DNA of 64,000 nt from a virus, in IMG/VR virus record IMGVR_UViG_3300009514_000019, positions 1 through 64,000 of that record; one strand, 5' to 3'. The notes under the pieces are model-generated. The model was not told the origin of the DNA. It saw only the letters and a list, made by a program, of their open reading frames with translations, and ran no database searches. Position numbers and translations under genes: made by a program. Positions 1 through 64,000 of the stretch are shown piece by piece (within the stretch, counting starts at the first letter, position 1; each line of letters opens with the position of its first letter).

Positions 1-451
1 GCTGATTTTGATCCAACCTAGCAGCATACCTACGCATCAAAATTTCACTCGTGTTTTTCTTAGCGGTGAGGATTTGCCTGCTGTAGGGCATTTGCTTATT
101 TAGCTTCTTACTGAAGTAACCATTCAGGTTAAGCACAGTAAACAGTTGTACTTTCTGCCTCCATGCTGTTTCAAACTCTGCTGCATAGTCGCACAGTGGG
201 CAACTTCCAAACGACGATTCGAGGCAAGTGAAGTAATTGTTATAATCCTTCCTGCCCTTCTTATATAACATTACTTGATGCTCCCAAATGCAAGGAACAT
301 CGTTACCGTCGGATAAAAATATGATATTTGCCTTTGCCGCTGGCTTTAGCCAAAATCGAAACATTCCTGTTGAATATCTCTTTTCCGGCTCCATATCAAC
401 CTTATCGCCCATCCCTAACAAATAACTTGGTACTTTTGCAGATTCAGTCAT
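1..451 (-). CDS. ssDNA-binding-like phage protein (partial, C-terminus outside window)
   Basis: An open frame starts with ATG at 451 and runs off the left edge, giving about 150 residues. It begins MTESAKVPSYLLGMG and carries a motif FRFWLKPAAKANIIFL followed by IWEHQV and a CPLCD Cys pair near residue 83. That arrangement (short N-terminus, FRFWLKP-type strand, EH.V strand, zinc-like Cys pair) resembles phage single-stranded-DNA-binding proteins encoded beside primase and helicase, which coat exposed ssDNA at the fork. The ATG overlaps the primase stop at 444-446, so the two are translationally coupled. The family call is by pattern only. A generic zinc protein is the alternative. Confidence 0.6.
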   Translation of the reverse strand, partial: MTESAKVPSYLLGMGDKVDMEPEKRYSTGMFRFWLKPAAKANIIFLSDGNDVPCIWEHQVMLYKKGRKDYNNYFTCLESSFGSCPLCDYAAEFETAWRQKVQLFTVLNLNGYFSKKLNKQMPYSRQILTAKKNTSEILMRRYAARLDQNQ

Positions 452-1472
452 TTTCAAACTTTCTTGAATTAAATGTTTTTGTTGTTTTTAGTGAGTTTAT
501 AAACTCTTCCTTAGTTAATTCACCAACATCTTTTCCTTCAGGTAACTGTAATTTCCTCACTGTTGCTCCAAGCTGCCCTCCTTCCCTTATAAATTTAACT
601 GCACCCTCTTGACCTGCTTTATCATTATCGTACCCACATATAAGCAGTTTATCAAAACCTACCAATTTTGTCAACTGCTTTTCGGATACCTTTGATTTCC
701 ATGTGCATACTGGCAAAATACCTAATTCAACACACCACTGCCAACTCCTCAATAAGTCAAAATAACCCTCCAACACTAGTATTTTATTGTAAGGATAGTC
801 CTTGACAAAATTAGTCCCACCTAGTGATTCCGCAGCATTGAAATTAAAATAGTTAAAATACCGCTTCTTTTCCACATCTCCTGGTGGGACAGTCCTGCCC
901 ACCATACCCACACAACTTCCATCCTCATCATATGCTGGAAAGCAAATCCTAAAATTGTGTTTATCCCACCTTAAATTAAATCGTAGTGCAGTAAGTACAT
1001 CTACTTGCCTTCCTTCCAAATACTTACTGGCAATAGGATTTAATGTTGCTAGTTCATATTTCTCAATCACACTAGCAGGTACAATTTTAACTTCATCCTC
1101 AAAAACATCCAAATCATACTTATTCAATATCTTGTTGTATAGTCGAACAAACCTTGAACTAATACTTGGTGTGTCCACCTTCAGTACTTCGAGTGCAAGT
1201 GCTTGCACCTGTGGGTCATTTGTTTTTTGTCCATACTCCTGAAATAGCTGCCACAGATTGCCACATTCGCCGCAACTGTAACATTTGTAATATGTTTGTT
1301 TCTCATCATTATACCACACCATGCAGGATGGGTGGGCATCCTGCCCAGATAAATGAGTCCACCTGGCCATTGGGCAACTAATTAATATGTGATCTTGTTT
1401 TTTGCCTAATCCCTGTACTCCTTCCACGTCGATTATGTTACTCAGGTATTTCTTAATGTCATCGAGGATCAT
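444..1472 (-). CDS. DnaG-type DNA primase
   Basis: 342 residues. The N-terminus has a CHC2-like zinc-binding region (Cys33, then Cys64-x2-Cys67 in KCYSCGECGNLW). The C-terminal half has TOPRIM motifs: the acidic strand KILVLEGYFD near residue 230 and ICGYDNDKAG near 274, where the DxD-type acidic residues bind metal. It makes RNA primers for lagging-strand synthesis and would act with the DnaB-like helicase whose gene overlaps its start (1469-1472). It is shorter than bacterial DnaG, and I see no helicase-binding C-terminal domain. A 16-bp palindrome at 1193-1208 lies in frame and encodes VQALA. Confidence 0.88.
   Translation of the reverse strand: MILDDIKKYLSNIIDVEGVQGLGKKQDHILISCPMARWTHLSGQDAHPSCMVWYNDEKQTYYKCYSCGECGNLWQLFQEYGQKTNDPQVQALALEVLKVDTPSISSRFVRLYNKILNKYDLDVFEDEVKIVPASVIEKYELATLNPIASKYLEGRQVDVLTALRFNLRWDKHNFRICFPAYDEDGSCVGMVGRTVPPGDVEKKRYFNYFNFNAAESLGGTNFVKDYPYNKILVLEGYFDLLRSWQWCVELGILPVCTWKSKVSEKQLTKLVGFDKLLICGYDNDKAGQEGAVKFIREGGQLGATVRKLQLPEGKDVGELTKEEFINSLKTTKTFNSRKFEND
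1193..1208. repeat. Dispersed palindrome, TG centre, inside primase
   Basis: GTGCAAGTGCTTGCAC on the plus strand. Read on the coding strand it gives Val-Gln-Ala-Leu-Ala within the primase, in the linker between zinc and TOPRIM regions. Confidence 0.95.
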
Positions 1473-2734
1473 ATGCTCACACCTTGAACATCATCAAGTA
1501 TGCTTTTAGTGGCATCAAATTCCATGTCTACAAGATTCCAATTTATGCTTACCTGATTTACATTTGACTCTGCTGCTGAGTCTCGAACTTTAAGTATATG
1601 TACTTGCATCCTCCTCAACACTCGATCATCTGGCGATTGTTGAATACCCAGTACAACATCTGGGGCCATTACCCACTCGGCCCCATACCTGGCTTTCATA
1701 TCCATTTTACCCGTAGGGTCATCTTTACCTTGTTTAGTTGTTGTTTGTGTATCTCCATACTGATTTGTCACAACCCAAGGAATATTTGATTCCTCCGCAT
1801 ATATTTGAAGGTCATTGACTATTTCAACAGTGTTTTCCCAATGACTCTTGCTCCTGCCCGTGAAACGGTATCCACCATCAATCAAAACAATATCTGGTTT
1901 ATACTTCTTCACTAATAACGCAACATCTACTACTGTCCTTACTTTTTGCTTATCGACTAGTATAATATCTCCTATTGTTTTATCGTTTGCAACGCTATCC
2001 TCCCATTTTTGCAAATCTGCTGGCTGCAATACATTGTTGCGGAGTTTACCAAAACTTAATTTATGCCTAATTGCATCTAACCTGCGTGCAATCCTAATAC
2101 TTGGCATTTCCAAAGTAACAAGTAATGCACTCTTACTTTTTTTTAGGCAATGATCCGCCAAAATACACACCATCCAACTTTTGCCTTGGTTGGGCCTCCC
2201 AAGCACAACGTGTAGGCATCCATTCATTAAGCCTTGTATCTGTTCATTAATTTCCTCCCAAGGTGTTTCAATCCCATCAAATACCTTGTTTGCAACATTG
2301 TGCTTATATGTTTGGATCCTGTGTGCTGCTTCTTTGTTGTAAAAACTTACTTTATCAACCTTTTGTTGATTCGTGGTTTGAACAACCTGTACTAATTGCT
2401 GCAAAGCAGCGTCGGGATCGTTATTATCTAATGAATTCCCTACTTGCTGTAGGCTCTGTGTTAACTTAAATCCTAAATTCCTTTTTAGGATTTGTTCATG
2501 TAAATAAGGAAATGCTTCAATATCTTGTGGAAGGACATTTCCAAATTCATCAATAAAAGCTAACTCAGTAGGTAATGCATTAAACTTTAGCCCATACTCC
2601 AGTATCCAAGCAAACATGTCCCTTGCTTTGCCTGGAAGGAAATCATCAAGTTTAAGTTGCTCAAGTAATAATAAATCCTTGCTAGTTAGGAGTGATTTGA
2701 TTAACCTGGTTCCAAGTTGGTCAATCCCTTGCAT
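1469..2734 (-). CDS. DnaB-like replicative helicase
   Basis: 421 residues. A helical N-terminal domain (about 1-120) precedes a RecA-fold ATPase with Walker A GRPNQGKS at 179-186, Walker B-like IVLIDGG, and a C-terminal VTNQYGDT sensor-like strand. The order matches DnaB/SF4 helicases, which unwind the fork as hexamers. It sits upstream of the primase with a 4-bp overlap and downstream of an unknown acidic protein. A helicase-loader-like ATPase lies 1.2 kb upstream in the same operon, consistent with a complete replisome module. Confidence 0.88.
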   Translation of the reverse strand: MQGIDQLGTRLIKSLLTSKDLLLLEQLKLDDFLPGKARDMFAWILEYGLKFNALPTELAFIDEFGNVLPQDIEAFPYLHEQILKRNLGFKLTQSLQQVGNSLDNNDPDAALQQLVQVVQTTNQQKVDKVSFYNKEAAHRIQTYKHNVANKVFDGIETPWEEINEQIQGLMNGCLHVVLGRPNQGKSWMVCILADHCLKKSKSALLVTLEMPSIRIARRLDAIRHKLSFGKLRNNVLQPADLQKWEDSVANDKTIGDIILVDKQKVRTVVDVALLVKKYKPDIVLIDGGYRFTGRSKSHWENTVEIVNDLQIYAEESNIPWVVTNQYGDTQTTTKQGKDDPTGKMDMKARYGAEWVMAPDVVLGIQQSPDDRVLRRMQVHILKVRDSAAESNVNQVSINWNLVDMEFDATKSILDDVQGVSI

Positions 2735-3197
2735 CTCTTTCCTCCAACTTATTCCTAATTACCATTCGTGATGACCTAACTGTATAGAGCAACTCAAGTG
2801 CTTTCAATCGCCTTTTGATACTCCCTTCCGACTCTTTGAAACCATCTTCCAAATCAGTCACATGACTTGCTCCCCCAAGGCATATTTGACTTAGCTCTGA
2901 TTCCATTAACTCAAATAAAAGTTCTGTTTGATGTTCAAATGTTGGATAGTGTTCATCTAAAATCCTGTTTACTTTAACCACGCCTTCTTCACTGGTAATA
3001 CCAAATGCATACAATAACTCAGGCAAAGTTCCTTTAACCCTGGCTAATAAACATACTTTAAGGAAACGTGGTTCTTCCATGTCTTCTGGGGCATATGAAA
3101 GTACTTCGACTTGGCTTTCATAGTCTTCGTCGAACTCATGCGTAGGGTCAAACAAGTCTTCATCAATTTTATCATCATCTTCCGGTTCAAATGCCAT
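2721..3197 (-). CDS. Unknown acidic protein of the replication module
   Basis: 158 residues of unrecognised family. The first 45 residues are very acidic (many Asp/Glu); the remainder is predicted helical with a Lys/Arg-rich end (IKRRLKALELLY, RNKLEERDARD). Its 3' end overlaps the helicase start by 14 bp, which implies translational coupling. Position between loader, HNH gene and helicase suggests a replication accessory role, but no motif proves it. Confidence 0.7.
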   Translation of the reverse strand: MAFEPEDDDKIDEDLFDPTHEFDEDYESQVEVLSYAPEDMEEPRFLKVCLLARVKGTLPELLYAFGITSEEGVVKVNRILDEHYPTFEHQTELLFELMESELSQICLGGASHVTDLEDGFKESEGSIKRRLKALELLYTVRSSRMVIRNKLEERDARD

Positions 3198-3217
3198 TAA
3201 ACTTTCCTTTCAAATGC

Positions 3218-3233
3218 GTGCAAGTACTTGCAC
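3218..3233. repeat. Dispersed palindrome, TA centre, intergenic
   Basis: GTGCAAGTACTTGCAC, perfect. On the coding strand its first G completes the TAG stop of the HNH gene; an AAAGGA ribosome site for the next gene follows. Confidence 0.96.
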
Positions 3234-3898
3234 TAAATTAAATCCTCAACCACTAATCCCTTATTTGTGTCCATGTCAGCTTTTACCTTTTGCACAGTGC
3301 CCCAACCAACTTGTGCTAACCTAGTTATGGAACGTAACGACAGGCAACTGTTTTTTAATTTATCTTTAATAAATTCCACTTTATCCACTGATATGTTAGT
3401 ACGCTTATTACTATTTTGTTGTTTTTGTGTCGCCCACCTTAAATTACCAGGTTCGTAATTACCATCATTATCAATTCGATCAAGTGAGTATCCCACCTTT
3501 CCACAATTATCCAACTGCTCCACATAATGAATAAAAGCAAGAGGGTTGTTTTCCCAAAGTGGAAACAATTTTATACCCCTGCCACCATATCCTGGATACC
3601 CTTCATTATTGGTGTTTGAACACCTGCTCCTTACGTTATAGAATAGTGCATACAACTTATGTAGTTTCCCACCTATGGCATATCCATGTGTCCTATTCCT
3701 ATGCTTTGATGTTTCTTTTTGATAACATCCATAACTTGTTGTCCTACCATTTTTTAAATGACATTCCCTCACTACTTTAATACTCCCACAAGTACATAAG
3801 CACCTCCAACAAGCGTGTCCCCACTTATTGTCCAAACTAGCTTCTAGGACAGTTAACCTTCCAAATACTTCGCCAACTAAACCTGTCATTACAATCAT
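3233..3898 (-). CDS. HNH homing endonuclease (copy 1)
   Basis: 221 residues. It begins with the GEVFGRLTVLE segment typical of phage HNH proteins, followed by a treble-clef-like Cys cluster (CLCTCG and YGC) near residues 35-60. The HNH core comprises a GGRGI loop near 115 and the DRIDNDGNYEPGNLRWAT block near 140-157. A C-terminal helical segment resembles a small DNA-binding domain. Such enzymes cut DNA to spread their own gene. It interrupts the replication operon between the ATPase and the unknown acidic gene. The strong AGGAGG ribosome site lies 9 nt before ATG 3898. Its TAG stop is formed by the palindrome at 3218-3233, and an eroded palindrome lies just upstream (3920-3935). Confidence 0.9.
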   Translation of the reverse strand: MIVMTGLVGEVFGRLTVLEASLDNKWGHACWRCLCTCGSIKVVRECHLKNGRTTSYGCYQKETSKHRNRTHGYAIGGKLHKLYALFYNVRSRCSNTNNEGYPGYGGRGIKLFPLWENNPLAFIHYVEQLDNCGKVGYSLDRIDNDGNYEPGNLRWATQKQQNSNKRTNISVDKVEFIKDKLKNSCLSLRSITRLAQVGWGTVQKVKADMDTNKGLVVEDLI

Positions 3899-3912
3899 TT
3901 TAAAAATCCTCC

Positions 3913-4506
3913 TTACTTAGTGCATACACTCGCACTATAGAGGTCCGGTATAACCAGCCCACCGTTGGCCGCTCGCCAGTCATATCCTTGAACATGCTCA
4001 CTTGCAAAGCATTCTTGCAATACACTGTGAAACGCTGGGTAAATACTTTTCAAAACTGCTGGAACGATATTACTTGTGATTATTGTAGGTTTATTCATTG
4101 ATACACGAACACGTATCAAATCCTCAACACAACTTTCTTGAAACTTAACTTCCTGCCGAGTTTGAAACTCATCAATCACTAATAAAGGAACCATTACTGC
4201 CCTGTCGTAGTAACTAATGTTATCCATCCACTCTGTGTGATTTATCACATATCCTGGTAACTGTTTTGCACTTACCCAAAAACCTATTGCATCATATTTT
4301 ATTGCTTCCATTAATATAATTGCAGCTAATGCTGATTTACCTTGTCCATACTCACCCCATAAGTACAATCCTTGTCGAGTTTTCAATAATTCAGGTAGTC
4401 GTTTAATATAGTTACTGACCAACTGTTTATGTGGACATTCTTTCACTTTATCTAAAGTACAACTTTTTAGTACTTCTGGAATATTCAGTAAATCAATTGC
4501 TTTCAC
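3913..4506 (-). CDS. DnaC/IstB-like helicase-loader ATPase
   Basis: 197 residues with an AAA+ core: Walker A WGEYGQGKSAL near residues 51-61 and Walker B PLLVIDEFQTR near 113. A sensor-1-like TIITSN follows. The size and arrangement fit DnaC/DnaI/IstB loaders that place DnaB helicase on DNA. The gene sits directly below a winged-helix protein that could be the initiator and above the HNH gene and helicase. Its last codons read SASVCTK and overlap an eroded copy of the dispersed palindrome. A general AAA+ ATPase is the alternative. Confidence 0.8.
   Translation of the reverse strand: MKAIDLLNIPEVLKSCTLDKVKECPHKQLVSNYIKRLPELLKTRQGLYLWGEYGQGKSALAAIILMEAIKYDAIGFWVSAKQLPGYVINHTEWMDNISYYDRAVMVPLLVIDEFQTRQEVKFQESCVEDLIRVRVSMNKPTIITSNIVPAVLKSIYPAFHSVLQECFASEHVQGYDWRAANGGLVIPDLYSASVCTK
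3920..3935. repeat. Eroded copy of the dispersed palindrome
   Basis: Coding strand GTGCGAGTGTATGCAC differs from the TG-type site at three positions. It sits at the 3' end of the ATPase gene, encoding ASVCT, immediately upstream of HNH copy 1. Confidence 0.5.
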
Positions 4507-5366
4507 TAATACCCCCTATCCGGTGCTGATTTTGCTGCACCCTCATCAAATCGTTGTCCAATGTTAAGGGATTTCACATAGTGCTCACCTTTTAATTCAA
4601 GTACTTTTGTAAAATATGCTTTAGTTGAAAATAAAGAAGCATTGGGACCATTGCCTAACCAACCCAACTTAATTTTAATATCCTCCCATTCCTGGAATAC
4701 CCAGTTAATGATTTCAATTAATTTTTCCTCATTATTGTTTGCATACTGTAAGGCTCGATTCAGTAATCCAAGTTCTTTAGGAAAGGAAGGTGATCCGGTA
4801 ACATTGTCAATGGCCATCTTATATGAAGTATTGAACTTATGAATATATAAGGACTTAATCGTATTCAAAATTCGCATACCAGGGGTAGTGGTTCTGGCTG
4901 TTTTTAGCTCAGTTAAAATTTTCGACCTTTCCAAAAAACCCAATTTTTTTATTTTAGTTTCCACTGACTTGTGTTTGGACTCATTTACCAACCTCCTCAA
5001 TTGTTCCGTGGCTGTTTCCCTACGTGGCTCACGTTCCTTCATGCTGCCAAGTTGTTTTGAACAATACCAATATTTCTTTTTATCCGGGGTCCACTCACCC
5101 AATACAATTCCATCCTCATCAAATTTTAACCAGCCTATTGACTCAAATTTTTTAAGGATTCGCTTAACTGTGCAATCCAACATATTGTATCGACTACAAA
5201 TATCGTCATAGTCAATCCTACTAAATATTTTACCTTTGAATCGCTCATCTTTTTCCCTTTGTTCCTGTGAGTGAACTGAGTTAGCCATCAAATACACTAA
5301 TATACAAGTCTCATCAGTTCCCAATGCTTTACTTTCACTTATTATCCTAGCAACAGTTGCGTCCAT
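4506..5366 (-). CDS. Winged-helix replication initiator-like protein
   Basis: 286 residues. The N-terminal third contains a winged-helix pattern (YDDICSRYNMLDCTVKRIL, then KKFESIGWLKFD) near residues 50-85, as in phage replication initiator (O/DnaD-like) proteins. The C-terminal half is helical and basic. The gene is the second in a unit starting at the 5665 promoter and overlaps the ATPase start by one base, which supports an initiator-loader pair. Direct origin binding is inferred from fold and position, not seen. Confidence 0.65.
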   Translation of the reverse strand: MDATVARIISESKALGTDETCILVYLMANSVHSQEQREKDERFKGKIFSRIDYDDICSRYNMLDCTVKRILKKFESIGWLKFDEDGIVLGEWTPDKKKYWYCSKQLGSMKEREPRRETATEQLRRLVNESKHKSVETKIKKLGFLERSKILTELKTARTTTPGMRILNTIKSLYIHKFNTSYKMAIDNVTGSPSFPKELGLLNRALQYANNNEEKLIEIINWVFQEWEDIKIKLGWLGNGPNASLFSTKAYFTKVLELKGEHYVKSLNIGQRFDEGAAKSAPDRGY

Positions 5367-5375
5367 TGTTTATCC

Positions 5376-5612
5376 TTAAATATTGTCACCACTCATTCCT
5401 ATCAACAATTCCGCTTGCTCCTCCCTCCAATATTCAATACTACTTGGACACCATGTTATAGGAGTTCGATTATTCTTATCCCCATGCCAACAAATTTTTT
5501 CATTATCGAATTCCTGTCCGCTCCGCCATTTTCCTTTACCACCACACACAGGACAACAATGTGCTGATAAACTGGCGTTTAACTTATGTGCTTGGGGAAT
5601 ATCATTATACAT
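5376..5612 (-). CDS. Small zinc-binding protein
   Basis: 78 residues if translation starts at ATG 5612 (MYNDIPQAHK), which has GGAG at 8-nt spacing. The longer frame to 5651 would begin inside the palindrome and lacks a ribosome site. It has a CCPVCGGKGKW motif (Cys pair with Gly-rich loop) near residue 20 and further Cys/His residues (ICWHGDKN, WCPSS), a zinc-ribbon look reminiscent of primase or topoisomerase zinc fingers. It is the first gene after the 5665 promoter and palindrome. Function unknown. Confidence 0.65.
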   Translation of the reverse strand: MYNDIPQAHKLNASLSAHCCPVCGGKGKWRSGQEFDNEKICWHGDKNNRTPITWCPSSIEYWREEQAELLIGMSGDNI

Positions 5613-5635
5613 ATTGCATACTCCGAATGAAAAAT

Positions 5636-5651
5636 GTGCAAGTACTTGCAC
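5636..5651. repeat. Dispersed palindrome, TA centre, downstream of promoter
   Basis: GTGCAAGTACTTGCAC starting 13 nt after the -10 box of the 5665 promoter, so probably at about +7 in the leader. This is an operator-like position. Confidence 0.96.
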
Positions 5652-5664
5652 TCAGTACTCACAC

Positions 5665-5693
5665 ATTATATCAAAGTTTTAACGATTTTTCAA
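5665..5693 (-). promoter_or_regulatory. Sigma-70 promoter of the replication operon
   Basis: On the minus strand TTGAAA (5688-5693) is followed after exactly 17 bp by TATAAT (5665-5670). It starts right after the stop of the upstream gene. The palindrome at 5636-5651 lies just downstream of the expected start point. Confidence 0.85.
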
Positions 5694-5694
5694 G

Positions 5695-6138
5695 CTACAA
5701 ATTCGTATAAATTGGTTCCTGTTTTTCAACTTGTTTTGTTACAGGATACTCATTAAGTATTTGTTGCCCACCCAGTGCCTTGCCAACTTTTTGAAACATT
5801 TTTGCAGCTTCTTTCATTGTTGACATACTTTGTGAGTAACTTTGCATACCTGTCACGATACTGGCCATTGTGGCATTACTTGTTGTGTTATTGTTTCCTA
5901 CTTTATTTAATTCCTGCTTATGTTGATATAAGAGTTTTTGACAAATCATTAATTGATTGTTGCAAAGTAAATCAACTTCGTCCAATCTAAAGTTTAGCAT
6001 AGTGACCCATTTTTGATTATGCAATACTCCTTCAATATATATTAAGTATCCTTTACTCACATCATCATACTTAGTAGATAGTATTAGTTTATGCTTTGCT
6101 AAGTACTCATATACTTCTTTCATACTTTTAAAGGTCAT
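5695..6138 (-). CDS. Unknown protein
   Basis: 147 residues from ATG 6138 (MTFKSM, with GAG 7 nt upstream); a GTG at 6150 is possible but poorly placed. The first 80 residues look like a compact alpha/beta domain (YDDVSKGYLIYIEGV, WVTMLNFRLDEVD). The rest is Ser/Thr/Met/Gln-rich and probably helical. No family recognised. It lies between thyX and the replication promoter, so it probably ends the thyX unit. Confidence 0.6.
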   Translation of the reverse strand: MTFKSMKEVYEYLAKHKLILSTKYDDVSKGYLIYIEGVLHNQKWVTMLNFRLDEVDLLCNNQLMICQKLLYQHKQELNKVGNNNTTSNATMASIVTGMQSYSQSMSTMKEAAKMFQKVGKALGGQQILNEYPVTKQVEKQEPIYTNL

Positions 6139-6168
6139 AATCAGGCTCACTTCGTTCGCCGGTGTTAC

Positions 6169-6888
6169 TTATGGGGCAACCCTACCATTTTTGATAAAAG
6201 CAGCATATGTGATAGGCCAACCTTCCGCAAATATTTTTTCACAACTCCTAGCCGCCATGTCAATTTCCCACAAGGGGTAGCTTACAAAAGCGGCGTCAGG
6301 CTCATGTACCCTTAGCGAAAGGAACCCCATCAACGCCCTTGGATTCAAGCTAACCCAACAACTACTATAGATACCCACAGGAAGGCAATCCCTGGCTAAT
6401 CCAGGGTCAATGTTTAATGCAAGGTTTTTTTCATAAGTTTCATAGGCAACTGTGTAGGAACCTCGTAAATTATCACACAATGCAGCAAACACATAATCAT
6501 CCTCACACCGCGTAAATTTAGGCCGACCCGGCTTCCATCCATCCACCTTCATCATTGGTCGTTCCCGATCAGGAATGTAAAACACTGGGTCAAGTTGTTT
6601 ATACCTACCGGATTCCTCATTATATGACGCAATACGATGCCTGTGCCATTCCCGCCAGACAAAAATTGGTGCCCTCACATAAAAAGTAAGGAAAGAGTGT
6701 TCAAATGGAGTACCATGCCTTTGTGCAACAAGATAATTAATAAGTCCTGCATTACCCTCTTCAGAACCAACCCCTGCAAATTGCAAACAAGCATCCCCAC
6801 TATTAGACACCTTAGCACTGGCTACAACCATATGGTCCCCGCCACACTTCTGAATCAATTGCACATCAATATCCGATTTAAATTCCAT
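6169..6888 (-). CDS. thyX: FAD-dependent thymidylate synthase
   Basis: 239 residues. The ThyX signature RHRIASYNEESGRY (RHRxxSxNxxSxRY family motif) is at about 83-96, preceded by the conserved RHGTPFEHSFLTFYV segment. ThyX makes dTMP from dUMP using methylene-THF, FAD and NADPH. ATG 6888 has GGAG 7 nt upstream, so I prefer it to the GTG one codon earlier. Phages carry thyX to secure thymidine supply for replication. The size is normal for the family. Confidence 0.95.
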   Translation of the reverse strand: MEFKSDIDVQLIQKCGGDHMVVASAKVSNSGDACLQFAGVGSEEGNAGLINYLVAQRHGTPFEHSFLTFYVRAPIFVWREWHRHRIASYNEESGRYKQLDPVFYIPDRERPMMKVDGWKPGRPKFTRCEDDYVFAALCDNLRGSYTVAYETYEKNLALNIDPGLARDCLPVGIYSSCWVSLNPRALMGFLSLRVHEPDAAFVSYPLWEIDMAARSCEKIFAEGWPITYAAFIKNGRVAP

Positions 6889-6909
6889 CACTAATCTCCA
6901 TGTTAAGTT

Positions 6910-6925
6910 ATGTAAGTACTTGCAC
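6910..6925. repeat. Dispersed palindrome, two mismatches, intergenic
   Basis: ATGTAAGTACTTGCAC. It differs from consensus at two plus-left positions only; the coding-strand 5' half is intact and supplies the G of the TAG stop of the glycosyltransferase gene at 6925. Confidence 0.85.
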
Positions 6926-7533
6926 TAGAAAGGACATGTGTATTCAAGTTCTTCGTTGCCGCCAGCCGCTTGTAGGTACTCCTGTTTTACCTCCCTCCAA
7001 TATGGACTGTTAGGTGGCACTGTGCCATCCACCATTTTTACACTGAATTTATCCTTCACTTGCTCGTAGAAGTTACAATCAAGGTGCTCAAACCTGTGGC
7101 AATTATGCTTACTACGTTGAATATTCTTTTCAGTCAGTAAAGTGGGAGGGAACCTTAATGTTTTGGCTACTTCCTTAGTTACACAAACTCCCCCGCTCCT
7201 AATATGATTACTTGTTTCAGTTGACCAAAAAGTACCTACCAAATCCGCTGTGTTGTACAATTGAAGTAAGTCAGGTCGTAGTGGGAAAAAATCATCAGGA
7301 CACCAAAATAGCCTATCAAAATCGTTGTTGTCAATAAACCTTTTAACTACTCCTATATCCATTCCTATGTTAGGATAATACATGCATAAATCCACTTCCT
7401 TGTAACAAACATTTTTCCCACCCGTTATTCCAAACCTGAGTTGCCACCCTGTTGTATTCATTTTTTGCCACACATCATACCACTTTTTGAGGTTATGATA
7501 TCTATTGTGGCATATCACCAGGCATATATTCAT
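6925..7533 (-). CDS. Glycosyltransferase-like protein
   Basis: 202 residues. It begins MNICLVICHNRYHNLKKW, like GT-A glycosyltransferases, and has an acidic FWCPDDFFPLRPD segment near residue 75-88 that looks like a DxD metal/NDP-sugar site, followed by SGGVCVTKEV. Family not identified further. The gene is bounded by palindromes on both sides (6910-6925 at its stop, 7545-7560 before its AAGGA ribosome site). It lies at the low-coordinate end of the carbohydrate gene cluster, so sugar transfer to a virion or surface glycan is inferred. Confidence 0.65.
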   Translation of the reverse strand: MNICLVICHNRYHNLKKWYDVWQKMNTTGWQLRFGITGGKNVCYKEVDLCMYYPNIGMDIGVVKRFIDNNDFDRLFWCPDDFFPLRPDLLQLYNTADLVGTFWSTETSNHIRSGGVCVTKEVAKTLRFPPTLLTEKNIQRSKHNCHRFEHLDCNFYEQVKDKFSVKMVDGTVPPNSPYWREVKQEYLQAAGGNEELEYTCPF

Positions 7534-7544
7534 ATTTCATCCTT

Positions 7545-7560
7545 ATGCAAGCACTTGCAC
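7545..7560. repeat. Dispersed palindrome, CA centre, intergenic
   Basis: ATGCAAGCACTTGCAC. Its coding-strand G completes the TAG stop of HNH copy 2; AAGGATGAAAT-ATG of the next gene follows directly. Confidence 0.93.
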
Positions 7561-8159
7561 TAATTTGGAAATTTTTGTCTGGCAATTTCCTTAATTTTTG
7601 TTTTTGACAAACAACTATTTTTTAGCAAATATTGTATATATGCAACACGTTCCTGGGGAATATTATTACTCCGATTATTTGCCTGTTGTTTTGCAGTTGC
7701 CCATTGTAAATTTCCAGGCTCATAATCCTTATTATTATCAATTCTGTCCAAACTCAATATAGGATTGTCACTTCCTGGGAGTGCTTTAACGTATTCAACA
7801 AAAGCAACAGGGTCCAACAACCAAGGTGTATGCAAAGTTATTCCCCTGCCACCATATTCAGTATACCTTGGATTATTTTTATTAAAACACCTACTTTTGA
7901 TATCTTCCCATTTTTTGTACATCCTATCATTTGTTAGGCCATGAGTCCTCATTACATTTGAAACTACTTCTCGTTGCAAACACCCACAACTTTTTGTACG
8001 TCCTGTTACTAAGTTGCGTGACATTATTTTAACTATTGTTTTTTGAGGACAGGTGCAGTGACATTCCCAAACCACCTGCCCTGCTTTCCTTTGTAGCATA
8101 GGTATTTTTACAACTAATCTACCAAATTTTTTACCAGTTAAATCCACCATATTTGGCAT
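7560..8159 (-). CDS. HNH homing endonuclease (copy 2)
   Basis: 199 residues from ATG 8159 (MPNMVDLTGKKFGRLVV); a GTG at 8174 would add five residues. The order is that of copy 1: N-terminal KFGRLVV strand, Cys/His cluster (CHCTCPQKT, SCGCLQRE), GGRGITLHTPW, and the HNH block DRIDNNKDYEPGNLQWAT. Copies 1 and 2 are clearly homologous but diverged. It is inserted in the carbohydrate cluster between a methyltransferase and a glycosyltransferase. Its TAG stop comes from the palindrome at 7545-7560. Confidence 0.9.
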   Translation of the reverse strand: MPNMVDLTGKKFGRLVVKIPMLQRKAGQVVWECHCTCPQKTIVKIMSRNLVTGRTKSCGCLQREVVSNVMRTHGLTNDRMYKKWEDIKSRCFNKNNPRYTEYGGRGITLHTPWLLDPVAFVEYVKALPGSDNPILSLDRIDNNKDYEPGNLQWATAKQQANNRSNNIPQERVAYIQYLLKNSCLSKTKIKEIARQKFPN

Positions 8160-8183
8160 AATATGTTTTTCCACTATTCAGGA

Positions 8184-9398
8184 TTACTCAGTGAGGTTGT
8201 GTGGGCTTATCCAAATAACTTTAGGATGCTTATTACTTTCATTATTTACAATTTCTTTAAAGTGATTCCACGCCAGCACCAAAATAACATCAGGACTATA
8301 CTCACTTATTTTTTCAGGGGGAATTACTAACTGATGTGTGCCAGGCATTAATTTGCCTTGCTTATCCAGGGTGCAATCAACCACAACGTGGAGTAGGTCA
8401 GTTCCGATGTTACAATAGTTAAGGAGGACCGCTGCTTTTGCAGCCGCACCATACCCAATAACTTTTTGCTCAGAAAATTGATACGAACTTAACCTACAAA
8501 CTAAGTCATTTTTTAGTGTTAAAACATCCCCTTTAAACTTATTCCAATCCAACTTATTTTGTTGCTCCCTTTCAATATCCAACATTACTGATTTTGAATT
8601 TCCACCACTTGACTTGATGAAACACCGGATTGTTCCTCCATGTACATCAATGTGCTCAATACAAGTAACATAGAGGCCATTTGCATTCATCAATTGCACT
8701 AGGTTCCTAATACTGAAATATGATAAATGTTCATGGTATATCGTTTCCAGGGCTAACCTTTTGTACAATTCTGTTAAGTAGGGTACTTCGATAATACAAG
8801 TACCTTTATCACTTAATAATGCTTTAATCCCTTGGCAAAAATCATTCAAATTTGGCACATGTCCTAGCACATTGGCACAAAAAATTAAGTTTGCTTCCCC
8901 TTGTTTTTCAACAACCGCGTCAGCCACTTCCTTGCTAAAGAAGTCACAATATGTAGGAACCTGTCGATCCCATGCTTCCTCACATAAATTTTTGGATGGG
9001 TCAATCCCTAATAACCTGATATGGGAACCTTTATCCAAATGTTTCCTCACAGATTCCAAAACACTTCCATCATTGGAACCAACCTCCACCACTAGCCCAC
9101 TTTGAGGTAAATTATTGAGTATTACTTGGCTAAAATGCTTAACCATCCTTGGTGAGGATGCAGTGTGGAAATGGTACTCCTCAAATAATTCTTCTGGTGT
9201 AACTGTGTGCTTGAGTTGAACATGCCCACATTCCTCACACTGTGATAAACATAATGGATACTTAACTTCCTCTAAATTTGGCCGACCTGCTAATTGTGGA
9301 TACCTGAGTCCATTTGCTAAAGGTTGTTCACCTAAATCAAAAATATCAGTCAATAATGCACTGCCACAAATCCTGCAATCACTTATTTCAATAGTCAT
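8184..9398 (-). CDS. Zinc-dependent sugar C-methyltransferase-like protein
   Basis: 404 residues with the three-part layout of NDP-hexose C-methyltransferases. An N-terminal zinc region has CRICGS and CEECGHVQL (residues about 8-60), with FDLGEQPLANGLRYP between. The SAM-binding Rossmann domain follows (VVEVGSNDGSVL near 104, LLGIDPS). The C-terminal domain has VIGYGAAAKAAVLLNYC and ends in VLAWNHFKEI. Such enzymes add methyl groups to keto-sugars during deoxysugar synthesis. The setting among glycosyltransferases supports a glycan role. Length is typical. Confidence 0.85.
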   Translation of the reverse strand: MTIEISDCRICGSALLTDIFDLGEQPLANGLRYPQLAGRPNLEEVKYPLCLSQCEECGHVQLKHTVTPEELFEEYHFHTASSPRMVKHFSQVILNNLPQSGLVVEVGSNDGSVLESVRKHLDKGSHIRLLGIDPSKNLCEEAWDRQVPTYCDFFSKEVADAVVEKQGEANLIFCANVLGHVPNLNDFCQGIKALLSDKGTCIIEVPYLTELYKRLALETIYHEHLSYFSIRNLVQLMNANGLYVTCIEHIDVHGGTIRCFIKSSGGNSKSVMLDIEREQQNKLDWNKFKGDVLTLKNDLVCRLSSYQFSEQKVIGYGAAAKAAVLLNYCNIGTDLLHVVVDCTLDKQGKLMPGTHQLVIPPEKISEYSPDVILVLAWNHFKEIVNNESNKHPKVIWISPHNLTE

Positions 9399-9401
9399 TT
9401 T

Positions 9402-10046
9402 TTATCCTATGTTTGGGCCTGCTTCAAACCATGCCTTTGGGTCACTTTTATCACCACCTGCTATACTATTTACCTCTGCCACATCTACTAATTGATACCC
9501 TGCCCTAATCAATTTAATAGAATGTTCTACGTCACTATATGCGTGTGGGTGCTTCCCTGTCCAAGGTACTTCCCTTAGTACTTTTGTCCTAGCTGCAAAC
9601 ACTGCTTGCTGCATATGGTTATGGTGTTTTGGTAATTTAGTCATGTCCCCTGTAACAGTGTGGTAGTTACACTTCCTTACCGGCCCAGCCATTCCACAAC
9701 GATTTGACACCAATGGATTAATGATCTTCCTGACCCACAAAGGATTCCTAATAATCCCACGAGTTGCCAAAAAATGAATAAATACTTCACCTGTTGCTAA
9801 TTCAACTGCTTTATTTATACCACCTGCCCACCAAATATTGTAACCATCATTCCAATGGTATATGTCACAACTTATACACTTACCTGCCATACGACAACAA
9901 GTAGGTGAATTGTCTACAACTATTGTTTGTACGTTTCCTAATACTTGTTTAACACTAGCAAATATGTTATTTGCATTTTCAATAACTTTTTCAGAAGGTT
10001 GATACACTACTGTAGCTATTGTGAAAGGGCCGTTTAATATACTCAT
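9402..10046 (-). CDS. GT2-like glycosyltransferase, degenerate DxD
   Basis: 214 residues from ATG 10046 (MSILNGPFTIATVVYQP), two bases after the upstream stop; the longer frame only overlaps the neighbour. It has TIVVDNSP (sugar-nucleotide strand) near residue 43 and GYNIWWAGGINKAVELATGE near 66-85, as in GT2 enzymes. The usual metal-binding DxD after that helix is replaced by FLATR, so activity or metal use may differ. The C-terminus has YSDVEHSIKLIRAGY, typical of GT2 acceptor regions. Confidence 0.7.
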   Translation of the reverse strand: MSILNGPFTIATVVYQPSEKVIENANNIFASVKQVLGNVQTIVVDNSPTCCRMAGKCISCDIYHWNDGYNIWWAGGINKAVELATGEVFIHFLATRGIIRNPLWVRKIINPLVSNRCGMAGPVRKCNYHTVTGDMTKLPKHHNHMQQAVFAARTKVLREVPWTGKHPHAYSDVEHSIKLIRAGYQLVDVAEVNSIAGGDKSDPKAWFEAGPNIG

Positions 10047-10047
10047 T

Positions 10048-10617
10048 TTATTCCTTGGTAAATATTCGTGTTCCACTTCCATATGAGTGAGTATCGTCAA
10101 ATGTTTCACATTTCCAGGCTGTTCCCAATCTTTCGAGCATGTCGCCTGCACTCAAATTATAGTGACCTGGCCACAAACTAGGTGCTGCATAGTTATCCAT
10201 AACAAGTGTTTTCAATGAGTGCAAGTACTTGCACAATAATAGTTCAAATATTTGTGAACGATTAAAACCCTCAATTGTGTCAACAGAAATTATTGTCACA
10301 TTACTTTTATCCAATATTTCAAAGTATTTCAGTATATCCTGTTCCTGGGATAATATGTTATATGTGATATTTGTGATATCACTATGGATTAATTCATTTA
10401 ACACTTTTGTTCCCCACTCATCACATGTTTCAACTGCTGTAACATAGTGACACCTTTCAGCAAAAAATAATGTGCTGCCACCTGTTCCACATTCTACTAC
10501 AATATCGTCCTTATTTATATATCTATCAAGTGTGTATACTGCTTCAGGGACTAACCAAGGAGTGTGGTTACTTAAACAGTGTTTACCTTCCCACCAATTT
10601 TCCTCAATTTTCAACAT
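10048..10617 (-). CDS. SAM-dependent methyltransferase-like protein
   Basis: 189 residues from ATG 10617 (MLKIEENWW). The Rossmann motif I VVECGTGGSTLFFA is near residue 40, followed by the motif II-like acidic end VTAVETCDEW. A later TIISVDTIEG and LVMDNYAAP fit motifs IV/post-I of class I methyltransferases. Substrate unknown; glycan-cluster context suggests a sugar. It overlaps the sulfotransferase stop by 14 bp. The palindrome at 10219-10234 is in frame and encodes CKYLH. Confidence 0.7.
   Translation of the reverse strand: MLKIEENWWEGKHCLSNHTPWLVPEAVYTLDRYINKDDIVVECGTGGSTLFFAERCHYVTAVETCDEWGTKVLNELIHSDITNITYNILSQEQDILKYFEILDKSNVTIISVDTIEGFNRSQIFELLLCKYLHSLKTLVMDNYAAPSLWPGHYNLSAGDMLERLGTAWKCETFDDTHSYGSGTRIFTKE
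10219..10234. repeat. Dispersed palindrome, TA centre, inside methyltransferase
   Basis: GTGCAAGTACTTGCAC, perfect. Read as Cys-Lys-Tyr-Leu-His in the methyltransferase-like gene, a different frame from the VQALA copies. Confidence 0.95.
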
Positions 10618-11134
10618 AATTGTCACGCCCACGATTAATTCCAGGATTGTATTTCTTATTCAATATTTTTCTAACTTCTTCAAAATCACACTCAGCGTTA
10701 ATGCACTTTACGAAATTTAGCCAAAACCATTCCAAGTCCTCCAAACGAACTGTTATTAAATTAGGAACAGTTGTAAGGTATTTATTGACACAATGATAGT
10801 ACGCCATCGCTACTTTTTCTGTGACTCCATGAGTCAGGAATACTTGAAAAGCCCATGCCTTTAAATACTCTGGGCATTGCTCAAGCAAGGATTTTATACA
10901 TGCTTCTTTTTCCCGTACTAAATGAACAAACCTTGCATCAGGATATTTATTTTGAAGCAGTGCAAGTGCTTGTACATTCTGCACCGCTACTTCAATATGG
11001 TTATCAGGGTACTCAAAATCATGCACTTGACCTGCAAATGTTTCATGTCCACAGGTATAGTTTTTAATTGTTTTACATGCCTGATAAAAAGTACTAGAAC
11101 CACACCGACCTGTTCCAACAACAAATACCCTCAT
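10604..11134 (-). CDS. Sulfotransferase-like protein
   Basis: 176 residues. The N-terminal GTGRCGSSTF (residues 7-16) is the PAPS 5'-phosphosulfate-binding loop of sulfotransferases. ARFVHLVREKEACIKSLL near 66-82 matches the 3'-phosphate-binding region with its conserved Arg and Ser. It would transfer sulfate to a sugar hydroxyl. At 176 residues it is shorter than most family members but both cofactor motifs are present. It overlaps the upstream glycosyltransferase stop by 4 bp. A one-mismatch palindrome at 10960-10975 encodes VQALA. Confidence 0.82.
   Translation of the reverse strand: MRVFVVGTGRCGSSTFYQACKTIKNYTCGHETFAGQVHDFEYPDNHIEVAVQNVQALALLQNKYPDARFVHLVREKEACIKSLLEQCPEYLKAWAFQVFLTHGVTEKVAMAYYHCVNKYLTTVPNLITVRLEDLEWFWLNFVKCINAECDFEEVRKILNKKYNPGINRGRDNYVEN
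10960..10975. repeat. Dispersed palindrome, one mismatch, inside sulfotransferase
   Basis: GTGCAAGTGCTTGTAC, one base off. Encodes Val-Gln-Ala-Leu-Ala between the two PAPS-binding motifs. Confidence 0.85.
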
Positions 11135-11862
11135 AATACTTCCTTCACATCTGTTGCCCCATTGTAATTTTCTTTTTTACTATAGGTCCAACTTATGGAT
11201 TTGTTCATATGGTCAAAGTAATATTGATCTTCCTCACTCCAATCACCTTTCCCTCTCTCCCAAGGTATGTGGTGGACCATGTAAGGTGCTCCTACTCGAA
11301 GTGCTTTTGCACTACAATCCCAATACTTTTGTTCAGATGCGTTATAAATATTATACAGAGCAAATGTGGTATCTATGGGAGCTTCATAATAAATTTGACT
11401 ATCCGAAAATAATTCAACAGGCCGTTCCCAGAATTGTTGCTCCCACTCAATTACCTTCTCATGCCAATCCTGGTGAACATTGCTAATATCCAAGGACGGC
11501 CCACACTTATGAACACACCCAGAAATTAATCCACGCTTTAGTACCTCAATTGTATCATCGGGCAATGTGCTTAACTCAAGGTCAGGGTCAGTGACAACAT
11601 AATACTCTGTATTCCACTTTTCAATAAAATCATGCACATTAGTTAGTATGTGCTTCCATACATTCCTATGTGGGTAGGATTGTTGATATTGCTCACTTAG
11701 GAACACTTTTGAACAAGGGTACGTGTTATACCACTCAAGCAAAGGTGGGTATGTGCTAGCGTTGTCAACAATAACAGGGACAAGGTCAAGTCGCTGGCAT
11801 TGCTCCACGGTATTTCGTATCATTGATAGCCTATCCTTGGCTATGATATATGCAGGAATCAT
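11131..11862 (-). CDS. Glycosyltransferase, GT-A fold
   Basis: 243 residues. It begins MIPAYIIAKDRL and has VIVDNAST near residue 30, a nucleotide-sugar strand. YVVTDPDLELS near 95 is a DxD-type metal site. The end has HHIPWERGKGDWSEEDQYYF, resembling the C-terminal catalytic part of family 2/A glycosyltransferases. It heads the sulfotransferase-methyltransferase-glycosyltransferase run and follows the long leader region 11863-12247. AAGGA lies 5 nt before ATG, directly after the palindrome at 11874-11889. Confidence 0.78.
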   Translation of the reverse strand: MIPAYIIAKDRLSMIRNTVEQCQRLDLVPVIVDNASTYPPLLEWYNTYPCSKVFLSEQYQQSYPHRNVWKHILTNVHDFIEKWNTEYYVVTDPDLELSTLPDDTIEVLKRGLISGCVHKCGPSLDISNVHQDWHEKVIEWEQQFWERPVELFSDSQIYYEAPIDTTFALYNIYNASEQKYWDCSAKALRVGAPYMVHHIPWERGKGDWSEEDQYYFDHMNKSISWTYSKKENYNGATDVKEVL

Positions 11863-11873
11863 ATTATTCCTTT

Positions 11874-11889
11874 ATGCAAGTACTTGCAC
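11874..11889. repeat. Dispersed palindrome, TA centre, before glycosyltransferase
   Basis: ATGCAAGTACTTGCAC. The ribosome site AAAGGA follows directly on the coding strand. Confidence 0.93.
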
Positions 11890-11976
11890 CGACAGGTCGG
11901 CCCCAAAATTTTTTAGGTATAGTTTAACCTAAGATTTGACTATTTGATATATCTTAGTTGTTTGTGCAACTTTGAT

Positions 11977-11992
11977 GTGCAAGTACTTGCAC
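11977..11992. repeat. Dispersed palindrome, TA centre, in leader region
   Basis: GTGCAAGTACTTGCAC, perfect, 87 bp upstream of the neighbouring copy at 11874 in transcription order and about 75 nt after the putative 12074 promoter start. Confidence 0.96.
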
Positions 11993-12036
11993 TACTCAGT
12001 TCGCTTCGCTCACGCAACCATCGTGCTCGCATCTGG

Positions 12037-12063
12037 CTGCATTCCGCACATCGTGTGCGGTGC
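12037..12063 (-). promoter_or_regulatory. Leader hairpin after the 12074 promoter
   Basis: On the minus strand CCGCACA-CGA-TGTGCGG forms a perfect 7-bp stem with a 3-nt loop at the start of the transcript, followed by GC-rich leader. No T-run follows, so it is more likely leader structure or transcript protection than a terminator. Confidence 0.5.
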
Positions 12064-12073
12064 TTACGCGAGT

Positions 12074-12082
12074 ATTATAACA
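12074..12082 (-). promoter_or_regulatory. Probable extended -10 promoter
   Basis: Minus strand TGTTATAAT carries the TGn extension and a consensus TATAAT (12074-12079). No good -35 is present at 16-18 bp. It would drive the glycosyltransferase-sulfotransferase operon. Confidence 0.5.
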
Positions 12083-12247
12083 TATTGTTAAGTGACTTGC
12101 CTATTACTATTTGCAAGGATTATGAAAAAATTTCCTAATCCCTTCAACTATTGTTTTCCACCAACTAGGAACCCCGACCGGGGCTGATTTCCTGGGAGGT
12201 CAATAAGATAATTTACGTTTTTCATTACCTAGTTTCATAATGATTTC

Positions 12248-12616
12248 CTATAAAATTGGAAAAGCGACAAATTCCACTAACTCATGTGCAAAAGGATTTT
12301 TATCCCAATCAAATTTTCCTATGTCATCACAAAAATGACTATACCCGTTAATAATATAATTAGTTTCAAAATAAGGACTTAGTATATATTCCTGTACCCA
12401 CTGAGTCCTTGACCCCTCGTTTCCTGGTGCTGTGGTGTCCCAACCATGTTCCCTAAATATTGCACACAAATCAAACTTAACAACCTCCCCATGAATGTTA
12501 CGATCGCATATTCCCACACCCGCACAGCAGCTAGAGAGAATATTTGATAATTCCGCAGCATCCCACAAGGTTGAATATAACTTACCACTTACTTTTAACA
12601 CACCATTGTACTTCAT
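12248..12616 (-). CDS. Unknown protein, tandem paralogue A
   Basis: 122 residues of unknown family. It is clearly related to the next gene upstream (12625-13026): both start MKYN, share LWD...E near residue 18, a KFDWDKNPFA/EFEWDKTPFA-type block, and end in an xAFPIL C-terminus. The 3' ends also match at DNA level. A tandem duplication is the simplest explanation. Placement after a capsid-size glycosyltransferase suggests a modifier or appendage role, but no motif shows it. Confidence 0.65.
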   Translation of the reverse strand: MKYNGVLKVSGKLYSTLWDAAELSNILSSCCAGVGICDRNIHGEVVKFDLCAIFREHGWDTTAPGNEGSRTQWVQEYILSPYFETNYIINGYSHFCDDIGKFDWDKNPFAHELVEFVAFPIL

Positions 12617-12624
12617 AATGTTTC

Positions 12625-13026
12625 CTATAAAATTGGAAAAGCAATTATTTCAATCAACTCAGTTGCAAAAGGTGTTTTATCCCATTCAAATACACCTACT
12701 GGTACTCCTGTGTAACTTTCAATCACGTAATTATCACAAATGTATGCTTCAAGTATGTTTATTTTAATCCATTGCCCCTTTTGTTCATAGGGAGGAACTT
12801 CGCCACTAAAGATAGTACCATTACGATTTAATTTCAATTCACTGAAAATTTGTTCCAAATCCCATTTTTGAATTCTTTGCTTAATACTTCTATCCAATAT
12901 AGAAATACCAACACTAAATGCGGCTAAAACATACGCAAATTCGTCAGTATCCCAAAGGCAGGAAAGTAGCTTGGGCTGCTCTTGCCCACCGTCCACCTTG
13001 GTCATAAACGCAACATTATATTTCAT
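12625..13026 (-). CDS. Unknown protein, tandem paralogue B
   Basis: 133 residues, paralogous to the gene just downstream. It shares the MKYN start, the LWDTDEFAYVL segment, FEWDKTPFATELIE and the terminal IIAFPIL. The WDLEQIF/FDLCAIF helix is also common to both. Its ATG overlaps the upstream glycosyltransferase stop by 4 bp. No known domain recognised. Confidence 0.65.
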   Translation of the reverse strand: MKYNVAFMTKVDGGQEQPKLLSCLWDTDEFAYVLAAFSVGISILDRSIKQRIQKWDLEQIFSELKLNRNGTIFSGEVPPYEQKGQWIKINILEAYICDNYVIESYTGVPVGVFEWDKTPFATELIEIIAFPIL

Positions 13027-14345
13027 AATGACTCCTCGAAACTTTCGATTGTGGCAGTTTGGATTTTAACAACACTATACCCCATGTTATCATAATCTTC
13101 CGACTTACCAATACCGCTACGACCTATGTTTTCAGCTAAATTTACCTTGGGGTTTAATCGTATCCAACCCCGTTTATGTAAAACATTCAGCACACATCCT
13201 TCCTGGTTTGTTTGTATTGCATTCAGCGAACCCTTCAGTACAGATAATTTATTATCGCTGACAGGGTATCCTTCACGTAACTCACAAATAGGAATTGAAT
13301 CGTACCATTTAAAAATAGTCCTGTGTGGACGCTCATTATACCTGCTAAATAAATAATCACTTTCATATTTGTACACAATATCCTTTATGTCATCCCAACA
13401 TTCCCTACTCATTGAGTACGCCCATAAGTTATCTATGTTTACTTCAACATAGCTACTTGGTGGTTCACTTACATTATACTGCCAACCTTGTACAATGCCA
13501 ACATTATTTTTGTATTTATTTTTAACCAACCAACTCCACAGGTTAACCATCATACCCAGGTAATTTGGTGCAACTATAACATCATCTTCAATAATGAACA
13601 CGTAATCAAAATGCAAATAATCAAATAGTTGCCTACGTGCATCAATTATGTTTTTTCCTGCACCAAAATTGCAAGGTCGGCAAACGATATTAGCATTAGG
13701 TAAATATTGTTTTAGTATTACAATATGCTGGGCACTGTCTATATCTTTGGAAATATCAGTAGGTTTATCCAAAAATAGGAACACTGGCCACTGTTTAGAT
13801 TCTGGGTTTAGTGCAAGTGCTTGCACACACTTTGTAAAATATTCCAACCTATTACAAGCAATCAACGCAATACAACACTCAGGGTGAATTGTTTTACCAA
13901 AATCAGGAAAATCTTCCCTTATGTCATATTTCGGAACTACATAATCTATTGGTATTTCATCAACATAGTTAACAGGTTTGACCTTACTAACACTTTCTTT
14001 CATAAGTTTCCTGGGGTTCCCCAATGTTTTCCACACAGGTACATTGCTGCCAACCAATATTTGAACATACCCACTAATAAAACTCCTGCCAAACCAACGT
14101 AGCTTCTTATCATCGTATGTTAAAATTGCGAAAATTTTACCAGTGTCGGGTTCAAAGATATTAAGTACTAATTTATTCCTGAGTTTTTCAAAAACCAATG
14201 TATATGGGTAAAGTTGGTCTCCCACAACAATATGTGTTTCAGTAAACCCCACCTCGCCAGTATGTTCATTGGAAGTCCATTCCCAGCTAGTTGTAATAAC
14301 TGTTTCTGCAAGTAATTGTTCAAACTCTTGAATTTCCATTTTCAT
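13023..14345 (-). CDS. Two-domain glycosyltransferase
   Basis: 440 residues. The first 150 have no recognised fold. From about 155 a GT-A domain begins with CCIALIACNRLEYFTKCVQAL, then VCRPCNFGAGKNI near 218 and FIIEDDVIVAPNYL near 246, whose EDD supplies the metal-binding DxD. The layout resembles GNT-I/GT13-like or GT2 enzymes. NDP-sugar transfer is well supported; the acceptor is unknown. It lies between a tail/baseplate gene and the paralogous pair. The palindrome at 13811-13826 is in frame (VQALA) inside the catalytic domain's first helix. Confidence 0.78.
   Translation of the reverse strand: MKMEIQEFEQLLAETVITTSWEWTSNEHTGEVGFTETHIVVGDQLYPYTLVFEKLRNKLVLNIFEPDTGKIFAILTYDDKKLRWFGRSFISGYVQILVGSNVPVWKTLGNPRKLMKESVSKVKPVNYVDEIPIDYVVPKYDIREDFPDFGKTIHPECCIALIACNRLEYFTKCVQALALNPESKQWPVFLFLDKPTDISKDIDSAQHIVILKQYLPNANIVCRPCNFGAGKNIIDARRQLFDYLHFDYVFIIEDDVIVAPNYLGMMVNLWSWLVKNKYKNNVGIVQGWQYNVSEPPSSYVEVNIDNLWAYSMSRECWDDIKDIVYKYESDYLFSRYNERPHRTIFKWYDSIPICELREGYPVSDNKLSVLKGSLNAIQTNQEGCVLNVLHKRGWIRLNPKVNLAENIGRSGIGKSEDYDNMGYSVVKIQTATIESFEESL
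13811..13826. repeat. Dispersed palindrome, TG centre, inside glycosyltransferase
   Basis: GTGCAAGTGCTTGCAC, encoding Val-Gln-Ala-Leu-Ala in the first helix of the GT domain. Confidence 0.95.
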
Positions 14346-14352
14346 AATCCTT

Positions 14353-16188
14353 TTATACTGTTATTGAGGTGGACAAGAAAGGCAAACTTAAAAACCATTC
14401 CCCTGAGTTGCAAGTAAAACGCAAATTTGACAAGTTTGCTAAAGGAGCATATACCAAAGTAGCTGTCCCGCTAGCTGTTAAAGTAGTGGATACACCACTA
14501 GATACATCGTCAATAGTAAAACTGCCTGTAGGGCTAATTAGTATTAACTCGGCAGTGAATGTGAACACCTGGCCTATTTGAACAAACACAGGTTGATATA
14601 CCACTCCACCAGCCTCGAATCCGAAGTAGCCAGATAATGCAAATACACCTCCATTTGAAATCCAGTTTACCTGGTTGATGCCACATAGTTCGGGGTAGAT
14701 GAGTAAATTACCACTAACATAAGTACGACCAGCCAATTCTGTGAAACACTCAATTCCTATATCCATAAGCATCTCGCTAGTTTCAATATTAGCAACTGCG
14801 TGGATATCTGTTATGCGGCCAGTTAGTTCCTGTTCAGTGTTAGGGACTGTTATTGTAATTACATCATTAACTTCCAAAACAGGTAGGAACTTTGTAATTA
14901 CTTTAAATTTGTTCCTGCCCATTAGGAATTCTTGTATTTTACGAATTCCAATAAGGAATGCTCCGAACCCTGTGGAAATATACTGATTGTCCCACTCATC
15001 TGTTACTACACCAAATTCTGCTTGTAGTAATAAATCATTTACAATCATTTCCAACTTATTTCGATCACCGGAATTTCCACCAAAACTAGGGTCTTTATTA
15101 CCAATAGAAAAAATTCCTGGGGGAACACCTGCTAAACTTGATAGGGCTTTATCATGTGTTTTAACCCTATCTAAATGTGGCTTAATTTTATTTGTGTCAT
15201 TTTCAAGTTCGCCTGTTGATTTATTCCTGCCAAATACTTGATAAACAGTTTCAGAATCTGTCCCTGCGTCCAAGAATGTTGAATCCTTGGGAGTTGTATG
15301 TACTGTGGCTGTAGCATCCTTTAAATCTGCACTTTGCATAGAATCAAATTGAAGGTCTCCCCCAAGTATGAAACTAGCATTAGTAAGATCACTTTTGGAA
15401 CCTCCCAAATTCTTTAACACAAGGTCAGAGGAAGGTTCCCCTAGCCCATTTCGATAACACTTAGATTTAGTTAGGTTTGAAGGAGCTTTAGTAGGGTCGC
15501 CAGATAATAGCCGAGGTCCACAATCATACCTACTTACAGGACGTGCTCGAATCCTGATACGAGATGGGCCTTTTTCCGTATTGCGAACCCTAGTAACTTT
15601 TTCAATAGCTTCAGGTGGTAATACGTAATCCACAGCACTGTTATGATCTTTCCAAGGTTCAATTACTAAATCACCACCTACTTGTACAAACATATCAGAA
15701 TGACAACATTGAGCTAATTTTAGGCACTCTTCCCACACGTTGCTACCTTGTACGACGCCTTGAATAATTGGAGCAACAGCCGCCGTTATAGAAAACAAAG
15801 TAACTGGGATACCACAGTAAACTTGTAACACATCTAACAACACTGTTCCAGCAGTTGTATCATAGTAGTGAGTGTTGATAGGTTTGTTATTCAATGTGCT
15901 GAAGAATGAGGCGATATTTGCAGTAAAGTACTTATTTGCAATTTCAACACCATCATCAATAGAATGAATAGTGCCCCTTAGCCAATTTGTAATACCTTCA
16001 AAAGCAGTGTCATCAGCTAAGTCGGAGGAAACAACAATTTCACTTGAGATAGAAAGTGTATTCCACCTTAAATCTGCACCATATTGTAAATCCTTGTTTA
16101 CAAACTGAGCAACTCCAGACATGCCACTAAACAGTGAGTATGTTGCTTCCCAAGCATACAAATCTGATAAAGCCAATGGACTAGACAT
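14353..16188 (-). CDS. Tail/baseplate hub-like protein
   Basis: 611 residues from ATG 16188 (MSSPLALSDLY); AAGG at 6-nt spacing and a TAATG overlap with the upstream stop favour it over the frame's first Met at 16209. The first 220 residues, with TTAGTVLLDVLQVYCGIP and GSNVWEECLKLAQCC, resemble baseplate-hub proteins (gp27/late-gene-D-like). FKVITKFLPVLEVNDVITITVP near 450 fits the second hub domain. The last 100 residues are beta-rich with FTIDD and LTASGT, perhaps a carbohydrate-contact domain. It would sit at the tail tip. The specific hub assignment is inferred. Confidence 0.6.
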   Translation of the reverse strand: MSSPLALSDLYAWEATYSLFSGMSGVAQFVNKDLQYGADLRWNTLSISSEIVVSSDLADDTAFEGITNWLRGTIHSIDDGVEIANKYFTANIASFFSTLNNKPINTHYYDTTAGTVLLDVLQVYCGIPVTLFSITAAVAPIIQGVVQGSNVWEECLKLAQCCHSDMFVQVGGDLVIEPWKDHNSAVDYVLPPEAIEKVTRVRNTEKGPSRIRIRARPVSRYDCGPRLLSGDPTKAPSNLTKSKCYRNGLGEPSSDLVLKNLGGSKSDLTNASFILGGDLQFDSMQSADLKDATATVHTTPKDSTFLDAGTDSETVYQVFGRNKSTGELENDTNKIKPHLDRVKTHDKALSSLAGVPPGIFSIGNKDPSFGGNSGDRNKLEMIVNDLLLQAEFGVVTDEWDNQYISTGFGAFLIGIRKIQEFLMGRNKFKVITKFLPVLEVNDVITITVPNTEQELTGRITDIHAVANIETSEMLMDIGIECFTELAGRTYVSGNLLIYPELCGINQVNWISNGGVFALSGYFGFEAGGVVYQPVFVQIGQVFTFTAELILISPTGSFTIDDVSSGVSTTLTASGTATLVYAPLANLSNLRFTCNSGEWFLSLPFLSTSITV

Positions 16189-16520
16189 TAGATGCCTTCT
16201 TTCTGCCATTTACTGCCGGAAGGGTACTTACATCCCCATAGTTTTTTCTTGCTTGTATCTTCTTCATATAAAGCGAGATTTAATAATAAGTGCCTATCAG
16301 AAATTGTACAACCACAAATCCCGCAAGCAAGTTGGTCAGTAGGGGTTATAACTACTTTTGGACAAGCACCACAAATTTCCAATCTTTTTTGTATTCGTTC
16401 ATCACTAACCTTATCCGCTGTCGTAACCGCTAATGCAGCAGATATCGTGTCCTTCAATAATTGTGGAGCACCTTTTATTTCCCACAACTTGCGAAGGAAG
16501 TACTCATAACGATTGCTCAT
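16188..16520 (-). CDS. Small phage zinc-ribbon protein
   Basis: 110 residues. The pattern RLEICGACPKVV, then LACGICGCTISDRH, then CKYPSGSKW is that of the small phage zinc-ribbon family (RLxxCxxC...CxxCGC...CPxxKW) found near tail genes in many phages. Two CxxC pairs would bind one zinc. Biochemical role unknown. The stop TAA shares a base with the ATG of the tail gene downstream. Confidence 0.75.
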   Translation of the reverse strand: MSNRYEYFLRKLWEIKGAPQLLKDTISAALAVTTADKVSDERIQKRLEICGACPKVVITPTDQLACGICGCTISDRHLLLNLALYEEDTSKKKLWGCKYPSGSKWQKEGI

Positions 16521-16525
16521 AATGA

Positions 16526-17167
16526 TTATCCAAAATTAGCCGTAGTGTTTAGTTCTGCATTATTTGTTTGTTTCCAAAAGAAACTAGCTAAAGCACACCT
16601 AGTACTTGCTTTTGGGTCAATAGGTGCAACAGAATGGTATGCTACATTAGTTGGAACAAACAACACAAGCCTATTAAACAAAGGGGCTATGCCACTGTTA
16701 AAAGATTTGTCATCATTATGTAAAACAAACTCACCACCCCAATCTACTTTCCAACCAGGAGTAACATATAGTATTAAATTAACAACCCTGCTCCAATGCC
16801 GAAGTGGGTGTGAAAGGGCATCAATATGACAACCTAACTTACCGCCAGGTTGAATACAATGCAATCCGCCAGCATGGTATGAAAAATCTGGAAAAAAATC
16901 GCACTTACTAAGTCCAAGTGGTCCCAAGAAATCTTGCAATGGAAAAGCACTCATCATATCCAATAAAGTCAAAGAAGCGGGAGGGGCTTGCCGACCATCC
17001 TTGCTTCCATACTTTATGGAATTTTCATCATTATACCTGTGCCAGTTATCCCACTCCAAATGAGGCCAAGTGGCATGAGCAGCCAGCAACAAAGAGGTGG
17101 GAAACACATTATCAAATACTAATATCGGATAAGGTTTTGAAATAACTTGTAAATCCGTCAAATTCAT
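16526..17167 (-). CDS. 2-oxoglutarate/Fe(II) dioxygenase-like protein
   Basis: 213 residues from ATG 17167 (MNLTDLQVIS), which has AGGAG 7 nt upstream; the longer frame would start in the palindrome. It has the double-stranded beta-helix iron triad: CHIDALSHP (His114, Asp116) and AYHSVAP (His178), with a distal Arg in STRCALASFFW (about 190) to bind 2-oxoglutarate. A GGEF strand lies between. Such enzymes hydroxylate proteins, nucleic acids or small molecules. Context among tail and glycan genes suggests a virion or sugar substrate, which is inference. Confidence 0.82.
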   Translation of the reverse strand: MNLTDLQVISKPYPILVFDNVFPTSLLLAAHATWPHLEWDNWHRYNDENSIKYGSKDGRQAPPASLTLLDMMSAFPLQDFLGPLGLSKCDFFPDFSYHAGGLHCIQPGGKLGCHIDALSHPLRHWSRVVNLILYVTPGWKVDWGGEFVLHNDDKSFNSGIAPLFNRLVLFVPTNVAYHSVAPIDPKASTRCALASFFWKQTNNAELNTTANFG

Positions 17168-17181
17168 TTGCATACTCCTGA

Positions 17182-17197
17182 GTGCAAGTGCTTGCAC
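17182..17197. repeat. Dispersed palindrome, TG centre, intergenic
   Basis: GTGCAAGTGCTTGCAC, 4 bp from the upstream gene's stop and just before the AGGAG ribosome site of the dioxygenase gene. Confidence 0.95.
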
Positions 17198-17200
17198 TGA

Positions 17201-17755
17201 CTAATGTGAGCACACCAACAATCCATCTTCATTTTCAAATATAGTACGTTCAATAACAGTATATCCACAAAGCATAAGCATTGAATAGAATGCAGGCACT
17301 GCAAATACAAACCTGTGTCCTGGCATATCCTTTTGTTTTGGCAAGTAAAACTCGACAACCCCCATTGGTTTTAGGTTATTTCGCAAATCTTTTAGGAACT
17401 TTTTTGGATTAATTAACCTTTGTAAATAGTCTCCAACATAAATAAAATCACAAGTTCCTTTAAACGTACTGTCCCCAAGGATATATGAAATACTGGATTT
17501 TGTAATAGTGTCAATAGCGTTTGTTAGTTGGCCTTGAATATCCAATAAACTTGCTTTGCGAAGTTGTGTGCTTATTTGAACAAATCCAGCTTTTACAGGA
17601 TTACGCAGGGCATTAAAATGTAATGTTGCCAAGTCCTCGCTGAGTTGAGGTACTTTTACATAAGGTGGTTTAAGTGGTTCATTGATTTCACTGCCACAGT
17701 ATTCACACATACTTTCCATGTTAATATTAGGTTGTCCACACACTAAACAAATCAT
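17201..17755 (-). CDS. Zinc-finger methyltransferase-like protein
   Basis: 184 residues from ATG 17755 (MICLVCGQ), with AGGAAA upstream. CLVCGQ and CEYCGS (residues 3-22) form a short zinc ribbon. The rest resembles the C-terminal part of class I methyltransferases: CDFIYVGDYLQRLINPKKFLKDL (motif IV/V-like), then LKPMGVVEFYLP and a late FVFAVP strand. The glycine-rich SAM loop is not obvious, so it may be degenerate or a pseudo-enzyme. Glycan-cluster context. Confidence 0.55.
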   Translation of the reverse strand: MICLVCGQPNINMESMCEYCGSEINEPLKPPYVKVPQLSEDLATLHFNALRNPVKAGFVQISTQLRKASLLDIQGQLTNAIDTITKSSISYILGDSTFKGTCDFIYVGDYLQRLINPKKFLKDLRNNLKPMGVVEFYLPKQKDMPGHRFVFAVPAFYSMLMLCGYTVIERTIFENEDGLLVCSH

Positions 17756-17765
17756 ATTAGTTTCC

Positions 17766-18659
17766 TTAGAAAATACTTGGTACACCTAGTGTTTTTAAAT
17801 GAATTAGGTATTGTTCGGGATTTTTATCAAACATAACCTTACCTTCTAATTTGCTATGTCGCCACTCCTGCATACGTGCCTCATGTTTACTTTGACACAT
17901 ATTATACATAACTCCAATAGGTAAAGTGTGTGGAATATCCCAAAACAAACAAGCGGCCTCTTGTGGCTTAAAGAGTAAGCCTGGCCAGGATTCAACACCA
18001 AAAAAGAACTGCTCAACGTCCTGCCAATTCCTTGCAAAAGCACTGGCCGAACGAAACCAGTAGAAAGTCCCGGAGTAGTGCCACCTGTGATTATTTTTTC
18101 GTTTAAATTCTCCATAACTCTTAAAACTACCAGCTATCCCGTAATGTTGTAAAGCTAATTCAACCTGTTGCCAATTATTGAGCACTGTTTCATACATTGC
18201 ATCTGACCACACATGGCACATAGAATCTTGTTTATGTGTTATGCCTTTACAATGCCCATAGAATACTACCTCACTGGGATTGAGTGATTGTACTTTTTGT
18301 AACATTGGCAAAAAGCTGACAACTTCCCGGAGTGATTTTTTATTCCTAAATAGCATAAAATCAATATCAGTTGCCCCATGTAGTTCAAATTCTTTGATAA
18401 CATCGTCAGGACATGAATAGGGCTTTCGATCACCACCTCCAGGAGTAGCTATCGAAACTATACGCTTACCATTAAATTGACTTAACGAATCGCAAATATT
18501 TTTAACATGCTTTTTCCAGCACCACTCGTGCTCACCAGCTAGTGGCATAATATGGAATAACAAATGCCTAGTCGGACTAACAAAAGGTATCAAACATAGA
18601 TCAGGTACTGCAATAGGCTCACTACGTTGTACATTTTTAGCACGTACTAACCTGCTCAT
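17766..18659 (-). CDS. Putative glycosyltransferase-like protein, paralogue A
   Basis: 297 residues. It is about as long as, and collinear with, the neighbour at 18660. Shared blocks include PDLCLIPF, LLFHIMPL, FNGKRIVSIAT, VVFYGHCKGITH, DAMYETVLNNW, HRWHYSGTFYWFRSAS and FGVESWPGL. The YGHCKG and W-rich GTFYWFR region recall uncharacterised glycan-synthesis enzymes with a GT-like Rossmann fold, but I cannot name a family. The two are an old tandem duplication. Its start abuts the neighbour's stop. Confidence 0.55.
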   Translation of the reverse strand: MSRLVRAKNVQRSEPIAVPDLCLIPFVSPTRHLLFHIMPLAGEHEWCWKKHVKNICDSLSQFNGKRIVSIATPGGGDRKPYSCPDDVIKEFELHGATDIDFMLFRNKKSLREVVSFLPMLQKVQSLNPSEVVFYGHCKGITHKQDSMCHVWSDAMYETVLNNWQQVELALQHYGIAGSFKSYGEFKRKNNHRWHYSGTFYWFRSASAFARNWQDVEQFFFGVESWPGLLFKPQEAACLFWDIPHTLPIGVMYNMCQSKHEARMQEWRHSKLEGKVMFDKNPEQYLIHLKTLGVPSIF

Positions 18660-19493
18660 TCATATACCCCTTGTGCAAGTACTTGCACTGATTTTTTGTG
18701 CTCGCCATTCCTGTAACTTGTCAATTAAATAATTTTTTGATACCTTATACAAATCCTTGGTATTATCATGGAATAAACAAGCAGCTTCTTCCGGCTTGAA
18801 AATTAGTCCCGGCCAAGATTCCACCCCATAGAATGCCTGGTCTACTCTTTTCCAATTCCTTACAAATACACTGGCACATCGAAACCAATAAAAAGTACCT
18901 GAATAATGCCACCTATGATTTAAAGGAGTCCTGAAAGTACCATACTTCTTAAAGCTACCACATATTCCACGATCCTGTAATGTACCCTTAACTTGTTCCC
19001 AATTATTATAAACAGTTTCATACATTACGTCCGCCCAGGTATGGCAAACTGACTCTGGGTTGGGATGTGTGACTCCTTTACAATGCCCATAGAAAACAAC
19101 ATGGTTAGGATCATCAGTCATAACCATGTTAAGCATTTTTAAAAAGCTAGTTACCTCACGTAGCCTCTTAACATTTTGAACAAATACAAACTCAATATCT
19201 TTACCACCAAAACGATCAAATTTATCAATCACATTATCTGGACATATGAAAGGTTTTGTATCCCCATTACCAGCAGTGGCAATTGCCACGATCCTTTTAC
19301 CATTGAATTGATCAATACTTTTACAAACCTTTTCAATATTCCTATCCAACACCCACTCATGCTCCCAACCTAATGGGAGTACATGGTATAACAAATGTTT
19401 TACAACATTATCAAAAGGCAAATTACATAAATCAGGGTAATTGGCATGTGTTTTAAATTGTGACTTACGTACTGCTCCTATCACCCTACTCAT
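18660..19493 (-). CDS. Putative glycosyltransferase-like protein, paralogue B
   Basis: 277 residues, paralogous to the gene downstream over its whole length (PDLCNLPF, FNGKRIVAIAT, VVFYGHCKGVTH, HRWHYSGTFYWFRCAS, YGVESWPGLIFKPEEAACLF). Both keep the His/Trp-rich core, so both are probably functional. Its C-terminus SASTCTRGI is encoded by the palindrome at 18673-18688, which extends the protein past the region shared with its paralogue. The ATG overlaps the upstream stop by 4 bp. Confidence 0.55.
   Translation of the reverse strand: MSRVIGAVRKSQFKTHANYPDLCNLPFDNVVKHLLYHVLPLGWEHEWVLDRNIEKVCKSIDQFNGKRIVAIATAGNGDTKPFICPDNVIDKFDRFGGKDIEFVFVQNVKRLREVTSFLKMLNMVMTDDPNHVVFYGHCKGVTHPNPESVCHTWADVMYETVYNNWEQVKGTLQDRGICGSFKKYGTFRTPLNHRWHYSGTFYWFRCASVFVRNWKRVDQAFYGVESWPGLIFKPEEAACLFHDNTKDLYKVSKNYLIDKLQEWRAQKISASTCTRGI
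18673..18688. repeat. Dispersed palindrome, TA centre, at gene 3' end
   Basis: GTGCAAGTACTTGCAC, perfect, encoding Ala-Ser-Thr-Cys-Thr at the C-terminus of paralogue B. Confidence 0.95.
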
Positions 19494-19999
19494 GCTGTTT
19501 CCTTAACTGAGCTTATAGCTTTTTGCACTAATTCTTGTATTGCTAATTTACTCACGCCGGCTGGCAATAATTTTACTAACCACCTTATCCCAACTTGTTG
19601 CCACTTTAAAGCCCTACTGTATATATCATTAACTATATATTCCATATTTTCAATACATCCTGTAACACCCCATTTATTCATTTTTTCAGCAAGTGTATAA
19701 CATTCACTGCATCCTGCAAAACCCACACCCTTTAATATAGAAATTAAATTAGTACCTGGACCAGTACTTGCTGGTGCAAGTGCTTGCACTTTAGTATTTC
19801 CACCACAGCACCCAACAGTTTTCGGCCTTGAAGTTTGTTGAAAAACCACAGCAGTTTTATTTTGTGTGACTACCTTATTAGGTTGAATTTCGATATTACG
19901 TTTACTAACTTGTGTTTGATTGCGTGGTGGTAAATTACCTTCATCACACAATTTACGAACCTTGCTGCCCACCACAAATTTAGTGCAATCCTCATTCAT
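19490..19999 (-). CDS. Unknown Cys-containing protein
   Basis: 169 residues, family unknown. The N-terminal 60 residues are basic and low in structure. TVGCCGGNTKVQALAPAST lies in the middle with the palindrome-coded VQALA, followed by FAGCSECYTLAEKMNKWGVTGC, whose four Cys could bind zinc or iron. The C-terminus is helical and hydrophobic (VGIRWLVKLLPAGVSKLA). It follows a Cys-rich tail protein and overlaps it by 8 bp. Confidence 0.6.
   Translation of the reverse strand: MNEDCTKFVVGSKVRKLCDEGNLPPRNQTQVSKRNIEIQPNKVVTQNKTAVVFQQTSRPKTVGCCGGNTKVQALAPASTGPGTNLISILKGVGFAGCSECYTLAEKMNKWGVTGCIENMEYIVNDIYSRALKWQQVGIRWLVKLLPAGVSKLAIQELVQKAISSVKETA
19774..19789. repeat. Dispersed palindrome, TG centre, inside unknown gene
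   Basis: GTGCAAGTGCTTGCAC, encoding Val-Gln-Ala-Leu-Ala-Pro in a linker after a CCGG motif. Confidence 0.95.
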
Positions 20000-21884
20000 A
20001 TACCGTTACCTCAAATGTGTCCATATGTGTAGCACAACACCAAGGACACCAAATTCCAGCAGTACCGCTACCTTCCCAAAGTACTGGATCACAAGAAAGT
20101 GTTCCCATAGTCAGGTTATCACCATTTTGAAGCCTTTTCATGGGATTCTCTAATGCTTCCCCAACAACAGTAAGAGTGGGGTCTCCTGTCCAATCTCCTG
20201 TGGGACCATACTTATCAAACACTGGCCCTGACAGGTAAGCTCGTTCAATGGTTGGATTTAATCCAAAATCATCTGCATATACTCGAATCCTGTAAATATC
20301 TTCTCCGCATGTTATTGGAGCAGAGTACCCCAAATACCCGCATTTAGGAATTCCACGAGTTGTTTCATCCCACCGTTGCCAATAATGAACCTCAACCGTT
20401 AAATCACAGAAAGTTTGAATACCAAAATCAGGGTCTTCTGGATCATCTGGCCCATTATCAATACACCTTAAAAAGTAGTATAAAACTAACGGATTTGATC
20501 CACATTGATCTGGGCACATCCCACAAGTTGTGGTGGCACAAGACCCACAAATACTGCTACTAACCCATAGCCAATTTTCCCGATCAATTAAAGGATTAGC
20601 ATCGGTCCTTACTTCCATGTTTGCGGATAACTCAAAACCACAACTAATAGGATCAGAATCTTCCGTCAATGCTGCCTGATCGCCACTCAATTCCCGTGCA
20701 AACAACACACAAGGTTTCACAGGATCGGTTGAGTATATTGTTATTCCATCTGCATTAACAGTGCAAGCACCTTTTATTTTAATTAATATGTCAGGAGAGT
20801 CTTCCAACAACCATCCATAGTCGTTGCCTGTATCATAATACCAAGTCGCACGAGAGTTTATAAAAGTACCATCAATTTCACCAAATACACAAAGGTACGT
20901 TGGAACGCATCTACATGATCCACAAATATACTGATACTCAGCACACCTGCCACCAGTAATGGTTACAAAACGACTACCTGTACTTGAGGATTGTACAAAC
21001 AATTCACAAGTACAGGTAGTAATTGCAGTCATCTTGGCAGTGTCACCATCGCTTGTCGGCGGATTAGCCCAATCATTAGTTGTAGCTCCTGTTTGTTCAA
21101 AATCAAACTCTAGGTAACAATTACCATCATCATCACCACGGAGGTAGATAACTTCACTATGTAATGTGGGGTCTCCACAAGGAGGCAAATACTCCCAGCG
21201 ATCCTGCAAATCTTCATTCCAAAGGAACTCAACTTGCTCTATTGGTCCATTGACATGCCTACGTCCATTAACACATAATTTTCCTGCCGCTGAGTAGCAA
21301 CTGCAATCAGTGTTTGAAACTGGATAAGTATCTCGCTCACTCTCATCAGTGGCCTGTCGATTGCTGAAAGGAATTTTTGAAGAAGCAAATTCACTAAACG
21401 TAACTGTTCCTGTAACAGTGCCAATTACAATACCTGTGATAGATACTTCTGGAAATTGCAAGCAAGTTATATTGACATGATCTATGTCATATGATTGATC
21501 TATACTGTGACTATCCGAAAAAAACCTCCAAACACTAGATAAAACAGTGACCTGAATATCAAATCCAAAATCATATGAAACTGTACCAGGTACAATATCC
21601 TCACTAAAGGTAGGGAAAGCTACTGATTGAATAACCTTAGCACAAGGATCACTTCCAGGGTCGGGTGTAAATGTCGCACAAATTAACATAGGAACACATC
21701 GGCAAGAATATGCCGAAACATCAAAAGGTCCTCCTACTTCGTTAGGACGTGGGCGAATATATAAGCAAGGATCACAACAGCAACACCAATCTGGGTAGCC
21801 AGTGCGTACCCCCTCATGGTGGTCAGGACAACGTGGGCCACCCCTAAATTTCTCAGGCCCATGTGAAACAATTGGCAAAGTCAT
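19992..21884 (-). CDS. Cysteine-rich tail protein
   Basis: 630 residues with dozens of Cys. A CRCVP motif occurs twice (SCRCVPMLICATF near residue 60, SCRCVPTYLCVFGE near 330), marking at least a two-fold internal repeat. CCCCDPCLY and CGMCPDQCGS are further clusters. Intervening segments are beta-rich and acidic. It follows the tape measure and a FnIII-like protein, so it is probably a tail-tip or fibre protein. The many Cys suggest metal binding, or disulphides formed after release from the cell. No known family recognised. Confidence 0.6.
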   Translation of the reverse strand: MTLPIVSHGPEKFRGGPRCPDHHEGVRTGYPDWCCCCDPCLYIRPRPNEVGGPFDVSAYSCRCVPMLICATFTPDPGSDPCAKVIQSVAFPTFSEDIVPGTVSYDFGFDIQVTVLSSVWRFFSDSHSIDQSYDIDHVNITCLQFPEVSITGIVIGTVTGTVTFSEFASSKIPFSNRQATDESERDTYPVSNTDCSCYSAAGKLCVNGRRHVNGPIEQVEFLWNEDLQDRWEYLPPCGDPTLHSEVIYLRGDDDGNCYLEFDFEQTGATTNDWANPPTSDGDTAKMTAITTCTCELFVQSSSTGSRFVTITGGRCAEYQYICGSCRCVPTYLCVFGEIDGTFINSRATWYYDTGNDYGWLLEDSPDILIKIKGACTVNADGITIYSTDPVKPCVLFARELSGDQAALTEDSDPISCGFELSANMEVRTDANPLIDRENWLWVSSSICGSCATTTCGMCPDQCGSNPLVLYYFLRCIDNGPDDPEDPDFGIQTFCDLTVEVHYWQRWDETTRGIPKCGYLGYSAPITCGEDIYRIRVYADDFGLNPTIERAYLSGPVFDKYGPTGDWTGDPTLTVVGEALENPMKRLQNGDNLTMGTLSCDPVLWEGSGTAGIWCPWCCATHMDTFEVTVYE

Positions 21885-23006
21885 TTAGTAACTTTCCTCA
21901 TAACAACAAAGGCTTGAGACTTTCCAATAACATCCTGACAAATCATAAGTTTCTGCACAAAATATAACACTTTCACCTTGTCCTGCTGCTAAGTCCGCCC
22001 GGCCTTTCATTGTTGAAAGTAATTCAATCGGTACATTAAACCAACATCCAAGGATATCCCATATCAAAACAGTGTCACCAATGTTGACGGATGTTTGACA
22101 AGATGTGCCCGTCACTTGTGCCCAAACAGCTTGAATACTACCACTAGGTAGTGCAGGGCATAGTTGGTAAACACTAAAATCTATCCATTCGTTTCCGACT
22201 CCTCCGCCACCGACAGGAGTACCTTCAATCAATACTTTCTTACTAGCTTGGCACTCAAATAATCCAACACCTACTAACTCAAATATCACATGAGCAATTA
22301 TCTCAAACCACTCCTCATCATATGCAGCAATATCTAGTTTAATGTAATCATTGGTATCTGTGTCAACCGTGACAGGTGCTTGGGCTGATTGCCTAATTTC
22401 CCAAATAACATCCTCAATCCTTACTTCATGTCCTTCAAATGAATCACAATCATAGTTGACATTAAGTACCCAAGTACGATCACTGTCTGTTTTCCTAACC
22501 CAGCTCGGCCCACCTAGTTCAATATTAACTCCTGTGTTATCACACATTTGGGGAGAAGCAATGTCAGCATAACTACTAGTTTCATTATTGAAACTGACTC
22601 CTTGTGTTTCAGGGCAAGCGATTTTAATGCTGCGTACTTCAGACATTACTGAAGCACCACCAGTTGCATTATATGCTGCCACCCTCCAAAAAAATTGATC
22701 CCCCACCCGCAAATGTTCTAAGTAATTTAATTCAAACTCAGTATCAACAGTTTTTATGCCCCTAATATTTGGCCCAGAGAATGATTGGTTATCAGATATT
22801 TGTAACACATAAAAAGAAGCACCTGCAATGGTATTCCAGTACAGTGTTATCCCTGCTGAAAAACCATTAAGTAAGTAAACTTGTGGGCAAAACCTGACTT
22901 CATCCAAAGGAAAACGCAGTGTTGGCGTTTCCAATATGATATCAGACCTCCACACAATTGAAGGTTGATCGACCTCAAATTCAAATGTCTGGGCAATCTT
23001 ACTCAT
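21885..23006 (-). CDS. Tail protein with fibronectin-III-like domain
   Basis: 373 residues. Residues about 45-130 fit a FnIII-like beta sandwich (GITLYWNTIAGASFYVLQISDNQ, then DQFFWRVAAYNATGG), common in phage tail and fibre proteins where it contacts the cell surface. The remainder is beta-rich with scattered Cys. Its 3' end abuts the Cys-rich tail gene. ATG 23006 has GGAG at 7-nt spacing, after the palindrome at 23020-23035. Confidence 0.65.
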   Translation of the reverse strand: MSKIAQTFEFEVDQPSIVWRSDIILETPTLRFPLDEVRFCPQVYLLNGFSAGITLYWNTIAGASFYVLQISDNQSFSGPNIRGIKTVDTEFELNYLEHLRVGDQFFWRVAAYNATGGASVMSEVRSIKIACPETQGVSFNNETSSYADIASPQMCDNTGVNIELGGPSWVRKTDSDRTWVLNVNYDCDSFEGHEVRIEDVIWEIRQSAQAPVTVDTDTNDYIKLDIAAYDEEWFEIIAHVIFELVGVGLFECQASKKVLIEGTPVGGGGVGNEWIDFSVYQLCPALPSGSIQAVWAQVTGTSCQTSVNIGDTVLIWDILGCWFNVPIELLSTMKGRADLAAGQGESVIFCAETYDLSGCYWKVSSLCCYEESY

Positions 23007-23019
23007 TCACTAACTCCAA

Positions 23020-23035
23020 GTGCAAGTGCTTGCAC
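23020..23035. repeat. Dispersed palindrome, TG centre, intergenic
   Basis: GTGCAAGTGCTTGCAC between two tail genes, just after the upstream stop and before the GGAG ribosome site. Confidence 0.95.
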
Positions 23036-23037
23036 TA

Positions 23038-23457
23038 CTAATATTCACAAGAAATTCCGGTATATGGTTCATATGCTCCAAGTATACTGAGTACCTGGAA
23101 TTCACCACTAATACTAAAAAATCTACCAAATACTTTATCAATTTTCAGATCACTGAAATACACCTCAAGATTGTCGTTCCAATAGCCCGTAAAAGAGTAT
23201 ACTATTAGGTCAGCAGTATTATATAATACAAATATTTCCTCAAATTCCTCCGGGTGGCAATCTTCAACTCGCCAACTAACTATACCATCACCATGCACAA
23301 TTTGAGTAGGAGCAGCAGCTTGTGTGACAACTGAATTAGCTGTCTTCTTTACACTGTTCCGCTTCTTCGGCACATACGGCAGGTACTTAAAAGATACAGG
23401 TAAATCCAGATCAATGGATAACCCGATATTGCTGAGGTTACAAACTGATAGAGTCAT
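23038..23457 (-). CDS. Minor tail protein, distal-tail-like
   Basis: 139 residues. It is the first gene after the tape measure, where distal-tail or minor tail proteins are usually found. Beta-rich, with a basic, flexible linker (VPKKRNSVKKTANSVVTQ) and a C-terminal GRFFSISGEFQVL strand pattern. No family motif is decisive. The 23480 promoter reads directly into it. Confidence 0.55.
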   Translation of the reverse strand: MTLSVCNLSNIGLSIDLDLPVSFKYLPYVPKKRNSVKKTANSVVTQAAAPTQIVHGDGIVSWRVEDCHPEEFEEIFVLYNTADLIVYSFTGYWNDNLEVYFSDLKIDKVFGRFFSISGEFQVLSILGAYEPYTGISCEY

Positions 23458-23479
23458 ATCATGTTCCTAAAGGTTGCCT

Positions 23480-23508
23480 ATTGTAGCCTTTTACCACTGC
23501 TTTGTCAA
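23480..23508 (-). promoter_or_regulatory. Sigma-70 promoter for tail-tip genes
   Basis: Minus strand TTGACA (23503-23508), 17-bp spacer, TACAAT (23480-23485). It overlaps the tape-measure stop codon and lies 23 bp before the next ATG. No palindrome lies nearby. Confidence 0.75.
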
Positions 23509-26500
23509 ACATTCAAAGCACTGAAACCTGTTTGAACAAGTGATTGCTGTAGCATTTGTTGAAACCTATCAGCATCAATCTCATTTTTAACATCAATAGT
23601 CACTGTCCTGTTGTCAACAAGTGTATTCTCAGTTTTTGACAAACTACCTGGATTAGTAGCACCTGATATATCTGGTGTCAAGTTCCTGCCAACATTACTG
23701 GCAAAATTCTCGTAACTAACACCACCAAATTTAGGTAAATTAATCGTTAGTTGCTGAACTGCTTCTTTAAAAAATTGCAAGGGTTCAAATAAGTATTGGA
23801 AGGCTTTTTCAATATCACTAAGTGGTTGTGGTGCTGGTAACCCTGAAGGCTGCGGGACTGTTGATTGAACAGGTGACTCACTCTTAGGTACTAAATTAAG
23901 GGGTGTTTCAGTTGGTACAAATCTAGGAACTAAAGCACTTGCTCGCTCACTTTCCCTTTGTTTCCTGAATAAATCATCCTCAGCTTTGATCAATTTTTCC
24001 TCAAGCTGCTGTTGCTCTGCTTCCGACACAATACTACCGGGAAATCGGGTAGCTGCTTCCTGAGCATTTGCTACCTCAATTTCAAGTAAATGTACTTTAT
24101 GTTCTTGTAAATCAACTTCCTTTTGTGCTAATTTAGCAGATTCCCTGGCCCTGGCTGCTTTACTAGCTTCTTCCTGTTGATTTTGAAATTCATCATATGA
24201 TTTATCAAGCGAATATTTCCTAAACTCTGCTTCTTGACTTTCCACACGAGCTACTTCGCTGTTGGTTTCATTTTCACGACTTGATTGATTATCCCTATTT
24301 ATTTCATCTTCTTCTAATTTAAGTTTACGGCCTATCTCTTCCTCGTCATAGTGGGCTTTCCAATCAGGATGAAAGTTTTCAGGATACTGCTTACGTTGTG
24401 TCCTATCCCATGCTTCCTTGGCTTCTGGACTGAGGAATCCAGGTTGTCCATCCTTTTTACGTTTTTCAACGGCAGCTTGGGATGCTTTTGCTTTATCACT
24501 TAATTCTGGTTTTTTAGCTTGTGGCCTGTTTTTGTATTCCTCCAGACGCTCACGAGCCTTGTCCATTTTATCATAGTTACTTATATCACCCTCAGTTTGC
24601 CACACTTTTTGAGCATCTTCATATTCTTTTTGCAACCTAGCACCTTTGCCCATAGTTTTTGGAGTAGCTTTTGGCTTTACTGGTGGTTTATCACGTTTTA
24701 CTGTACCTGGAGGAACTGCTGCTTTATTAGTAACTGGTGGCATAGTTCCTGGAGGAGCAAATGGTGGTGGTGCAAGCACTTGCACTGGAGCAGCTTCAGG
24801 TATTGCAATTGGTTGAGGTACAACAACAGTTACTTTAGGCACATTTGCCACATCATTGCAAGTACATTCACTAATCTTCTGTAGTAGCTCAACAACTTTC
24901 CTTTCGTACTCATTGTTGCCAACAACTAGCCCACCACCTGCGAAATGAGTAGTACTTGATGTTTTTCCAGCAAATCCTGGTACACCAATGTCACCAAACA
25001 CTTGTGTAGGATGCCTGCCTACTAGCTGGCCAAGGCGATCCTGCTGACCTTTGTTTAGTATTACTTCATTAGGATGTGCTACAATATGGACACCACTAGA
25101 ATCACCGTGAACTACTCCACCTGTGTCATAAGCAGGGAAGCCTTTTTTAACTTTATCAATTAACTGAGGTGTTAGTGTGATACCGTGTCCTGGAATTACT
25201 TCACGAGATACTGTAGTTTGATTCCTAGTTACTGTTGGCAAACCACGCATATACTGATCTGCTTCTTCCTGTGTGTGCTTTATAACTTGCCCATACTGCC
25301 TCCCCTCATTGTTGACTGTGGTTATCACATACTTCATTGACACATCTTCCATGCCAACACTACCTTTGCCGGCATATTTTTGCATTAAATTAGGAATTTG
25401 TTCATCATATAGTTTTTCAAAGAACTCCTTACGAGGCATCGAAACGCCCGAAGGATTCTTCTGCATCTTATTCCATAGCTTTTCAGCAAAATCCCTGTCA
25501 ATTAACCTAGCATCACCAGCATTAGCTATAACATCTCGCACATCCTCCAATGAAGATACTCGCCGACCCATTTGATGTTGTATCAACCCTTGTATTAATC
25601 CTTCAGCTTCTCCTGGACCAACTTGCTGTTTGTAATCAAGTAGGTAACTAGGTGCTACTTCGCCTACTGGCGGACGATTTTTGAATGCATCTAGTGCTGC
25701 TTTAGTTTTAACTTCAGCAGAAACTTTATGTAGCTTATCAAAATCTGGTCCCATAAAATTATCAGGAATTGCTGCTTTTTCTTGTGCATCACGGGCTAGT
25801 TGAATTTGCTCCCTAACTGCCTCGCGGCCTGGATTTGCTAATTTATTACGATTAGCAAATAATTCAGCAACTTCTTTGGAATCCATTCCAACAGTATGTG
25901 CTTGATTTTTAATAAACCGCTCGTCCGCCCTTTCTTTTACCAATTTATCTAGGTATTCATAATTTTCCCGCAAATCCTTGACTTTTTGTTTTATTGGAGC
26001 ACGATTTGCCTTCCTTTGCATAGCAGGTGTTTGTTGTTCCCACTTAGCAAATTGACTACCCCATCGTTCAAATATTTCCTGACCTGTTGACCAAGTTGCT
26101 TTAAGGACACCTTCCTCCGCAGCTTTCTTCAAAAACTGCTTCACCATTAGGTCATATTCTTTACCTTGTACATGTTGTGGCATTAACAAAGCATCTTCAG
26201 GTGTTGGAGCAATTTGTCCCTCATGCAAGTGCAATGAAGTGCCTTGTTTCCCCATATCAAATTTACTGGTCCTCATTTCAGTAATTGGATTTTCAATATC
26301 GCTAAATGCACTATGCTGGTCCTTCCAAGTATATTGACCACCTTTCAAAACATTCTCAGCAGTGTCAAAGTCAACTGCTGGGTACTTGGCCTTTAGTTGA
26401 TTAGCAAGGACTTCCGCTTCTTCTTTACTATTTACCCACCCCAAGTTTTTTCCTGAAACAGTATCAAATACTTCAAACTTCCCAGGTAATTGTGTTTTAG

Positions 26501-29500
26501 GTAATCTTACAAATCCTTCCCTATATGTACCTGGAATACTACCTGGAGTAGTATATGATTCAAAGTGAGTAGGTTTTCCTAATGATCCTGAAATTGCGTA
26601 TTGTTTAGCTTCTTCCAAATTATTGAAACTAGCATTACCTTTTCCTGGTGAAACAACATTAAATGACTCCTCATTGACTTTAATGATCCTAAACCCACCT
26701 CCTTCAGAAATAGAGTGCCCTTCCCATGTCCTGTAATCTGGGTTAAACTTACGAACTGTTTCCTCAGTGCTAAATTTTCCAGTAACGGGATTGGAAAACC
26801 CCTCAGACCAAGTCAAATCAGTAAGTGCTTTTGCAGGTTTGCCAAGTTCTTCATATGTTGGCAACACTGATTTATTGAGTGTATGTTCAAGCAACTCTTT
26901 CTTGGTGACATTTTCCTTGCCGGCCAAGAATTGTTCAATACCAATGGCCTCAATTTCAGCTTTACTAGCACCTTTGCTAATCAAATCACGTACTCGTGCT
27001 ATTCCATTTGGACCCTTGAAATTATCCTGCTTCAAATCAGCAATAGTTTTTGCAAGTTGGCTATAATATCCAGCCTCATTTGGAGTAATTGCTTTTAGTG
27101 CAAGTGCTTCCACAATTTTCTTTTCAGCAGCCTGCCGAGCTATGGTGGCATTGATGCGTTCCATAGCTGTTGGTGCAAGTGCTTGCACTGGGAATCCATG
27201 TACATCGGCTAATGTAGGCAGTAATGCACGTTCAAGTCCTGTTGTACCCCTTGCAGTGTTAGCTAAGTCACCTAAATGTTGTATACCTGATAAACCCTTG
27301 CCTGCTCGCCCCACTCGCATGAAAGTTGCAGGCAGCCCTCCCGCAGCATTCAAAGGATCAATAAGTGCCTCAGTGATAAAACCAGATTTACCTTTTCCTG
27401 GCAGATCATCAACTTTTGGGGTGTATCCGTGAAATTGTCCATAATGATCTTGAAATCCAACACTATGTAAAGATTGCCTAACTTTATCATCAACATTACC
27501 AAACAACTGTGTATTTACTTCACTGCCGGTAGCTCCTTCATCCTTTCCTACAATACCAGCACCCATGTCCTTACCAGCAATCCAATTACGAACAAACTGT
27601 GCAGGGGTACTCAAAATGTGCATCAACGTATCCGTAGCATGTTTTCCAGCAGGTGCTGCACGCATCTCCTTGCTAGTGTTGGCATCCACAAATTGTGACC
27701 ATGCCTCCATATCCTGCTTACGTTTCCTATCTTGCTCCGCTGTAAGTATACGTTCGCCAGAGTTAGCACGAATGAGCACCTTATCACCACTTGTGCTATT
27801 ACCTGGAACTACTCCACCTTTTTCAAAGGCTGGCAATCCCCCCACCCCTGGTGGAGCAAGTGCCATTGCTTTCAATGCTTTTTCTTTATCATCCGGTGCA
27901 AGTGCTTGCACTTGTTTTCCACCCAAACGGGCATTGATAATATGTAATACACCTATTGTTTCATCAAACTTATTTGTCAGCACATTAACAACTGTGCCAA
28001 AACCTCCAATAAGTGTGCTTCCAATCACTTCTTGACCAATATCCTTATGCACACCGGCAATACCTGCATCAGTACTTGCTTTACCTGCAAATGCTGTGAA
28101 GATACTAGCACGTTGCTGTGCTTTTACAGCACCCATTTGCAAACCCTGGTTATCTGGATTTGCGTCAGCCCTTTGCATCGCTAAAACAGCTTTGCGTTGT
28201 TCTGCTGCGGCTGCGTTTGCCCATATGAACGCCCTACGTTCTTGATTCATACGAATCATATACATTACATTATACAACGCAATTAAATCTTGCACTGACT
28301 TAACTTGTTTAGCCAATGCTTGTGCTGCTTCCTCATGTACTTTCAATAATGGATTAGCTGCTTCTTTCAGCTTACCAAGTGACTCTTTCATCTTCTTTTC
28401 TTTGTCATCCTTCTCCGCCATTAGGTTTTTAGCATCCCTTGCTTCTTGTGCAGCTTTAATAGCACCTGCTTTGTACCTACCATTGGCATCGTTGTGAACA
28501 TTGAAAATCTTGTTAGCTTGTTCAACTTCTTCCTCATATGCTTTTTGATTACTCAACTTAGCTGCTAGTAGGTCATCACCTCGTGCTTTTGCGGCACGAA
28601 CTTGCTGATCCCGTAAGAATTCATCACGGGCTTTTATTTCAACTTGATATGCTTCTTGTAACCTTAGTGCAAGTTCCTTATGTACTTTGACATCCTTCTC
28701 CGTCCACTTAACTTTGTCTTTTGCCAAGTCCGATAGCTTTTGTTCAATTAGCTTAATAGCTTCTTTGACAGCTTCTATATTCTTTAGTTTGTTTTCATAT
28801 AGTTCTGCTGTTTTCACATCAAACAGCCTTAAGTTATTATCCTTGTTAGCTCCAGCAACTTGCCCTTGTTCCACTTCTTTTCGCAGCTTTTCCCTCTCAT
28901 CCTGAAATTTTTCTAATTCCAGCATATCTATAACTAGCTGCTTTTGCTTATTTCCTAACGTGACTTCAGCACCTTCGATATTTGCATCGGCTTTAGTTAC
29001 CAACCCTGAGTAATACTCCGCCCATGTTTCAGTCAGTTTCTCAACCGCATGTTTCTCTTTCTCCAGCCCGGTTAACCTCTTTTCAATAATCCGATAATAC
29101 TCATCCTCAGCTTGTTTAACATAATCTTTACGATCTTCTGCTTGCTTTTTCAATTCATCATTCAATTTGATTTGCTCTTTGAGCTTGTTTATCCCAGTCC
29201 TATCTTGGTCAATAGTGTTTAGTTCAACACCTTCATTTTTCAACTTTTGGATGATTTTAAGGTTTTCATCCAGCCGTTCTTTTTCTTGCGTAAGTTGCTG
29301 AAGTGTGAATGCCTTTGTATCCTCTTCTTTACTTCCTGGCTGTGCTGATGTATCTTTATCAACTTTGTTGTAGAAAGCAAGCAAGGTTTTTTGGGCACTG
29401 CGAATGTTATCTTCAATTTCCTCAAAAGTTTGTCCGAATTGCTCCTTGAGTTTCAACAATCGTTCACGATCTAAGGCACCCATACTTTCTGGGTTTTCAT

Positions 29501-32500
29501 TAGACCTCTTTATTAGTCCAACCATTGTTACAAGGTCACTAGCAATTCCCATTTGGAATTGAATAGCTTTTTGTGAGTTATTGAGGAATGCTCCAAATGC
29601 TTGTCCAGTTCCTTTTAATGTTTTTTCAACTTTGCCAAGTGTTCCATCTACACCGTGAATAGATTTTCGGAACTTTTCCATCTCCGCTACAGCTTTATCA
29701 AGGCTAAGCGTAGTAACCAATGTATACAGCCCGATGAACCCTAACAACACCTTTTCAATTATCCAAGAAACTGATTTCAACACCACTACTAATATCAATA
29801 AAGCAGCGACTACAGCACCTATTCCAGCAGTCCCCACAAGGTCTACTAATGCCAATCCTAATTTATATATAAAACCCAATAACCAAACAAAAATAGGGTT
29901 ATAGAAAGTAGCCACAAACTCCGCGTAAGCATCCAAAACTGCCCGCCAAGCTGCTTCTAAGAAAAAAAGTGCTTGTGTTATGAGTGGTACAGAAGTTTTT
30001 TGTTCCTCAGTAGTCCCCATTGCGTTATTAGGATTACTAGCATCTTTAGGAGCTTCCCGCATGTGCTTAGTAGCACGTTGTTTATTCAACTCTTTCATTG
30101 CTTCTGTAGCATCTTTAATAACTTGCACATATACTTGCATTACCTTAACACCACTGCCAATACTGTCCTCCATACCTTCAATTGGTTTCCATGCTTTCAC
30201 AAATCCATACACAGCGATAGCAGCAAGTGTGATTGCAGCAGCCAGCCAACCAACTATGCCTAAAGCGTGTCGCAGCAATACACCTACTTCTGTTAAACCC
30301 CTTGCAACACTTCCCCATAAAGTAGGATTGATTGCACCTACTTGAGCATTTAACACTGTGGAAGATGTTATAAGTGTGGCATTTGACGCGGCTGCTTGCC
30401 TTGCATAATTCCGTAATGCTTGTCCAGCCAAACCTTGTGCCACACCCATTTGAAGCAAGGCACGAGTATTTAGTGTGGCTGCACCTGCTGCGTGTGTTAA
30501 TTGTGCAGAGGCTGCTTGAGCACTTAATGCGAGGCTACTCCACTGAGTTATTGAACCACCTACAACTGCAAGCATAGTGCCTAACGCAGCAGAAACTGTG
30601 CCAAACACAACTAGTATGGCAGATAACGCAGTTGTTAAATAGATTACTGATCTAGCTGTGTCCGTGAATACGGGGTTTTTCAGTAACTCAAGTATTTGAT
30701 CCAAAAATCCTACTAATGTGACAACAACTCGCCTGATATCCTCTTCAACCTTCTTAAATACTTGAATTTTGATTGATTCAACACGAGACTTGAATTCAAC
30801 CAAAGCACCACTGAGGTTTTGCCAACGCAGTGAGGCTTGTCGTAGTCCCTCACCAAAACTATTGTTAATAGCATCGGAAATCTCATTTATTTTACTGACA
30901 GGGGCATTCATCAATGCCAACATTGCCCTGCCAGCACGTTCCCCAAACTGATCCAAAACATCTGCCGCAGATACACCAACTAATTTGAATTCTTTGATGA
31001 TGTCAATAACACTAACAATTTGAGGGTTAACAGCTTCAAAGCTAGAACCATACCGTTCCATCAACTTACTAGTTTTATCAACGTCCCGCACTAGTCCTGA
31101 CAGGATTTGAGCAAGGCCAGTGCCGGCACGGCTGGCCTTAATACCACTGTTAGAAAGTATGGATAAAGCAGCAGCCGTGTCTTCAATAGTTTGGCCCATT
31201 GAAGCTGCAACAGGTGCAGCGAAGCTAAAAGCATTTGCCAACTGGAGGAGTGTGGTGTTAGCGACAACTTCGCCCTTGGTGAGGATATCTACAACCCTAG
31301 TGACTTCAATACCACTAAGTTGAAAGGCATTCATAAAGTCAGCAGCAATTTCTGCTGACCTACCAAGTTCAACGAAACCAGCCATTGATAAGTTAAGGAC
31401 AGCAGGCAGTGCTGCCATAGTTTCCTTAGCGGACAAACCAGCTTGCCCAAGAAAACGAGCACCTTCCGCTACTTCAACCGCTGTGAATTTAGTAGTGGCA
31501 GCTAATTTCAGGACTGTTGTTTCAAGGCTCTTAAATAACTGGTTTGCTTCATTAGTACCAGTATTCATATTACTAATAACAGACCTAGCAGTATCCATTG
31601 ATTGCTGATAGGCCGCACCAGTGGTTATGATGTTCTTACCAAGTAGTAAGAAACCTACTCCGATTGCAGTGGCAGCTACACCGAGCCTTTGAAGTTGCCC
31701 TCCAATTTGTGAAAGCAAACTACCTGTAGTAATCAAAGACTGTAAGTTGGCCCTAATTAGTGCTTGTGAGTTTTCCCATGTTGCACGATTTGCTTTATCT
31801 AATGCATTTGTAGCATCTGTATTAGCTTTTTTCTCATTAGTAATTTGCTGAATTAATTGACCCTCACGAGCCATCATTTCTTGCAGTGCCCTGTGAACTG
31901 AGGGGTCTCCTGCCAATGTCTGCTGCTGTGTCCTCATAGCATTCATACGGACCATTACTGCGGCTTCCTCAGCACGTAGATTGGCCATATGCTGTGCTGC
32001 CGTCATGCCAGTAGGACGTGGTGCAGCAGCACCTAATCGTATTTGATCCTGTAATCGTCGTAATTCCCTACCAGCATTTATAATATCCTGTTGCAAACTT
32101 CCAAAAGTCCGAACATTCTGCATGTCCGTGAGTCGTGCTCGAAAATTTGTTAACTGTGTAGTCGCTGTAGCAATCTGTGTACTCAGTGTCCACTGTTCTG
32201 CTGAACCGGCAGGTGTCCTGCTCATCAATGAGCGAGCTTGTGCAACCTGCCTTGTTAACTGCCGTATCTGTACCTCAGTTTCACGAATACTGTTCCTAAC
32301 AGCAGCAAATACTGTATTATTAATATCACCAGTATGCATTGCCCTGCGAAATTCTTGAAGCCTGTGCTGGGCAGCTTGTATACGATTATTGAGTTGTGTA
32401 TCAATACCTTGAGACAGTAATTTAACCTGTTGAGTAACGCCATTAAAGGCAGTTTGAACTTGATTCAAACCACCAATAAAGCCATCAACTCTGGCAACAA

Positions 32501-32537
32501 ATTCGAGCAAATAAGTACCGAATATGATACACCTCAA
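23505..32537 (-). CDS. Tape measure protein
   Basis: 3,010 residues. After an N-terminal coiled coil (about 60-260) comes a TP901-type tape-measure core (about 290-540, with AAYQQSMDTARSV, TKFTAVEVAEGARFLG and NSGIKASRAGTGLAQIL). Hydrophobic membrane-like segments follow near 620-830 and 880-960, then long coiled coils. Two GG-V-x-G motifs (FEKGGVVPGNSTSG near 1576, YDTGGVVHGDSSG near 2475) bracket a roughly 900-residue alpha/beta insert resembling phage polyvalent-protein modules. It sets tail length and enters the host at injection. The start is uncertain: the frame opens shortly before TTG 32537, with only a weak GAG ribosome site and no ATG. Four palindromes lie in frame. Confidence 0.9.
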   Translation of the reverse strand: MRCIIFGTYLLEFVARVDGFIGGLNQVQTAFNGVTQQVKLLSQGIDTQLNNRIQAAQHRLQEFRRAMHTGDINNTVFAAVRNSIRETEVQIRQLTRQVAQARSLMSRTPAGSAEQWTLSTQIATATTQLTNFRARLTDMQNVRTFGSLQQDIINAGRELRRLQDQIRLGAAAPRPTGMTAAQHMANLRAEEAAVMVRMNAMRTQQQTLAGDPSVHRALQEMMAREGQLIQQITNEKKANTDATNALDKANRATWENSQALIRANLQSLITTGSLLSQIGGQLQRLGVAATAIGVGFLLLGKNIITTGAAYQQSMDTARSVISNMNTGTNEANQLFKSLETTVLKLAATTKFTAVEVAEGARFLGQAGLSAKETMAALPAVLNLSMAGFVELGRSAEIAADFMNAFQLSGIEVTRVVDILTKGEVVANTTLLQLANAFSFAAPVAASMGQTIEDTAAALSILSNSGIKASRAGTGLAQILSGLVRDVDKTSKLMERYGSSFEAVNPQIVSVIDIIKEFKLVGVSAADVLDQFGERAGRAMLALMNAPVSKINEISDAINNSFGEGLRQASLRWQNLSGALVEFKSRVESIKIQVFKKVEEDIRRVVVTLVGFLDQILELLKNPVFTDTARSVIYLTTALSAILVVFGTVSAALGTMLAVVGGSITQWSSLALSAQAASAQLTHAAGAATLNTRALLQMGVAQGLAGQALRNYARQAAASNATLITSSTVLNAQVGAINPTLWGSVARGLTEVGVLLRHALGIVGWLAAAITLAAIAVYGFVKAWKPIEGMEDSIGSGVKVMQVYVQVIKDATEAMKELNKQRATKHMREAPKDASNPNNAMGTTEEQKTSVPLITQALFFLEAAWRAVLDAYAEFVATFYNPIFVWLLGFIYKLGLALVDLVGTAGIGAVVAALLILVVVLKSVSWIIEKVLLGFIGLYTLVTTLSLDKAVAEMEKFRKSIHGVDGTLGKVEKTLKGTGQAFGAFLNNSQKAIQFQMGIASDLVTMVGLIKRSNENPESMGALDRERLLKLKEQFGQTFEEIEDNIRSAQKTLLAFYNKVDKDTSAQPGSKEEDTKAFTLQQLTQEKERLDENLKIIQKLKNEGVELNTIDQDRTGINKLKEQIKLNDELKKQAEDRKDYVKQAEDEYYRIIEKRLTGLEKEKHAVEKLTETWAEYYSGLVTKADANIEGAEVTLGNKQKQLVIDMLELEKFQDEREKLRKEVEQGQVAGANKDNNLRLFDVKTAELYENKLKNIEAVKEAIKLIEQKLSDLAKDKVKWTEKDVKVHKELALRLQEAYQVEIKARDEFLRDQQVRAAKARGDDLLAAKLSNQKAYEEEVEQANKIFNVHNDANGRYKAGAIKAAQEARDAKNLMAEKDDKEKKMKESLGKLKEAANPLLKVHEEAAQALAKQVKSVQDLIALYNVMYMIRMNQERRAFIWANAAAAEQRKAVLAMQRADANPDNQGLQMGAVKAQQRASIFTAFAGKASTDAGIAGVHKDIGQEVIGSTLIGGFGTVVNVLTNKFDETIGVLHIINARLGGKQVQALAPDDKEKALKAMALAPPGVGGLPAFEKGGVVPGNSTSGDKVLIRANSGERILTAEQDRKRKQDMEAWSQFVDANTSKEMRAAPAGKHATDTLMHILSTPAQFVRNWIAGKDMGAGIVGKDEGATGSEVNTQLFGNVDDKVRQSLHSVGFQDHYGQFHGYTPKVDDLPGKGKSGFITEALIDPLNAAGGLPATFMRVGRAGKGLSGIQHLGDLANTARGTTGLERALLPTLADVHGFPVQALAPTAMERINATIARQAAEKKIVEALALKAITPNEAGYYSQLAKTIADLKQDNFKGPNGIARVRDLISKGASKAEIEAIGIEQFLAGKENVTKKELLEHTLNKSVLPTYEELGKPAKALTDLTWSEGFSNPVTGKFSTEETVRKFNPDYRTWEGHSISEGGGFRIIKVNEESFNVVSPGKGNASFNNLEEAKQYAISGSLGKPTHFESYTTPGSIPGTYREGFVRLPKTQLPGKFEVFDTVSGKNLGWVNSKEEAEVLANQLKAKYPAVDFDTAENVLKGGQYTWKDQHSAFSDIENPITEMRTSKFDMGKQGTSLHLHEGQIAPTPEDALLMPQHVQGKEYDLMVKQFLKKAAEEGVLKATWSTGQEIFERWGSQFAKWEQQTPAMQRKANRAPIKQKVKDLRENYEYLDKLVKERADERFIKNQAHTVGMDSKEVAELFANRNKLANPGREAVREQIQLARDAQEKAAIPDNFMGPDFDKLHKVSAEVKTKAALDAFKNRPPVGEVAPSYLLDYKQQVGPGEAEGLIQGLIQHQMGRRVSSLEDVRDVIANAGDARLIDRDFAEKLWNKMQKNPSGVSMPRKEFFEKLYDEQIPNLMQKYAGKGSVGMEDVSMKYVITTVNNEGRQYGQVIKHTQEEADQYMRGLPTVTRNQTTVSREVIPGHGITLTPQLIDKVKKGFPAYDTGGVVHGDSSGVHIVAHPNEVILNKGQQDRLGQLVGRHPTQVFGDIGVPGFAGKTSSTTHFAGGGLVVGNNEYERKVVELLQKISECTCNDVANVPKVTVVVPQPIAIPEAAPVQVLAPPPFAPPGTMPPVTNKAAVPPGTVKRDKPPVKPKATPKTMGKGARLQKEYEDAQKVWQTEGDISNYDKMDKARERLEEYKNRPQAKKPELSDKAKASQAAVEKRKKDGQPGFLSPEAKEAWDRTQRKQYPENFHPDWKAHYDEEEIGRKLKLEEDEINRDNQSSRENETNSEVARVESQEAEFRKYSLDKSYDEFQNQQEEASKAARARESAKLAQKEVDLQEHKVHLLEIEVANAQEAATRFPGSIVSEAEQQQLEEKLIKAEDDLFRKQRESERASALVPRFVPTETPLNLVPKSESPVQSTVPQPSGLPAPQPLSDIEKAFQYLFEPLQFFKEAVQQLTINLPKFGGVSYENFASNVGRNLTPDISGATNPGSLSKTENTLVDNRTVTIDVKNEIDADRFQQMLQQSLVQTGFSALNV
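24770..24785. repeat. Dispersed palindrome, CA centre, inside tape measure
   Basis: GTGCAAGCACTTGCAC, encoding Val-Gln-Val-Leu-Ala-Pro in a proline-rich linker. Confidence 0.95.
27098..27113. repeat. Dispersed palindrome, one mismatch, inside tape measure
   Basis: GTGCAAGTGCTTCCAC, one base off, encoding Val-Glu-Ala-Leu-Ala; the next copy is only 75 bp away. Confidence 0.8.
27173..27188. repeat. Dispersed palindrome, TG centre, inside tape measure
   Basis: GTGCAAGTGCTTGCAC, encoding Val-Gln-Ala-Leu-Ala-Pro. Confidence 0.95.
27896..27911. repeat. Dispersed palindrome, TG centre, inside tape measure
   Basis: GTGCAAGTGCTTGCAC, encoding Val-Gln-Ala-Leu-Ala-Pro just before the first GG-V-x-G motif. 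Confidence 0.95.
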
Positions 32538-32560
32538 CTTATCTCAAGAAATACACCTAT

Positions 32561-32597
32561 GAAAAAAGTTCAGTAACAAAAGTGCTACTGAACTTCA
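32561..32597 (-). terminator. Rho-independent terminator or attenuator before tape measure
   Basis: Minus strand AAGTTCAGTA, 10-nt loop, TACTGAACTT is a perfect 10-bp stem followed by a T-run. It stands between the tape-measure chaperones and the tape measure, so partial read-through must feed the latter unless an unseen promoter does. Confidence 0.8.
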
Positions 32598-32602
32598 AAA
32601 AT

Positions 32603-32998
32603 TCAATCCTTTTTAATATACGAAAATCCTGATAAATCCATTGCTTCAAAAGCAACAGTGCTATCCTCCCGTACCGACTTAGTAGTATTTGCTATTTTAG
32701 GTTTTAACTGCTCAAAGAATTTCTCAACTTGCTGTTGATCACCACCTTGGGCTAAATTATATAACCTAAATAGCTTAATACTTTCCATATACTCACGCAA
32801 CTTGACGGCATTCAGGAGTTCTTTCAATGCTGTGTATGGCTGATCTAATATATACTCAATAGTCCAGTGATATATATTAGCTAATGTGTCTACTAACCTT
32901 CCAACGGGATCAATTGAACTCACTAATTCGGTGAGGTCGTTTGATTGTTCAACATTGTCGGAAGGACTTTGCGAAAAAGCTCCTTGAGTACCTCCCAA
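32603..32998 (-). CDS. Tape-measure chaperone, frameshift extension (GT-type)
   Basis: 131-residue open frame in the -1 frame of the gene at 32923. It opens directly after a TAA and its only early initiator is TTG 32998, so it is best read as the C-terminal extension of a -1 frameshift product of about 247 residues. In siphophages a tail assembly chaperone and its frameshifted form bind the tape measure and recruit tail tube protein. The sequence is helical and acidic, as usual for this family. Order (tail tube, chaperones, tape measure) is classical. Confidence 0.75.
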   Translation of the reverse strand: MGGTQGAFSQSPSDNVEQSNDLTELVSSIDPVGRLVDTLANIYHWTIEYILDQPYTALKELLNAVKLREYMESIKLFRLYNLAQGGDQQQVEKFFEQLKPKIANTTKSVREDSTVAFEAMDLSGFSYIKKD

Positions 32999-33345
32999 TT
33001 AATGGCTGTTCGCATTTTATCCAATAATTGAGCGGCCTCTCCTAATGAAATTCCATCAACTTCGTCAGTACCTTCAAAAAATTCAACTGACTTGCTAGTG
33101 CAAGCACTTGCACAACTACAAAATGTTTTGAATACTTCTGGATCGGCAAGCAATTCCGCCAAATTACCGATTGAATCGACACCTTCACCAGTGCCTAATG
33201 TCGTAAGTTTAAGTAACATTGATTTTGCATCACGCAGCATAATCAATGTTTTTTTCAAAGAAGGGTCTTTGACAATTACAACTTCATTCTTAATAGTAAT
33301 TTCATGCACTGGGGGAACAAAAACATCTGACATGGTAATCTCCAT
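32923..33345 (-). CDS. Tape-measure chaperone (G-type)
   Basis: 140 residues, predicted alpha/beta then helical, ending LFRKVLPTMLNNQTTSPN. Position between tail tube genes and the tape measure, and a 76-bp overlap with an ATG-less -1 frame, identify the G/GT chaperone pair. SD-like AAGGAG and GGAGG precede the slip region. The palindrome at 33098-33113 encodes ASACT within the protein. Confidence 0.75.
   Translation of the reverse strand: MEITMSDVFVPPVHEITIKNEVVIVKDPSLKKTLIMLRDAKSMLLKLTTLGTGEGVDSIGNLAELLADPEVFKTFCSCASACTSKSVEFFEGTDEVDGISLGEAAQLLDKMRTAINWEVLKELFRKVLPTMLNNQTTSPN
32973..32996 (-). promoter_or_regulatory. Probable programmed -1 frameshift site
   Basis: Coding strand GGGAGGT, 4 nt later AAGGAG, then CTTTTTC (32973-32979). 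The zero frame reads GAG CTT TTT CGC; a -1 slip on TTT continues as TCG CAA. The heptamer is not the canonical X XXY YYZ form, but internal SD-like sequences 0-11 nt upstream are known stimulators, as in dnaX. Confidence 0.6.
33098..33113. repeat. Dispersed palindrome, CA centre, inside chaperone gene
   Basis: GTGCAAGCACTTGCAC, encoding Ala-Ser-Ala-Cys-Thr. Confidence 0.95.
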
Positions 33346-33371
33346 TGTTAAATGTACATTAAATCTTTTAA

Positions 33372-33665
33372 TTAGTTTCTCTGGCTATGAATGAGGTCTT
33401 TAAGCCGTCCTTGAGCCGATGTGAATTCCTTTGGCTCCACTTGACAAGCACCATTATAATAGCTCATTACTAATGTATTAACCTCCTCCTTTGTTGCTGG
33501 TAAGAGGAACGTGAAATAGAGCACTGCTTTGCTATTTCCTTCTTGAATAGTATCATACTTTGAAAGTTGTGCTTTTTTGTCATCCTTCTTAAATGACCAC
33601 AAAAATGCTGCTAAATTAAAATCTTTAGTAGTAAACGAAGAAGGAATTTCCATATTGATGTCCAT
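33372..33665 (-). CDS. Small protein, DUF5659-like
   Basis: 97 residues. The N-terminal FTTKDFNLAAFLWSF resembles the DUF5659 pattern (F.T.D..LAAFL), and LYFTFLLPATKEEVNTLVMSYYNG continues it. DUF5659 proteins are common in phages and have unknown function. It stands between tail tube and chaperone genes. Confidence 0.6.
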   Translation of the reverse strand: MDINMEIPSSFTTKDFNLAAFLWSFKKDDKKAQLSKYDTIQEGNSKAVLYFTFLLPATKEEVNTLVMSYYNGACQVEPKEFTSAQGRLKDLIHSQRN

Positions 33666-33681
33666 TTTTAATCTCCTTTAA

Positions 33682-34044
33682 TTACACAATATCAAGGTAA
33701 GGTATGCCGCAAACAATAGTATCCTCTACATCAAGTCCATAAACTGATGTGAGTTCAATCTGCCCATACTTGCTACCATACACCCAGGTAAAATTGGGGA
33801 AGCCATCACCAGGGTAACGGGTGTCTTCACCAGTTACCGCTGCGTCGCCATTGTCATCCAAAGTAGCTCGGTTATCATCAAGAAACTGTTGGATAGCGTC
33901 TTTCAAAATAGCTTGAATCAACCGAATTTGTGTGACTCGATTCGCATCATCTTGCAATGTGAACCGAACAATAGTGCCGGAAGGATTACTGACTTCAACA
34001 TCGAAGTCACCAAATCCGCCAACATCTGTATAACTCTGTCCCAT
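33682..34044 (-). CDS. Unknown virion-region protein
   Basis: 120 residues, unrecognised. The first 35 are beta-rich and Gly/Ser-containing; residues 40-60 are a helix (LIQAILKDAIQQFLDD), and the rest is beta with several Gly. AAGGA ribosome site before ATG. It lies directly after the tail tube gene, so a tail accessory role is possible. Confidence 0.6.
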   Translation of the reverse strand: MGQSYTDVGGFGDFDVEVSNPSGTIVRFTLQDDANRVTQIRLIQAILKDAIQQFLDDNRATLDDNGDAAVTGEDTRYPGDGFPNFTWVYGSKYGQIELTSVYGLDVEDTIVCGIPYLDIV

Positions 34045-34094
34045 GTCATTTTCCTTTCAAAGGTAGTCAAAAATACCATATTAGCAAAGTGTGC

Positions 34095-34583
34095 TTAGGA
34101 ATCCACAACGGTTCCGAAGTTTCCTGAGGTATCTTTCAAAACCTCAAATTCCATCTCGAACATGACTTCCTGATCACGTTTCATTTCATACATACGTTCT
34201 GCATCCGTGATAACGCATGTCGGAAAGTTCCAGGTACGCACACCACAATCGGGACCGGACCCCACTAACTCAATTTCCACCTCGTCCGTGAAGCAAGCGT
34301 CGTTGTAGCCCAACACCAAGGTAGTATAAGGTGCAACAAGGTTACTCGTCGGTTGCATCATGGCAATACGCAACTGCTCCAAACTAACTTCCAATAGCGT
34401 AAACCTAACGAACATGGATTCCTGAGAACGGCCCTTTCGCACCGTTCCGTTTGCCTGATCGGCCACGACTGTTACGAATTCTGGCTTGTACCGAACGGTT
34501 TGGCCGTTCTTAGTATAACCAAGGTCAGCACCATTGATATAAACAACGGCTGCACCAATAATGATATTATCAGCATTAGGCAT
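34095..34583 (-). CDS. Major tail tube protein
   Basis: 162 residues. The start NIIIGAAVVYINGADLGYTKNG and the following VRYKPEFVTVVADQ, GTVRKGRSQESMFVRFTLLEVSLEQL follow the beta-hairpin and strand order of siphophage tail tube proteins. The protein polymerises as hexameric rings to form the tail tube. Genes on both sides (tail terminator-like upstream, chaperones downstream) fit the standard order. Confidence 0.75.
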   Translation of the reverse strand: MPNADNIIIGAAVVYINGADLGYTKNGQTVRYKPEFVTVVADQANGTVRKGRSQESMFVRFTLLEVSLEQLRIAMMQPTSNLVAPYTTLVLGYNDACFTDEVEIELVGSGPDCGVRTWNFPTCVITDAERMYEMKRDQEVMFEMEFEVLKDTSGNFGTVVDS

Positions 34584-34616
34584 TTCAAACTCTCTTTCTT
34601 GTAAACAATCTCACTA

Positions 34617-34632
34617 GTGCAAGTACTTGCAC
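34617..34632. repeat. Dispersed palindrome, TA centre, intergenic
   Basis: GTGCAAGTACTTGCAC, perfect. It supplies the G of the TAG stop of the tail terminator-like gene. Confidence 0.96.
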
Positions 34633-35093
34633 TATGAGCAGCCTTGAAAAGGATTCGCGATTATTTCAATAAGGTTCTCATCACAATATACATCTAAATC
34701 ATCGTCTTTTTTTGCCTTTATACGGCCTTTCCATAGTGCTGAATATATTTTTACATCTTCATTTGTAAAATCAAAATAGCTATTATTGTCCTCATTCATT
34801 TTGTGAAATAGTACTTCAACCCTGTCACTTATTTGAATAGCTGTTATGTCCTTACCTGCAAAAGCTATGATTGAAACTAAATACCTTTTAATAAAAGTGT
34901 GATCTTTCACTAAAGGGGTGCTAGGATATTCACATACACCAAGGAAAGGTGTTGTCCCTAATTTTGGTGGCCTGCCCCGAAGTATTCGAGGATTAGGTGT
35001 AGTGTGCCCTGTTAACGCCACTAATGAACCTGCACCCACATCAGCTTGTAATGCTGTGACCAGTGCTTCAAGGAATGTGGCATCACCTGGCAT
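34632..35093 (-). CDS. Tail terminator-like protein
   Basis: 153 residues. FLEALVTALQADVGAG starts it, and later KRYLVSIIAFAGKDITAIQISDRVEVLFHKM matches the strand-helix core of tail-terminator/tail-completion proteins (gpU-like). Such proteins cap the tube and join it to the head. Placed between the HK97-gp10-like gene and the tail tube, as expected. The family is assigned mostly from position and topology. Confidence 0.6.
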   Translation of the reverse strand: MPGDATFLEALVTALQADVGAGSLVALTGHTTPNPRILRGRPPKLGTTPFLGVCEYPSTPLVKDHTFIKRYLVSIIAFAGKDITAIQISDRVEVLFHKMNEDNNSYFDFTNEDVKIYSALWKGRIKAKKDDDLDVYCDENLIEIIANPFQGCS

Positions 35094-35094
35094 A

Positions 35095-35637
35095 TTATGG
35101 CCTTAAAACTGCACCTAATCGTTGTTTCACAATATCTTGCACTACTGGCATCATTAACTGCAAGGCAGGTTCGATATAGGGATGTGGGACATTACCTTTT
35201 TTCTCAATACGCCTAATCACATGTTGTGCCACAGCCTTGCCAGTTTCCTCATCAACACGACGCTTATAAATAACCCACCGAATTATATTACCTTCTTCCC
35301 TGGGATCAATTTGGCGAGGTTTTGAACCCCTTTCCAAAATCAGTGCATAGTGCTGGGCTGGTCCAGCATCCAGCACCACCCTCCCAGGGCCATCGCTTGA
35401 GAACTTCAAACTATTATGAAGTGTTGAAGTAAATATAGAATTATTTGAAACTAAGTTCCTTTGAATGGCGGGTAAAACAATATCATTCAAAGATTCTTCA
35501 ACTACCTCATCAATTTCTCGTACCAACGCAACCCGTATGTTGGTCCTTCCAACTTGTGTAGTAATAGAGTCGAATAGTTCCTTTAGGTATTTCTTATTAC
35601 TTTGTAGCAATTTATTTGTTGAAAGTTTAAATAACAT
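35095..35637 (-). CDS. HK97 gp10-like tail/neck protein
   Basis: 180 residues. The region VVLDAGPAQHYALILERGSKPRQ, then PHPYIEPALQLMMPVVQDIVKQRL, follows the HK97 gp10-like pattern (A.Ya..vE.Gt...a.Pf..PA). These proteins sit at the head-tail junction or tail top. Order between head-closure and tail terminator genes supports this. The ATG abuts the upstream stop. Confidence 0.75.
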   Translation of the reverse strand: MLFKLSTNKLLQSNKKYLKELFDSITTQVGRTNIRVALVREIDEVVEESLNDIVLPAIQRNLVSNNSIFTSTLHNSLKFSSDGPGRVVLDAGPAQHYALILERGSKPRQIDPREEGNIIRWVIYKRRVDEETGKAVAQHVIRRIEKKGNVPHPYIEPALQLMMPVVQDIVKQRLGAVLRP

Positions 35638-36023
35638 TATTCTTCCGCCGATTCATCTTTTTCAATGGCCAAAGAAGTATGATGGAAAACATTGGACTCA
35701 TTACGTTGATGCCGACTTTCAATAATCCTAAATATTTCACCTTGATTGACCACACTAGTAGGGCTGGCTACATTTAGTGTAATGTAGTATTCACCAACAT
35801 TGTCTAGCAACCTTGAGTATTGTAGTAAGACTTTCCACAACTTTTTGCCAGAGAAACCAAACCATTCCAATTGGGTCTTGGCGTCCATTATGGATATTCT
35901 AGCATATATGTTTTGATAAAGATAGTCCTTTGTATCCTGAACAAGGCCACCGGCCCCATCGCTTACCAGGGTATATGTGAATATGTCAACTTTATCTGTC
36001 ATTCCACCTATAGACATTGTCAA
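35637..36023 (-). CDS. Head closure/head-tail joining protein
   Basis: 128 residues. GGMTDKVDIFTYTLVSDGAGGLVQDTKDYLYQNIYARI is the pattern of phage head-tail joining proteins (SPP1 gp16-like: R..I.i......D..G..v..w), a beta-barrel ring that seals the portal. It is next to the gp6-like connector, as in other siphophages. Confidence 0.75.
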   Translation of the reverse strand: MTMSIGGMTDKVDIFTYTLVSDGAGGLVQDTKDYLYQNIYARISIMDAKTQLEWFGFSGKKLWKVLLQYSRLLDNVGEYYITLNVASPTSVVNQGEIFRIIESRHQRNESNVFHHTSLAIEKDESAEE

Positions 36024-36029
36024 CCCTTA

Positions 36030-36743
36030 TTAAACAATGCCCAGGATGTTTTGATCAAAATTTGGCAAATGGCTTTCACAAGTTAAAAACATATCAGGCC
36101 TAAACCTCCATTTATCTAACAACCTATCTACCAAGTCAAATCCAGTTGAATCAGATGGTTCAGGAGGATTTTGACTTAGTCCCCTAAATTGGACTTTATA
36201 ATCGTCCCACTCCTGTCTAGCTATAGTATTACTAGCTAATCCAGATGATCCTGGTATACTAATTTCTGCTGCTAATAAAAGCGTAGCTCGTTTAACTTCG
36301 ACTGGCACATCCGAATACCCCCAAGTACCTGTAACTTTTATATTCCTACAACCCCTTGGCCAAGTTGGTCCAGTTGATCCACTGGCTACCCTAAATGATA
36401 GCCTATTCCAGTTTTTTGACAAGTACCAAGGTTTTATTACAAAATCAACACCTTCGGTGTACGTCCAAAGCACTATGTCATTTTCATCAACCTCGGTGCA
36501 AACACTTGCACTTATGATTGGGTAGTTTAACAAAGGTGCAATATAAAGGTTTTGGTTCCCATTCCCACTAAAATATATTGATTGCTCAATTTCATAGAAA
36601 ATCGTGTTCACATAGGATTCAACAATACTTTCCGCAATATCAAGGTTATCCTGTAATTCGTATGAGTTATATACCGATAGGTCAATAGTAGCTCCAGCTA
36701 CTTTGAAATCTTGTAACTCATCAATTGTTGCATAGTTGGACAT
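36030..36743 (-). CDS. Head-tail connector, gp6-like adaptor
   Basis: 237 residues. ATIDELQDFKV starts a helical N-terminus with DNLDIAESIVESYVN, and later EVKRATLLLAAEI and PSDSTGFDLVDRLLDKWR. This is the pattern of connector adaptor proteins that dock under the portal. Between the adaptor helices lies a beta domain. A palindrome variant (36496-36511) encodes ASVCT inside it. Confidence 0.65.
   Translation of the reverse strand: MSNYATIDELQDFKVAGATIDLSVYNSYELQDNLDIAESIVESYVNTIFYEIEQSIYFSGNGNQNLYIAPLLNYPIISASVCTEVDENDIVLWTYTEGVDFVIKPWYLSKNWNRLSFRVASGSTGPTWPRGCRNIKVTGTWGYSDVPVEVKRATLLLAAEISIPGSSGLASNTIARQEWDDYKVQFRGLSQNPPEPSDSTGFDLVDRLLDKWRFRPDMFLTCESHLPNFDQNILGIV
36496..36511. repeat. Dispersed palindrome, one mismatch, inside connector gene
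   Basis: GTGCAAACACTTGCAC: CA centre with G to A at position 7. Encodes Ala-Ser-Val-Cys-Thr. Confidence 0.85.
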
Positions 36744-36747
36744 TTAA

Positions 36748-37032
36748 TTACCTATAACTGCGAGAGATTATTCCAAATCGTATATCCGCATCTCCTCCAT
36801 CACCTTTTACAAATGCTGCACGAATGCCCCCATGATTTAACCTAAAATCAGCTAACTCCCCAGGGGCAAGTGGGAAAAATTCACCAGCATCATGCAATCC
36901 TGGGATATTGACTAGTGCATTGTTACCAGATTCACTATCACATACCACCCTAAATATGGAGCAGCCCCCTGTGGCTTGAAACACATATTCCCCTGTGCTA
37001 TCAACTGTGGCTGAACCTGCTGTTTGACTCAT
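36748..37032 (-). CDS. Small Gly-rich virion-region protein
   Basis: 94 residues from ATG 37032 (MSQTAGSATVDSTG), with AAGGAG 6 nt upstream; the longer frame would start in the palindrome. Beta-rich with repeated Gly; FFPLAPGELADFRLNHGGI resembles short capsid-decoration or fibre-attachment proteins, but no family is certain. It is immediately upstream of the connector gene. Confidence 0.65.
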   Translation of the reverse strand: MSQTAGSATVDSTGEYVFQATGGCSIFRVVCDSESGNNALVNIPGLHDAGEFFPLAPGELADFRLNHGGIRAAFVKGDGGDADIRFGIISRSYR

Positions 37033-37044
37033 TATACACTCCTT

Positions 37045-37060
37045 GTGCAAGTACTTGCAC
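37045..37060. repeat. Dispersed palindrome, TA centre, left edge of GC-rich module
   Basis: GTGCAAGTACTTGCAC, perfect. It completes the TAG stop of the 42-residue ORF and precedes the AAGGAG of the next gene. It marks the left border of the appendage-gene module. Confidence 0.96.
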
Positions 37061-37188
37061 TACATTACCATTATTGGATTTAATGCAAATTGATTAAACG
37101 CTGCTCCACTGGGAGGAGTAATTTCGGGTTGCTCCATAAATAGGTCACTTTGGATATACCACATTACTAACCATCTATTTGGTGGCAT
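37060..37188 (-). CDS. Small ORF after appendage gene
   Basis: 42 residues (MPPNRWLVMWYIQSDLF...). ATG 37188 lies two bases after the TAA of the large appendage gene, so it would be translationally coupled. The stop TAG is formed by the palindrome. AT-rich unlike most of its neighbour. Function unknown; a chaperone or fibre-attachment peptide is possible. Confidence 0.5.
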   Translation of the reverse strand: MPPNRWLVMWYIQSDLFMEQPEITPPSGAAFNQFALNPIMVM

Positions 37189-37190
37189 AA

Positions 37191-39770
37191 TTAAGCATCC
37201 CTGTTAATAAGTTTTGAAAAAGTCCTTGAACCACCAGCAATAGTGGCAACTACCAACACTAAGTATGTTTCACCTAACGTAGTAACAGTAGCACTGTTTA
37301 ACTTATATGAACCTGTGCTACCAATTTCAGTCATTGCACTTGCTGCAATTAAATCGGTCCCATCACTACGTTTAACCACTTGAAGTGTGGGAACAGTAAT
37401 ACCGGATGCTTGGCGAACGCCATTCTTAAACCAAGTTGCTGTATATTCATCATTAGCACCATCTTGGTTAAATTGAATATCAGCATGGTAAATATCAAGG
37501 CTACTGTCCAATGTTTTAGGAGCGGAAACATTCTCATCAATCATTGCGAGTTCTATGGCCAATTCTGTTCTCGTTGCACTCGCAACCGCTGCGTTTCCAG
37601 TGGAGGATAGCTCGCGAACAATGATTGCATGGCTGATAAGAATTTGATCGACATACAGAGTTGCGGATGTCAGCGTGTTGGAAAAGTAGCGGATTCGCAC
37701 CTTGCCGACGTTGCCGCCAGTTCCGACGTGAGCGATTCGCAGGTCGTGGTTATTTGTGCTGTTCGTGCTGCCGCCAGTGCCGGCGCGTGTGCCAATCTGC
37801 TCCCACTGCGAGAGCGTCCAGTCCCACGCATAAACGGTGAGCGTGTCATTCGATCCATTGAGTCGCCCGATCATCTTTACGTTCGATGGGACACCCTCGC
37901 TGCCGATTTCGAACTGGTAATAGCAGTCCAGCGTGCCCGCTGTGTCGGTCAGTTGATGCGCAACCCCATCAACTCCAGTTGTGTCGGTGTAGGTTCCGCT
38001 CGATTGCGTTCCGGTCGTCAGCGTGAAAGATTCCGCCGCCTTGAAGACTGCCGAGCCTGCCACGCCGATTAGATCGACTGAGGCTTGGACCGTATCGACA
38101 CTCGCTTGAGTCGCAAGAGTCGTCAGCGTTGAACCGGTTCCAAGAGCCGTCACAACGTCAGACGCCGCGATATTGTTGAGCGCGGCAATCGCGTCGATGA
38201 TGACTGTCTGATTTGCTTCTGTCGCATCTCCACCGCCACCCCCGCCTGATGGTGCTTGCTCCAGTGCGTTTGTGGTGAAGCGGTATGTGCCACCATCATC
38301 TTCCAGCGTGTCGTCGAGCTTCACGACGGTAGCGAGTTCGGTTGTGAGTTCCGTTCGGACAGCTTCGGCAGAGCTGGCATCGCCGAAGCTGCCGTAGGTC
38401 GTGCCGTTGAAGATGAGTTTTGTGGTGGCATTGCTAGTAACCAAGCAAAGCACGGACTCATCGGTTATCGTAATTGTTCCACCGACTAGGTTGGTTATGC
38501 TGACACCAAGACTACTAGCCTCTGCATATACAGACACGGTCCCAGTGTGTAATGCGCCTGTTGGCACAATACTGCCAGTTGAATTGCATAACACAACACC
38601 TGTGTACGTTAGCGACGTGCCGATCATGTTTATAGAAACAGAATGGATGCACTGACAGACTGACACCGTTGAAGAATGGCAGAGAAAAGATACCGATGCG
38701 GCAAGCAAAGCAAAATTCAGCTTTGAGATTGCTAAATACGGCGCTGCGAAGTTTACTGCGGCGGAATTAGTTATGGACTGAACCAACCACGTCTGTCCCG
38801 TCTGAGTTGTCATGTCCGTCCGGTTCCAACCGCCTGATATCGTGAGCGTCTGCGTATCGGTTCCGCCTGCCGTCCATTGTAAATCAGCCGTCGCAACGCT
38901 CGTCGGAACATAAGACGGAAACAGTGAGTAAGCCGTTACGGTCTCGCTCGTGCCCCAATAACGCCCGTTTGTCGTGCTGCCCGCGTTGCTGCTGTTGAGC
39001 AGGTCGAGTGTGATGGTCGTTCCTTCAATGGCTCGAATCGCGTACCACGTCTCGGAATCGTCGCCACCCGCACCGAGTGACTTTTGTTTCCCGATCAGGG
39101 TCTTGTGCGTCAGTTCGCCAGTGCCAGGAGCTTTGCAAGCCACCATGTTGTCGATCAAATACGTCTGTGCTCCGCTGTCGGTCGTGACATAGAACGCGAC
39201 GGATTGAATCGAGCTTCCCATTGCGGAGCCGAGATTGATGGTGACGCGGTTCCATCCGTTAGTAATGACTGCCGCCGGAATGCTAAACGTATCGACCGGG
39301 GTTGCACCTGCCGCATCCGAACAGAGCTTGATGTCGAATCCACCGAGCGTGCCTGACGTTTGCATGAACCAAAACGAAATCTGCTGATAGGCAGAGAAGT
39401 TGGTCGAGCCGAAATCCTTGTACGCCGCCAGCCCGGTCGTGAAACCAGACGCAATCGCAATGCTCGCCGATGTGGCCCCTTGCTTGCGAGTTGTGTTCGT
39501 CGTGCAGGTCACGTTGGCTGACGCCGTCCAGGCGGACTCGCCAGTGTCGATCGCTGCGTTCTGAGCCGCTGCCAGCGTGATCGTTGTGGAGCCTTTGGCA
39601 AACGTGCCGTCAACGCCCAAGCTGTTCGGCGTCGTGCTGGCCATGATCCGCACGGTATCGCCAGGATTCGCAATGGCGGATGCACCCGCAAGCGTCTTCT
39701 TGCGGTTGGCGAACGTGGTTCCGTCATTGGAGTCGTTGCCGTTTTCGAGGTCGAGATAAAGCGTTGCCAT
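37191..39770 (-). CDS. Large appendage/fibre protein of mixed composition
   Basis: 859 residues, beginning MATLYLDLENGNDSNDGTTF, a motif seen at the start of parallel beta-helix proteins. The first 250 residues look like a carbohydrate-binding jelly-roll (FSAYQQISFWFMQTSGTLGGFDIKL). The middle is Ser/Thr/Val-rich beta-helix. A Gly run (SGGGGGGDA) and helical linker lead to a second jelly-roll near 590-720 with two strands similar to the first. The last 100 residues are beta. It would form a fibre or spike. DNA is conspicuously GC-rich at about 37.55-38.4 and 38.7-39.8 kb, unlike all neighbours, which suggests acquisition from another genome. Confidence 0.65.
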   Translation of the reverse strand: MATLYLDLENGNDSNDGTTFANRKKTLAGASAIANPGDTVRIMASTTPNSLGVDGTFAKGSTTITLAAAQNAAIDTGESAWTASANVTCTTNTTRKQGATSASIAIASGFTTGLAAYKDFGSTNFSAYQQISFWFMQTSGTLGGFDIKLCSDAAGATPVDTFSIPAAVITNGWNRVTINLGSAMGSSIQSVAFYVTTDSGAQTYLIDNMVACKAPGTGELTHKTLIGKQKSLGAGGDDSETWYAIRAIEGTTITLDLLNSSNAGSTTNGRYWGTSETVTAYSLFPSYVPTSVATADLQWTAGGTDTQTLTISGGWNRTDMTTQTGQTWLVQSITNSAAVNFAAPYLAISKLNFALLAASVSFLCHSSTVSVCQCIHSVSINMIGTSLTYTGVVLCNSTGSIVPTGALHTGTVSVYAEASSLGVSITNLVGGTITITDESVLCLVTSNATTKLIFNGTTYGSFGDASSAEAVRTELTTELATVVKLDDTLEDDGGTYRFTTNALEQAPSGGGGGGDATEANQTVIIDAIAALNNIAASDVVTALGTGSTLTTLATQASVDTVQASVDLIGVAGSAVFKAAESFTLTTGTQSSGTYTDTTGVDGVAHQLTDTAGTLDCYYQFEIGSEGVPSNVKMIGRLNGSNDTLTVYAWDWTLSQWEQIGTRAGTGGSTNSTNNHDLRIAHVGTGGNVGKVRIRYFSNTLTSATLYVDQILISHAIIVRELSSTGNAAVASATRTELAIELAMIDENVSAPKTLDSSLDIYHADIQFNQDGANDEYTATWFKNGVRQASGITVPTLQVVKRSDGTDLIAASAMTEIGSTGSYKLNSATVTTLGETYLVLVVATIAGGSRTFSKLINRDA

Positions 39771-40046
39771 CGTGTCTCCCTACTTGGCCAATGCGGCCTT
39801 GAGTCGTTTCAGTTGTCCGGGCGGAAGTGATTCAATCGCTGCGATCAGCAATTCGCTTTCGGGCGTCGCGGATTCTGCTGTTGCTTGAAAACGTGGAGGC
39901 GGTGAATCGTTGAAAGCTGCGAGTGCAGCAACCATGTCGGGCTTCTCTAACCCAACGCAAATCGTGCCTCGTCGGTCGTGGTATCGCACAGCTTTGGGGC
40001 TAATGACTTCTTCAATGATTTCTCGACCGTATTTGTCTTGAGGCAC
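37550..40046. other. GC-rich segment of foreign composition
   Basis: By inspection, this stretch is far richer in G and C and in CG dinucleotides than the rest of the window, with an AT-richer patch near 38.4-38.7 kb. It holds most of the appendage gene and the small gene at 39780. It contains none of the dispersed palindromes, yet a perfect copy sits just outside each end of the gene group (37045 and 40060). Confidence 0.75.
39780..40046 (-). CDS. Small protein of the GC-rich module
   Basis: 88 residues from GTG 40046 (AGGAGG 5 nt upstream). The N-terminus KYGREIIEEVISPKAVRYHDRRGTICVGLEKPD is alpha/beta and the C-terminus is helical (LLIAAIESLPPGQLKRLKAALAK). Family unknown. Its DNA is GC-rich like the appendage gene, and the two probably travelled together. 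It may help fold or attach the appendage. Confidence 0.65.
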   Translation of the reverse strand: MPQDKYGREIIEEVISPKAVRYHDRRGTICVGLEKPDMVAALAAFNDSPPPRFQATAESATPESELLIAAIESLPPGQLKRLKAALAK

Positions 40047-40059
40047 AGTATCCTCCTTT

Positions 40060-40075
40060 GTGCAAGTACTTGCAC
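40060..40075. repeat. Dispersed palindrome, TA centre, right edge of GC-rich module
   Basis: GTGCAAGTACTTGCAC, perfect. Completes the TAG stop of the small membrane-protein gene at 40075 and is followed by AAAGGAGG for the first gene of the GC-rich module. Confidence 0.96.
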
Positions 40076-40344
40076 TAATTCAAAAGGTCCGGGTTTGCTT
40101 TTATTGCGGCTTTCAAATGTTCAATTGCTTTACTTGTGTCAACTTCTGGAGGTAATTTAGCTTGTTCCTCAACTACCTGTTTAGCTTTGCCGAAATCTTC
40201 TAATCCAAAAGCACCTAACACCGTCATTCCAATAGCTAGTATTTTAGTTGCTAATTCTGGGTTATTCATTAAATCCGAAGTAATCATTGCAACAGCAGTG
40301 ACTAGTCCTACCCACATTTTTTTCCGTAAATACCAAGGTGTCAT
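40075..40344 (-). CDS. Small membrane-associated protein
   Basis: 89 residues. WVGLVTAVAMITSDLM and ATKILAIGMTVLGAFGL are two moderately hydrophobic segments (residues about 11-26 and 32-48), followed by a soluble charged C-terminus (KAKQVVEEQAKLPPEVDTSKAIEHL). Two short transmembrane-like helices with a charged tail would fit a holin, but there is no neighbouring endolysin to support that. Function unknown. Confidence 0.6.
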   Translation of the reverse strand: MTPWYLRKKMWVGLVTAVAMITSDLMNNPELATKILAIGMTVLGAFGLEDFGKAKQVVEEQAKLPPEVDTSKAIEHLKAAIKANPDLLN

Positions 40345-40349
40345 TATTA

Positions 40350-40496
40350 TTACCTCCCAAACAAAAACTTAGTTATTTCCACCCATCTCCAACCCACGCC
40401 TTGTAATTTTATTATTGGGGACAGTAGGATTCGCAATGTTTCCAACAATATGTGAGCCAGTGTCACTAATATACGAAGGTAAGCATTTGCAAACAT
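40350..40496 (-). CDS. Small hydrophobic ORF
   Basis: 48 residues (MFANAYLRILVTLAHILLET...), ATG 40496, with AGGG 7 nt upstream. It has an amphipathic/hydrophobic helix over residues 5-35. Its last codons contain the GGGAGG ribosome site of the gene downstream. Possibly a membrane peptide of the lysis or envelope set; no family recognised. Confidence 0.55.
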   Translation of the reverse strand: MFANAYLRILVTLAHILLETLRILLSPIIKLQGVGWRWVEITKFLFGR

Positions 40497-40517
40497 CCTT
40501 AATCCCTTAAATAAGGA

Positions 40518-40862
40518 CTACTTCTTTTTCTTACGTTTGTGCTCAATAGGTTCATTTCCAATTACTACACCAGTAGGACAGGGCATCAATACTTTTACTA
40601 CTCGGCCTGGAGTTTGTTCCCAATAACATTGACGTGTTGCCTTACGATGCCATTCATTCCCACATAAGTACCAAGGTCCATACACCCATTCGGAACAAAC
40701 TTTTTGTAATTCACCTGGTTTATATTTTGTAATCCAACACCTATTAGTTGTGATTGGATCAAGATTACTAATTGGGTCGGGTTGTGGCCAAAGGTGAATT
40801 GGAGTAGGCTCGTGTGCAAAAACAGTAGTACAGCAACAGAGTACTAACAATACTTTGTACAT
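40518..40862 (-). CDS. Exported small protein
   Basis: 114 residues. The N-terminus MYKVLLVLCCCTTVFAHEP is a typical signal peptide with probable cleavage after VFA; a lipobox reading (LVLC) is weaker. The mature part has six Cys and many Trp (WITKYKPGELQKVCSEWVYGPWYLCG), so disulphides outside the cytoplasm are likely, and it ends in a run of Lys. It overlaps no neighbour but is two bases from the membrane gene upstream. A spanin-like or cell-surface role is possible. Confidence 0.65.
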   Translation of the reverse strand: MYKVLLVLCCCTTVFAHEPTPIHLWPQPDPISNLDPITTNRCWITKYKPGELQKVCSEWVYGPWYLCGNEWHRKATRQCYWEQTPGRVVKVLMPCPTGVVIGNEPIEHKRKKKK

Positions 40863-40864
40863 AG

Positions 40865-41191
40865 TTACTTTCCCTCAAGTTGATTGATTTTAACTTTATT
40901 CAAACCTACTTGCCTACCAATATCAGAGAGATGTGCGTCAATTTCATTTAATAGTTGTGTTTGAACTGCATAGTTCGTAGCAAACGTACTTAGGCATTCA
41001 TCCTGTGATTTTTGAGATATCCTACGAGCTTCCGTATCCGGCCTAACAATATAGTAAAAGTGTATTAGAATGAATGCCACAACTGACATTAACACAAATA
41101 GCAACACATATGCTTCAAATCCAAATTCTGCTGCTTTATCTAGCTGACGTTGAGCAATGTCTGCTGCTTCTTTGATTTGTGCTAAAATCAT
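40865..41191 (-). CDS. Membrane protein with coiled-coil tail
   Basis: 108 residues from ATG 41191; TTG 41197 two codons earlier is possible and closer to the AGGAGG. One transmembrane helix (YVLLFVLMSVVAFILIHFYYIV, about 29-50) separates a short helical N-terminus from a 55-residue charged helix (VGLNKVKINQLEGK at the end). This is the shape of an inner-membrane spanin or a holin-associated protein. The adjacent exported Cys protein could be its partner. Inference only. Confidence 0.6.
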   Translation of the reverse strand: MILAQIKEAADIAQRQLDKAAEFGFEAYVLLFVLMSVVAFILIHFYYIVRPDTEARRISQKSQDECLSTFATNYAVQTQLLNEIDAHLSDIGRQVGLNKVKINQLEGK

Positions 41192-41216
41192 TTCCAATTA
41201 CCCTCCTAGTATTAAT

Positions 41217-41232
41217 ATGCAAGTACTTGCAC
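41217..41232. repeat. Dispersed palindrome, TA centre, left of HNH copy 3
   Basis: ATGCAAGTACTTGCAC. Its coding-strand G completes the TAG stop of HNH copy 3. Confidence 0.93.
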
Positions 41233-41900
41233 TACCTTAAAAATGAATTACCACACCTTTTCTTTTCCTGATTAATGGGTGTAGTTAATGCTCGATGAAT
41301 ATCCCACCCTGTTCGTAGTCGTTTATTAAGTGATGTGGAATTTATTCCATATTGCTCCGCCCACTCAATTAGTGGTTTTGTTTCACCTTTGTACGTTATA
41401 AAATGAGTGCTACGTCGATTCCTACATTGTTTTTTCCGAACTTCCCATTTACAATTTTCAAGGCAGTAACCTAATTCATTATCAATTCGTTCAATTGAGT
41501 ATTCCGGTCCTGGCCTATCACCCATATCCTCATAAAAGTTTTGAAAACTATCAATCCAATCCTGACAAACAGTAATTCCTCTGCCACCATAATCAGGATA
41601 TTGAGTATGCTTAGTATTTAAACACCTTCCTTTTAATTGCCTCCAACATTCATACTCAGGTGTCCCATACATACCATGCTTACTGTTGGCACAACTAACA
41701 CATCCTTTTGCTTTACCTGTTACTAAATTTTCACCACGAACTTTTTGAACCCTACCACATTCACATTTACATAAGTATAGCGGTTTCGTAGAAGTGTTAC
41801 TAATATAGTAATCCACAGGATCACTAACTTGAACTTCCCACAAATTAAACCTATCCCCGACTCTAATTTGCTTTATTAACTCAGCAACTGTTTTTTGCAT
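41232..41900 (-). CDS. HNH homing endonuclease (copy 3)
   Basis: 222 residues. Cys cluster CKCECGRVQKVRG and GCVSC near 50-75; HNH block GGRGITVCQDW and ERIDNELGYCLENCKWEV near 105-150; C-terminal modular DNA-binding segment (KPLIEWAEQYGINSTSLNKRL) like those in intron-type HNH enzymes. Only moderately similar to copies 1 and 2. It is bounded by palindromes on both sides (41217-41232 and 41940-41955) and has its own strong promoter at 41968, so it looks like a self-contained cassette. Confidence 0.9.
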   Translation of the reverse strand: MQKTVAELIKQIRVGDRFNLWEVQVSDPVDYYISNTSTKPLYLCKCECGRVQKVRGENLVTGKAKGCVSCANSKHGMYGTPEYECWRQLKGRCLNTKHTQYPDYGGRGITVCQDWIDSFQNFYEDMGDRPGPEYSIERIDNELGYCLENCKWEVRKKQCRNRRSTHFITYKGETKPLIEWAEQYGINSTSLNKRLRTGWDIHRALTTPINQEKKRCGNSFLR

Positions 41901-41909
41901 AACTAAACC

Positions 41910-41981
41910 CTTGTGATAAATACAACCTTGTAGTTACGAGTGCAAGCACTTGCACTTTCAAGATTGTATTATATCACAAAG
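41910..41981. repeat. Imperfect inverted repeat around palindrome and promoter
   Basis: Left arm 41910-41930 and right arm 41959-41981 are near-perfect reverse complements over about 20 bp, with a palindrome in the centre. The right arm contains the -10 box of the 41968 promoter. Confidence 0.75.
41940..41955. repeat. Dispersed palindrome, CA centre, downstream of promoter
   Basis: GTGCAAGCACTTGCAC starting 12 nt after the -10 box of the 41968 promoter and 40 nt before the HNH start; operator-like position. Confidence 0.95.
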
Positions 41982-41996
41982 ATTAGTTTAGGTCAA
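41968..41996 (-). promoter_or_regulatory. Sigma-70 promoter of HNH copy 3 unit
   Basis: Minus strand TTGACC (41991-41996), 17-bp spacer, TATAAT (41968-41973). Like the 5665 promoter, it is followed by a palindrome at about +6. Confidence 0.88.
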
Positions 41997-42369
41997 CACT
42001 TGGGAATATTTAGTAAACACTACGGAGAGGAATAATCTGCCCCTGACATTGCGACATTTTTAGCAATTACGCAAAGCAATGGGTTCTCAATTTCAAAATC
42101 GCATCTCCAGTGACCAACTGTTACTAAGGTAATTTGCGATTTTACCTTTTGACTTACTTTTTACAGTAAGCGGGGAAGCCTCTTCGGACCTCCCTCTCCC
42201 CTTTAGTATTTCAGAATTATGGGGGAGAGCAGACTTTCGCATCGCCTAGTTTGGCGTCTCTTCGTTAAGTCGTTCACGGTGCGTAAGATTCGTCATCTTT
42301 TTGCTTCCGCCCTGTCGGCCCTTCTGCTGGCCTTCCAAGTCAATTAGAAGAGATTTTAGTACGACTCAA
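41997..42369 (-). ncRNA. Structured non-coding RNA candidate after capsid gene
   Basis: A 373-bp gap between the capsid stop and the HNH promoter with no supportable gene. It contains at least six inverted repeats: CTCTCCCC/GGGGAGAG (42194, 42222), AAAATCGCA/TGCGATTTT (42095, 42135), GGTAA/TTACC (42128, 42142), CTTACT/AGTAAG (42153, 42165), GACTT/AAGTC (42232, 42267) around CGCC/GGCG, and CATTGC/GCAATG (42047, 42076). Two pairs compete for the same bases, as in switch-like RNAs. Part is GC-richer than its surroundings. It matches no class I can name. Confidence 0.5.
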
Positions 42370-43320
42370 TTAAGCTGCCAACAAGGCAACACTATTGTTT
42401 TCAATCGTACACTCCCAAAGGTCTTGTCGTGGTTTACGATCAAATTCAATCGTAATCTCGCGTTGCACAAACCAAATGAGGTTTTCATATGGCGTAAGCC
42501 AAATGAAACTACCATCAGTCTTTGCAACTGACCCACTTGTAGTAAATGACAAGTTCTCAGGGAACAGTGGCACTTCCAGCATAGGCACGCCCCAAGGACC
42601 GGGGGCTTCACCTGTCCGTAGTGCGGTGTCACCACCGACCGTCTCACGAACAGCCCAATCCTTTGACCACTTATCCGCAGGACCGGAGGGGACGATCCAG
42701 CGATACATGGGTTTTGCAACACGATAACGAGCAGGAACTTTCCTACGCATATCATAATACAAATCAGAAGAAGGGGCCGCTCCATCCGCATCCACAATTT
42801 GATCTGCCGGCACGTTGGCCAACAAAATCTTCTGGAACCCGTCATTCACACCCAACAGATTGTTTTCTGCTGATTGTGCATCACCGACGGGCAGGCTATC
42901 ATCACCCTCAATTGATGCCATTTCGGCGTCGATTGCCATTGCCTTGGTAAACATGCTCAGCACTTTATCACGAACCGACTCCTTTTCGATGTTATCTTCA
43001 AGGAAGTCCTTCCGCAAATCAAAGGCTGATCGGTACTTCACCATGTCATAGGTAACAACCGCTTCAGTTGGCACTGAAGTACGTGCCTTAGAGGTGGCAT
43101 TTGCACCTTCAGTTACAATCGTACCCAAATCGAGCTTATTGATTTCGCCCTTTGGATGATCTTTCTTCATCTTTCGAGCGACCTTCAGTAAAACTGAAGT
43201 ATCTTCCAGCAAATCAATAAAACGGTCGGACTGCTGGCGATTTAACAAACTATTGGGAAGGCTGTTGCCGTCAATAGCTGTTTTCATAACATCTTCAACA
43301 AAATCAGGGATACTTGGCAT
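42370..43320 (-). CDS. Major capsid protein
   Basis: 316 residues. The start MPSIPDFVEDVMKTAIDG, a helical N-arm, AVVTYDMVKYRSAFDLRKDFLEDN (E-loop/spine region) and the C-terminal WLTPYENLIWFVQREITIEFDRKPRQDLWECTIENN follow the layout of HK97-fold capsid proteins encoded next to a prohead protease. It would form the capsid shell. Codon use is slightly more GC-rich than most neighbours, consistent with high expression. AAGGAG ribosome site before ATG. Confidence 0.8.
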   Translation of the reverse strand: MPSIPDFVEDVMKTAIDGNSLPNSLLNRQQSDRFIDLLEDTSVLLKVARKMKKDHPKGEINKLDLGTIVTEGANATSKARTSVPTEAVVTYDMVKYRSAFDLRKDFLEDNIEKESVRDKVLSMFTKAMAIDAEMASIEGDDSLPVGDAQSAENNLLGVNDGFQKILLANVPADQIVDADGAAPSSDLYYDMRRKVPARYRVAKPMYRWIVPSGPADKWSKDWAVRETVGGDTALRTGEAPGPWGVPMLEVPLFPENLSFTTSGSVAKTDGSFIWLTPYENLIWFVQREITIEFDRKPRQDLWECTIENNSVALLAA

Positions 43321-43365
43321 ACCAAAACTCTCCTTAAAGTGAAATTATTCAACAATTTAATAAGG

Positions 43366-44727
43366 TTACGACTTGATTCCAAACAAGCCGTTGAAACAAT
43401 CATTCTTGCCCGCTGGCTTTGGCGTAGGTGTGCCTTCGGTGCGTGCAGGAACAACTGGAGTAATTCCAGCCACACTCTTCTTAACTGTTTCCAACACGCC
43501 CGCAAGTTCTGATAATTGTTTTTGAACAATCATCGGAACTTCGGGTGTTGGTTCAACCACAGGAGGGGTAACAGGGGCCGTCATTTTAGTAACAAACTCC
43601 CCGAAATTTTGTGCAAGTGCTTGCACTTGTCCAGTCAAGGTTTCCAAAGTAGGTGTAACTTTCGCCATAATTGCTTCAGTGGCTTTAGTCACAACCTCGT
43701 CCATGTTAAGAACAGGAGGAGTTGCTTCCGGGGTAGCCGGAGGAGTTACAACAGGAGCGACTTCTGGGGTCACATCCTTTGTAACTGGAGTTGTTGGAGT
43801 ATCAACAACTGTCGTAGGGGTAGCGGGATCGGGCATTGTAGTCTCCTTTGATTTGGCTACAGTTTGTAAGAAAACATCTTTCTCATCCTCAGATAAAGTT
43901 AACGTAGCCGAGGATTGTTGAGGCTTTCCTAAAACTAAGTTTGCCCCGTCGGCCATTTTAACTACTAATAATCCATCCTCATCTAATTCTCTCATACTAT
44001 CATACGCATATATTGTAGATTCGCTTTCAACAATAGTAAAATTATCCACCTTATCCCTAGTTAACTGCTCCTCAACATCCTTTTGCTCATACTTTGCTTT
44101 ATCAAATTGGTATGAATGGATTGCATCTTTAGCAACAATAAAGGAACTCCCAACATTATTAGGAGCAGTTACTAAAGATATTTCTACAAGGTCTATATAT
44201 GAATAACTCTTGTATGTTGATTTAGTTTTCTCATCATAAGTATAGGAGGGCCGAGACATCCCCCTCCATGAAAAACCAGAAAGCTCACCAGACTTAACCA
44301 TGCTTATCACATCTGGATCACTGATCCGTATGAAAGCATATAAGCCTCGTGAGCCTGTGCCTAGGTTGGGGTTACGTTCTTTTGGAAACGTATCAATTTC
44401 TTTCTTAGCATTTACATCCCACACTGACCACATTCCTGGTTTATCTGAAGTTTTCAATTTAACTTCATGTAAACCAAGCGGCACTCCTACCCCCACCCTG
44501 TTACCCATCTTATTAACCCATAAAGCATGGTTAACAAGTATGGCAGGTTGTGCCATATATGATGGAATATCAAAGGCGGAGGGACTTACTAGTTCTTTAT
44601 CCCTGTCTGCAATTTGAACAGAAACAAAGCCTTTAATGATGAAATTTTCATCTGTGTTTTTTGGTGTGGCAATAAAGAACTTATTACTAGGTTGATAATT
44701 TACGAGATCAATTAAATCTGTAGGCAT
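43366..44727 (-). CDS. Prohead protease with C-terminal scaffold-like domain
   Basis: 453 residues from ATG 44727 (MPTDLIDL) with GGAGG upstream. The first 220 residues carry the HK97 prohead-protease (S78) blocks: DRDKELVSPSAFDI, LVNHAL (His), SGFSWRGM (Ser) and VEISLVTAPNN. A linker rich in Pro/Thr/Val follows, then a coiled-coil segment like a scaffolding domain (about 340-440). Such fusions assemble the procapsid and then degrade themselves. The palindrome at 43611-43626 encodes VQALA in the scaffold part. It is directly downstream of the 44753 promoter. Confidence 0.85.
   Translation of the reverse strand: MPTDLIDLVNYQPSNKFFIATPKNTDENFIIKGFVSVQIADRDKELVSPSAFDIPSYMAQPAILVNHALWVNKMGNRVGVGVPLGLHEVKLKTSDKPGMWSVWDVNAKKEIDTFPKERNPNLGTGSRGLYAFIRISDPDVISMVKSGELSGFSWRGMSRPSYTYDEKTKSTYKSYSYIDLVEISLVTAPNNVGSSFIVAKDAIHSYQFDKAKYEQKDVEEQLTRDKVDNFTIVESESTIYAYDSMRELDEDGLLVVKMADGANLVLGKPQQSSATLTLSEDEKDVFLQTVAKSKETTMPDPATPTTVVDTPTTPVTKDVTPEVAPVVTPPATPEATPPVLNMDEVVTKATEAIMAKVTPTLETLTGQVQALAQNFGEFVTKMTAPVTPPVVEPTPEVPMIVQKQLSELAGVLETVKKSVAGITPVVPARTEGTPTPKPAGKNDCFNGLFGIKS
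43611..43626. repeat. Dispersed palindrome, TG centre, inside protease/scaffold
   Basis: GTGCAAGTGCTTGCAC, encoding Val-Gln-Ala-Leu-Ala in the coiled-coil scaffold segment. Confidence 0.95.
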
Positions 44728-44752
44728 ATTTTCCTCCATAAGAAAGTAAGGT

Positions 44753-44781
44753 ATTATACTCTATTCTCCTAGGTGAGTCAA
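44753..44781 (-). promoter_or_regulatory. Sigma-70 promoter for protease and capsid
   Basis: Minus strand TTGACT (44776-44781), 17-bp spacer, TATAAT (44753-44758), 26 bp before the protease ATG. No palindrome lies close by, unlike the 5665 and 41968 promoters. Confidence 0.85.
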
Positions 44782-44809
44782 GGGTACTGAAAATTTTGTT
44801 AAAAATATA

Positions 44810-44998
44810 TTAAATTATTTTCACAGGTGGTTTAATTACCTTACTTTTTGCAGCATCAATTGCAAGGGCTACTGTTTTATGTGTCAATGTCCAGGAACTG
44901 CTGTGTGTCCCTGTTTTTAAATCAAATACCTGTATTTCACAAAAATACTCAGCACCATCACTGTATACTTCAATCCTGTGTGTCAACATTTTACTCAT
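44810..44998 (-). CDS. Small unknown protein
   Basis: 62 residues from ATG 44998 (MSKMLTHRIEVYSDGAEYF); AAGGA at 7 nt directly after the palindrome supports this start over the longer frame inside the portal gene. A single beta-sheet-like domain (EIQVFDLKTGTHSSSWTL) then helix. Family unknown. It lies between portal and prohead protease. Confidence 0.65.
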   Translation of the reverse strand: MSKMLTHRIEVYSDGAEYFCEIQVFDLKTGTHSSSWTLTHKTVALAIDAAKSKVIKPPVKII

Positions 44999-45011
44999 AC
45001 TTATTTCCTTA

Positions 45012-45027
45012 GTGCAAGCACTTGCAC
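45012..45027. repeat. Dispersed palindrome, CA centre, at portal stop
   Basis: GTGCAAGCACTTGCAC. Completes the TAG stop of the portal gene; AAGGAA of the next gene follows. Confidence 0.95.
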
Positions 45028-46814
45028 TATGCTTGCGGGCCACGTTGAATTGTTTGAATTGCTGTGTTTTCAGGGGCATTTGCTGGTGGCTTATTTTTGA
45101 AGTCACCCCCAGCTTTCTGCTTGGCTTCTGCATTTACTTTAGCTAACTCCATTGGATCAGCTAAGGTAGATTTCATGCCGTCCATTTCATCCACAAATAA
45201 TATGGCGTTACCTACCTTAATGAATGCCCTGTCCCCACCTTTAATGGGGCTTCCCAGGCCGCCAGCGGCCCGGACCTGGTTAATAGTGACTATACCCCTA
45301 TCGAAATAACCACTAAATACTCGCATCTTCGTTTCATTGTCACGAGTATCTATTTCTTCAAACACCACACAAATTAAGTGCAACCCTCGGCCCACACTTA
45401 ATATATTATTAAGTATTGCTGACCACCTTTGTTGGCTAGGGATAACTATACGATCTTTGTAAATCTCAGCTTGTGACAACCCTTTGCCTGATCCGAGGCT
45501 TGCTGTTTCAGACTGGCCAATGATTGCCGCTGTCACACCATGCGAAATACGAATAGAGTCTGCGTTGTCCTTGTATTGCTCACGGAACCACCCATCCTGG
45601 TTATCCGCATCCAATTTTTGAAACACTACTTCCACGTTACCTCGACCTGTTGGCAACGGTAATATGAGTGTTTTGTGGGCACGTCCTTTAACTTCGGTTT
45701 GAAAATATTTTAATATTGCATCCTTGACAGCATTGTCTAGTTTTGCACCTTTAATAATAATAACATATCGAGGAATAGTGTTATGTTCAAAAAATTGCAA
45801 GGAGTATTGATTTATGTTCAAGTTAATCAATATTTTAGGAAGGATAGGAACAACATCACTAATCCCATAATATAGTGTGGCAGGATGGTGCTTCACAATC
45901 CAAATAATTTCATTGGCCGAACTAAGGAAGTTATCCGTGGGCCTCCCCTCTGCCCAGTCAATCATGTTAAATTCGGCATTTTCCGCTGTTAATTCACCAT
46001 CTAAATCAGGTGAGTACGGGTATCCTTTGTTAGTCATGGGGTCAATGCGTTTTTTACTCAGTACTTTCTGACCGAAAGGTTGATAAAATACTTTTTTCCC
46101 ACCTTCCCTTAATTCAAGGAAGCCTTTCCAACCTTCCACAACTCGAAATTTGTCTGCGGGTGCATAATCTAAGCTATGAACCTTCATATCAGCAGACCTA
46201 ATTACTTCGATTGCACACCAACCGATACTCTCTAAATCCATAGCTGCTTTGAGCAGCACCCCTTCCAACCCAAATACTTGATTACAATTAGTGAAGAATG
46301 AGGTTGCTTCTTGAATTTGTATTGTAGCTTGTTTCAACTTTTCCGCATCAACAATGTCTTCCTCGTCAAAATTACCAGGTGTAGACTTTATTGACTTCTC
46401 GACTTCCAATGTCCATGCCCTGCCAACTGCATCCTGTGCTTTTGCAGCTATACACCTAGTATTTGTTTCATCTTTTTGTGAAAATAACTTAATCAATTCT
46501 GGCGAGTAAGGTGGTTCGATTATTTTTAACTGATTAAGCGGGAGTCCTTGTTTCTCTTTGGACAATGTGCTATCTTGCCGACTTCCATCAACGGATTTTA
46601 ATGTGTCCTGAAGTGCCTCAACTTCAGTGGTAACTTGATCTTTGTTAATCCCTTTAAGGGTAACTTGATCCATTATCCCGCTAAGTACACTGTGGCCATC
46701 CACAATGCTGGGATTATCCTCATCCCCCACTAAATAGTATTCACTAATAGTAGGTTCTTCTTCAATTTCATTAAAACCAGGAGATGCAATAGCATCGTAA
46801 GTAGCAACTGTCAT
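45027..46814 (-). CDS. Portal protein
   Basis: 595 residues from ATG 46814 (MTVATYDA), 6 nt after AAGGAG; the longer frame begins in the palindrome. KIIEPPYSPELIKLFSQKDETNTRCIAAKAQDAVGRAW matches the N-terminal clip/stem region of HK97-like portals, with later NEIIWIVKHHPATLYYGISDVVPILPKI and AIIGQSETASLGSGKGLSQAEIYKDRIV. The dodecameric portal is the DNA entry ring. Gene order terminase-portal-protease-capsid is standard. The gene is bounded by palindromes on both sides. Confidence 0.85.
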   Translation of the reverse strand: MTVATYDAIASPGFNEIEEEPTISEYYLVGDEDNPSIVDGHSVLSGIMDQVTLKGINKDQVTTEVEALQDTLKSVDGSRQDSTLSKEKQGLPLNQLKIIEPPYSPELIKLFSQKDETNTRCIAAKAQDAVGRAWTLEVEKSIKSTPGNFDEEDIVDAEKLKQATIQIQEATSFFTNCNQVFGLEGVLLKAAMDLESIGWCAIEVIRSADMKVHSLDYAPADKFRVVEGWKGFLELREGGKKVFYQPFGQKVLSKKRIDPMTNKGYPYSPDLDGELTAENAEFNMIDWAEGRPTDNFLSSANEIIWIVKHHPATLYYGISDVVPILPKILINLNINQYSLQFFEHNTIPRYVIIIKGAKLDNAVKDAILKYFQTEVKGRAHKTLILPLPTGRGNVEVVFQKLDADNQDGWFREQYKDNADSIRISHGVTAAIIGQSETASLGSGKGLSQAEIYKDRIVIPSQQRWSAILNNILSVGRGLHLICVVFEEIDTRDNETKMRVFSGYFDRGIVTINQVRAAGGLGSPIKGGDRAFIKVGNAILFVDEMDGMKSTLADPMELAKVNAEAKQKAGGDFKNKPPANAPENTAIQTIQRGPQA

Positions 46815-46827
46815 CATATGCTCCTTT

Positions 46828-46843
46828 GTGCAAGTACTTGCAC
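46828..46843. repeat. Dispersed palindrome, TA centre, between terminase and portal
   Basis: GTGCAAGTACTTGCAC, perfect. Completes the TAG stop of the terminase and is followed at once by AAAGGAG for the portal. Confidence 0.96.
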
Positions 46844-49647
46844 TAACCCACAATACATTCTAATTTACCATCAACAAGTAATTCTGCTGCTAACCTATCG
46901 AAGTTATCAGCATGGAACTGGTGATCTTTTGTTTTTGTCCAAATATTACGTCGCCGACCCTTTGCATCCTCAGTAGTCTCTCGCACGGATGAGCACATTT
47001 CAAACACATACTCACCATTAAGTAAGTCTCTAAAATTCTCTGGCAAAAGATTACGTTTCCTTTTCAATGCACTAAACGTATTATCCAGTGCTTCTGTGCG
47101 ATCCACATGTATTGATAGGTCTGATTCGTGTATTAACTGTGATGTTGTGAGTCCTTCACTGTACCTATACTTGCATAACCAAACTGCCACACCTTTTGAG
47201 TTTCCAACATCCTGTACTTCACGAGAGATGGCTGCTTCCGGCTCCGAGTCCATAACAGCTACTTGGACATTGTACCGATCCATTGCCTCATATAAGTCAT
47301 CTTGGTGTTTCATCTTTCCAACATAAACACATTGCCTGGTCCCCCTGTTAGTTAAGTAGGATATGCGGACATCGAAAGATGATCCAACATCTATCCCCAT
47401 ACTACATGGGCCAATATGGCAGTCATCTTTAATGTGGGCACAATCATCTTTGATAACAAACTTATAATTAGGTATTACACAAGATTGTAATACACTATCT
47501 GTTAATTTATTACCAACTGTTGCAAAAGGTATCCCCAATTCAGACGTAACGAAGTGCTTTAACTTAACTAAGTCACCTTGGGCACTTTGAAAGCGACCCC
47601 ACATGCCTTCAATTTCATTATACAAATTGCATACTTTGGATAAATGATATCCAACTTTATCCATATCTTTTTTCTTAGGAACCCAAATACCTTTTTTACT
47701 ATGCCTGTGTAATATCCCACCACACCCAGGGCAGATCATATGCACATCCCGCTTTATCCCAGGACGCCACGCTGTATCTCTCAATGCATAATCAACTACC
47801 TCACCTTGCTTATCCCTAACTTCCTTGACTATTGTTTTATACCAATTAGCCTCATAGTATTTACCACAAGATAAACAAGGGACAAACCACTCACGTTGGT
47901 CGGTTTCCAAAAATTTTCCATGAATACCGAGATTTGGTTGGTCAGGATTCCCCAAGTATCGAACAAATTGATAAGGTGACGCCCCCACACGGTCAATAGC
48001 ATATTGGAGGTTCACTTGATTACATTCATCCACTTCGTCCACGTACACCATGTCAGCAGGGTACTCACGGAAATCGCTCAAGGAATTTGAACCAACATAT
48101 TTAATAGTCCCTTTACCGAAGGACTTCAAAAAAACAGAATTAAAAAAACCTTCTCCTACAATAGATTTGTAATAAGGAACCATTTCCACACATTTGTTTA
48201 TACGATTTTGTACATAAGTTGTGCGTGATTCCACTTTAGGAATAACAAAGAACACTGATAACCCAATGTACGCCGCTGCCAGGTGTTCTGTTATGACCAT
48301 TTCGGTGTTATGTGTGACAACATAATTATCCATTAAATAAAGGTGGTGCGGGTCATCCACCACAATACACTGAGCTTCCTCATCCTTGGAATATTCACAT
48401 CCTAGTACCTTAGCCCCTAGTGTCCTTATTCGACGGTGTGTTTCTGATACATTATCCTTCTTCCTACTTAGCCTAAAACATTGCTTCGGATGGGGCATAG
48501 AGATGTTTAAAATATAACAATCCTTAGCCTCAATTTTTTGTCCAAATTCGACATAGTAAGAACTTCTACCAGCATATTTTGCACACCCTCCCAATGACCA
48601 TACTATTTCTTGAATATCTTTAATCAATTGTTCTGAAGTTAGCCTAATAGTCACCCCACCATGTTTACACCCAGAACCGTCCGTATCTAATAATCCTTGC
48701 AGGATAGCAAAACGCTGCTCAACTGATCCTTCTTTATAGCATTGTGGGATAAACTTAGTGTGGCTGTATGTATCCAATAAACCTAAGGATTTGAATAAAT
48801 CCTTAATTCGACGAACTCCATCACTAGCTTCAAAAATACCCTCATGTTTTTTGAAAAATGAAGTAACTGGGTCAACCTTGTCCGGCTGTAATATTAATCC
48901 AAATTTTGCAACATATTTGTTAACCGCATTCAATAGCTCCTTATCCAAGCTAGAAAAGCGTAAGTTAGCTTCCCTAATTTCACCATCCCCCAACATCATG
49001 CCAACAAAATAGGGGTCTAATGGTAGCTCCTGTTCCGGTTTTTCCACAGGAGCAGTGGGTACTGGGATTGTGAACCTTTGATTAAGGTATTTTGTAGCTA
49101 CTAAAATTTGCTTAGTGGTTAATACTTCAAAATGCTTACTAACACGCCAAATACGATTTTTCCTGCCTTTTGGAGTTTTTTTACTTTGTTTACCCCTCAG
49201 CACAACCCAACGATGGTCGCATGTGGTTTCAACTTCCCTACCATCATCCAAATAAAATTTGTAAAGTTTTTGCACACCTTGTGGTTGAAGTTGGCTTACT
49301 TTAGCTACAACACCACGCGGGGTAGAAATATCATCCCCTACCTGTAAATCACCCATCCTTTTCCAACCAGTGGGAGTATGTACAAAACTGTTCACACTTT
49401 GGGCTTTGAAAGATTGGGTCGAACCGATCAAAACAAGGTGGGGGGCACAAGTTTCATAAATTTCCCTAATGTGAGGAAAACGTACAAAATTCATTAAATC
49501 ACCACGAGTATTTATGTGATGATCTAATGCGAAAGTCAACCTAGTGTTTTTCAACTCAAGCAGCTTACTCCATTTTTGTAGGGATAAGTCATCCTCATTC
49601 TTGAAGTAACTAGTTAAATCAGGTGCTTCCATTACTGCTGACATCAT
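46843..49647 (-). CDS. Terminase large subunit with intein
   Basis: 934 residues before splicing and about 570 after. The ATPase starts with LVLIGSTQSFKAQ, is interrupted by an intein, and resumes TEMVITEHLA, with Walker B-like MVYVDEVDE. A zinc ribbon (CLSCGKYY, CPGCGG) and the nuclease domain (GIDVGSSFDV with metal-binding Asp, VMDSEPEAAI, HADNFDRLAAEL) follow. This is a GpA-type terminase: it packages DNA into the prohead. Start at ATG 49647, overlapping the small-subunit stop. The intein must be spliced for the ATP site to form. Confidence 0.92.
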   Translation of the reverse strand: MMSAVMEAPDLTSYFKNEDDLSLQKWSKLLELKNTRLTFALDHHINTRGDLMNFVRFPHIREIYETCAPHLVLIGSTQSFKAQSVNSFVHTPTGWKRMGDLQVGDDISTPRGVVAKVSQLQPQGVQKLYKFYLDDGREVETTCDHRWVVLRGKQSKKTPKGRKNRIWRVSKHFEVLTTKQILVATKYLNQRFTIPVPTAPVEKPEQELPLDPYFVGMMLGDGEIREANLRFSSLDKELLNAVNKYVAKFGLILQPDKVDPVTSFFKKHEGIFEASDGVRRIKDLFKSLGLLDTYSHTKFIPQCYKEGSVEQRFAILQGLLDTDGSGCKHGGVTIRLTSEQLIKDIQEIVWSLGGCAKYAGRSSYYVEFGQKIEAKDCYILNISMPHPKQCFRLSRKKDNVSETHRRIRTLGAKVLGCEYSKDEEAQCIVVDDPHHLYLMDNYVVTHNTEMVITEHLAAAYIGLSVFFVIPKVESRTTYVQNRINKCVEMVPYYKSIVGEGFFNSVFLKSFGKGTIKYVGSNSLSDFREYPADMVYVDEVDECNQVNLQYAIDRVGASPYQFVRYLGNPDQPNLGIHGKFLETDQREWFVPCLSCGKYYEANWYKTIVKEVRDKQGEVVDYALRDTAWRPGIKRDVHMICPGCGGILHRHSKKGIWVPKKKDMDKVGYHLSKVCNLYNEIEGMWGRFQSAQGDLVKLKHFVTSELGIPFATVGNKLTDSVLQSCVIPNYKFVIKDDCAHIKDDCHIGPCSMGIDVGSSFDVRISYLTNRGTRQCVYVGKMKHQDDLYEAMDRYNVQVAVMDSEPEAAISREVQDVGNSKGVAVWLCKYRYSEGLTTSQLIHESDLSIHVDRTEALDNTFSALKRKRNLLPENFRDLLNGEYVFEMCSSVRETTEDAKGRRRNIWTKTKDHQFHADNFDRLAAELLVDGKLECIVG
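48307..49398 (-). mobile_element. LAGLIDADG intein in terminase
   Basis: 364 residues, terminase residues 84-447. Block A begins at Ser84 (SVNSFVHTPTGWKRMGDLQVGD); block B TTCDH has the TxxH His; LGDG (near 220) and LLDTDG (near 320) are the two LAGLIDADG endonuclease motifs; block F/G ends VVDDPHHLYLMDNYVVTHN with terminal His-Asn, and Thr is the +1 residue. All splicing residues are present, so it should be active, using Ser1 rather than Cys. Confidence 0.93.
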
Positions 49648-50288
49648 TTAGCCTCTTCTTGTATTACAATCACATCTTTCATTTCCTCTATTTTTGGCAT
49701 AGTCCGTCCACCTGAGATTAGTTCAGTAATATGTGAAATCATCTCATCTTTAGTCCTAGTGGGCGTGTTAGAAATTTTTTTATCTGTTGGTTGAGTTTCC
49801 TGAAGTGAATAATGGATTTCCTTCACAGCACTTGGTAATACGCCTGTTTTCTGAAGCATTTCAAATGATTTACTCTCCGCATCCAATGCTAACTTTAAGA
49901 ATGTACCTTTTGACTTTAAATCAATATTCTCTATGTTATTTACAACTGAACCATCCGGCATTACCTTCAAACCCATGACATCAATTGCATGTACTTGACT
50001 CATTGCTGAGTCTCGCACTGCTCTAATAAACCTAATCATATCCAGCAATAGTTCAGAACGTGGCTTATTAGTTAATGTTTTATCAAATTCCTGTTTATAT
50101 TTATCAATCCACCGATAAACAGTCGCTTGAGAGATTTTAAAAGATTGTGCGATATTCTGAATTGGGACTTTCTTTAACCAAAGTTCATACACTTTCGATA
50201 ACTTATCTTCGGGTATGGGAGTATTATCTTCCTCCACTGGTTGCATACCTGCATTAACTTTATCCAAAACCGCTAGTAAGTTACTCAT
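49644..50288 (-). CDS. Terminase small subunit-like HTH protein
   Basis: 214 residues. An HTH segment (LSKVYELWLKKVPIQNIAQSFKISQATVYRWIDKY) near 30-65 and a helical central region (MSQVHAIDVMGLKVMPDGSVV, FLKLALDAESKSFEML) are typical of DNA-recognising small terminase subunits. It directly precedes the large subunit and overlaps its ATG. It is paralogous to the next gene upstream. Binding to pac/cos DNA is inferred. Confidence 0.75.
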   Translation of the reverse strand: MSNLLAVLDKVNAGMQPVEEDNTPIPEDKLSKVYELWLKKVPIQNIAQSFKISQATVYRWIDKYKQEFDKTLTNKPRSELLLDMIRFIRAVRDSAMSQVHAIDVMGLKVMPDGSVVNNIENIDLKSKGTFLKLALDAESKSFEMLQKTGVLPSAVKEIHYSLQETQPTDKKISNTPTRTKDEMISHITELISGGRTMPKIEEMKDVIVIQEEAK

Positions 50289-50683
50289 ATTGTGTCCTTA
50301 CTAAATTCCTCATCAAGTTTGCTTGTCATGCCTTCCAAATACTTCTGTGCATCTAATGCAATTTGGAGGAAGTGTGCTTGTGCCGGATAATCACAGCAAA
50401 TGTCCTTTTGAGTAGTGCCGTCAGGTAGTATTGTTACTTTATTTAAATCAATTTCATGAAATTTAGCTAATGCCATGTTCCGTAATGTACCTAAACCAAG
50501 GTAATGGTCAAATGTAAACTCCTCAATAGTTTTAGCATGTAAGCATTGCTTGACTTCCTGTTTGAATTGATTTACTAATTTATTAACTTCTTCATTACTT
50601 TTTAATTGAAATGCTTTTGCAATGTTCTCATTCGTCACACCACGAAACTTCATTTCGTATGCTCGTTGAGATAAATCACTCAT
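50285..50683 (-). CDS. Second small-terminase-like HTH protein
   Basis: 132 residues with an HTH-like start (AYEMKFRGVTNENIAKAFQLKSNEEVNKLV) and blocks shared with the neighbouring small subunit: MALAKFHEIDLNKVTILPDGT against MSQVHAIDVMGLKVMPDGS, and FLQIALDAQKYLE against FLKLALDAESKSFE. The two are a diverged tandem duplication. It may be a partner subunit or a regulator. 4-bp overlap with the downstream gene. Confidence 0.65.
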   Translation of the reverse strand: MSDLSQRAYEMKFRGVTNENIAKAFQLKSNEEVNKLVNQFKQEVKQCLHAKTIEEFTFDHYLGLGTLRNMALAKFHEIDLNKVTILPDGTTQKDICCDYPAQAHFLQIALDAQKYLEGMTSKLDEEFSKDTI

Positions 50684-50684
50684 A

Positions 50685-51272
50685 TTACTTTACTCCTAAT
50701 AGGCTAAAGAATTCTGCTTTTGCAGTACCTTCCTTAAACGCTCCGATAACACTGCTTGTCACCATCTCACCAGTGGATCGAATTCCCCTGCACCTCATGC
50801 AACTATGTGTAGCTTTTACAACCACTATAACACCTAATGGATCGAGTACTTCGTTTATTGTGTCCCGTATTTGTTGGGTGAGTCGCTCTTGTATTTGGAG
50901 TCGATGTGCAAGTACTTGCACTGTCCGAGGAAATTTACTTAGTCCCGCCACCTTTCCATTCGGAATATACCCAATATCAACTGACCCCCAAAAAGGCATT
51001 AAATGGTGCTCACATAAGCTACTAAAAGGAATGTTCCGAATAATAACAAGGTCATCCGAGGCTGCTTCAAATGTGACTTTAAGTGGTGCTTTTGGGTCTT
51101 GTAAGTACCCTTCGGTTAATTCACGAAGTGCTTTCAAGAAACGCAGCGGTGTTTTTTCAATATCTGGACTATCTTTCAGCCCTAGTGATTGAAAAAACTT
51201 TTTAAATACACTAGTGAAATAAAACTCAAACGAGCTATCTTTACCTAGCGAAGGTGAAGCATCTTGTGCCAT
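50685..51272 (-). CDS. folE: GTP cyclohydrolase I
   Basis: 195 residues from ATG 51272 (MAQDASPSLG). Zinc ligands Cys87 and His90 in SLCEHHLMPF and Cys158 in HSCMRCRG; substrate loop LSKFPRTVQVLAHRLQIQERL is intact. It makes dihydroneopterin triphosphate from GTP, the first step of the 7-deazaguanine (preQ0) route. It overlaps the queE stop by 28 bp. The palindrome at 50906-50921 encodes VQVLA within the conserved R(R)LQxQERL helix without disturbing it. Confidence 0.93.
   Translation of the reverse strand: MAQDASPSLGKDSSFEFYFTSVFKKFFQSLGLKDSPDIEKTPLRFLKALRELTEGYLQDPKAPLKVTFEAASDDLVIIRNIPFSSLCEHHLMPFWGSVDIGYIPNGKVAGLSKFPRTVQVLAHRLQIQERLTQQIRDTINEVLDPLGVIVVVKATHSCMRCRGIRSTGEMVTSSVIGAFKEGTAKAEFFSLLGVK
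50906..50921. repeat. Dispersed palindrome, TA centre, inside folE
   Basis: GTGCAAGTACTTGCAC, perfect, encoding Val-Gln-Val-Leu-Ala in a conserved helix of GTP cyclohydrolase. Confidence 0.95.
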
Positions 51273-51847
51273 TGTACACTCAACTTCCATTTAGGGTTTT
51301 CCATAATTAATTTAATACACCAAGCAAGTGACTTTTGATCTACCGTCCAATCAGGGTTGAATACAGGACTGAGATAATAATGGTCCGCTTGTATGGAAGG
51401 TTTTGGTAATGCCCTGCCATCCGCTAAAACATACCTTAGTTCATGGCACTTGCTAAGTCGTATTGTATGTTCCGCTGTCTTGGGACTACAAGACACCCAG
51501 TCCAATGTTAATTTATCCAGGTTATGCGTACCATTTGTTTCCACGGCAAGGAAGTAGTGTTTTTCCCATAAATCCCTTGTAAGGTCAAAATCCAGTTGGA
51601 GGGCAGGCTCCCCTCCTGTGAAAATAATGTTTGGACAAATTCCACCAACTTCTTCAATTTTTTCAATTAACCCTTGTTTTGTATACTCAATTGAGCCGCT
51701 ATAGTCTGTGTCACAATCGAAACCATGCTCTGCTAGGTTACACTTCAAATTGCAGTGAGCAAACCTGACTAACACATTGGCTATGCCAGATCGCTGTCCT
51801 TCCCCTTGAATTGATAGGAATATTTCATTAACATGGTACTTCTTCAT
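51245..51847 (-). CDS. queE: 7-carboxy-7-deazaguanine synthase
   Basis: 200 residues from ATG 51847 (MKKYHVNEIF), AAGG at 6 nt. The QueE signature NEIFLSIQGEGQRSG opens the protein, and FTGGEP is the SAM-contact loop. The cluster Cys lie in HCNLKCNLAEHGFDCDTDY, spaced Cx3Cx8C, not the usual Cx3CxxC or Cx14CxxC, yet followed by the typical DTD. It converts carboxytetrahydropterin to CDG. It stands between the terminator after queD and folE. Confidence 0.88.
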   Translation of the reverse strand: MKKYHVNEIFLSIQGEGQRSGIANVLVRFAHCNLKCNLAEHGFDCDTDYSGSIEYTKQGLIEKIEEVGGICPNIIFTGGEPALQLDFDLTRDLWEKHYFLAVETNGTHNLDKLTLDWVSCSPKTAEHTIRLSKCHELRYVLADGRALPKPSIQADHYYLSPVFNPDWTVDQKSLAWCIKLIMENPKWKLSVQWHKMLHLR

Positions 51848-51871
51848 ATTTACCTTCATACCTATGTAGGT

Positions 51872-51908
51872 GAAAAAAGGTCAGTGAATATAAATCCACT
51901 AACCTTTT
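51872..51908 (-). terminator. Rho-independent terminator after queD
   Basis: Minus strand AAAAGGTTAGTG, 10-nt loop, CACTGACCTTTT (one G-T pair), then TT. It begins 3 bp after the queD stop, so queD forms a short unit between the 52376 promoter and this site. Confidence 0.85.
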
Positions 51909-51910
51909 AA

Positions 51911-52357
51911 TTATCCTTCCCAAGATGCAAAACAATTGTCCGTTTCATGCACAACAACCTTGATGACTTTTACTTTATATTGTGCAAGTGCTTGCACAAA
52001 CTCATCATATGTTCCAAGAAATTTAGCAATATTCTCAGCCGTGGGATTTTCGTGCATCAAGTAAACTTTTTGAACAACTTCCTTAGTGTGTTCAGTAAAG
52101 TGCAATAACGCATCTTTCGCTGATTTATCTTGCCAATTCAATATAAATCCATGATCGAAGTTTTTTTGAATCCAAGGATCGTATACTTGTTTAATTACAC
52201 TGAAATCAACAACCCTACCAATTTCATCTAAGTGCCCGTATGTTTGTGCAGTTATTTCAACATTATAATTATGCCCATGCAGATGGGAGCACTTTGATTC
52301 ATGCCCCATCAGGCGATGGCCTGCACTAAAATGTAGCTTCCTCGTGCAAGTTATCAT
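51911..52357 (-). CDS. queD: 6-carboxytetrahydropterin synthase
   Basis: 148 residues. Zinc ligands lie in HFSAGHR (His14) and HLHGHNYNVEI (His27, His29); Cys23 in KCSHLHGH is the catalytic Cys. VVHETDNCF at the C-terminus carries the usual catalytic His/Glu. It makes CPH4 from dihydroneopterin triphosphate. The 52376 promoter precedes it and the 51872 terminator follows it. The palindrome at 51982-51997 encodes VQALA near the C-terminus. Confidence 0.93.
   Translation of the reverse strand: MITCTRKLHFSAGHRLMGHESKCSHLHGHNYNVEITAQTYGHLDEIGRVVDFSVIKQVYDPWIQKNFDHGFILNWQDKSAKDALLHFTEHTKEVVQKVYLMHENPTAENIAKFLGTYDEFVQALAQYKVKVIKVVVHETDNCFASWEG
51982..51997. repeat. Dispersed palindrome, TG centre, inside queD
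   Basis: GTGCAAGTGCTTGCAC, encoding Val-Gln-Ala-Leu-Ala. Confidence 0.95.
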
Positions 52358-52375
52358 ACTTCATCTCCATTAAGT

Positions 52376-52404
52376 ATTATATATCATTGGGTAGCCTGTG
52401 TCAA
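52376..52404 (-). promoter_or_regulatory. Consensus sigma-70 promoter of queD
   Basis: Minus strand TTGACA (52399-52404), 17-bp spacer, TATAAT (52376-52381): both boxes perfect. It lies 19 bp before the queD ATG, with AATGGAG as ribosome site. Confidence 0.92.
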
Positions 52405-52416
52405 GGTATTCACAAA

Positions 52417-52680
52417 TTATAAATTTACCCAAATAGGTTCTAGTTGTGATTCAACTTTTGGTGGTACTTTTCCTGCTAACTTAATATGCGGATAACATTT
52501 CTTTTGGAACACTTTCCACTGATCTGTGTCAAGCCATCTACTTATGTTATTTAAGTCATGCTCATAGCAAATCATTTCAATACCTGTGAATCCATGTTCA
52601 TTTAGAATAGTTATTACTTGTTTCCATACAATAATTTCATCTCTCGTCAAATTAATACTTGGTAACTCAATAAATAACAT
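52417..52680 (-). CDS. Unknown protein in deazaguanine cluster
   Basis: 87 residues of unknown family. It reads as alternating helices and strands (TLNEHGFTGIEMICYEHDL-like core), with several Trp and a Pro-rich C-terminus (GKVPPKVESQLEPIWV). The ribosome site is weak. It stands between the zinc-ribbon ORF and the queD promoter, so it ends its own transcript. Confidence 0.55.
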   Translation of the reverse strand: MLFIELPSINLTRDEIIVWKQVITILNEHGFTGIEMICYEHDLNNISRWLDTDQWKVFQKKCYPHIKLAGKVPPKVESQLEPIWVNL

Positions 52681-52703
52681 GTTATGCTACGTTTACCTTG
52701 TTT

Positions 52704-52847
52704 TCAAACTAACTTCCACGCACCACACTTAGGGCAACCTAGCTTTTCCCTAAAATCATATGGGCTAGTATATTCAATCCAAATATGTTTGCACTTAAAC
52801 CTACCCTTATAACTTGTTTTTTGTGGTTTTGGAACTCCTTTTCGCAT
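52704..52847 (-). CDS. Small zinc-ribbon ORF
   Basis: 47 residues, ATG 52847 with GGGAG upstream. It starts basic (MRKGVPKPQK) and has FKCKHIW and GCPKCGAWKLV, a zinc-ribbon with Cys/His and CxxC ligands. Such mini-proteins often bind nucleic acid. Function unknown. Confidence 0.6.
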   Translation of the reverse strand: MRKGVPKPQKTSYKGRFKCKHIWIEYTSPYDFREKLGCPKCGAWKLV

Positions 52848-52855
52848 TTTACTCC

Positions 52856-53149
52856 CTATGTTACTTGGGCGACAGGACTATGAGCGTACTTCATTTCAAT
52901 GCCTCGAAAAGAATCAATGCAAAATTTAATTTGAGTGTATCCAATCCTTTTAGCAATTTCCACTTCACCCATCATAATACTTGAGGAACTTCCCCAGATA
53001 TGACAGCCATTTAGTGCTGTCACTTCCTCGAAATCACTATCCGCATCAAATGTTAATACTGATTGTCCTCGGTCAGGTCCAGTTAACTCAAGCCGCCCAC
53101 CACCATTTTCATTTAAAATAACTGCCCTAACTGTTGCATCAATTGACAT
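52856..53149 (-). CDS. Unknown protein in deazaguanine cluster
   Basis: 97 residues, unrecognised. Gly/Asp-rich beta start (ILNENGGGRLELTGPDRGQSV), then GCHIWGSSSSIMMGEVEIAKRI and IKFCIDSF. Its 5' end overlaps the amidotransferase stop by 11 bp, so the two are coupled. A substrate-binding helper for the deazaguanine enzymes is possible, but unproven. Confidence 0.6.
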   Translation of the reverse strand: MSIDATVRAVILNENGGGRLELTGPDRGQSVLTFDADSDFEEVTALNGCHIWGSSSSIMMGEVEIAKRIGYTQIKFCIDSFRGIEMKYAHSPVAQVT

Positions 53150-54446
53150 TCCACATTCCTTTTGCTACTTGGAAAATTTCCCCAAAAAGTTGTTCGTCAT
53201 TTCCATATTTAGGTCGATTAATGATATAATCAGGTACGCATACTATTTCCGCTAGTTTTTTAAGTGTGGCTTTCTCCGACTCAACTACACAACTCATTAC
53301 ATATTTAGCAAACTGATAACCCAAGTAAGGCATACGATACTCTTTGCCGAACGCCATTCCGCCCCTATCAACTCGGTCAAGGTTAATTGCCCGCATGGAC
53401 TTAATACAGGATTGTCGTTCCACTCCCCTTGAAATAGAACTTAAACCTCTGAATTGTGGGTATCCTGCAAATAGCTCATCAGCCCCTTCACCGGAAATGA
53501 TTACTTTTGATTTTGCAAACTGTGCAACATACCAATTCCTGATGTATCCCCGGAACTTTACTTCATTTGGTATTGGGTCTTCCAAATGATATAACATCTT
53601 TGGCAAATCCTTTAGTATTTGCTCCTTGCTTACAACCCATATTTCATGCTTGATGTTATTTTCTTTTGCAAATTTTGCTGCATACCAAAGGTCATCCCCT
53701 CCAACAAAACTTACAGTATGTGCATTTATTTTTAACCCCAAATCCTTCATCATTTTTACTAAAACACTACTATCTAAACCCCCACTTAATGCAACATCAT
53801 ACCCTACCTCAGTGTGTGAACACCTACTTTTCACACTATCCCTTAGCAATGCCCAAGCAACTTCCTCATTAAAAAGTCCTGAGTTTATTGATAACTCCCT
53901 ACCTGTGTCCGAACTTATGCTATCATATTTACCATCCAATGCAAATACTTTCACTTGATTTGGAAATAATTCAATAGCTTTGCAGCCTTGTGCAAGTGCT
54001 TGCACTCGTTTTTCCGAACTAATAATCAATCGGTATTTTGAGTCCCACCCATAGTACAACGGACAGATTCCCCATTGATCTCGTAACATTGTAACACAAT
54101 TCTTTTGTGTGTCAATGATTACTATTGCATACTGACCTTCTAATAGGTGTTGAAAGTTCCTACCAGTTTTATATGCCGCTACAATGAAGTCAAGTTCTTT
54201 ATCGAAGCCATTTGCCTTTGTATTGTATATTTCACCGTTAAACAATACTATTAAATTGTCCTTGACAAAGGGCTGGTTTGAGTATTCAGACAGGTCATTG
54301 ATAGCCAATCGGCAATGCCCTGCTGCAAACTTTTTAGTAATGTAGGTAGCATGGTAATCTGGCCCCCTATGTTTTATTGAAGCAAGGAGGGTATCAATTT
54401 CAATATTATTTGTTGTTTCCCCGATAATACATACTATTCCACACAT
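53139..54446 (-). CDS. Asparagine-synthase-like glutamine amidotransferase
   Basis: 435 residues. Cys2 after Met is the N-terminal nucleophile of class II glutaminases; HRGPD and LFNGEIYN complete the glutaminase site. The second domain has the ATP-pyrophosphatase loop SGGLDSS at 221-227 and ISGEGADELFAGY. This is AsnB architecture at a slightly short length. In the queC neighbourhood it may instead amidinate preQ0 to an archaeosine-like base, as the fused Gat-QueC proteins do. The palindrome at 53990-54005 encodes VQALA between the domains. Confidence 0.85.
   Translation of the reverse strand: MCGIVCIIGETTNNIEIDTLLASIKHRGPDYHATYITKKFAAGHCRLAINDLSEYSNQPFVKDNLIVLFNGEIYNTKANGFDKELDFIVAAYKTGRNFQHLLEGQYAIVIIDTQKNCVTMLRDQWGICPLYYGWDSKYRLIISSEKRVQALAQGCKAIELFPNQVKVFALDGKYDSISSDTGRELSINSGLFNEEVAWALLRDSVKSRCSHTEVGYDVALSGGLDSSVLVKMMKDLGLKINAHTVSFVGGDDLWYAAKFAKENNIKHEIWVVSKEQILKDLPKMLYHLEDPIPNEVKFRGYIRNWYVAQFAKSKVIISGEGADELFAGYPQFRGLSSISRGVERQSCIKSMRAINLDRVDRGGMAFGKEYRMPYLGYQFAKYVMSCVVESEKATLKKLAEIVCVPDYIINRPKYGNDEQLFGEIFQVAKGMWNVN
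53990..54005. repeat. Dispersed palindrome, TG centre, inside amidotransferase
   Basis: GTGCAAGTGCTTGCAC, encoding Val-Gln-Ala-Leu-Ala between glutaminase and synthase domains. Confidence 0.95.
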
Positions 54447-54447
54447 G

Positions 54448-55074
54448 TTATTTAATCCTTAATTTTTTCATCATTTTCATCTTTTTCTTACAATGCACGC
54501 AGACACCACATTGTTCCTTACCACCTTCGTAACATGTCCAAGATTTGCTAATGACTTCTGGGTCTACAGCATGGTAACTTACTAGTATGTCCTCCCTACT
54601 CATATCACTAAATGGGCACGTTAGCCGAATGCCTTTATATTTATCCTGTAAATAGGAGTCCACATAGTTATTAAAGGCGTCAACAAATGTTTGTTTAGCA
54701 TCTTCAAATTTTGAGCCAACAGGTTCCTTGTGAAATCCTGTGTAAATCCATTTTGCCCCTATTGTACAAGCATATGTGACCGCCATAGAAATAAAAATAG
54801 CATTCCGACCCTCTAGTACATTTTTATTAGCATGAACGCTTACTGAGTTACCTTTCAGTATTGCACAATTAGCCAGTGACCCAATGTCAACCTTTACTAC
54901 TTTCAGTGGTACGTTGTATTTATTACAAAAGTAACTACAACTCCTTAATTCTCCTTCAACAGCTTTTTGACCATAATTAAAGAAAAGTGCATTTAGTGGC
55001 ACTCTGTGTGTAGCCAACCTGGCTAGTAAATATGTGGAATCTAGTCCACCACCTAACAAAATAATTGATTTCAT
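54448..55074 (-). CDS. queC: 7-cyano-7-deazaguanine synthase
   Basis: 208 residues from ATG 55074 (MKSIILLGGGLDS). The PP-loop GGGLDST binds ATP; the C-terminal SWTCYEGGKEQCGVCVHCKKK is the four-Cys zinc site of QueC. It converts CDG to preQ0. Start chosen by the ATGA overlap with a small ORF. One base from the amidotransferase gene, so the two are probably cotranslated. Normal length. Confidence 0.93.
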   Translation of the reverse strand: MKSIILLGGGLDSTYLLARLATHRVPLNALFFNYGQKAVEGELRSCSYFCNKYNVPLKVVKVDIGSLANCAILKGNSVSVHANKNVLEGRNAIFISMAVTYACTIGAKWIYTGFHKEPVGSKFEDAKQTFVDAFNNYVDSYLQDKYKGIRLTCPFSDMSREDILVSYHAVDPEVISKSWTCYEGGKEQCGVCVHCKKKMKMMKKLRIK

Positions 55075-55163
55075 CGTATTTTCATCCAAATTGTGTAAAA
55101 CACTTTATATAAGATTATGGATAGCTCAACTACTTGTGCAAATGTTTCCAATATAACCTGCAT
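55071..55163 (-). CDS. Small leader ORF coupled to queC
   Basis: 30 residues (MQVILETFAQVVELSIILYK...). ATG 55163 has AAGGAG at 6 nt, and its TGA overlaps the queC ATG as ATGA. The middle is hydrophobic and may be a single membrane helix. It may serve as a translational leader for queC. Directly downstream of the palindrome at 55181-55196. Confidence 0.55.
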   Translation of the reverse strand: MQVILETFAQVVELSIILYKVFYTIWMKIR

Positions 55164-55180
55164 GTTAAACTCCTTTATAT

Positions 55181-55196
55181 GTGCAAGTACTTGCAC
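55181..55196. repeat. Dispersed palindrome, TA centre, after Dam gene
   Basis: GTGCAAGTACTTGCAC, perfect, 5 bp from the stop of the methyltransferase gene and before AAGGAG of the small queC leader. Confidence 0.96.
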
Positions 55197-55201
55197 TAAC
55201 C

Positions 55202-55675
55202 CTATTTGCGTGTCCTATAGTTTATGACTGAAAAAGTACCTACTTTTGCTTGCTCACCAAATATGAGTATGCAGATTGGCAACCACACACCACGCAATGC
55301 CTCGTTGAAATTTACTTCTCCATTAATAAACCGAATTTCTGCATCCACACATACCTCAGCCCACCATTTTGTATTGCTCCTCACCGGGATTAAGCATACT
55401 TTTGTCCCACCACGCAACTTACTTTCCTTGTGTGCTTTGAGCACCCATTTTCCTATATCACTGCAAAATGGAGGATTCATCCAACAATTTCCAAACCAAT
55501 ACCGAGGTAATGCATCATCATGCTTTGTCCAATACTTAGGGCACTTATGATTTAATTTACTTGCACAAACATCCCAAATAAGGTCAAACTCCTGTATTAG
55601 TGGCCTCACTAAAACTAAAGGTGTGGAATATTCAATACTATTACTCTTGAATTCATTTTGTGCTCCAATTCCCAT
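55202..55675 (-). CDS. DNA N6-adenine methyltransferase
   Basis: 157 residues from ATG 55675 (MGIGAQNEF), GGGA at 5 nt; the TTG at 55702 falls in the palindrome. The order EYSTPLVLVRPLIQEF, IWDVCASKLNHKC, then NCWMNPPFCSDIGKWV is that of phage Dam-type methyltransferases, with NPPF as catalytic motif IV (DPPY/NPPF) and the AdoMet region following. It would methylate adenine, probably at a short site, for protection of phage DNA alongside deazaguanine modification. Palindromes lie on both sides. Confidence 0.85.
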   Translation of the reverse strand: MGIGAQNEFKSNSIEYSTPLVLVRPLIQEFDLIWDVCASKLNHKCPKYWTKHDDALPRYWFGNCWMNPPFCSDIGKWVLKAHKESKLRGGTKVCLIPVRSNTKWWAEVCVDAEIRFINGEVNFNEALRGVWLPICILIFGEQAKVGTFSVINYRTRK

Positions 55676-55696
55676 ACCATTCCCTACATTAACGTG

Positions 55697-55712
55697 ATGC
55701 AAGTACTTGCAC
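55697..55712. repeat. Dispersed palindrome, TA centre, between Dam and T-fold gene
   Basis: ATGCAAGTACTTGCAC. Completes the TAG stop of the QueD-like gene at 55712. Confidence 0.93.
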
Positions 55713-56113
55713 TATTCAAGTGTGCCAAAAATACGATTTACCTGCTGACGTGTGTATAATACTGGTGCAGGTTCTTCAATTGTTACTTCAATTCCACCAA
55801 TACTCATTTCCTGTACACTACAATAATCCAAATTACAATTATCAATCAACAGTTGAGCTAGGTCAATGCAGCTATTTCGCTCAAGGTTAAAAAATCCATA
55901 TTTATGGTCAGTGAAATAATCCTTTATGAATGTTTCACAATCCTCACGAAAATTATGGGCTGACCAACTAACTGGCACTTGAGTTAACTTACGCTTACAC
56001 TTGAATAAGAATGTGTGGCAATGTTCAACACACTCTATGTCCGCAGTAAGCGGCGGTGTGGGGTTACTATGCACACCTTTTATTTCAAATTCACACACCT
56101 CATACATATTCAT
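55712..56113 (-). CDS. QueD-like T-fold protein
   Basis: 133 residues from ATG 56113 (MNMYEV), with AGGTG at 8 nt. The pattern CEFEIKGVHSNP, ECVEHCHTFLFKCK, then EDCETFIKDYF, NSCIDLAQLLI and EMSIGGIEVTI follows divergent 6-pyruvoyl-tetrahydropterin/QueD relatives (HxWP, HxHxF, SCxxLA, G-x-E). It lies next to DpdA and near true QueD. It may act as a second pterin enzyme or a DpdA partner. The family call is by pattern only. Confidence 0.5.
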   Translation of the reverse strand: MNMYEVCEFEIKGVHSNPTPPLTADIECVEHCHTFLFKCKRKLTQVPVSWSAHNFREDCETFIKDYFTDHKYGFFNLERNSCIDLAQLLIDNCNLDYCSVQEMSIGGIEVTIEEPAPVLYTRQQVNRIFGTLE

Positions 56114-56118
56114 ATTTT

Positions 56119-56877
56119 TCACACCTTTATTTTGTAATTTGGATCGCGTATACGTTCCAACTCTTTCCTCCAAATCCACTCACTGTATCGCTCACGTTTT
56201 TGATGTTCAACAACCTCCACCCACAAATCACTGTCGACACCTTTCCTCATTTTACTTTTCAAGTGAACTTGTGACCCTGTGTACCCACAAAATTGTCCAA
56301 AACGTCCGGGAGCAGTGGCCCAACTACTTGCATCCACACTATCAAAAGGGGCTGCTGCAAGCATCTTTGCAGAAGCCATTGCTAATCCGTGTATTTTTAT
56401 CCCTCCATATTTTTTCCATATATATGCAAATGTTTGTTGTACCCATCCTACTCGGTCTTTGCTTGTGCAAGCTACTGCAATTTTTTTACAAGGGGTGTGC
56501 TCTACACACCAATGTAAATAACTAACAGGCTCCCCCGCATGGTAAATAGGCATCACAGGAACACCCGCTGCCCATATTTTTAATGTGTTTTCTTGGGATT
56601 TCCTCCAATTACCTATCTCATCCAAGCTAAATATCTCTGCTGTTGGATTTTGTTTACCTACTTGAATGAATTTATTTATATCTATTGTTTTACCACTGCG
56701 AAAAACTGAAAAAGCACCACTATCTATTTGAAGGTTGCTTATGTTAATTCCGGGTTTACTTACTAAAAATTGATCCCATATTGCATAGGATGCCAATAAA
56801 TTAACAGGAGCATCCTTTACATGCTTGTGTAACGTGGCAACTCCTGCTGAACTCCAAGCTAAGTATACAAGGGCCAC
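56119..56877 (-). CDS. dpdA: DpdA-like 7-deazaguanine DNA-insertion enzyme
   Basis: 252 residues from GTG 56877 (AAGGA at 8 nt); the frame's earlier GTG lies in the palindrome. DSGAFSVFRSG near 52-62 supplies the catalytic-type Asp of the tRNA-guanine-transglycosylase fold, and IHGLAMASAKMLAAAPFDSVDASSW near 162-186 is the phage DpdA barrel motif with the second Asp. It would swap guanine in DNA for preQ0 or a derivative made by the Que enzymes encoded downstream. Shorter than bacterial DpdA, as usual in phages. Confidence 0.85.
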   Translation of the reverse strand: MALVYLAWSSAGVATLHKHVKDAPVNLLASYAIWDQFLVSKPGINISNLQIDSGAFSVFRSGKTIDINKFIQVGKQNPTAEIFSLDEIGNWRKSQENTLKIWAAGVPVMPIYHAGEPVSYLHWCVEHTPCKKIAVACTSKDRVGWVQQTFAYIWKKYGGIKIHGLAMASAKMLAAAPFDSVDASSWATAPGRFGQFCGYTGSQVHLKSKMRKGVDSDLWVEVVEHQKRERYSEWIWRKELERIRDPNYKIKV

Positions 56878-56881
56878 AAAT

Positions 56882-57028
56882 TTATTCCTTAGTGCAAGTG
56901 CTTGCACACGCAGTTTTGAGCCAAGTTAAAATACGAACGAGGAGGCTGGGGATTTCCTGGAATGTGAAATCTTTTGGAACCTCTACAGTAACGAACCTTA
57001 ATTTACCTAAAGGTATGTGAACTTTCAT
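56882..57028 (-). CDS. Small ORF before dpdA
   Basis: 48 residues (MKVHIPLGKLRFVTVEVPKD...), ATG 57028 with GGAAG upstream. It ends CASACTKE, the last part encoded by the palindrome at 56892-56907. The AAGGA inside its last codons is the ribosome site of dpdA. A small beta protein or a leader peptide. Function unknown. Confidence 0.55.
   Translation of the reverse strand: MKVHIPLGKLRFVTVEVPKDFTFQEIPSLLVRILTWLKTACASTCTKE
56892..56907. repeat. Dispersed palindrome, TG centre, before dpdA
   Basis: GTGCAAGTGCTTGCAC. The TAAGGA of dpdA follows directly; it is also coding (Ala-Ser-Ala-Cys-Thr) in the small ORF upstream. Confidence 0.95.
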
Positions 57029-57031
57029 AGC

Positions 57032-57712
57032 TCATTCTTCCTGGTCCATATTATTATTTGTAAATTTTTCACAAATAATTGCTAAACACTCTGCCGGTGC
57101 AATACTAAAGTCAGACATTTCAGTTCGTAGCTTATTTAATGCCTGATCTATAAATGGTTTTTGTGATAGATTAAATTGTAGGGTCAATCCACGGCTGTCT
57201 AAGTCTTTGTCACCTTTTGCTTTTTCTGGTGGCGTGCCTAGTGCATTGTCATCCGCTTCTGGTAAATGCATCTCTGCTGACAGCAAGGGGGCTAATTCAT
57301 GCTCCTGGAATCCTGTTAAAGCTAGTAAATTACTATCTTCAGCGTATTGTAATTCCTGCAAAGCTAATGTTAATTTACTGTAGTCAAAATCAGACAACCT
57401 ACCTGTTTTGTTAAGTGTGATCGCAAGTGCTTTTACCTGATCCTCATCACCTTCTACGGCATGTGCCCAAAATGTGGACCAACCCTTTTCTTTCATTTTA
57501 CGAAGGCGACCATTGCCTCCAATCACCTTCTTATTCTTCAAATCCACCACAAGTGTTTCGACTTGCCCAAATTGGTCTAAACTATTGCCTGTTGCTGTTA
57601 AATCTACCTCACTATGTGCATTTACATTATCCTCATCCTCAACAAAGTCAGCAACATTAAATTGCTGCGGGTCATGTACCTTAAATCCGGGTAAACTAGG
57701 TAAACCTTTCAT
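57032..57712 (-). CDS. ParB-domain DNA-binding protein
   Basis: 226 residues. The N-terminal NSLDQFGQVETLVVD, KVIGGNGRLRKMKEKGW is a ParB/sulfiredoxin-like nuclease fold (the GGNGR loop near 74-78 corresponds to the CTP-binding GERR motif of ParB). A helical region follows with no clear HTH. Acidic C-terminus. Such proteins in phages act in DNA modification, partition or nicking. It is one candidate to bind the palindromic sites of this genome. Confidence 0.7.
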   Translation of the reverse strand: MKGLPSLPGFKVHDPQQFNVADFVEDEDNVNAHSEVDLTATGNSLDQFGQVETLVVDLKNKKVIGGNGRLRKMKEKGWSTFWAHAVEGDEDQVKALAITLNKTGRLSDFDYSKLTLALQELQYAEDSNLLALTGFQEHELAPLLSAEMHLPEADDNALGTPPEKAKGDKDLDSRGLTLQFNLSQKPFIDQALNKLRTEMSDFSIAPAECLAIICEKFTNNNMDQEE

Positions 57713-57713
57713 A

Positions 57714-58253
57714 TTACTGTACTCTCCAATTCCATTGTGATGCCCACCACTCTTCCAACGTCATTAATTTTAATGTGGTAGGCGTGTGGTAAATTAGCTG
57801 TGAACTTGTTCCCTGTATGGCGGTTGTCACCAAAGGGCGGATACTTTGTTGTAATAATTGTACTTCAAATTCCTCCGATTTTAATTCGCTGAATATCAAT
57901 ACCTTGAGTTTGTATGTAACTACGTTATTCAACAAATAAATATAGGATAATACATGCTCCTTCAGCAAGTCAATAAAATCATAAGATAGCCCCAATCCAC
58001 TGTGTTTTACGTCCATGTTGGGTATGCAGAAATAAACATGCGTAAATACTTTTTCCTTTATTTCAGGTAAATACTGTAACAGCAGTTTGGCTTCATCCAC
58101 TTCATCCTTAAATTCATACCAAGTGCTTAAACAACATTCAAATATTGGACCCTCATACTGAGGACTAATTTGAATCAACTCGCCAGGATAGTTTGCATTT
58201 ATTTTATTTGCCAAAAAATTGTAATACGTCCCACTACCTAATAGTAGTTCCAT
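57714..58253 (-). CDS. Unknown protein
   Basis: 179 residues, unrecognised. Alternating hydrophobic strands (GPIFECCLSTWYEF, VFTHVYFCIPNMDV, KLKVLIFSELKSEEF) and helices suggest a compact alpha/beta domain; it ends Trp-rich (EEWWASQWNWRV). Its ATG overlaps the upstream stop by one base. No functional motif. Confidence 0.6.
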   Translation of the reverse strand: MELLLGSGTYYNFLANKINANYPGELIQISPQYEGPIFECCLSTWYEFKDEVDEAKLLLQYLPEIKEKVFTHVYFCIPNMDVKHSGLGLSYDFIDLLKEHVLSYIYLLNNVVTYKLKVLIFSELKSEEFEVQLLQQSIRPLVTTAIQGTSSQLIYHTPTTLKLMTLEEWWASQWNWRVQ

Positions 58254-58651
58254 TATAGTGGCCTCGTTATTTTTTGTTGCACACCCGTTCCTGGCAATAT
58301 GATTTTAGATTGTTCTTGTTTTTGTGATTGCTGCAATGCACCTATAATATTGTCGGTGTGCTCCTCAAGTCCTTTGTGCAAGTACTTGCACAAACCTTCC
58401 TTCCATTGCCACAAAGCATCGGGCCGATCCAGCCTTGGAATTGGCTTAGGATGTTCTGCAAGGAACTCCCACATTTGAGTTAATTTGAATATTTCTAAAT
58501 CCATTTGTACCTGCATAACACGTTGTGTTACCGCAAGTTGTGCTATAAATGCAGGGTTTACTACTCCTTGTTGATTTGCTGGTAACTTTACATTTGCTAA
58601 TAGAGGTACAATTTTTTCCATACAGGCATCAACAATGTTATCCATTTCCAT
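58253..58651 (-). CDS. Unknown helical protein
   Basis: 132 residues from ATG 58651 (MEMDNIVDA), AAAGG at 9 nt. Mostly helical (DACMEKIVPLLANV, AVTQRVMQVQMDLEIFKL). The palindrome at 58376-58391 encodes CKYLH. Family unknown. Overlaps the neighbours on both sides by a few bases. Confidence 0.6.
   Translation of the reverse strand: MEMDNIVDACMEKIVPLLANVKLPANQQGVVNPAFIAQLAVTQRVMQVQMDLEIFKLTQMWEFLAEHPKPIPRLDRPDALWQWKEGLCKYLHKGLEEHTDNIIGALQQSQKQEQSKIILPGTGVQQKITRPL
58376..58391. repeat. Dispersed palindrome, TA centre, inside unknown gene
   Basis: GTGCAAGTACTTGCAC, perfect, encoding Cys-Lys-Tyr-Leu-His. Confidence 0.95.
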
Positions 58652-58656
58652 ACTAA

Positions 58657-58992
58657 TCATCCTTTATCAAGTACTTTGCAGAGTTCAGGATTACTTGCTT
58701 TTATTCCTTCAATAGCAATTGCGGAAAGCCCTTTTAACCACTTCTCGCCTTCCTCCAATGCAATTTTTTCACGTTCTGGAGCACCTGCTTCATCAATAAG
58801 GATATGATAACAATTAGTTGACCTTTTTACAAGTGCTTTCAATACTGGAACCCTGCCATCAAAGTCCGCACCGGCAAATACTTGCATTAGTTGCCCTATT
58901 AGTGGCTTTAGGGATTCCTCAAACTTCACTACTGCTTGACTTATGTAGAGTTCTTTTTGTCGTTTATTGAAATCCTCAAAGTGTTTTGACAT
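58657..58992 (-). CDS. Unknown helical protein
   Basis: 111 residues, helical and charged (FNKRQKELYISQAVVKFEESLKPLIGQLM), with GRVPVLKALVKRSTNCYHI and a C-terminal helix (IAIEGIKASNPELCKVL). Stop overlaps the next ATG frame. Family unknown; early-gene block. Confidence 0.6.
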   Translation of the reverse strand: MSKHFEDFNKRQKELYISQAVVKFEESLKPLIGQLMQVFAGADFDGRVPVLKALVKRSTNCYHILIDEAGAPEREKIALEEGEKWLKGLSAIAIEGIKASNPELCKVLDKG

Positions 58993-58993
58993 A

Positions 58994-59587
58994 TTATTGT
59001 CCTAGTGTTTTATTCATATCCTTTATAAATTCATCACAAAATGCCTCAAGTGCTCCATTAAAATTGTCATCAAAATAATTAGTAACTGAGTAATCAGCTA
59101 ACCTAGTTACTAGTCCATCACTTTCCCTAAAAACACCTTTGTTTGAATTGATTTTGAGTGTGCTTACGTGACCTTCAAACACATTGTGAATGTATTCATA
59201 TTCACAATCGAATCTATAATCACTTATTACCGGAACATACAAGGCGTGTCCATAACTGCCTTGAACAATGTCATCACAACATTGTTTAATCCAAAAAGTT
59301 GGTTTCAATGTCCTAAAAAATTCACCAACTTTAATCCATAAGTCAACAACATTCCCTACCCCGACTAAAGGAAGTGCTTCATCCCTCAATTCAGGATGTA
59401 TTTCATACTCCAGTCCTGACCTTGTGTTAAAGTACTTCCTACAAAATACTTTAAGGGGAAGTGCTATCGAAAATTGTTGTGCTTTAATACCTTTTTGTGC
59501 AAGTACTTGCACTATTTTTTGGGCTGCATAGTCCTTTCCCACGCGGGATTTATCTGCATGTATCATCAAAGGCCATGTAATATTCAT
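58994..59587 (-). CDS. Deoxynucleoside monophosphate kinase-like protein
   Basis: 197 residues. The P-loop-like ADKSRVGKDYAAQ (11-23) keeps GK but has Asp-Tyr where Thr/Ser is usual, as in T4 gp1-type dNMP kinases. ALYVPVISDYRFDCEYEYI follows as the nucleotide/lid region. It would phosphorylate dNMPs for replication. The deviant P-loop lowers certainty. The palindrome at 59497-59512 encodes VQVLA right after the P-loop helix. Confidence 0.65.
   Translation of the reverse strand: MNITWPLMIHADKSRVGKDYAAQKIVQVLAQKGIKAQQFSIALPLKVFCRKYFNTRSGLEYEIHPELRDEALPLVGVGNVVDLWIKVGEFFRTLKPTFWIKQCCDDIVQGSYGHALYVPVISDYRFDCEYEYIHNVFEGHVSTLKINSNKGVFRESDGLVTRLADYSVTNYFDDNFNGALEAFCDEFIKDMNKTLGQ
59497..59512. repeat. 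Dispersed palindrome, TA centre, inside kinase-like gene
   Basis: GTGCAAGTACTTGCAC, perfect, encoding Val-Gln-Val-Leu-Ala. Confidence 0.95.
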
Positions 59588-60150
59588 TAAGCACCTTTCC
59601 TACTAATAAGGTCGTCTGCAACTTCCAAGTACTTTCGTAGATTTAAAACATGATAAAACACATCGAAGGTACTTGGGAATTTGTTATCCTTAACAAAATT
59701 ATCATATACTTGTCGTAGTGACCTCAGTAAAGTTTCATAGTGTTCCAAGTACTTAATATTCTTTTTACTCATCCCTGCGGAATATTTATCAACTTCAAGT
59801 TTATCCGCTTGTCCTTGATAATATACTCGTAGCTTCTTAGTTGCATCATTGTCATTTACTAATGTAGCTACTTTGGCCTTCAATGCATCAATTTGCATTT
59901 GAATTTGAGCTTGCTTAGTTTTCGCTTCTTGCTCATTGGTTTCAACTGATTCCAACCTAATTGATTTTTCAACAATGCTTAACTCTACAACACAAGTTAC
60001 TAATCGAACTAAAATATCCTCGACTTCTGGGAATTCCCTTAAAGTTAGTGCAATCTCTAGTTTTGCTTCTTCTCTCTTCAGTTTATTTAAGTATTTCTTA
60101 ACATCATCCAAAGAATCATTTGCTACATCTAGTACTGCTTTTTTTGCCAT
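59587..60150 (-). CDS. Coiled-coil protein
   Basis: 187 residues, almost all helical. Heptad-rich stretches (LDDVKKYLNKLKREEAKLEIAL; EAKTKQAQIQMQIDALKAKVATL) mark a long coiled coil of about 100 residues, and the C-terminus is a helical bundle (YLEHYETLLRSLRQVYDNF). Recombination or replication scaffold proteins look like this, but no family is certain. One-base overlap with the kinase-like gene. Confidence 0.6.
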   Translation of the reverse strand: MAKKAVLDVANDSLDDVKKYLNKLKREEAKLEIALTLREFPEVEDILVRLVTCVVELSIVEKSIRLESVETNEQEAKTKQAQIQMQIDALKAKVATLVNDNDATKKLRVYYQGQADKLEVDKYSAGMSKKNIKYLEHYETLLRSLRQVYDNFVKDNKFPSTFDVFYHVLNLRKYLEVADDLISRKGA

Positions 60151-60151
60151 G

Positions 60152-60628
60152 TTAATTTTCCTTTGTTTTAACAGTCTTTATGAATTTACTCGTCATGTGC
60201 AACACATTTTTACTACTATTCCACTCTAACCATTGTTTTGTGTCCCCCCATTTTTCTTTATATTTTAGGAACCCTTTTGCTTTTGTAATGTTACTTGGGC
60301 ATATGAAATCAATTGGCCTAATTGCTGGGTACAGCACATGTGCTGTAAAAAAATAACAGCGTATAGGTGGTTCAAAAATTTTATCATCACCTGTAAACAG
60401 GTGGAAATTTGAACCGTTATTTGGGGACAGCAGCAATCCTTTACTATTTTCACTATCCCTGTAATAAAATACCCCAAGGCTTTGCAATAATTCCCTTGCT
60501 TTGTGTGCCGCTATTCCTTCAACACTGGTTTCATTAAAAAAGTAAGGATCATATCCCAGGCAAAATTGCTTCCTCAACCCATTGTCCCAGGAGTTCAGAC
60601 TATACATTTCAATGTGTCGAGTACTCAT
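60152..60628 (-). CDS. Unknown protein
   Basis: 158 residues. Aromatic-rich core (YFFTAHVLYPAIRPIDFICPSN; WGDTKQWLEWNSS). It has SLNSWDNGLRKQFCLGYDPYF at the N-terminus. No family recognised. AGGA ribosome site 7 nt before ATG. Early-gene block. Confidence 0.6.
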   Translation of the reverse strand: MSTRHIEMYSLNSWDNGLRKQFCLGYDPYFFNETSVEGIAAHKARELLQSLGVFYYRDSENSKGLLLSPNNGSNFHLFTGDDKIFEPPIRCYFFTAHVLYPAIRPIDFICPSNITKAKGFLKYKEKWGDTKQWLEWNSSKNVLHMTSKFIKTVKTKEN

Positions 60629-61236
60629 TTTTTTCCTAGTTCATTAAATAAAGACCTAGCAACGACTCCCCAAACTTTTCCAACTAACTTGCCTGCTTCA
60701 AAAAAGGGTGCTCCAGATACACCATATTGGGCACACATTTGATCTAGCTTTATGTCCAATTCACCAAGTTTATCAACTAATACTATCTCCCGATACAAGT
60801 AGCTTAGTATATTAGGTTTGTTCTTAGCTACATTATCCATGTATTTACTACGCTTGCCGGCTACCTCAAATACCTGCTCAATGATACTGAATTGTTTGTT
60901 CCGAAGGTCGAGGAAATTTTCATTTTGTCGAATACTAATGTATGCTTGCGTTATTTGAATGCTCTGCCTAATGTTGTTTAAGTATTGCTCAATATGTTTT
61001 TTATCTACAATACTGTTCATTCGCAACTCGTCCACTACCTCATATACCTTACTTCCAATTATTTGGTTACGTCGTTCCCTAATTATTCGAGTATTTTTTG
61101 GCAACCTTGTTGTGCAAGTACTTGCACTAATTTTATCTGCCCCATTTACAATTATGTAAGGTTTTTTCCTAAGTTGTTCACATACCTGGTATAAGATATG
61201 CTTAGTTGTTTTTTGTTGTATTCCTACAACTACCAT
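60625..61236 (-). CDS. Unknown protein
   Basis: 203 residues from ATG 61236 (MVVVGIQQK) with AAGGA at 8 nt. The N-terminal KPYIIVNGADKI strand is followed by a basic region and helices. The palindrome at 61112-61127 encodes ASTCT. The C-terminus is mostly helical (SYLYREIVLVDKLGELDIKL). No motif recognised. Confidence 0.6.
   Translation of the reverse strand: MVVVGIQQKTTKHILYQVCEQLRKKPYIIVNGADKISASTCTTRLPKNTRIIRERRNQIIGSKVYEVVDELRMNSIVDKKHIEQYLNNIRQSIQITQAYISIRQNENFLDLRNKQFSIIEQVFEVAGKRSKYMDNVAKNKPNILSYLYREIVLVDKLGELDIKLDQMCAQYGVSGAPFFEAGKLVGKVWGVVARSLFNELGKK
61112..61127. repeat. Dispersed palindrome, TA centre, inside unknown gene
   Basis: GTGCAAGTACTTGCAC, perfect, encoding Ala-Ser-Thr-Cys-Thr. 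Confidence 0.95.
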
Positions 61237-61249
61237 TATTTGTATCCTT

Positions 61250-61810
61250 TCAAACTTCAAACAAGGAGTACTCTTCCTCTTTTACAGGTATGCTTTCTTG
61301 CTTCATTTCAATTAGTTGTAATAGTCGTTGACACCTTACTAAAGGCCGTTCCAAACCTATTGTTGAGATAGTGTACTTTTCAAGTACCTTTTTTAAATCC
61401 CTTGACAACACTTCCCCATATTTGCCTGATAAGTAACTTCGCATATCTAATTTGTACGCCCAATACAATGCCTCCATATGTTTACTCTGATTTAATCCCA
61501 ACTGAACTGCGTACATTATATTATGCCCTGACCATCCGGTCAAGTCAGCCTGTTGGCAAAATTGTGATAACCCTGCGAATACTTCAAATAGCCCTGGGGC
61601 TACTTCGACCTCGACTTTCTCAATTCCATAATCCTTCCAAGTTGCTTCCGGCCAACTATCTATTTCACTTAACCTAACTATTGACTCATGTTTACCTATC
61701 AACATGTTTTTATTATTTAGCCTGATTGCCCCCACTTCTATAATCCCAATAGGATTAAGTGGGTTTCCAACTAAATTTACATCCATTACTACCCAATCAC
61801 CTTTAAACAT
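61250..61810 (-). CDS. DEDDh exonuclease-fold protein with degenerate active site
   Basis: 186 residues. The order of RNase T/DnaQ-like exonucleases is visible: VVMDVNLVGNPLNPIGIIEVGAIRL (Exo I), GWSGHNIMYAVQLGL (Exo II) and RPLVRCQRLLQLIE (Exo III). The catalytic acids are missing: Exo I has DxN, not DxE; Exo II has MYA where FD is expected; Exo III has R..VRC in place of H..xD. So it is probably a non-catalytic binder, or the fold call is wrong. Confidence 0.55.
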   Translation of the reverse strand: MFKGDWVVMDVNLVGNPLNPIGIIEVGAIRLNNKNMLIGKHESIVRLSEIDSWPEATWKDYGIEKVEVEVAPGLFEVFAGLSQFCQQADLTGWSGHNIMYAVQLGLNQSKHMEALYWAYKLDMRSYLSGKYGEVLSRDLKKVLEKYTISTIGLERPLVRCQRLLQLIEMKQESIPVKEEEYSLFEV

Positions 61811-61820
61811 ATTAGTTACC

Positions 61821-62054
61821 TTAAATTATTTTCTTTGCAGCATCATATACACCACGGCTAACTACAAACATGTGGTCTAGTAATTGGTCATTAGGTATTA
61901 ACGTAATCCCTGCTTTTAGTAATGTTTCAGCAACTTTAATACGATGTTCTTTGATTAATTTTTGACCTGTTAATGCACTCACTTCCAAAGAAGCCTTAAA
62001 TGCCCTTTCCAAAGTGTCCGCACCAATTGTCCTGTCAACAGTGTTTAATGGCAT
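61821..62054 (-). CDS. Small helical protein
   Basis: 77 residues from ATG 62054 (MPLNTVDRTIGADTL), AAGGA upstream. Helical with a compact LLKAGITLIPNDQLLDHMF core. Looks like a small DNA-associated or ribbon-helix-like protein, but no family recognised. It follows a gene overlapping its 5' region in another frame. Confidence 0.6.
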   Translation of the reverse strand: MPLNTVDRTIGADTLERAFKASLEVSALTGQKLIKEHRIKVAETLLKAGITLIPNDQLLDHMFVVSRGVYDAAKKII

Positions 62055-62067
62055 GTTATTTCCTTTT

Positions 62068-62550
62068 TTAAAACCTACTTCGTAATTGAACTGCAAAATT
62101 TACAATTAATTGGTCAGGGACTTCTACGCCCACAACTTTGTATTTTGTAACTTCAATTTTTCCCCAATGTCGATCATCTACAAGGATTTTTGTAATTAGC
62201 TCTTGTTTGAATCCTCCATCGGTGTGTGCAAGTAAATCCTTACTAAATGATGTGTATACAGTAAATTGTACTGTTTTTTCCTTATGTAACTTAGTAGCTA
62301 GTTCTAACCAAGGGATTGGTGGGGTTACGGGGTATCCTGGCATTTGATGTAAACATTCCCTAGCATAGTAATCTTCATAGTCGATATTTTTAGTAAAAGC
62401 CTCGACTTTTTGTGGCCGTGTTCCTAGCCATGTCGTGATTTTGATATGTGTTCCATCAACTTGGCTAATCCTAATTGGTTTTGGATTTTTTTGATATTCC
62501 TTTGCGGGAACATCCACGAAGTACTTCAAATTTCTATACCTAAAATACAT
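62068..62550 (-). CDS. Unknown protein
   Basis: 160 residues. RYRNLKYFVDVPAKEYQ at the start, an Arg/Gly-containing ITTWLGTRPQKVEAFTKN, and beta-rich C-terminus (KIEVTKYKVVGVEVPDQLIVNF). Aromatic and charged surface suggests nucleic-acid contact. 25-bp overlap with the upstream gene. Family unknown. Confidence 0.6.
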   Translation of the reverse strand: MYFRYRNLKYFVDVPAKEYQKNPKPIRISQVDGTHIKITTWLGTRPQKVEAFTKNIDYEDYYARECLHQMPGYPVTPPIPWLELATKLHKEKTVQFTVYTSFSKDLLAHTDGGFKQELITKILVDDRHWGKIEVTKYKVVGVEVPDQLIVNFAVQLRSRF

Positions 62551-63350
62551 GGTTCCTCCTCACTCATTATTTCATGTAATACATTTCCATAAATCAATAA
62601 ACCAGGTGTGTATCCCACTAGTACTCCTGGACAAATTACTTTAACATCCCACATATATTTGAGGAAATAAGTATTGTTGATCCTATACTTGGTTACTGTT
62701 GTGTTCCCTTTATGTTTAACACTCCTTTGCTTTACCAACAATTTTAGCAACATATTAATTTCTGTATTTATTATTTCAATAAAATTTTGACCTAAATATA
62801 GTTTCGCTAACTTTAGGTCAATGTAATATGTTAGCCAAGTAGTGGGAAAAAGCCTTTGAACAGATTGAATGTAGTGATCGTATCCAGTTAATCCAGGGTC
62901 AACTGACATATTGCAAAATACATCTTCCTGCGGCAACTGTGCTGCAACATAGGTACTCAGGTCATTGAAGTTCCTGTGCTTGCATAATAGCATGAAATTA
63001 CAATATTGCTGTGCAAAAGTATTTGCTAATTTAAACTCCATATAATCTATGTTAGGATGCTTTGTAGGAGTATTTTCATACTTCCTTAAAGTGAATTTAC
63101 AAGTACCTTGGGTGTACATGCATCCGAACACAGGGCATTCAACCTCTTTTCGGCATTCTTCAATAGTATGTGATTCATCATAATCACCTGTTACAAAATT
63201 AGTTAGGTCATACTCAGTTGTTGAATATTGTTTCAACCCTAACAATGAGAAATAACTATTTGGTAAAGGAAGTCCCCCTATGTCGAAATTGCCTAACAAG
63301 CATTGTTCTTTAAACTTATTTTTTAACTCCATCCAATCACCATGCATCAT
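62526..63350 (-). CDS. Unknown protein with Cys cluster
   Basis: 274 residues. CRKEVECPVFGCMYTQGTCKF near 75-95 has four Cys that may bind zinc. The rest mixes helices (LANTFAQQYCNFMLL; EINMLLKLLVKQ) with strands. ATG 63350 has AGGAAG 6 nt upstream and overlaps the RNase H stop. No family recognised. Confidence 0.6.
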   Translation of the reverse strand: MMHGDWMELKNKFKEQCLLGNFDIGGLPLPNSYFSLLGLKQYSTTEYDLTNFVTGDYDESHTIEECRKEVECPVFGCMYTQGTCKFTLRKYENTPTKHPNIDYMEFKLANTFAQQYCNFMLLCKHRNFNDLSTYVAAQLPQEDVFCNMSVDPGLTGYDHYIQSVQRLFPTTWLTYYIDLKLAKLYLGQNFIEIINTEINMLLKLLVKQRSVKHKGNTTVTKYRINNTYFLKYMWDVKVICPGVLVGYTPGLLIYGNVLHEIMSEEEPCILGIEI

Positions 63351-63829
63351 ATAGCACTTCCTTGTTTCATCAGGGCAGTTGCATTTTTGTCACATATCTC
63401 ATTCCAATATACTCCTTGATGCCCTCGTACATGGACCACTTGTATGTTAGGTGTCCACCATTTTAGTAATTCAATCCACAAATCAATATTGCATACTTTC
63501 TTTCCAGTAGAGTTTTTCCATCCATTTTGCCTCCAAGTATTACTCCAATCAGTTAATCCTTTTTGAACATATTGGGAGTCTGTTACAATAAATTTAGGAG
63601 TAACATCCTTTTGACTACATGTTTTCAAACCCTCAAGCACTGCCATCATTTCCATGATATTGTTACTAACATCATTATGTAATCCTGCTTTACCAAATAG
63701 TAATGTACCATGTTTTAAAGTATGTTTTATTGAAGTTACTTCAATTTCAACACAAACAAATGCGTAAGCTCCTTTTCGATCAGTGTTGTTATTACAACCA
63801 CCATCAGTGTAAAGTGCAAGTACTTGCAT
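63347..63829 (-). CDS. rnhA: Ribonuclease HI
   Basis: 160 residues if it starts at ATG 63829 (MQVLALYTDGGCNN), which overlaps the upstream TAA as TAATG; GGAG lies 3 nt before. Catalytic residues are all visible: Asp in LYTDGG (8), Glu in NIMEMMAVLEGL, Asp in FIVTDSQYV, and His-Asp in VRGHQGVYWNEICDKNA. It removes RNA primers and R-loops. The start codon and first five residues come from a palindrome (63814-63829). Confidence 0.92.
   Translation of the reverse strand: MQVLALYTDGGCNNNTDRKGAYAFVCVEIEVTSIKHTLKHGTLLFGKAGLHNDVSNNIMEMMAVLEGLKTCSQKDVTPKFIVTDSQYVQKGLTDWSNTWRQNGWKNSTGKKVCNIDLWIELLKWWTPNIQVVHVRGHQGVYWNEICDKNATALMKQGSAI
63814..63829. repeat. Dispersed palindrome, one mismatch, over the RNase H start codon
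   Basis: GTGCAAGTACTTGCAT; the coding strand ATGCAAGTACTTGCAC supplies the start codon and residues MQVLA. Confidence 0.93.
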
Positions 63830-64000
63830 TATCTCCATGCCCATTTTTGTCGTTGAGTTATTGTACGTTTTTGAAAACATTTCCTACATGTACTGTTTTT
63901 ACTTTGATTTAATTTACCTATTGTTGTTATTTTAGTATATGACTTGCAACAATTACATCGTACTTCGACAATACCTGATTTAACTAATTGTATCACCTCC
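63829..64000 (-). CDS. Zinc-finger protein (partial, N-terminus outside or at window edge)
   Basis: Open frame of 56 residues ending at TAA shared with the RNase H ATG. It has RCNCCKSY and STCRKCFQKR, four Cys in a CxC-C...CxxC layout typical of small zinc ribbons, followed by a basic tail (QRQKWAWR). A GGAGGTG lies at the very edge, so the start may be just inside or just beyond the window. Confidence 0.55.
   Translation of the reverse strand, partial: EVIQLVKSGIVEVRCNCCKSYTKITTIGKLNQSKNSTCRKCFQKRTITQRQKWAWR

What the first reader, a model, noticed from the sequence alone, without database searches (positions are those of the whole stretch)
1193..63829. A 16-bp palindrome repeated 38 times across the whole phage window
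GTGCAAG-YR-CTTGCAC occurs at 38 positions located by eye (32 exact or differing only at an outer base), plus one eroded copy. A perfect 16-mer would not be expected once by chance in 64 kb. Spacing is irregular (75 bp to 5.2 kb), with 18 copies in gaps and 20 in genes. Dispersed sites in other phages (the 13-bp stoperators of mycobacteriophage L5) are asymmetric and lie mainly in gaps, so this palindromic, gene-tolerant set looks distinct.
Basis: seen in the sequence. Interest (0 to 1): 0.95.

Follow-up and report, generated by a model that had tools for sequence, protein, structure and literature searches.

The report
Genome-wide ParB/Noc-like binding sites in phages
This phage has one 16-letter palindrome scattered 38 times along its DNA, its relatives in several bacterial hosts each carry their own altered version, and the sites are probably docking points for a phage protein built like the ParB/Noc proteins that bacteria use to organise chromosomes.

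Summary
In detail: 29 exact, 37 with at most one and 38 with at most two mismatches, against 0, 0.05 and 0.48 expected. It is a property of a phage lineage, not of one phage. Relatives sharing capsid and replication genes each carry their own dispersed 14-16 bp palindrome: G001 TTGCAAACGTTTGCAA, G010 TCCAATNNATTGGA (100 sites), isolates SM1, DLP5, JP1, L338C, RcMenchie, HJ05, SIO-2, Ares1. The two halves vary independently, so this is not a hairpin. Sites are enriched in gaps, upstream of start codons and at orthologous junctions. ParB-N, LacI, XRE and small terminase fail as a universal binder. PHROG_17202, a family of unknown function, was found in all 20 tested motif-bearing phages complete enough to show it and none of the 5 motif-free capsid relatives tested; PolA and an SF2 helicase co-occur. 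Its core (AlphaFold pLDDT 91) best matches the DNA-binding domains of ParB/Spo0J bound to parS and of Noc. Best reading: parS/NBS-like sites of a stand-alone ParB/Noc-fold phage protein. Binding is inferred; whether it organises the genome or silences transcription is open; the gene lies outside this truncated record.

The parts
1193..1208 (.). 16-bp site, in primase gene
   Evidence: 0 mismatches
3218..3233 (.). 16-bp site, gap
   Evidence: 0 mismatches
5636..5651 (.). 16-bp site, gap, downstream of a TATAAT-like box
6910..6925 (.). 16-bp site, gap
   Evidence: 2 mismatches
7545..7560 (.). 16-bp site, gap
   Evidence: 1 mismatch
10219..10234 (.). 16-bp site, gap
   Evidence: 0 mismatches
10960..10975 (.). 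16-bp site, in gene
   Evidence: 1 mismatch
11874..11889 (.). 16-bp site, gap
   Evidence: 1 mismatch
11977..11992 (.). 16-bp site, gap
   Evidence: 0 mismatches
13811..13826 (.). 16-bp site, in gene
   Evidence: 0 mismatches
17182..17197 (.). 16-bp site, gene start
   Evidence: 0 mismatches
18673..18688 (.). 16-bp site, gene junction
   Evidence: 0 mismatches
19774..19789 (.). 16-bp site, in gene
   Evidence: 0 mismatches
23020..23035 (.). 16-bp site, gap, just before RBS
   Evidence: 0 mismatches
24770..24785 (.). 16-bp site, in tape-measure gene
   Evidence: 0 mismatches
27098..27113 (.). 16-bp site, in tape-measure gene
   Evidence: 1 mismatch
27173..27188 (.). 16-bp site, in tape-measure gene
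   Evidence: 0 mismatches
27896..27911 (.). 16-bp site, in tape-measure gene
   Evidence: 0 mismatches
33098..33113 (.). 16-bp site, in gene
   Evidence: 0 mismatches
34617..34632 (.). 16-bp site, gap
   Evidence: 0 mismatches
36496..36511 (.). 16-bp site, in gene
   Evidence: 1 mismatch
37045..37060 (.). 16-bp site, gap, just before RBS
   Evidence: 0 mismatches
40060..40075 (.). 16-bp site, gap, just before RBS
   Evidence: 0 mismatches
41217..41232 (.). 16-bp site, gap
   Evidence: 1 mismatch
41940..41955 (.). 16-bp site, gap, downstream of a TATAAT-like box
43611..43626 (.). 16-bp site, in protease gene
   Evidence: 0 mismatches
45012..45027 (.). 16-bp site, gap after portal
   Evidence: 0 mismatches
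46828..46843 (.). 16-bp site, terminase/portal junction; the orthologous start has a site in G001, G003 and G009
50906..50921 (.). 16-bp site, in FolE-like gene
   Evidence: 0 mismatches
51982..51997 (.). 16-bp site, in QueD-like gene
   Evidence: 0 mismatches
53990..54005 (.). 16-bp site, in gene
   Evidence: 0 mismatches
55181..55196 (.). 16-bp site, gap
   Evidence: 0 mismatches
55697..55712 (.). 16-bp site, gap
   Evidence: 1 mismatch
56892..56907 (.). 16-bp site, gene junction
   Evidence: 0 mismatches
58376..58391 (.). 16-bp site, in gene
   Evidence: 0 mismatches
59497..59512 (.). 16-bp site, in gene
   Evidence: 0 mismatches
61112..61127 (.). 16-bp site, in gene
   Evidence: 0 mismatches
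63814..63829 (.). 16-bp site, in RNase H-like gene
   Evidence: 1 mismatch
57032..57712 (-). ParB-N-domain-like gene; considered as binder and rejected as the common factor
   Evidence: absent from G008, SIO-2 and Ares1, which have the motif
1..443 (.). left end of the truncated record; the PHROG_17202-family candidate binder gene is expected beyond it (not in the window)
   Evidence: contig L014 extends the phage 4.1 kb further through PolA into a helicase gene; in relatives the candidate gene follows helicase, RecA, resolvase and exonuclease

Best explanation
The palindromes are genome-wide binding sites for one phage-encoded, sequence-specific dimeric DNA-binding protein. The best candidate is the protein family PHROG_17202, a conserved gene of the replication/recombination module whose core is predicted to have the ParB/Noc DNA-binding-domain fold without the N-terminal CTPase domain. 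Each monomer reads one half-site, so the sites work like parS or Noc-binding sites spread over the whole phage chromosome. Shown by sequence: the sites, their enrichment, the independence of the halves, the concerted divergence between relatives, and co-occurrence with the gene. Inferred: that this protein binds them, and what binding does (phage-chromosome organisation, KorB/stoperator-like damping of transcription across one-directional operons, or both).
For: Concerted divergence: each relative has its own palindrome at 6-100 sites, and motif similarity does not follow core phylogeny (rho -0.02). The two halves match no more often than independent draws (608 observed, 623 expected, z -1.6), so no paired stem is being kept. 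A centre left out of the model is nearly always pyrimidine-purine (W 44/44, G001 53/54, SIO-2 26/26, Ares1 25/25). Gap enrichment 153 versus 55.5 expected; start sites at orthologous genes shared 44 versus 21.8, p=0.0005. PHROG_17202 was found in all 20 motif-bearing phages tested that are complete enough to show it, including four isolates checked after the family was chosen (HJ05, TM16, SIO-2, Ares1), and in none of 5 motif-free capsid relatives. Three contigs found by the protein alone: L378 11 palindromes, L368 5, L373 unclear. Core model pLDDT 91; the first six PDB matches are all ParB, Spo0J or Noc, the top one the Spo0J-parS complex 4umk (prob 1.00, TM 0.62), with the Noc-DNA complex 6y93 at TM 0.63-0.64 by target.
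Against: Foldseek E-values are only 0.13 to 1, no ParB-HTH sequence model matches and hhalign is not significant. A PolA and an SF2 helicase show the same presence/absence pattern, and the genomes are not phylogenetically independent. Whole-protein or HTH distances do not track motif distances (rho -0.17 and -0.05); only the putative recognition helix ranks first among sliding windows (rho 0.17), and L368 breaks the simple helix-motif pattern. The window record does not reach the gene. G007 has a motif but no detected family member in a 59.5-kb fragment. Rhizobium phages L338C and TM16 lack the pyrimidine-purine centre.
Confidence: 0.62

Rival explanations
1. Classical dispersed operators/stoperators: a lysogeny or superinfection-immunity repressor of another fold (XRE, LacI-like or other), encoded in the variable region, blocks transcription at many points.
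For: Sites sit just upstream of ribosome-binding sites (13 within 40 bp of a start, 2.6 expected in the record); some asymmetric positions are oriented with transcription (G010 24:6, 12:1; W 9:1; all 11 G002 sites same way). DLP5 is reported to persist as a phagemid (PMC7326821). G001, G010 and G009 encode XRE-type proteins.
Against: No XRE match in most motif genomes, no LacI match above cut-off, no tyrosine integrase in 21 records and no serine recombinase above cut-off; about half the sites are inside genes, including the tape-measure gene. It may share the mechanism of the best explanation, as KorB does.
Confidence: 0.2
2. The ParB-N-like protein next to the small terminase gene (window 57032-57712) is a parS-binding CTPase and the palindromes are its parS sites.
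For: Found in 10 of 11 near-complete motif genomes first tested; the DLP3 paper notes two ParB-domain proteins in DLP3/DLP5.
Against: Not detected in G008, SIO-2 and Ares1, which have 21, 26 and 25 sites.
Confidence: 0.07
3. The palindromes act as RNA or DNA hairpins (mRNA processing, translation control or cruciform).
For: Perfect inverted repeats between stop codon and ribosome-binding site; G009 tolerates a 1-bp change of spacing.
Against: No compensatory variation between the two arms; many in-gene copies; in G002 one pair is mismatched in all 11 copies.
Confidence: 0.03
4. Host-encoded regulator sites (for example a LacI-family global regulator) collected by the phages.
For: Half-sites look like LacI-family operators (TGNAANCG), and the motif differs with phage and perhaps host (own knowledge).
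Confidence: 0.06

Closest known systems
Noc and its dispersed Noc-binding sites; ParB/Spo0J and parS (bacterial chromosomes)
   Same: 14-16 bp palindromes read by a dimer; many sites over the chromosome, in genes and gaps (Noc); predicted DNA-binding-domain fold of the candidate protein
   Different: No N-terminal CTPase domain seen in PHROG_17202 and no sequence match to HTH_ParB; half-sites differ from parS and NBS; phage genome; density about one site per 1-4 kb
KorB of plasmid RK2 (ParB family; dispersed operators)
   Same: ParB-fold binder with dispersed palindromic operators, many near gene starts; does both repression and partition (own knowledge)
   Different: KorB is a full ParB with a CTPase domain and about 12 sites; homology of PHROG_17202 to KorB was not tested
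SPbeta SPBRE / MrpR
   Same: Dispersed repeated element in a phage genome bound by one phage protein (PMC10516654)
   Different: About 10 promoter sites, 15-bp motif; MrpR is a tyrosine-recombinase fold; integrating prophage
Mycobacteriophage L5 stoperators and phiC31 repressor sites
   Same: 18-30 dispersed binding sites of one phage repressor (PMC4557955); orientation with transcription
   Different: L5 stoperators are asymmetric 13-bp sites and those phages encode integrases (own knowledge); a set whose sequence changes in concert from relative to relative, as here, was not compared in L5 or phiC31
Cluster K mycobacteriophage start-associated sequences
   Same: Repeats immediately upstream of start codons (PMC3203893)
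   Different: Other sequence and, as I recall, confined to start codons; no wide family with changing palindromes

Membership tests
ParB/Noc family (full protein) | ParB/Noc-type HTH DNA-binding domain fold | tested here: inconclusive
   Foldseek top six hits all ParB/Spo0J/Noc, prob 0.89-1.00, but E 0.13-1.0; no HTH_ParB sequence match; hhalign not significant
ParB/Noc family (full protein) | N-terminal CTP-binding ParB/Srx domain in the same protein | tested here: not met
   No Pfam match to a ParB N domain in 15 members at E<=1; no ParB-type CTPase box (GERRxRA) seen in the alignments; a separate ParB-N-like gene exists in many but not all
ParB/Noc family (full protein) | Binding to a 14-16 bp palindrome | not testable with these tools
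   Association only
L5-type stoperators | Asymmetric sites oriented with transcription | tested here: not met
   Sites are palindromic; only partial orientation bias
Temperate repressor/operator immunity system | Repressor plus integration or plasmid maintenance genes | tested here: inconclusive
   No tyrosine integrase in 21 records, no serine recombinase above cut-off; DLP5 reported as phagemid (PMC7326821)
LacI-family operator/repressor | LacI HTH protein in the phage | tested here: not met
   0 of 20 records above the Pfam cut-off
RNA or DNA hairpin element | Compensatory changes between arms | tested here: not met
   608 matched halves versus 623 expected

The most novel reading that the evidence does not exclude
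A lineage of 80-110 kb tailed phages carries its own chromosome-organising system: 20-100 parS/NBS-like centromere-type sites over the whole genome, read by a stand-alone CTPase-less ParB/Noc-fold protein, whose site and protein change specificity together from phage to phage.
Probability: 0.4. Interest if true: 0.88.

Novelty: new variant of a known kind. Interest (0 to 1): 0.76.

Why it matters
It would give phages of many hosts a genome-wide DNA-binding architecture comparable to Noc, MatP or KorB, and a natural set of matched protein/site pairs with different specificity for studying how ParB-type recognition evolves. It also proposes a testable function for PHROG_17202, annotated as unknown. 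Isolated phages with the system exist (Vibrio SIO-2 and Ares1, Rhodobacter RcZahn and RcMenchie, Rhizobium L338C), so the question can be taken to the bench at once. I found no description of these repeats in the papers searched on these phages, though the library is partial.

Tried and rejected
LacI HTH, XRE HTH (sporadic), tyrosine and serine recombinases, ParB-N-like protein, small terminase (recognition helix nearly the same in W and G012 although their motifs differ), and Pfam scans of about 40 window proteins for other DNA-binding domains. Mantel tests of protein against motif distance were uninformative or weak. Hairpin model rejected by independence of halves. An apparent match between the RKAxYL helix and TGCAA half-sites was tempting but post hoc and broken by L368. 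A scan of prokaryote genomes with the motif gave mostly scattered single hits.
Full report
Observation. The window is part of a 67,844-bp virus record with almost all genes on the minus strand: portal, GpA-type terminase with an intein, prohead protease, capsid, tape measure, DnaB, primase. GTGCAAG-NN-CTTGCAC occurs 29 times exactly, 37 times with at most one and 38 times with at most two mismatches; a second-order Markov control gives 0, 0.05 and 0.48. A two-half position matrix that ignores the centre finds 44 sites in the record, all with a pyrimidine-purine centre. Eighteen lie in gaps (7% of sequence; p=3e-10), 13 within 40 bp upstream of a start codon (2.6 expected), often between the stop codon and the ribosome-binding site. 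In-gene copies mostly begin at the first codon position (19 of 26; Val-Gln-Ala/Val-Leu-Ala).

Relatives. The portal led to L173 and L175, which lack this exact motif but have GTGCACACGTTTGCAC and TTGCAAACGTTTGCAA dispersed in the same way. Scans with capsid and terminase alignments gave more than 40 related loci. Whole contigs show a set for nearly every phage: G001 54 sites, G010 100, G009 63 (two spacings), G011 26, G016 25, G012 18 (GTGTCCC half), G022 7 (CCGCACA half), G008 21 (GTGAA half). G003, at about 45-57% protein identity in portal and terminase and with almost no DNA similarity, keeps the window's motif. Motif distance does not follow core-protein distance (rho -0.02).

What kind of element. 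If the palindrome worked as a stem, a change in one arm would be matched in the other. Over all variable positions the halves matched 608 times against 623 expected from independent halves (z -1.6). That excludes a conserved hairpin and fits a protein dimer reading each half separately. Sites at starts of orthologous genes are shared between phages twice as often as expected (44 versus 21.8, p 0.0005) although the sequence differs. Several asymmetric positions are oriented with transcription; because nearly all genes run one way, transcription and genome polarity cannot be told apart.

Isolated phages. Capsid homologues at 21-29% identity led to sequenced isolates. SM1, DLP5, JP1, L338C, RcZahn and RcMenchie have 30-56 sites each. 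The papers I could read on RcZahn and DLP3 do not mention the repeats in the passages found; the latter reports that DLP5 was isolated as a phagemid.

Which protein. Comparing 11 near-complete motif phages, only capsid, portal and a replication/recombination module are universal. The ParB-N-like protein, the small terminase, LacI and XRE proteins all fail as a common factor: ParB-N is missing from G008, SIO-2 and Ares1, which have the motif. One member of the module, family 71 here and PHROG_17202 (unknown function), is present in all, including SM1 by profile. It was then tested forward. Isolates HJ05, TM16, SIO-2 and Ares1 encode it and have 30, 27, 26 and 25 sites; Grayson, BillNye, CGphi46, psiM100 and Wofford lack it and have no such set. 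G004, first found through the motif, encodes it. Of three new contigs found by the protein alone, two have clear palindromes (11 and 5 in 20 kb) and one is unclear. A PolA and an SF2 helicase share the same distribution, but neither is a plausible reader of a 16-bp palindrome (inference).

Fold. AlphaFold of the full protein gave a well-predicted helical core whose best PDB match was Thermus Spo0J (prob 0.87). The core alone (residues 30-165, pLDDT 91) matched, in order, Spo0J with parS DNA (4umk, prob 1.00, TM 0.62), Myxococcus ParB, Spo0J again, two Noc structures and Spo0J of Thermus, and further down the Noc DNA-binding domain on its site (6y93) and SopB. E-values are poor (0.13 and up), no ParB-HTH profile matches, and profile-profile alignment is not significant, so fold similarity is suggestive, not homology shown.

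Conclusion. Best reading: parS/Noc-site-like docking points of a stand-alone ParB/Noc-fold phage protein, spread genome-wide. Shown: the sites, their non-random places, independence of halves, concerted divergence, co-occurrence. Inferred: binding, and function. For function the nearest precedents are Noc (chromosome organisation) and KorB (dispersed operators with partition). The lack of integrases, the phagemid state of DLP5 and the position before ribosome-binding sites fit KorB-like control of an unintegrated genome; the many in-gene sites fit organisation. The gene itself is outside the window: the record stops, and contig L014 extends it only as far as PolA and a helicase.

Caveats. Genome sets are related, contigs are partial, gene calls are mechanical, the helix-motif co-variation seen by eye did not survive as a test, and Rhizobium phages deviate at the centre.

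Noticed in passing
46843-49647: Large terminase subunit carries an intein with a LAGLIDADG-like domain; G001, G002 and G003 have similar-length insertions at the same place.
   Followed up: partly
50685-56907: FolE, QueE, QueD, QueC-like and a DpdA-like gene: probably a 7-deazaguanine DNA modification cluster; read by eye, only shared with G003 and few relatives.
   Followed up: no
3233-3898, 7560-8174, 41232-41900: Three HNH/AP2-like homing-endonuclease-like genes; each is bordered by one or two palindromes, so the junctions may be insertion places.
   Followed up: no
49644-50683: Two adjacent small-terminase-like genes, the second a shortened paralogue.
   Followed up: no
G009 26512-26731: Four palindrome sites spaced exactly 73 bp apart: a tandem array in one phage contig.
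   Followed up: no
L125 and L126 (Tannerellaceae MAG): Window-type palindrome in a 23-bp tandem array in a bacterial MAG, apparently unrelated to the phage set.
   Followed up: no
Halorubrum CGphi46, Methanothermobacter psiM100, Streptomyces Wofford: Other over-represented inverted repeats (CGACG-1-CGTCG, TGTAC-8-GTACA, CAAGG-7-CCTTG), not of the 16-bp type.
   Followed up: no
G007 (59.5 kb, 60% GC): Distant relative with 14 GTGCAAGCGCTTGCAC-type sites but no detected PHROG_17202 member in the fragment.
   Followed up: partly
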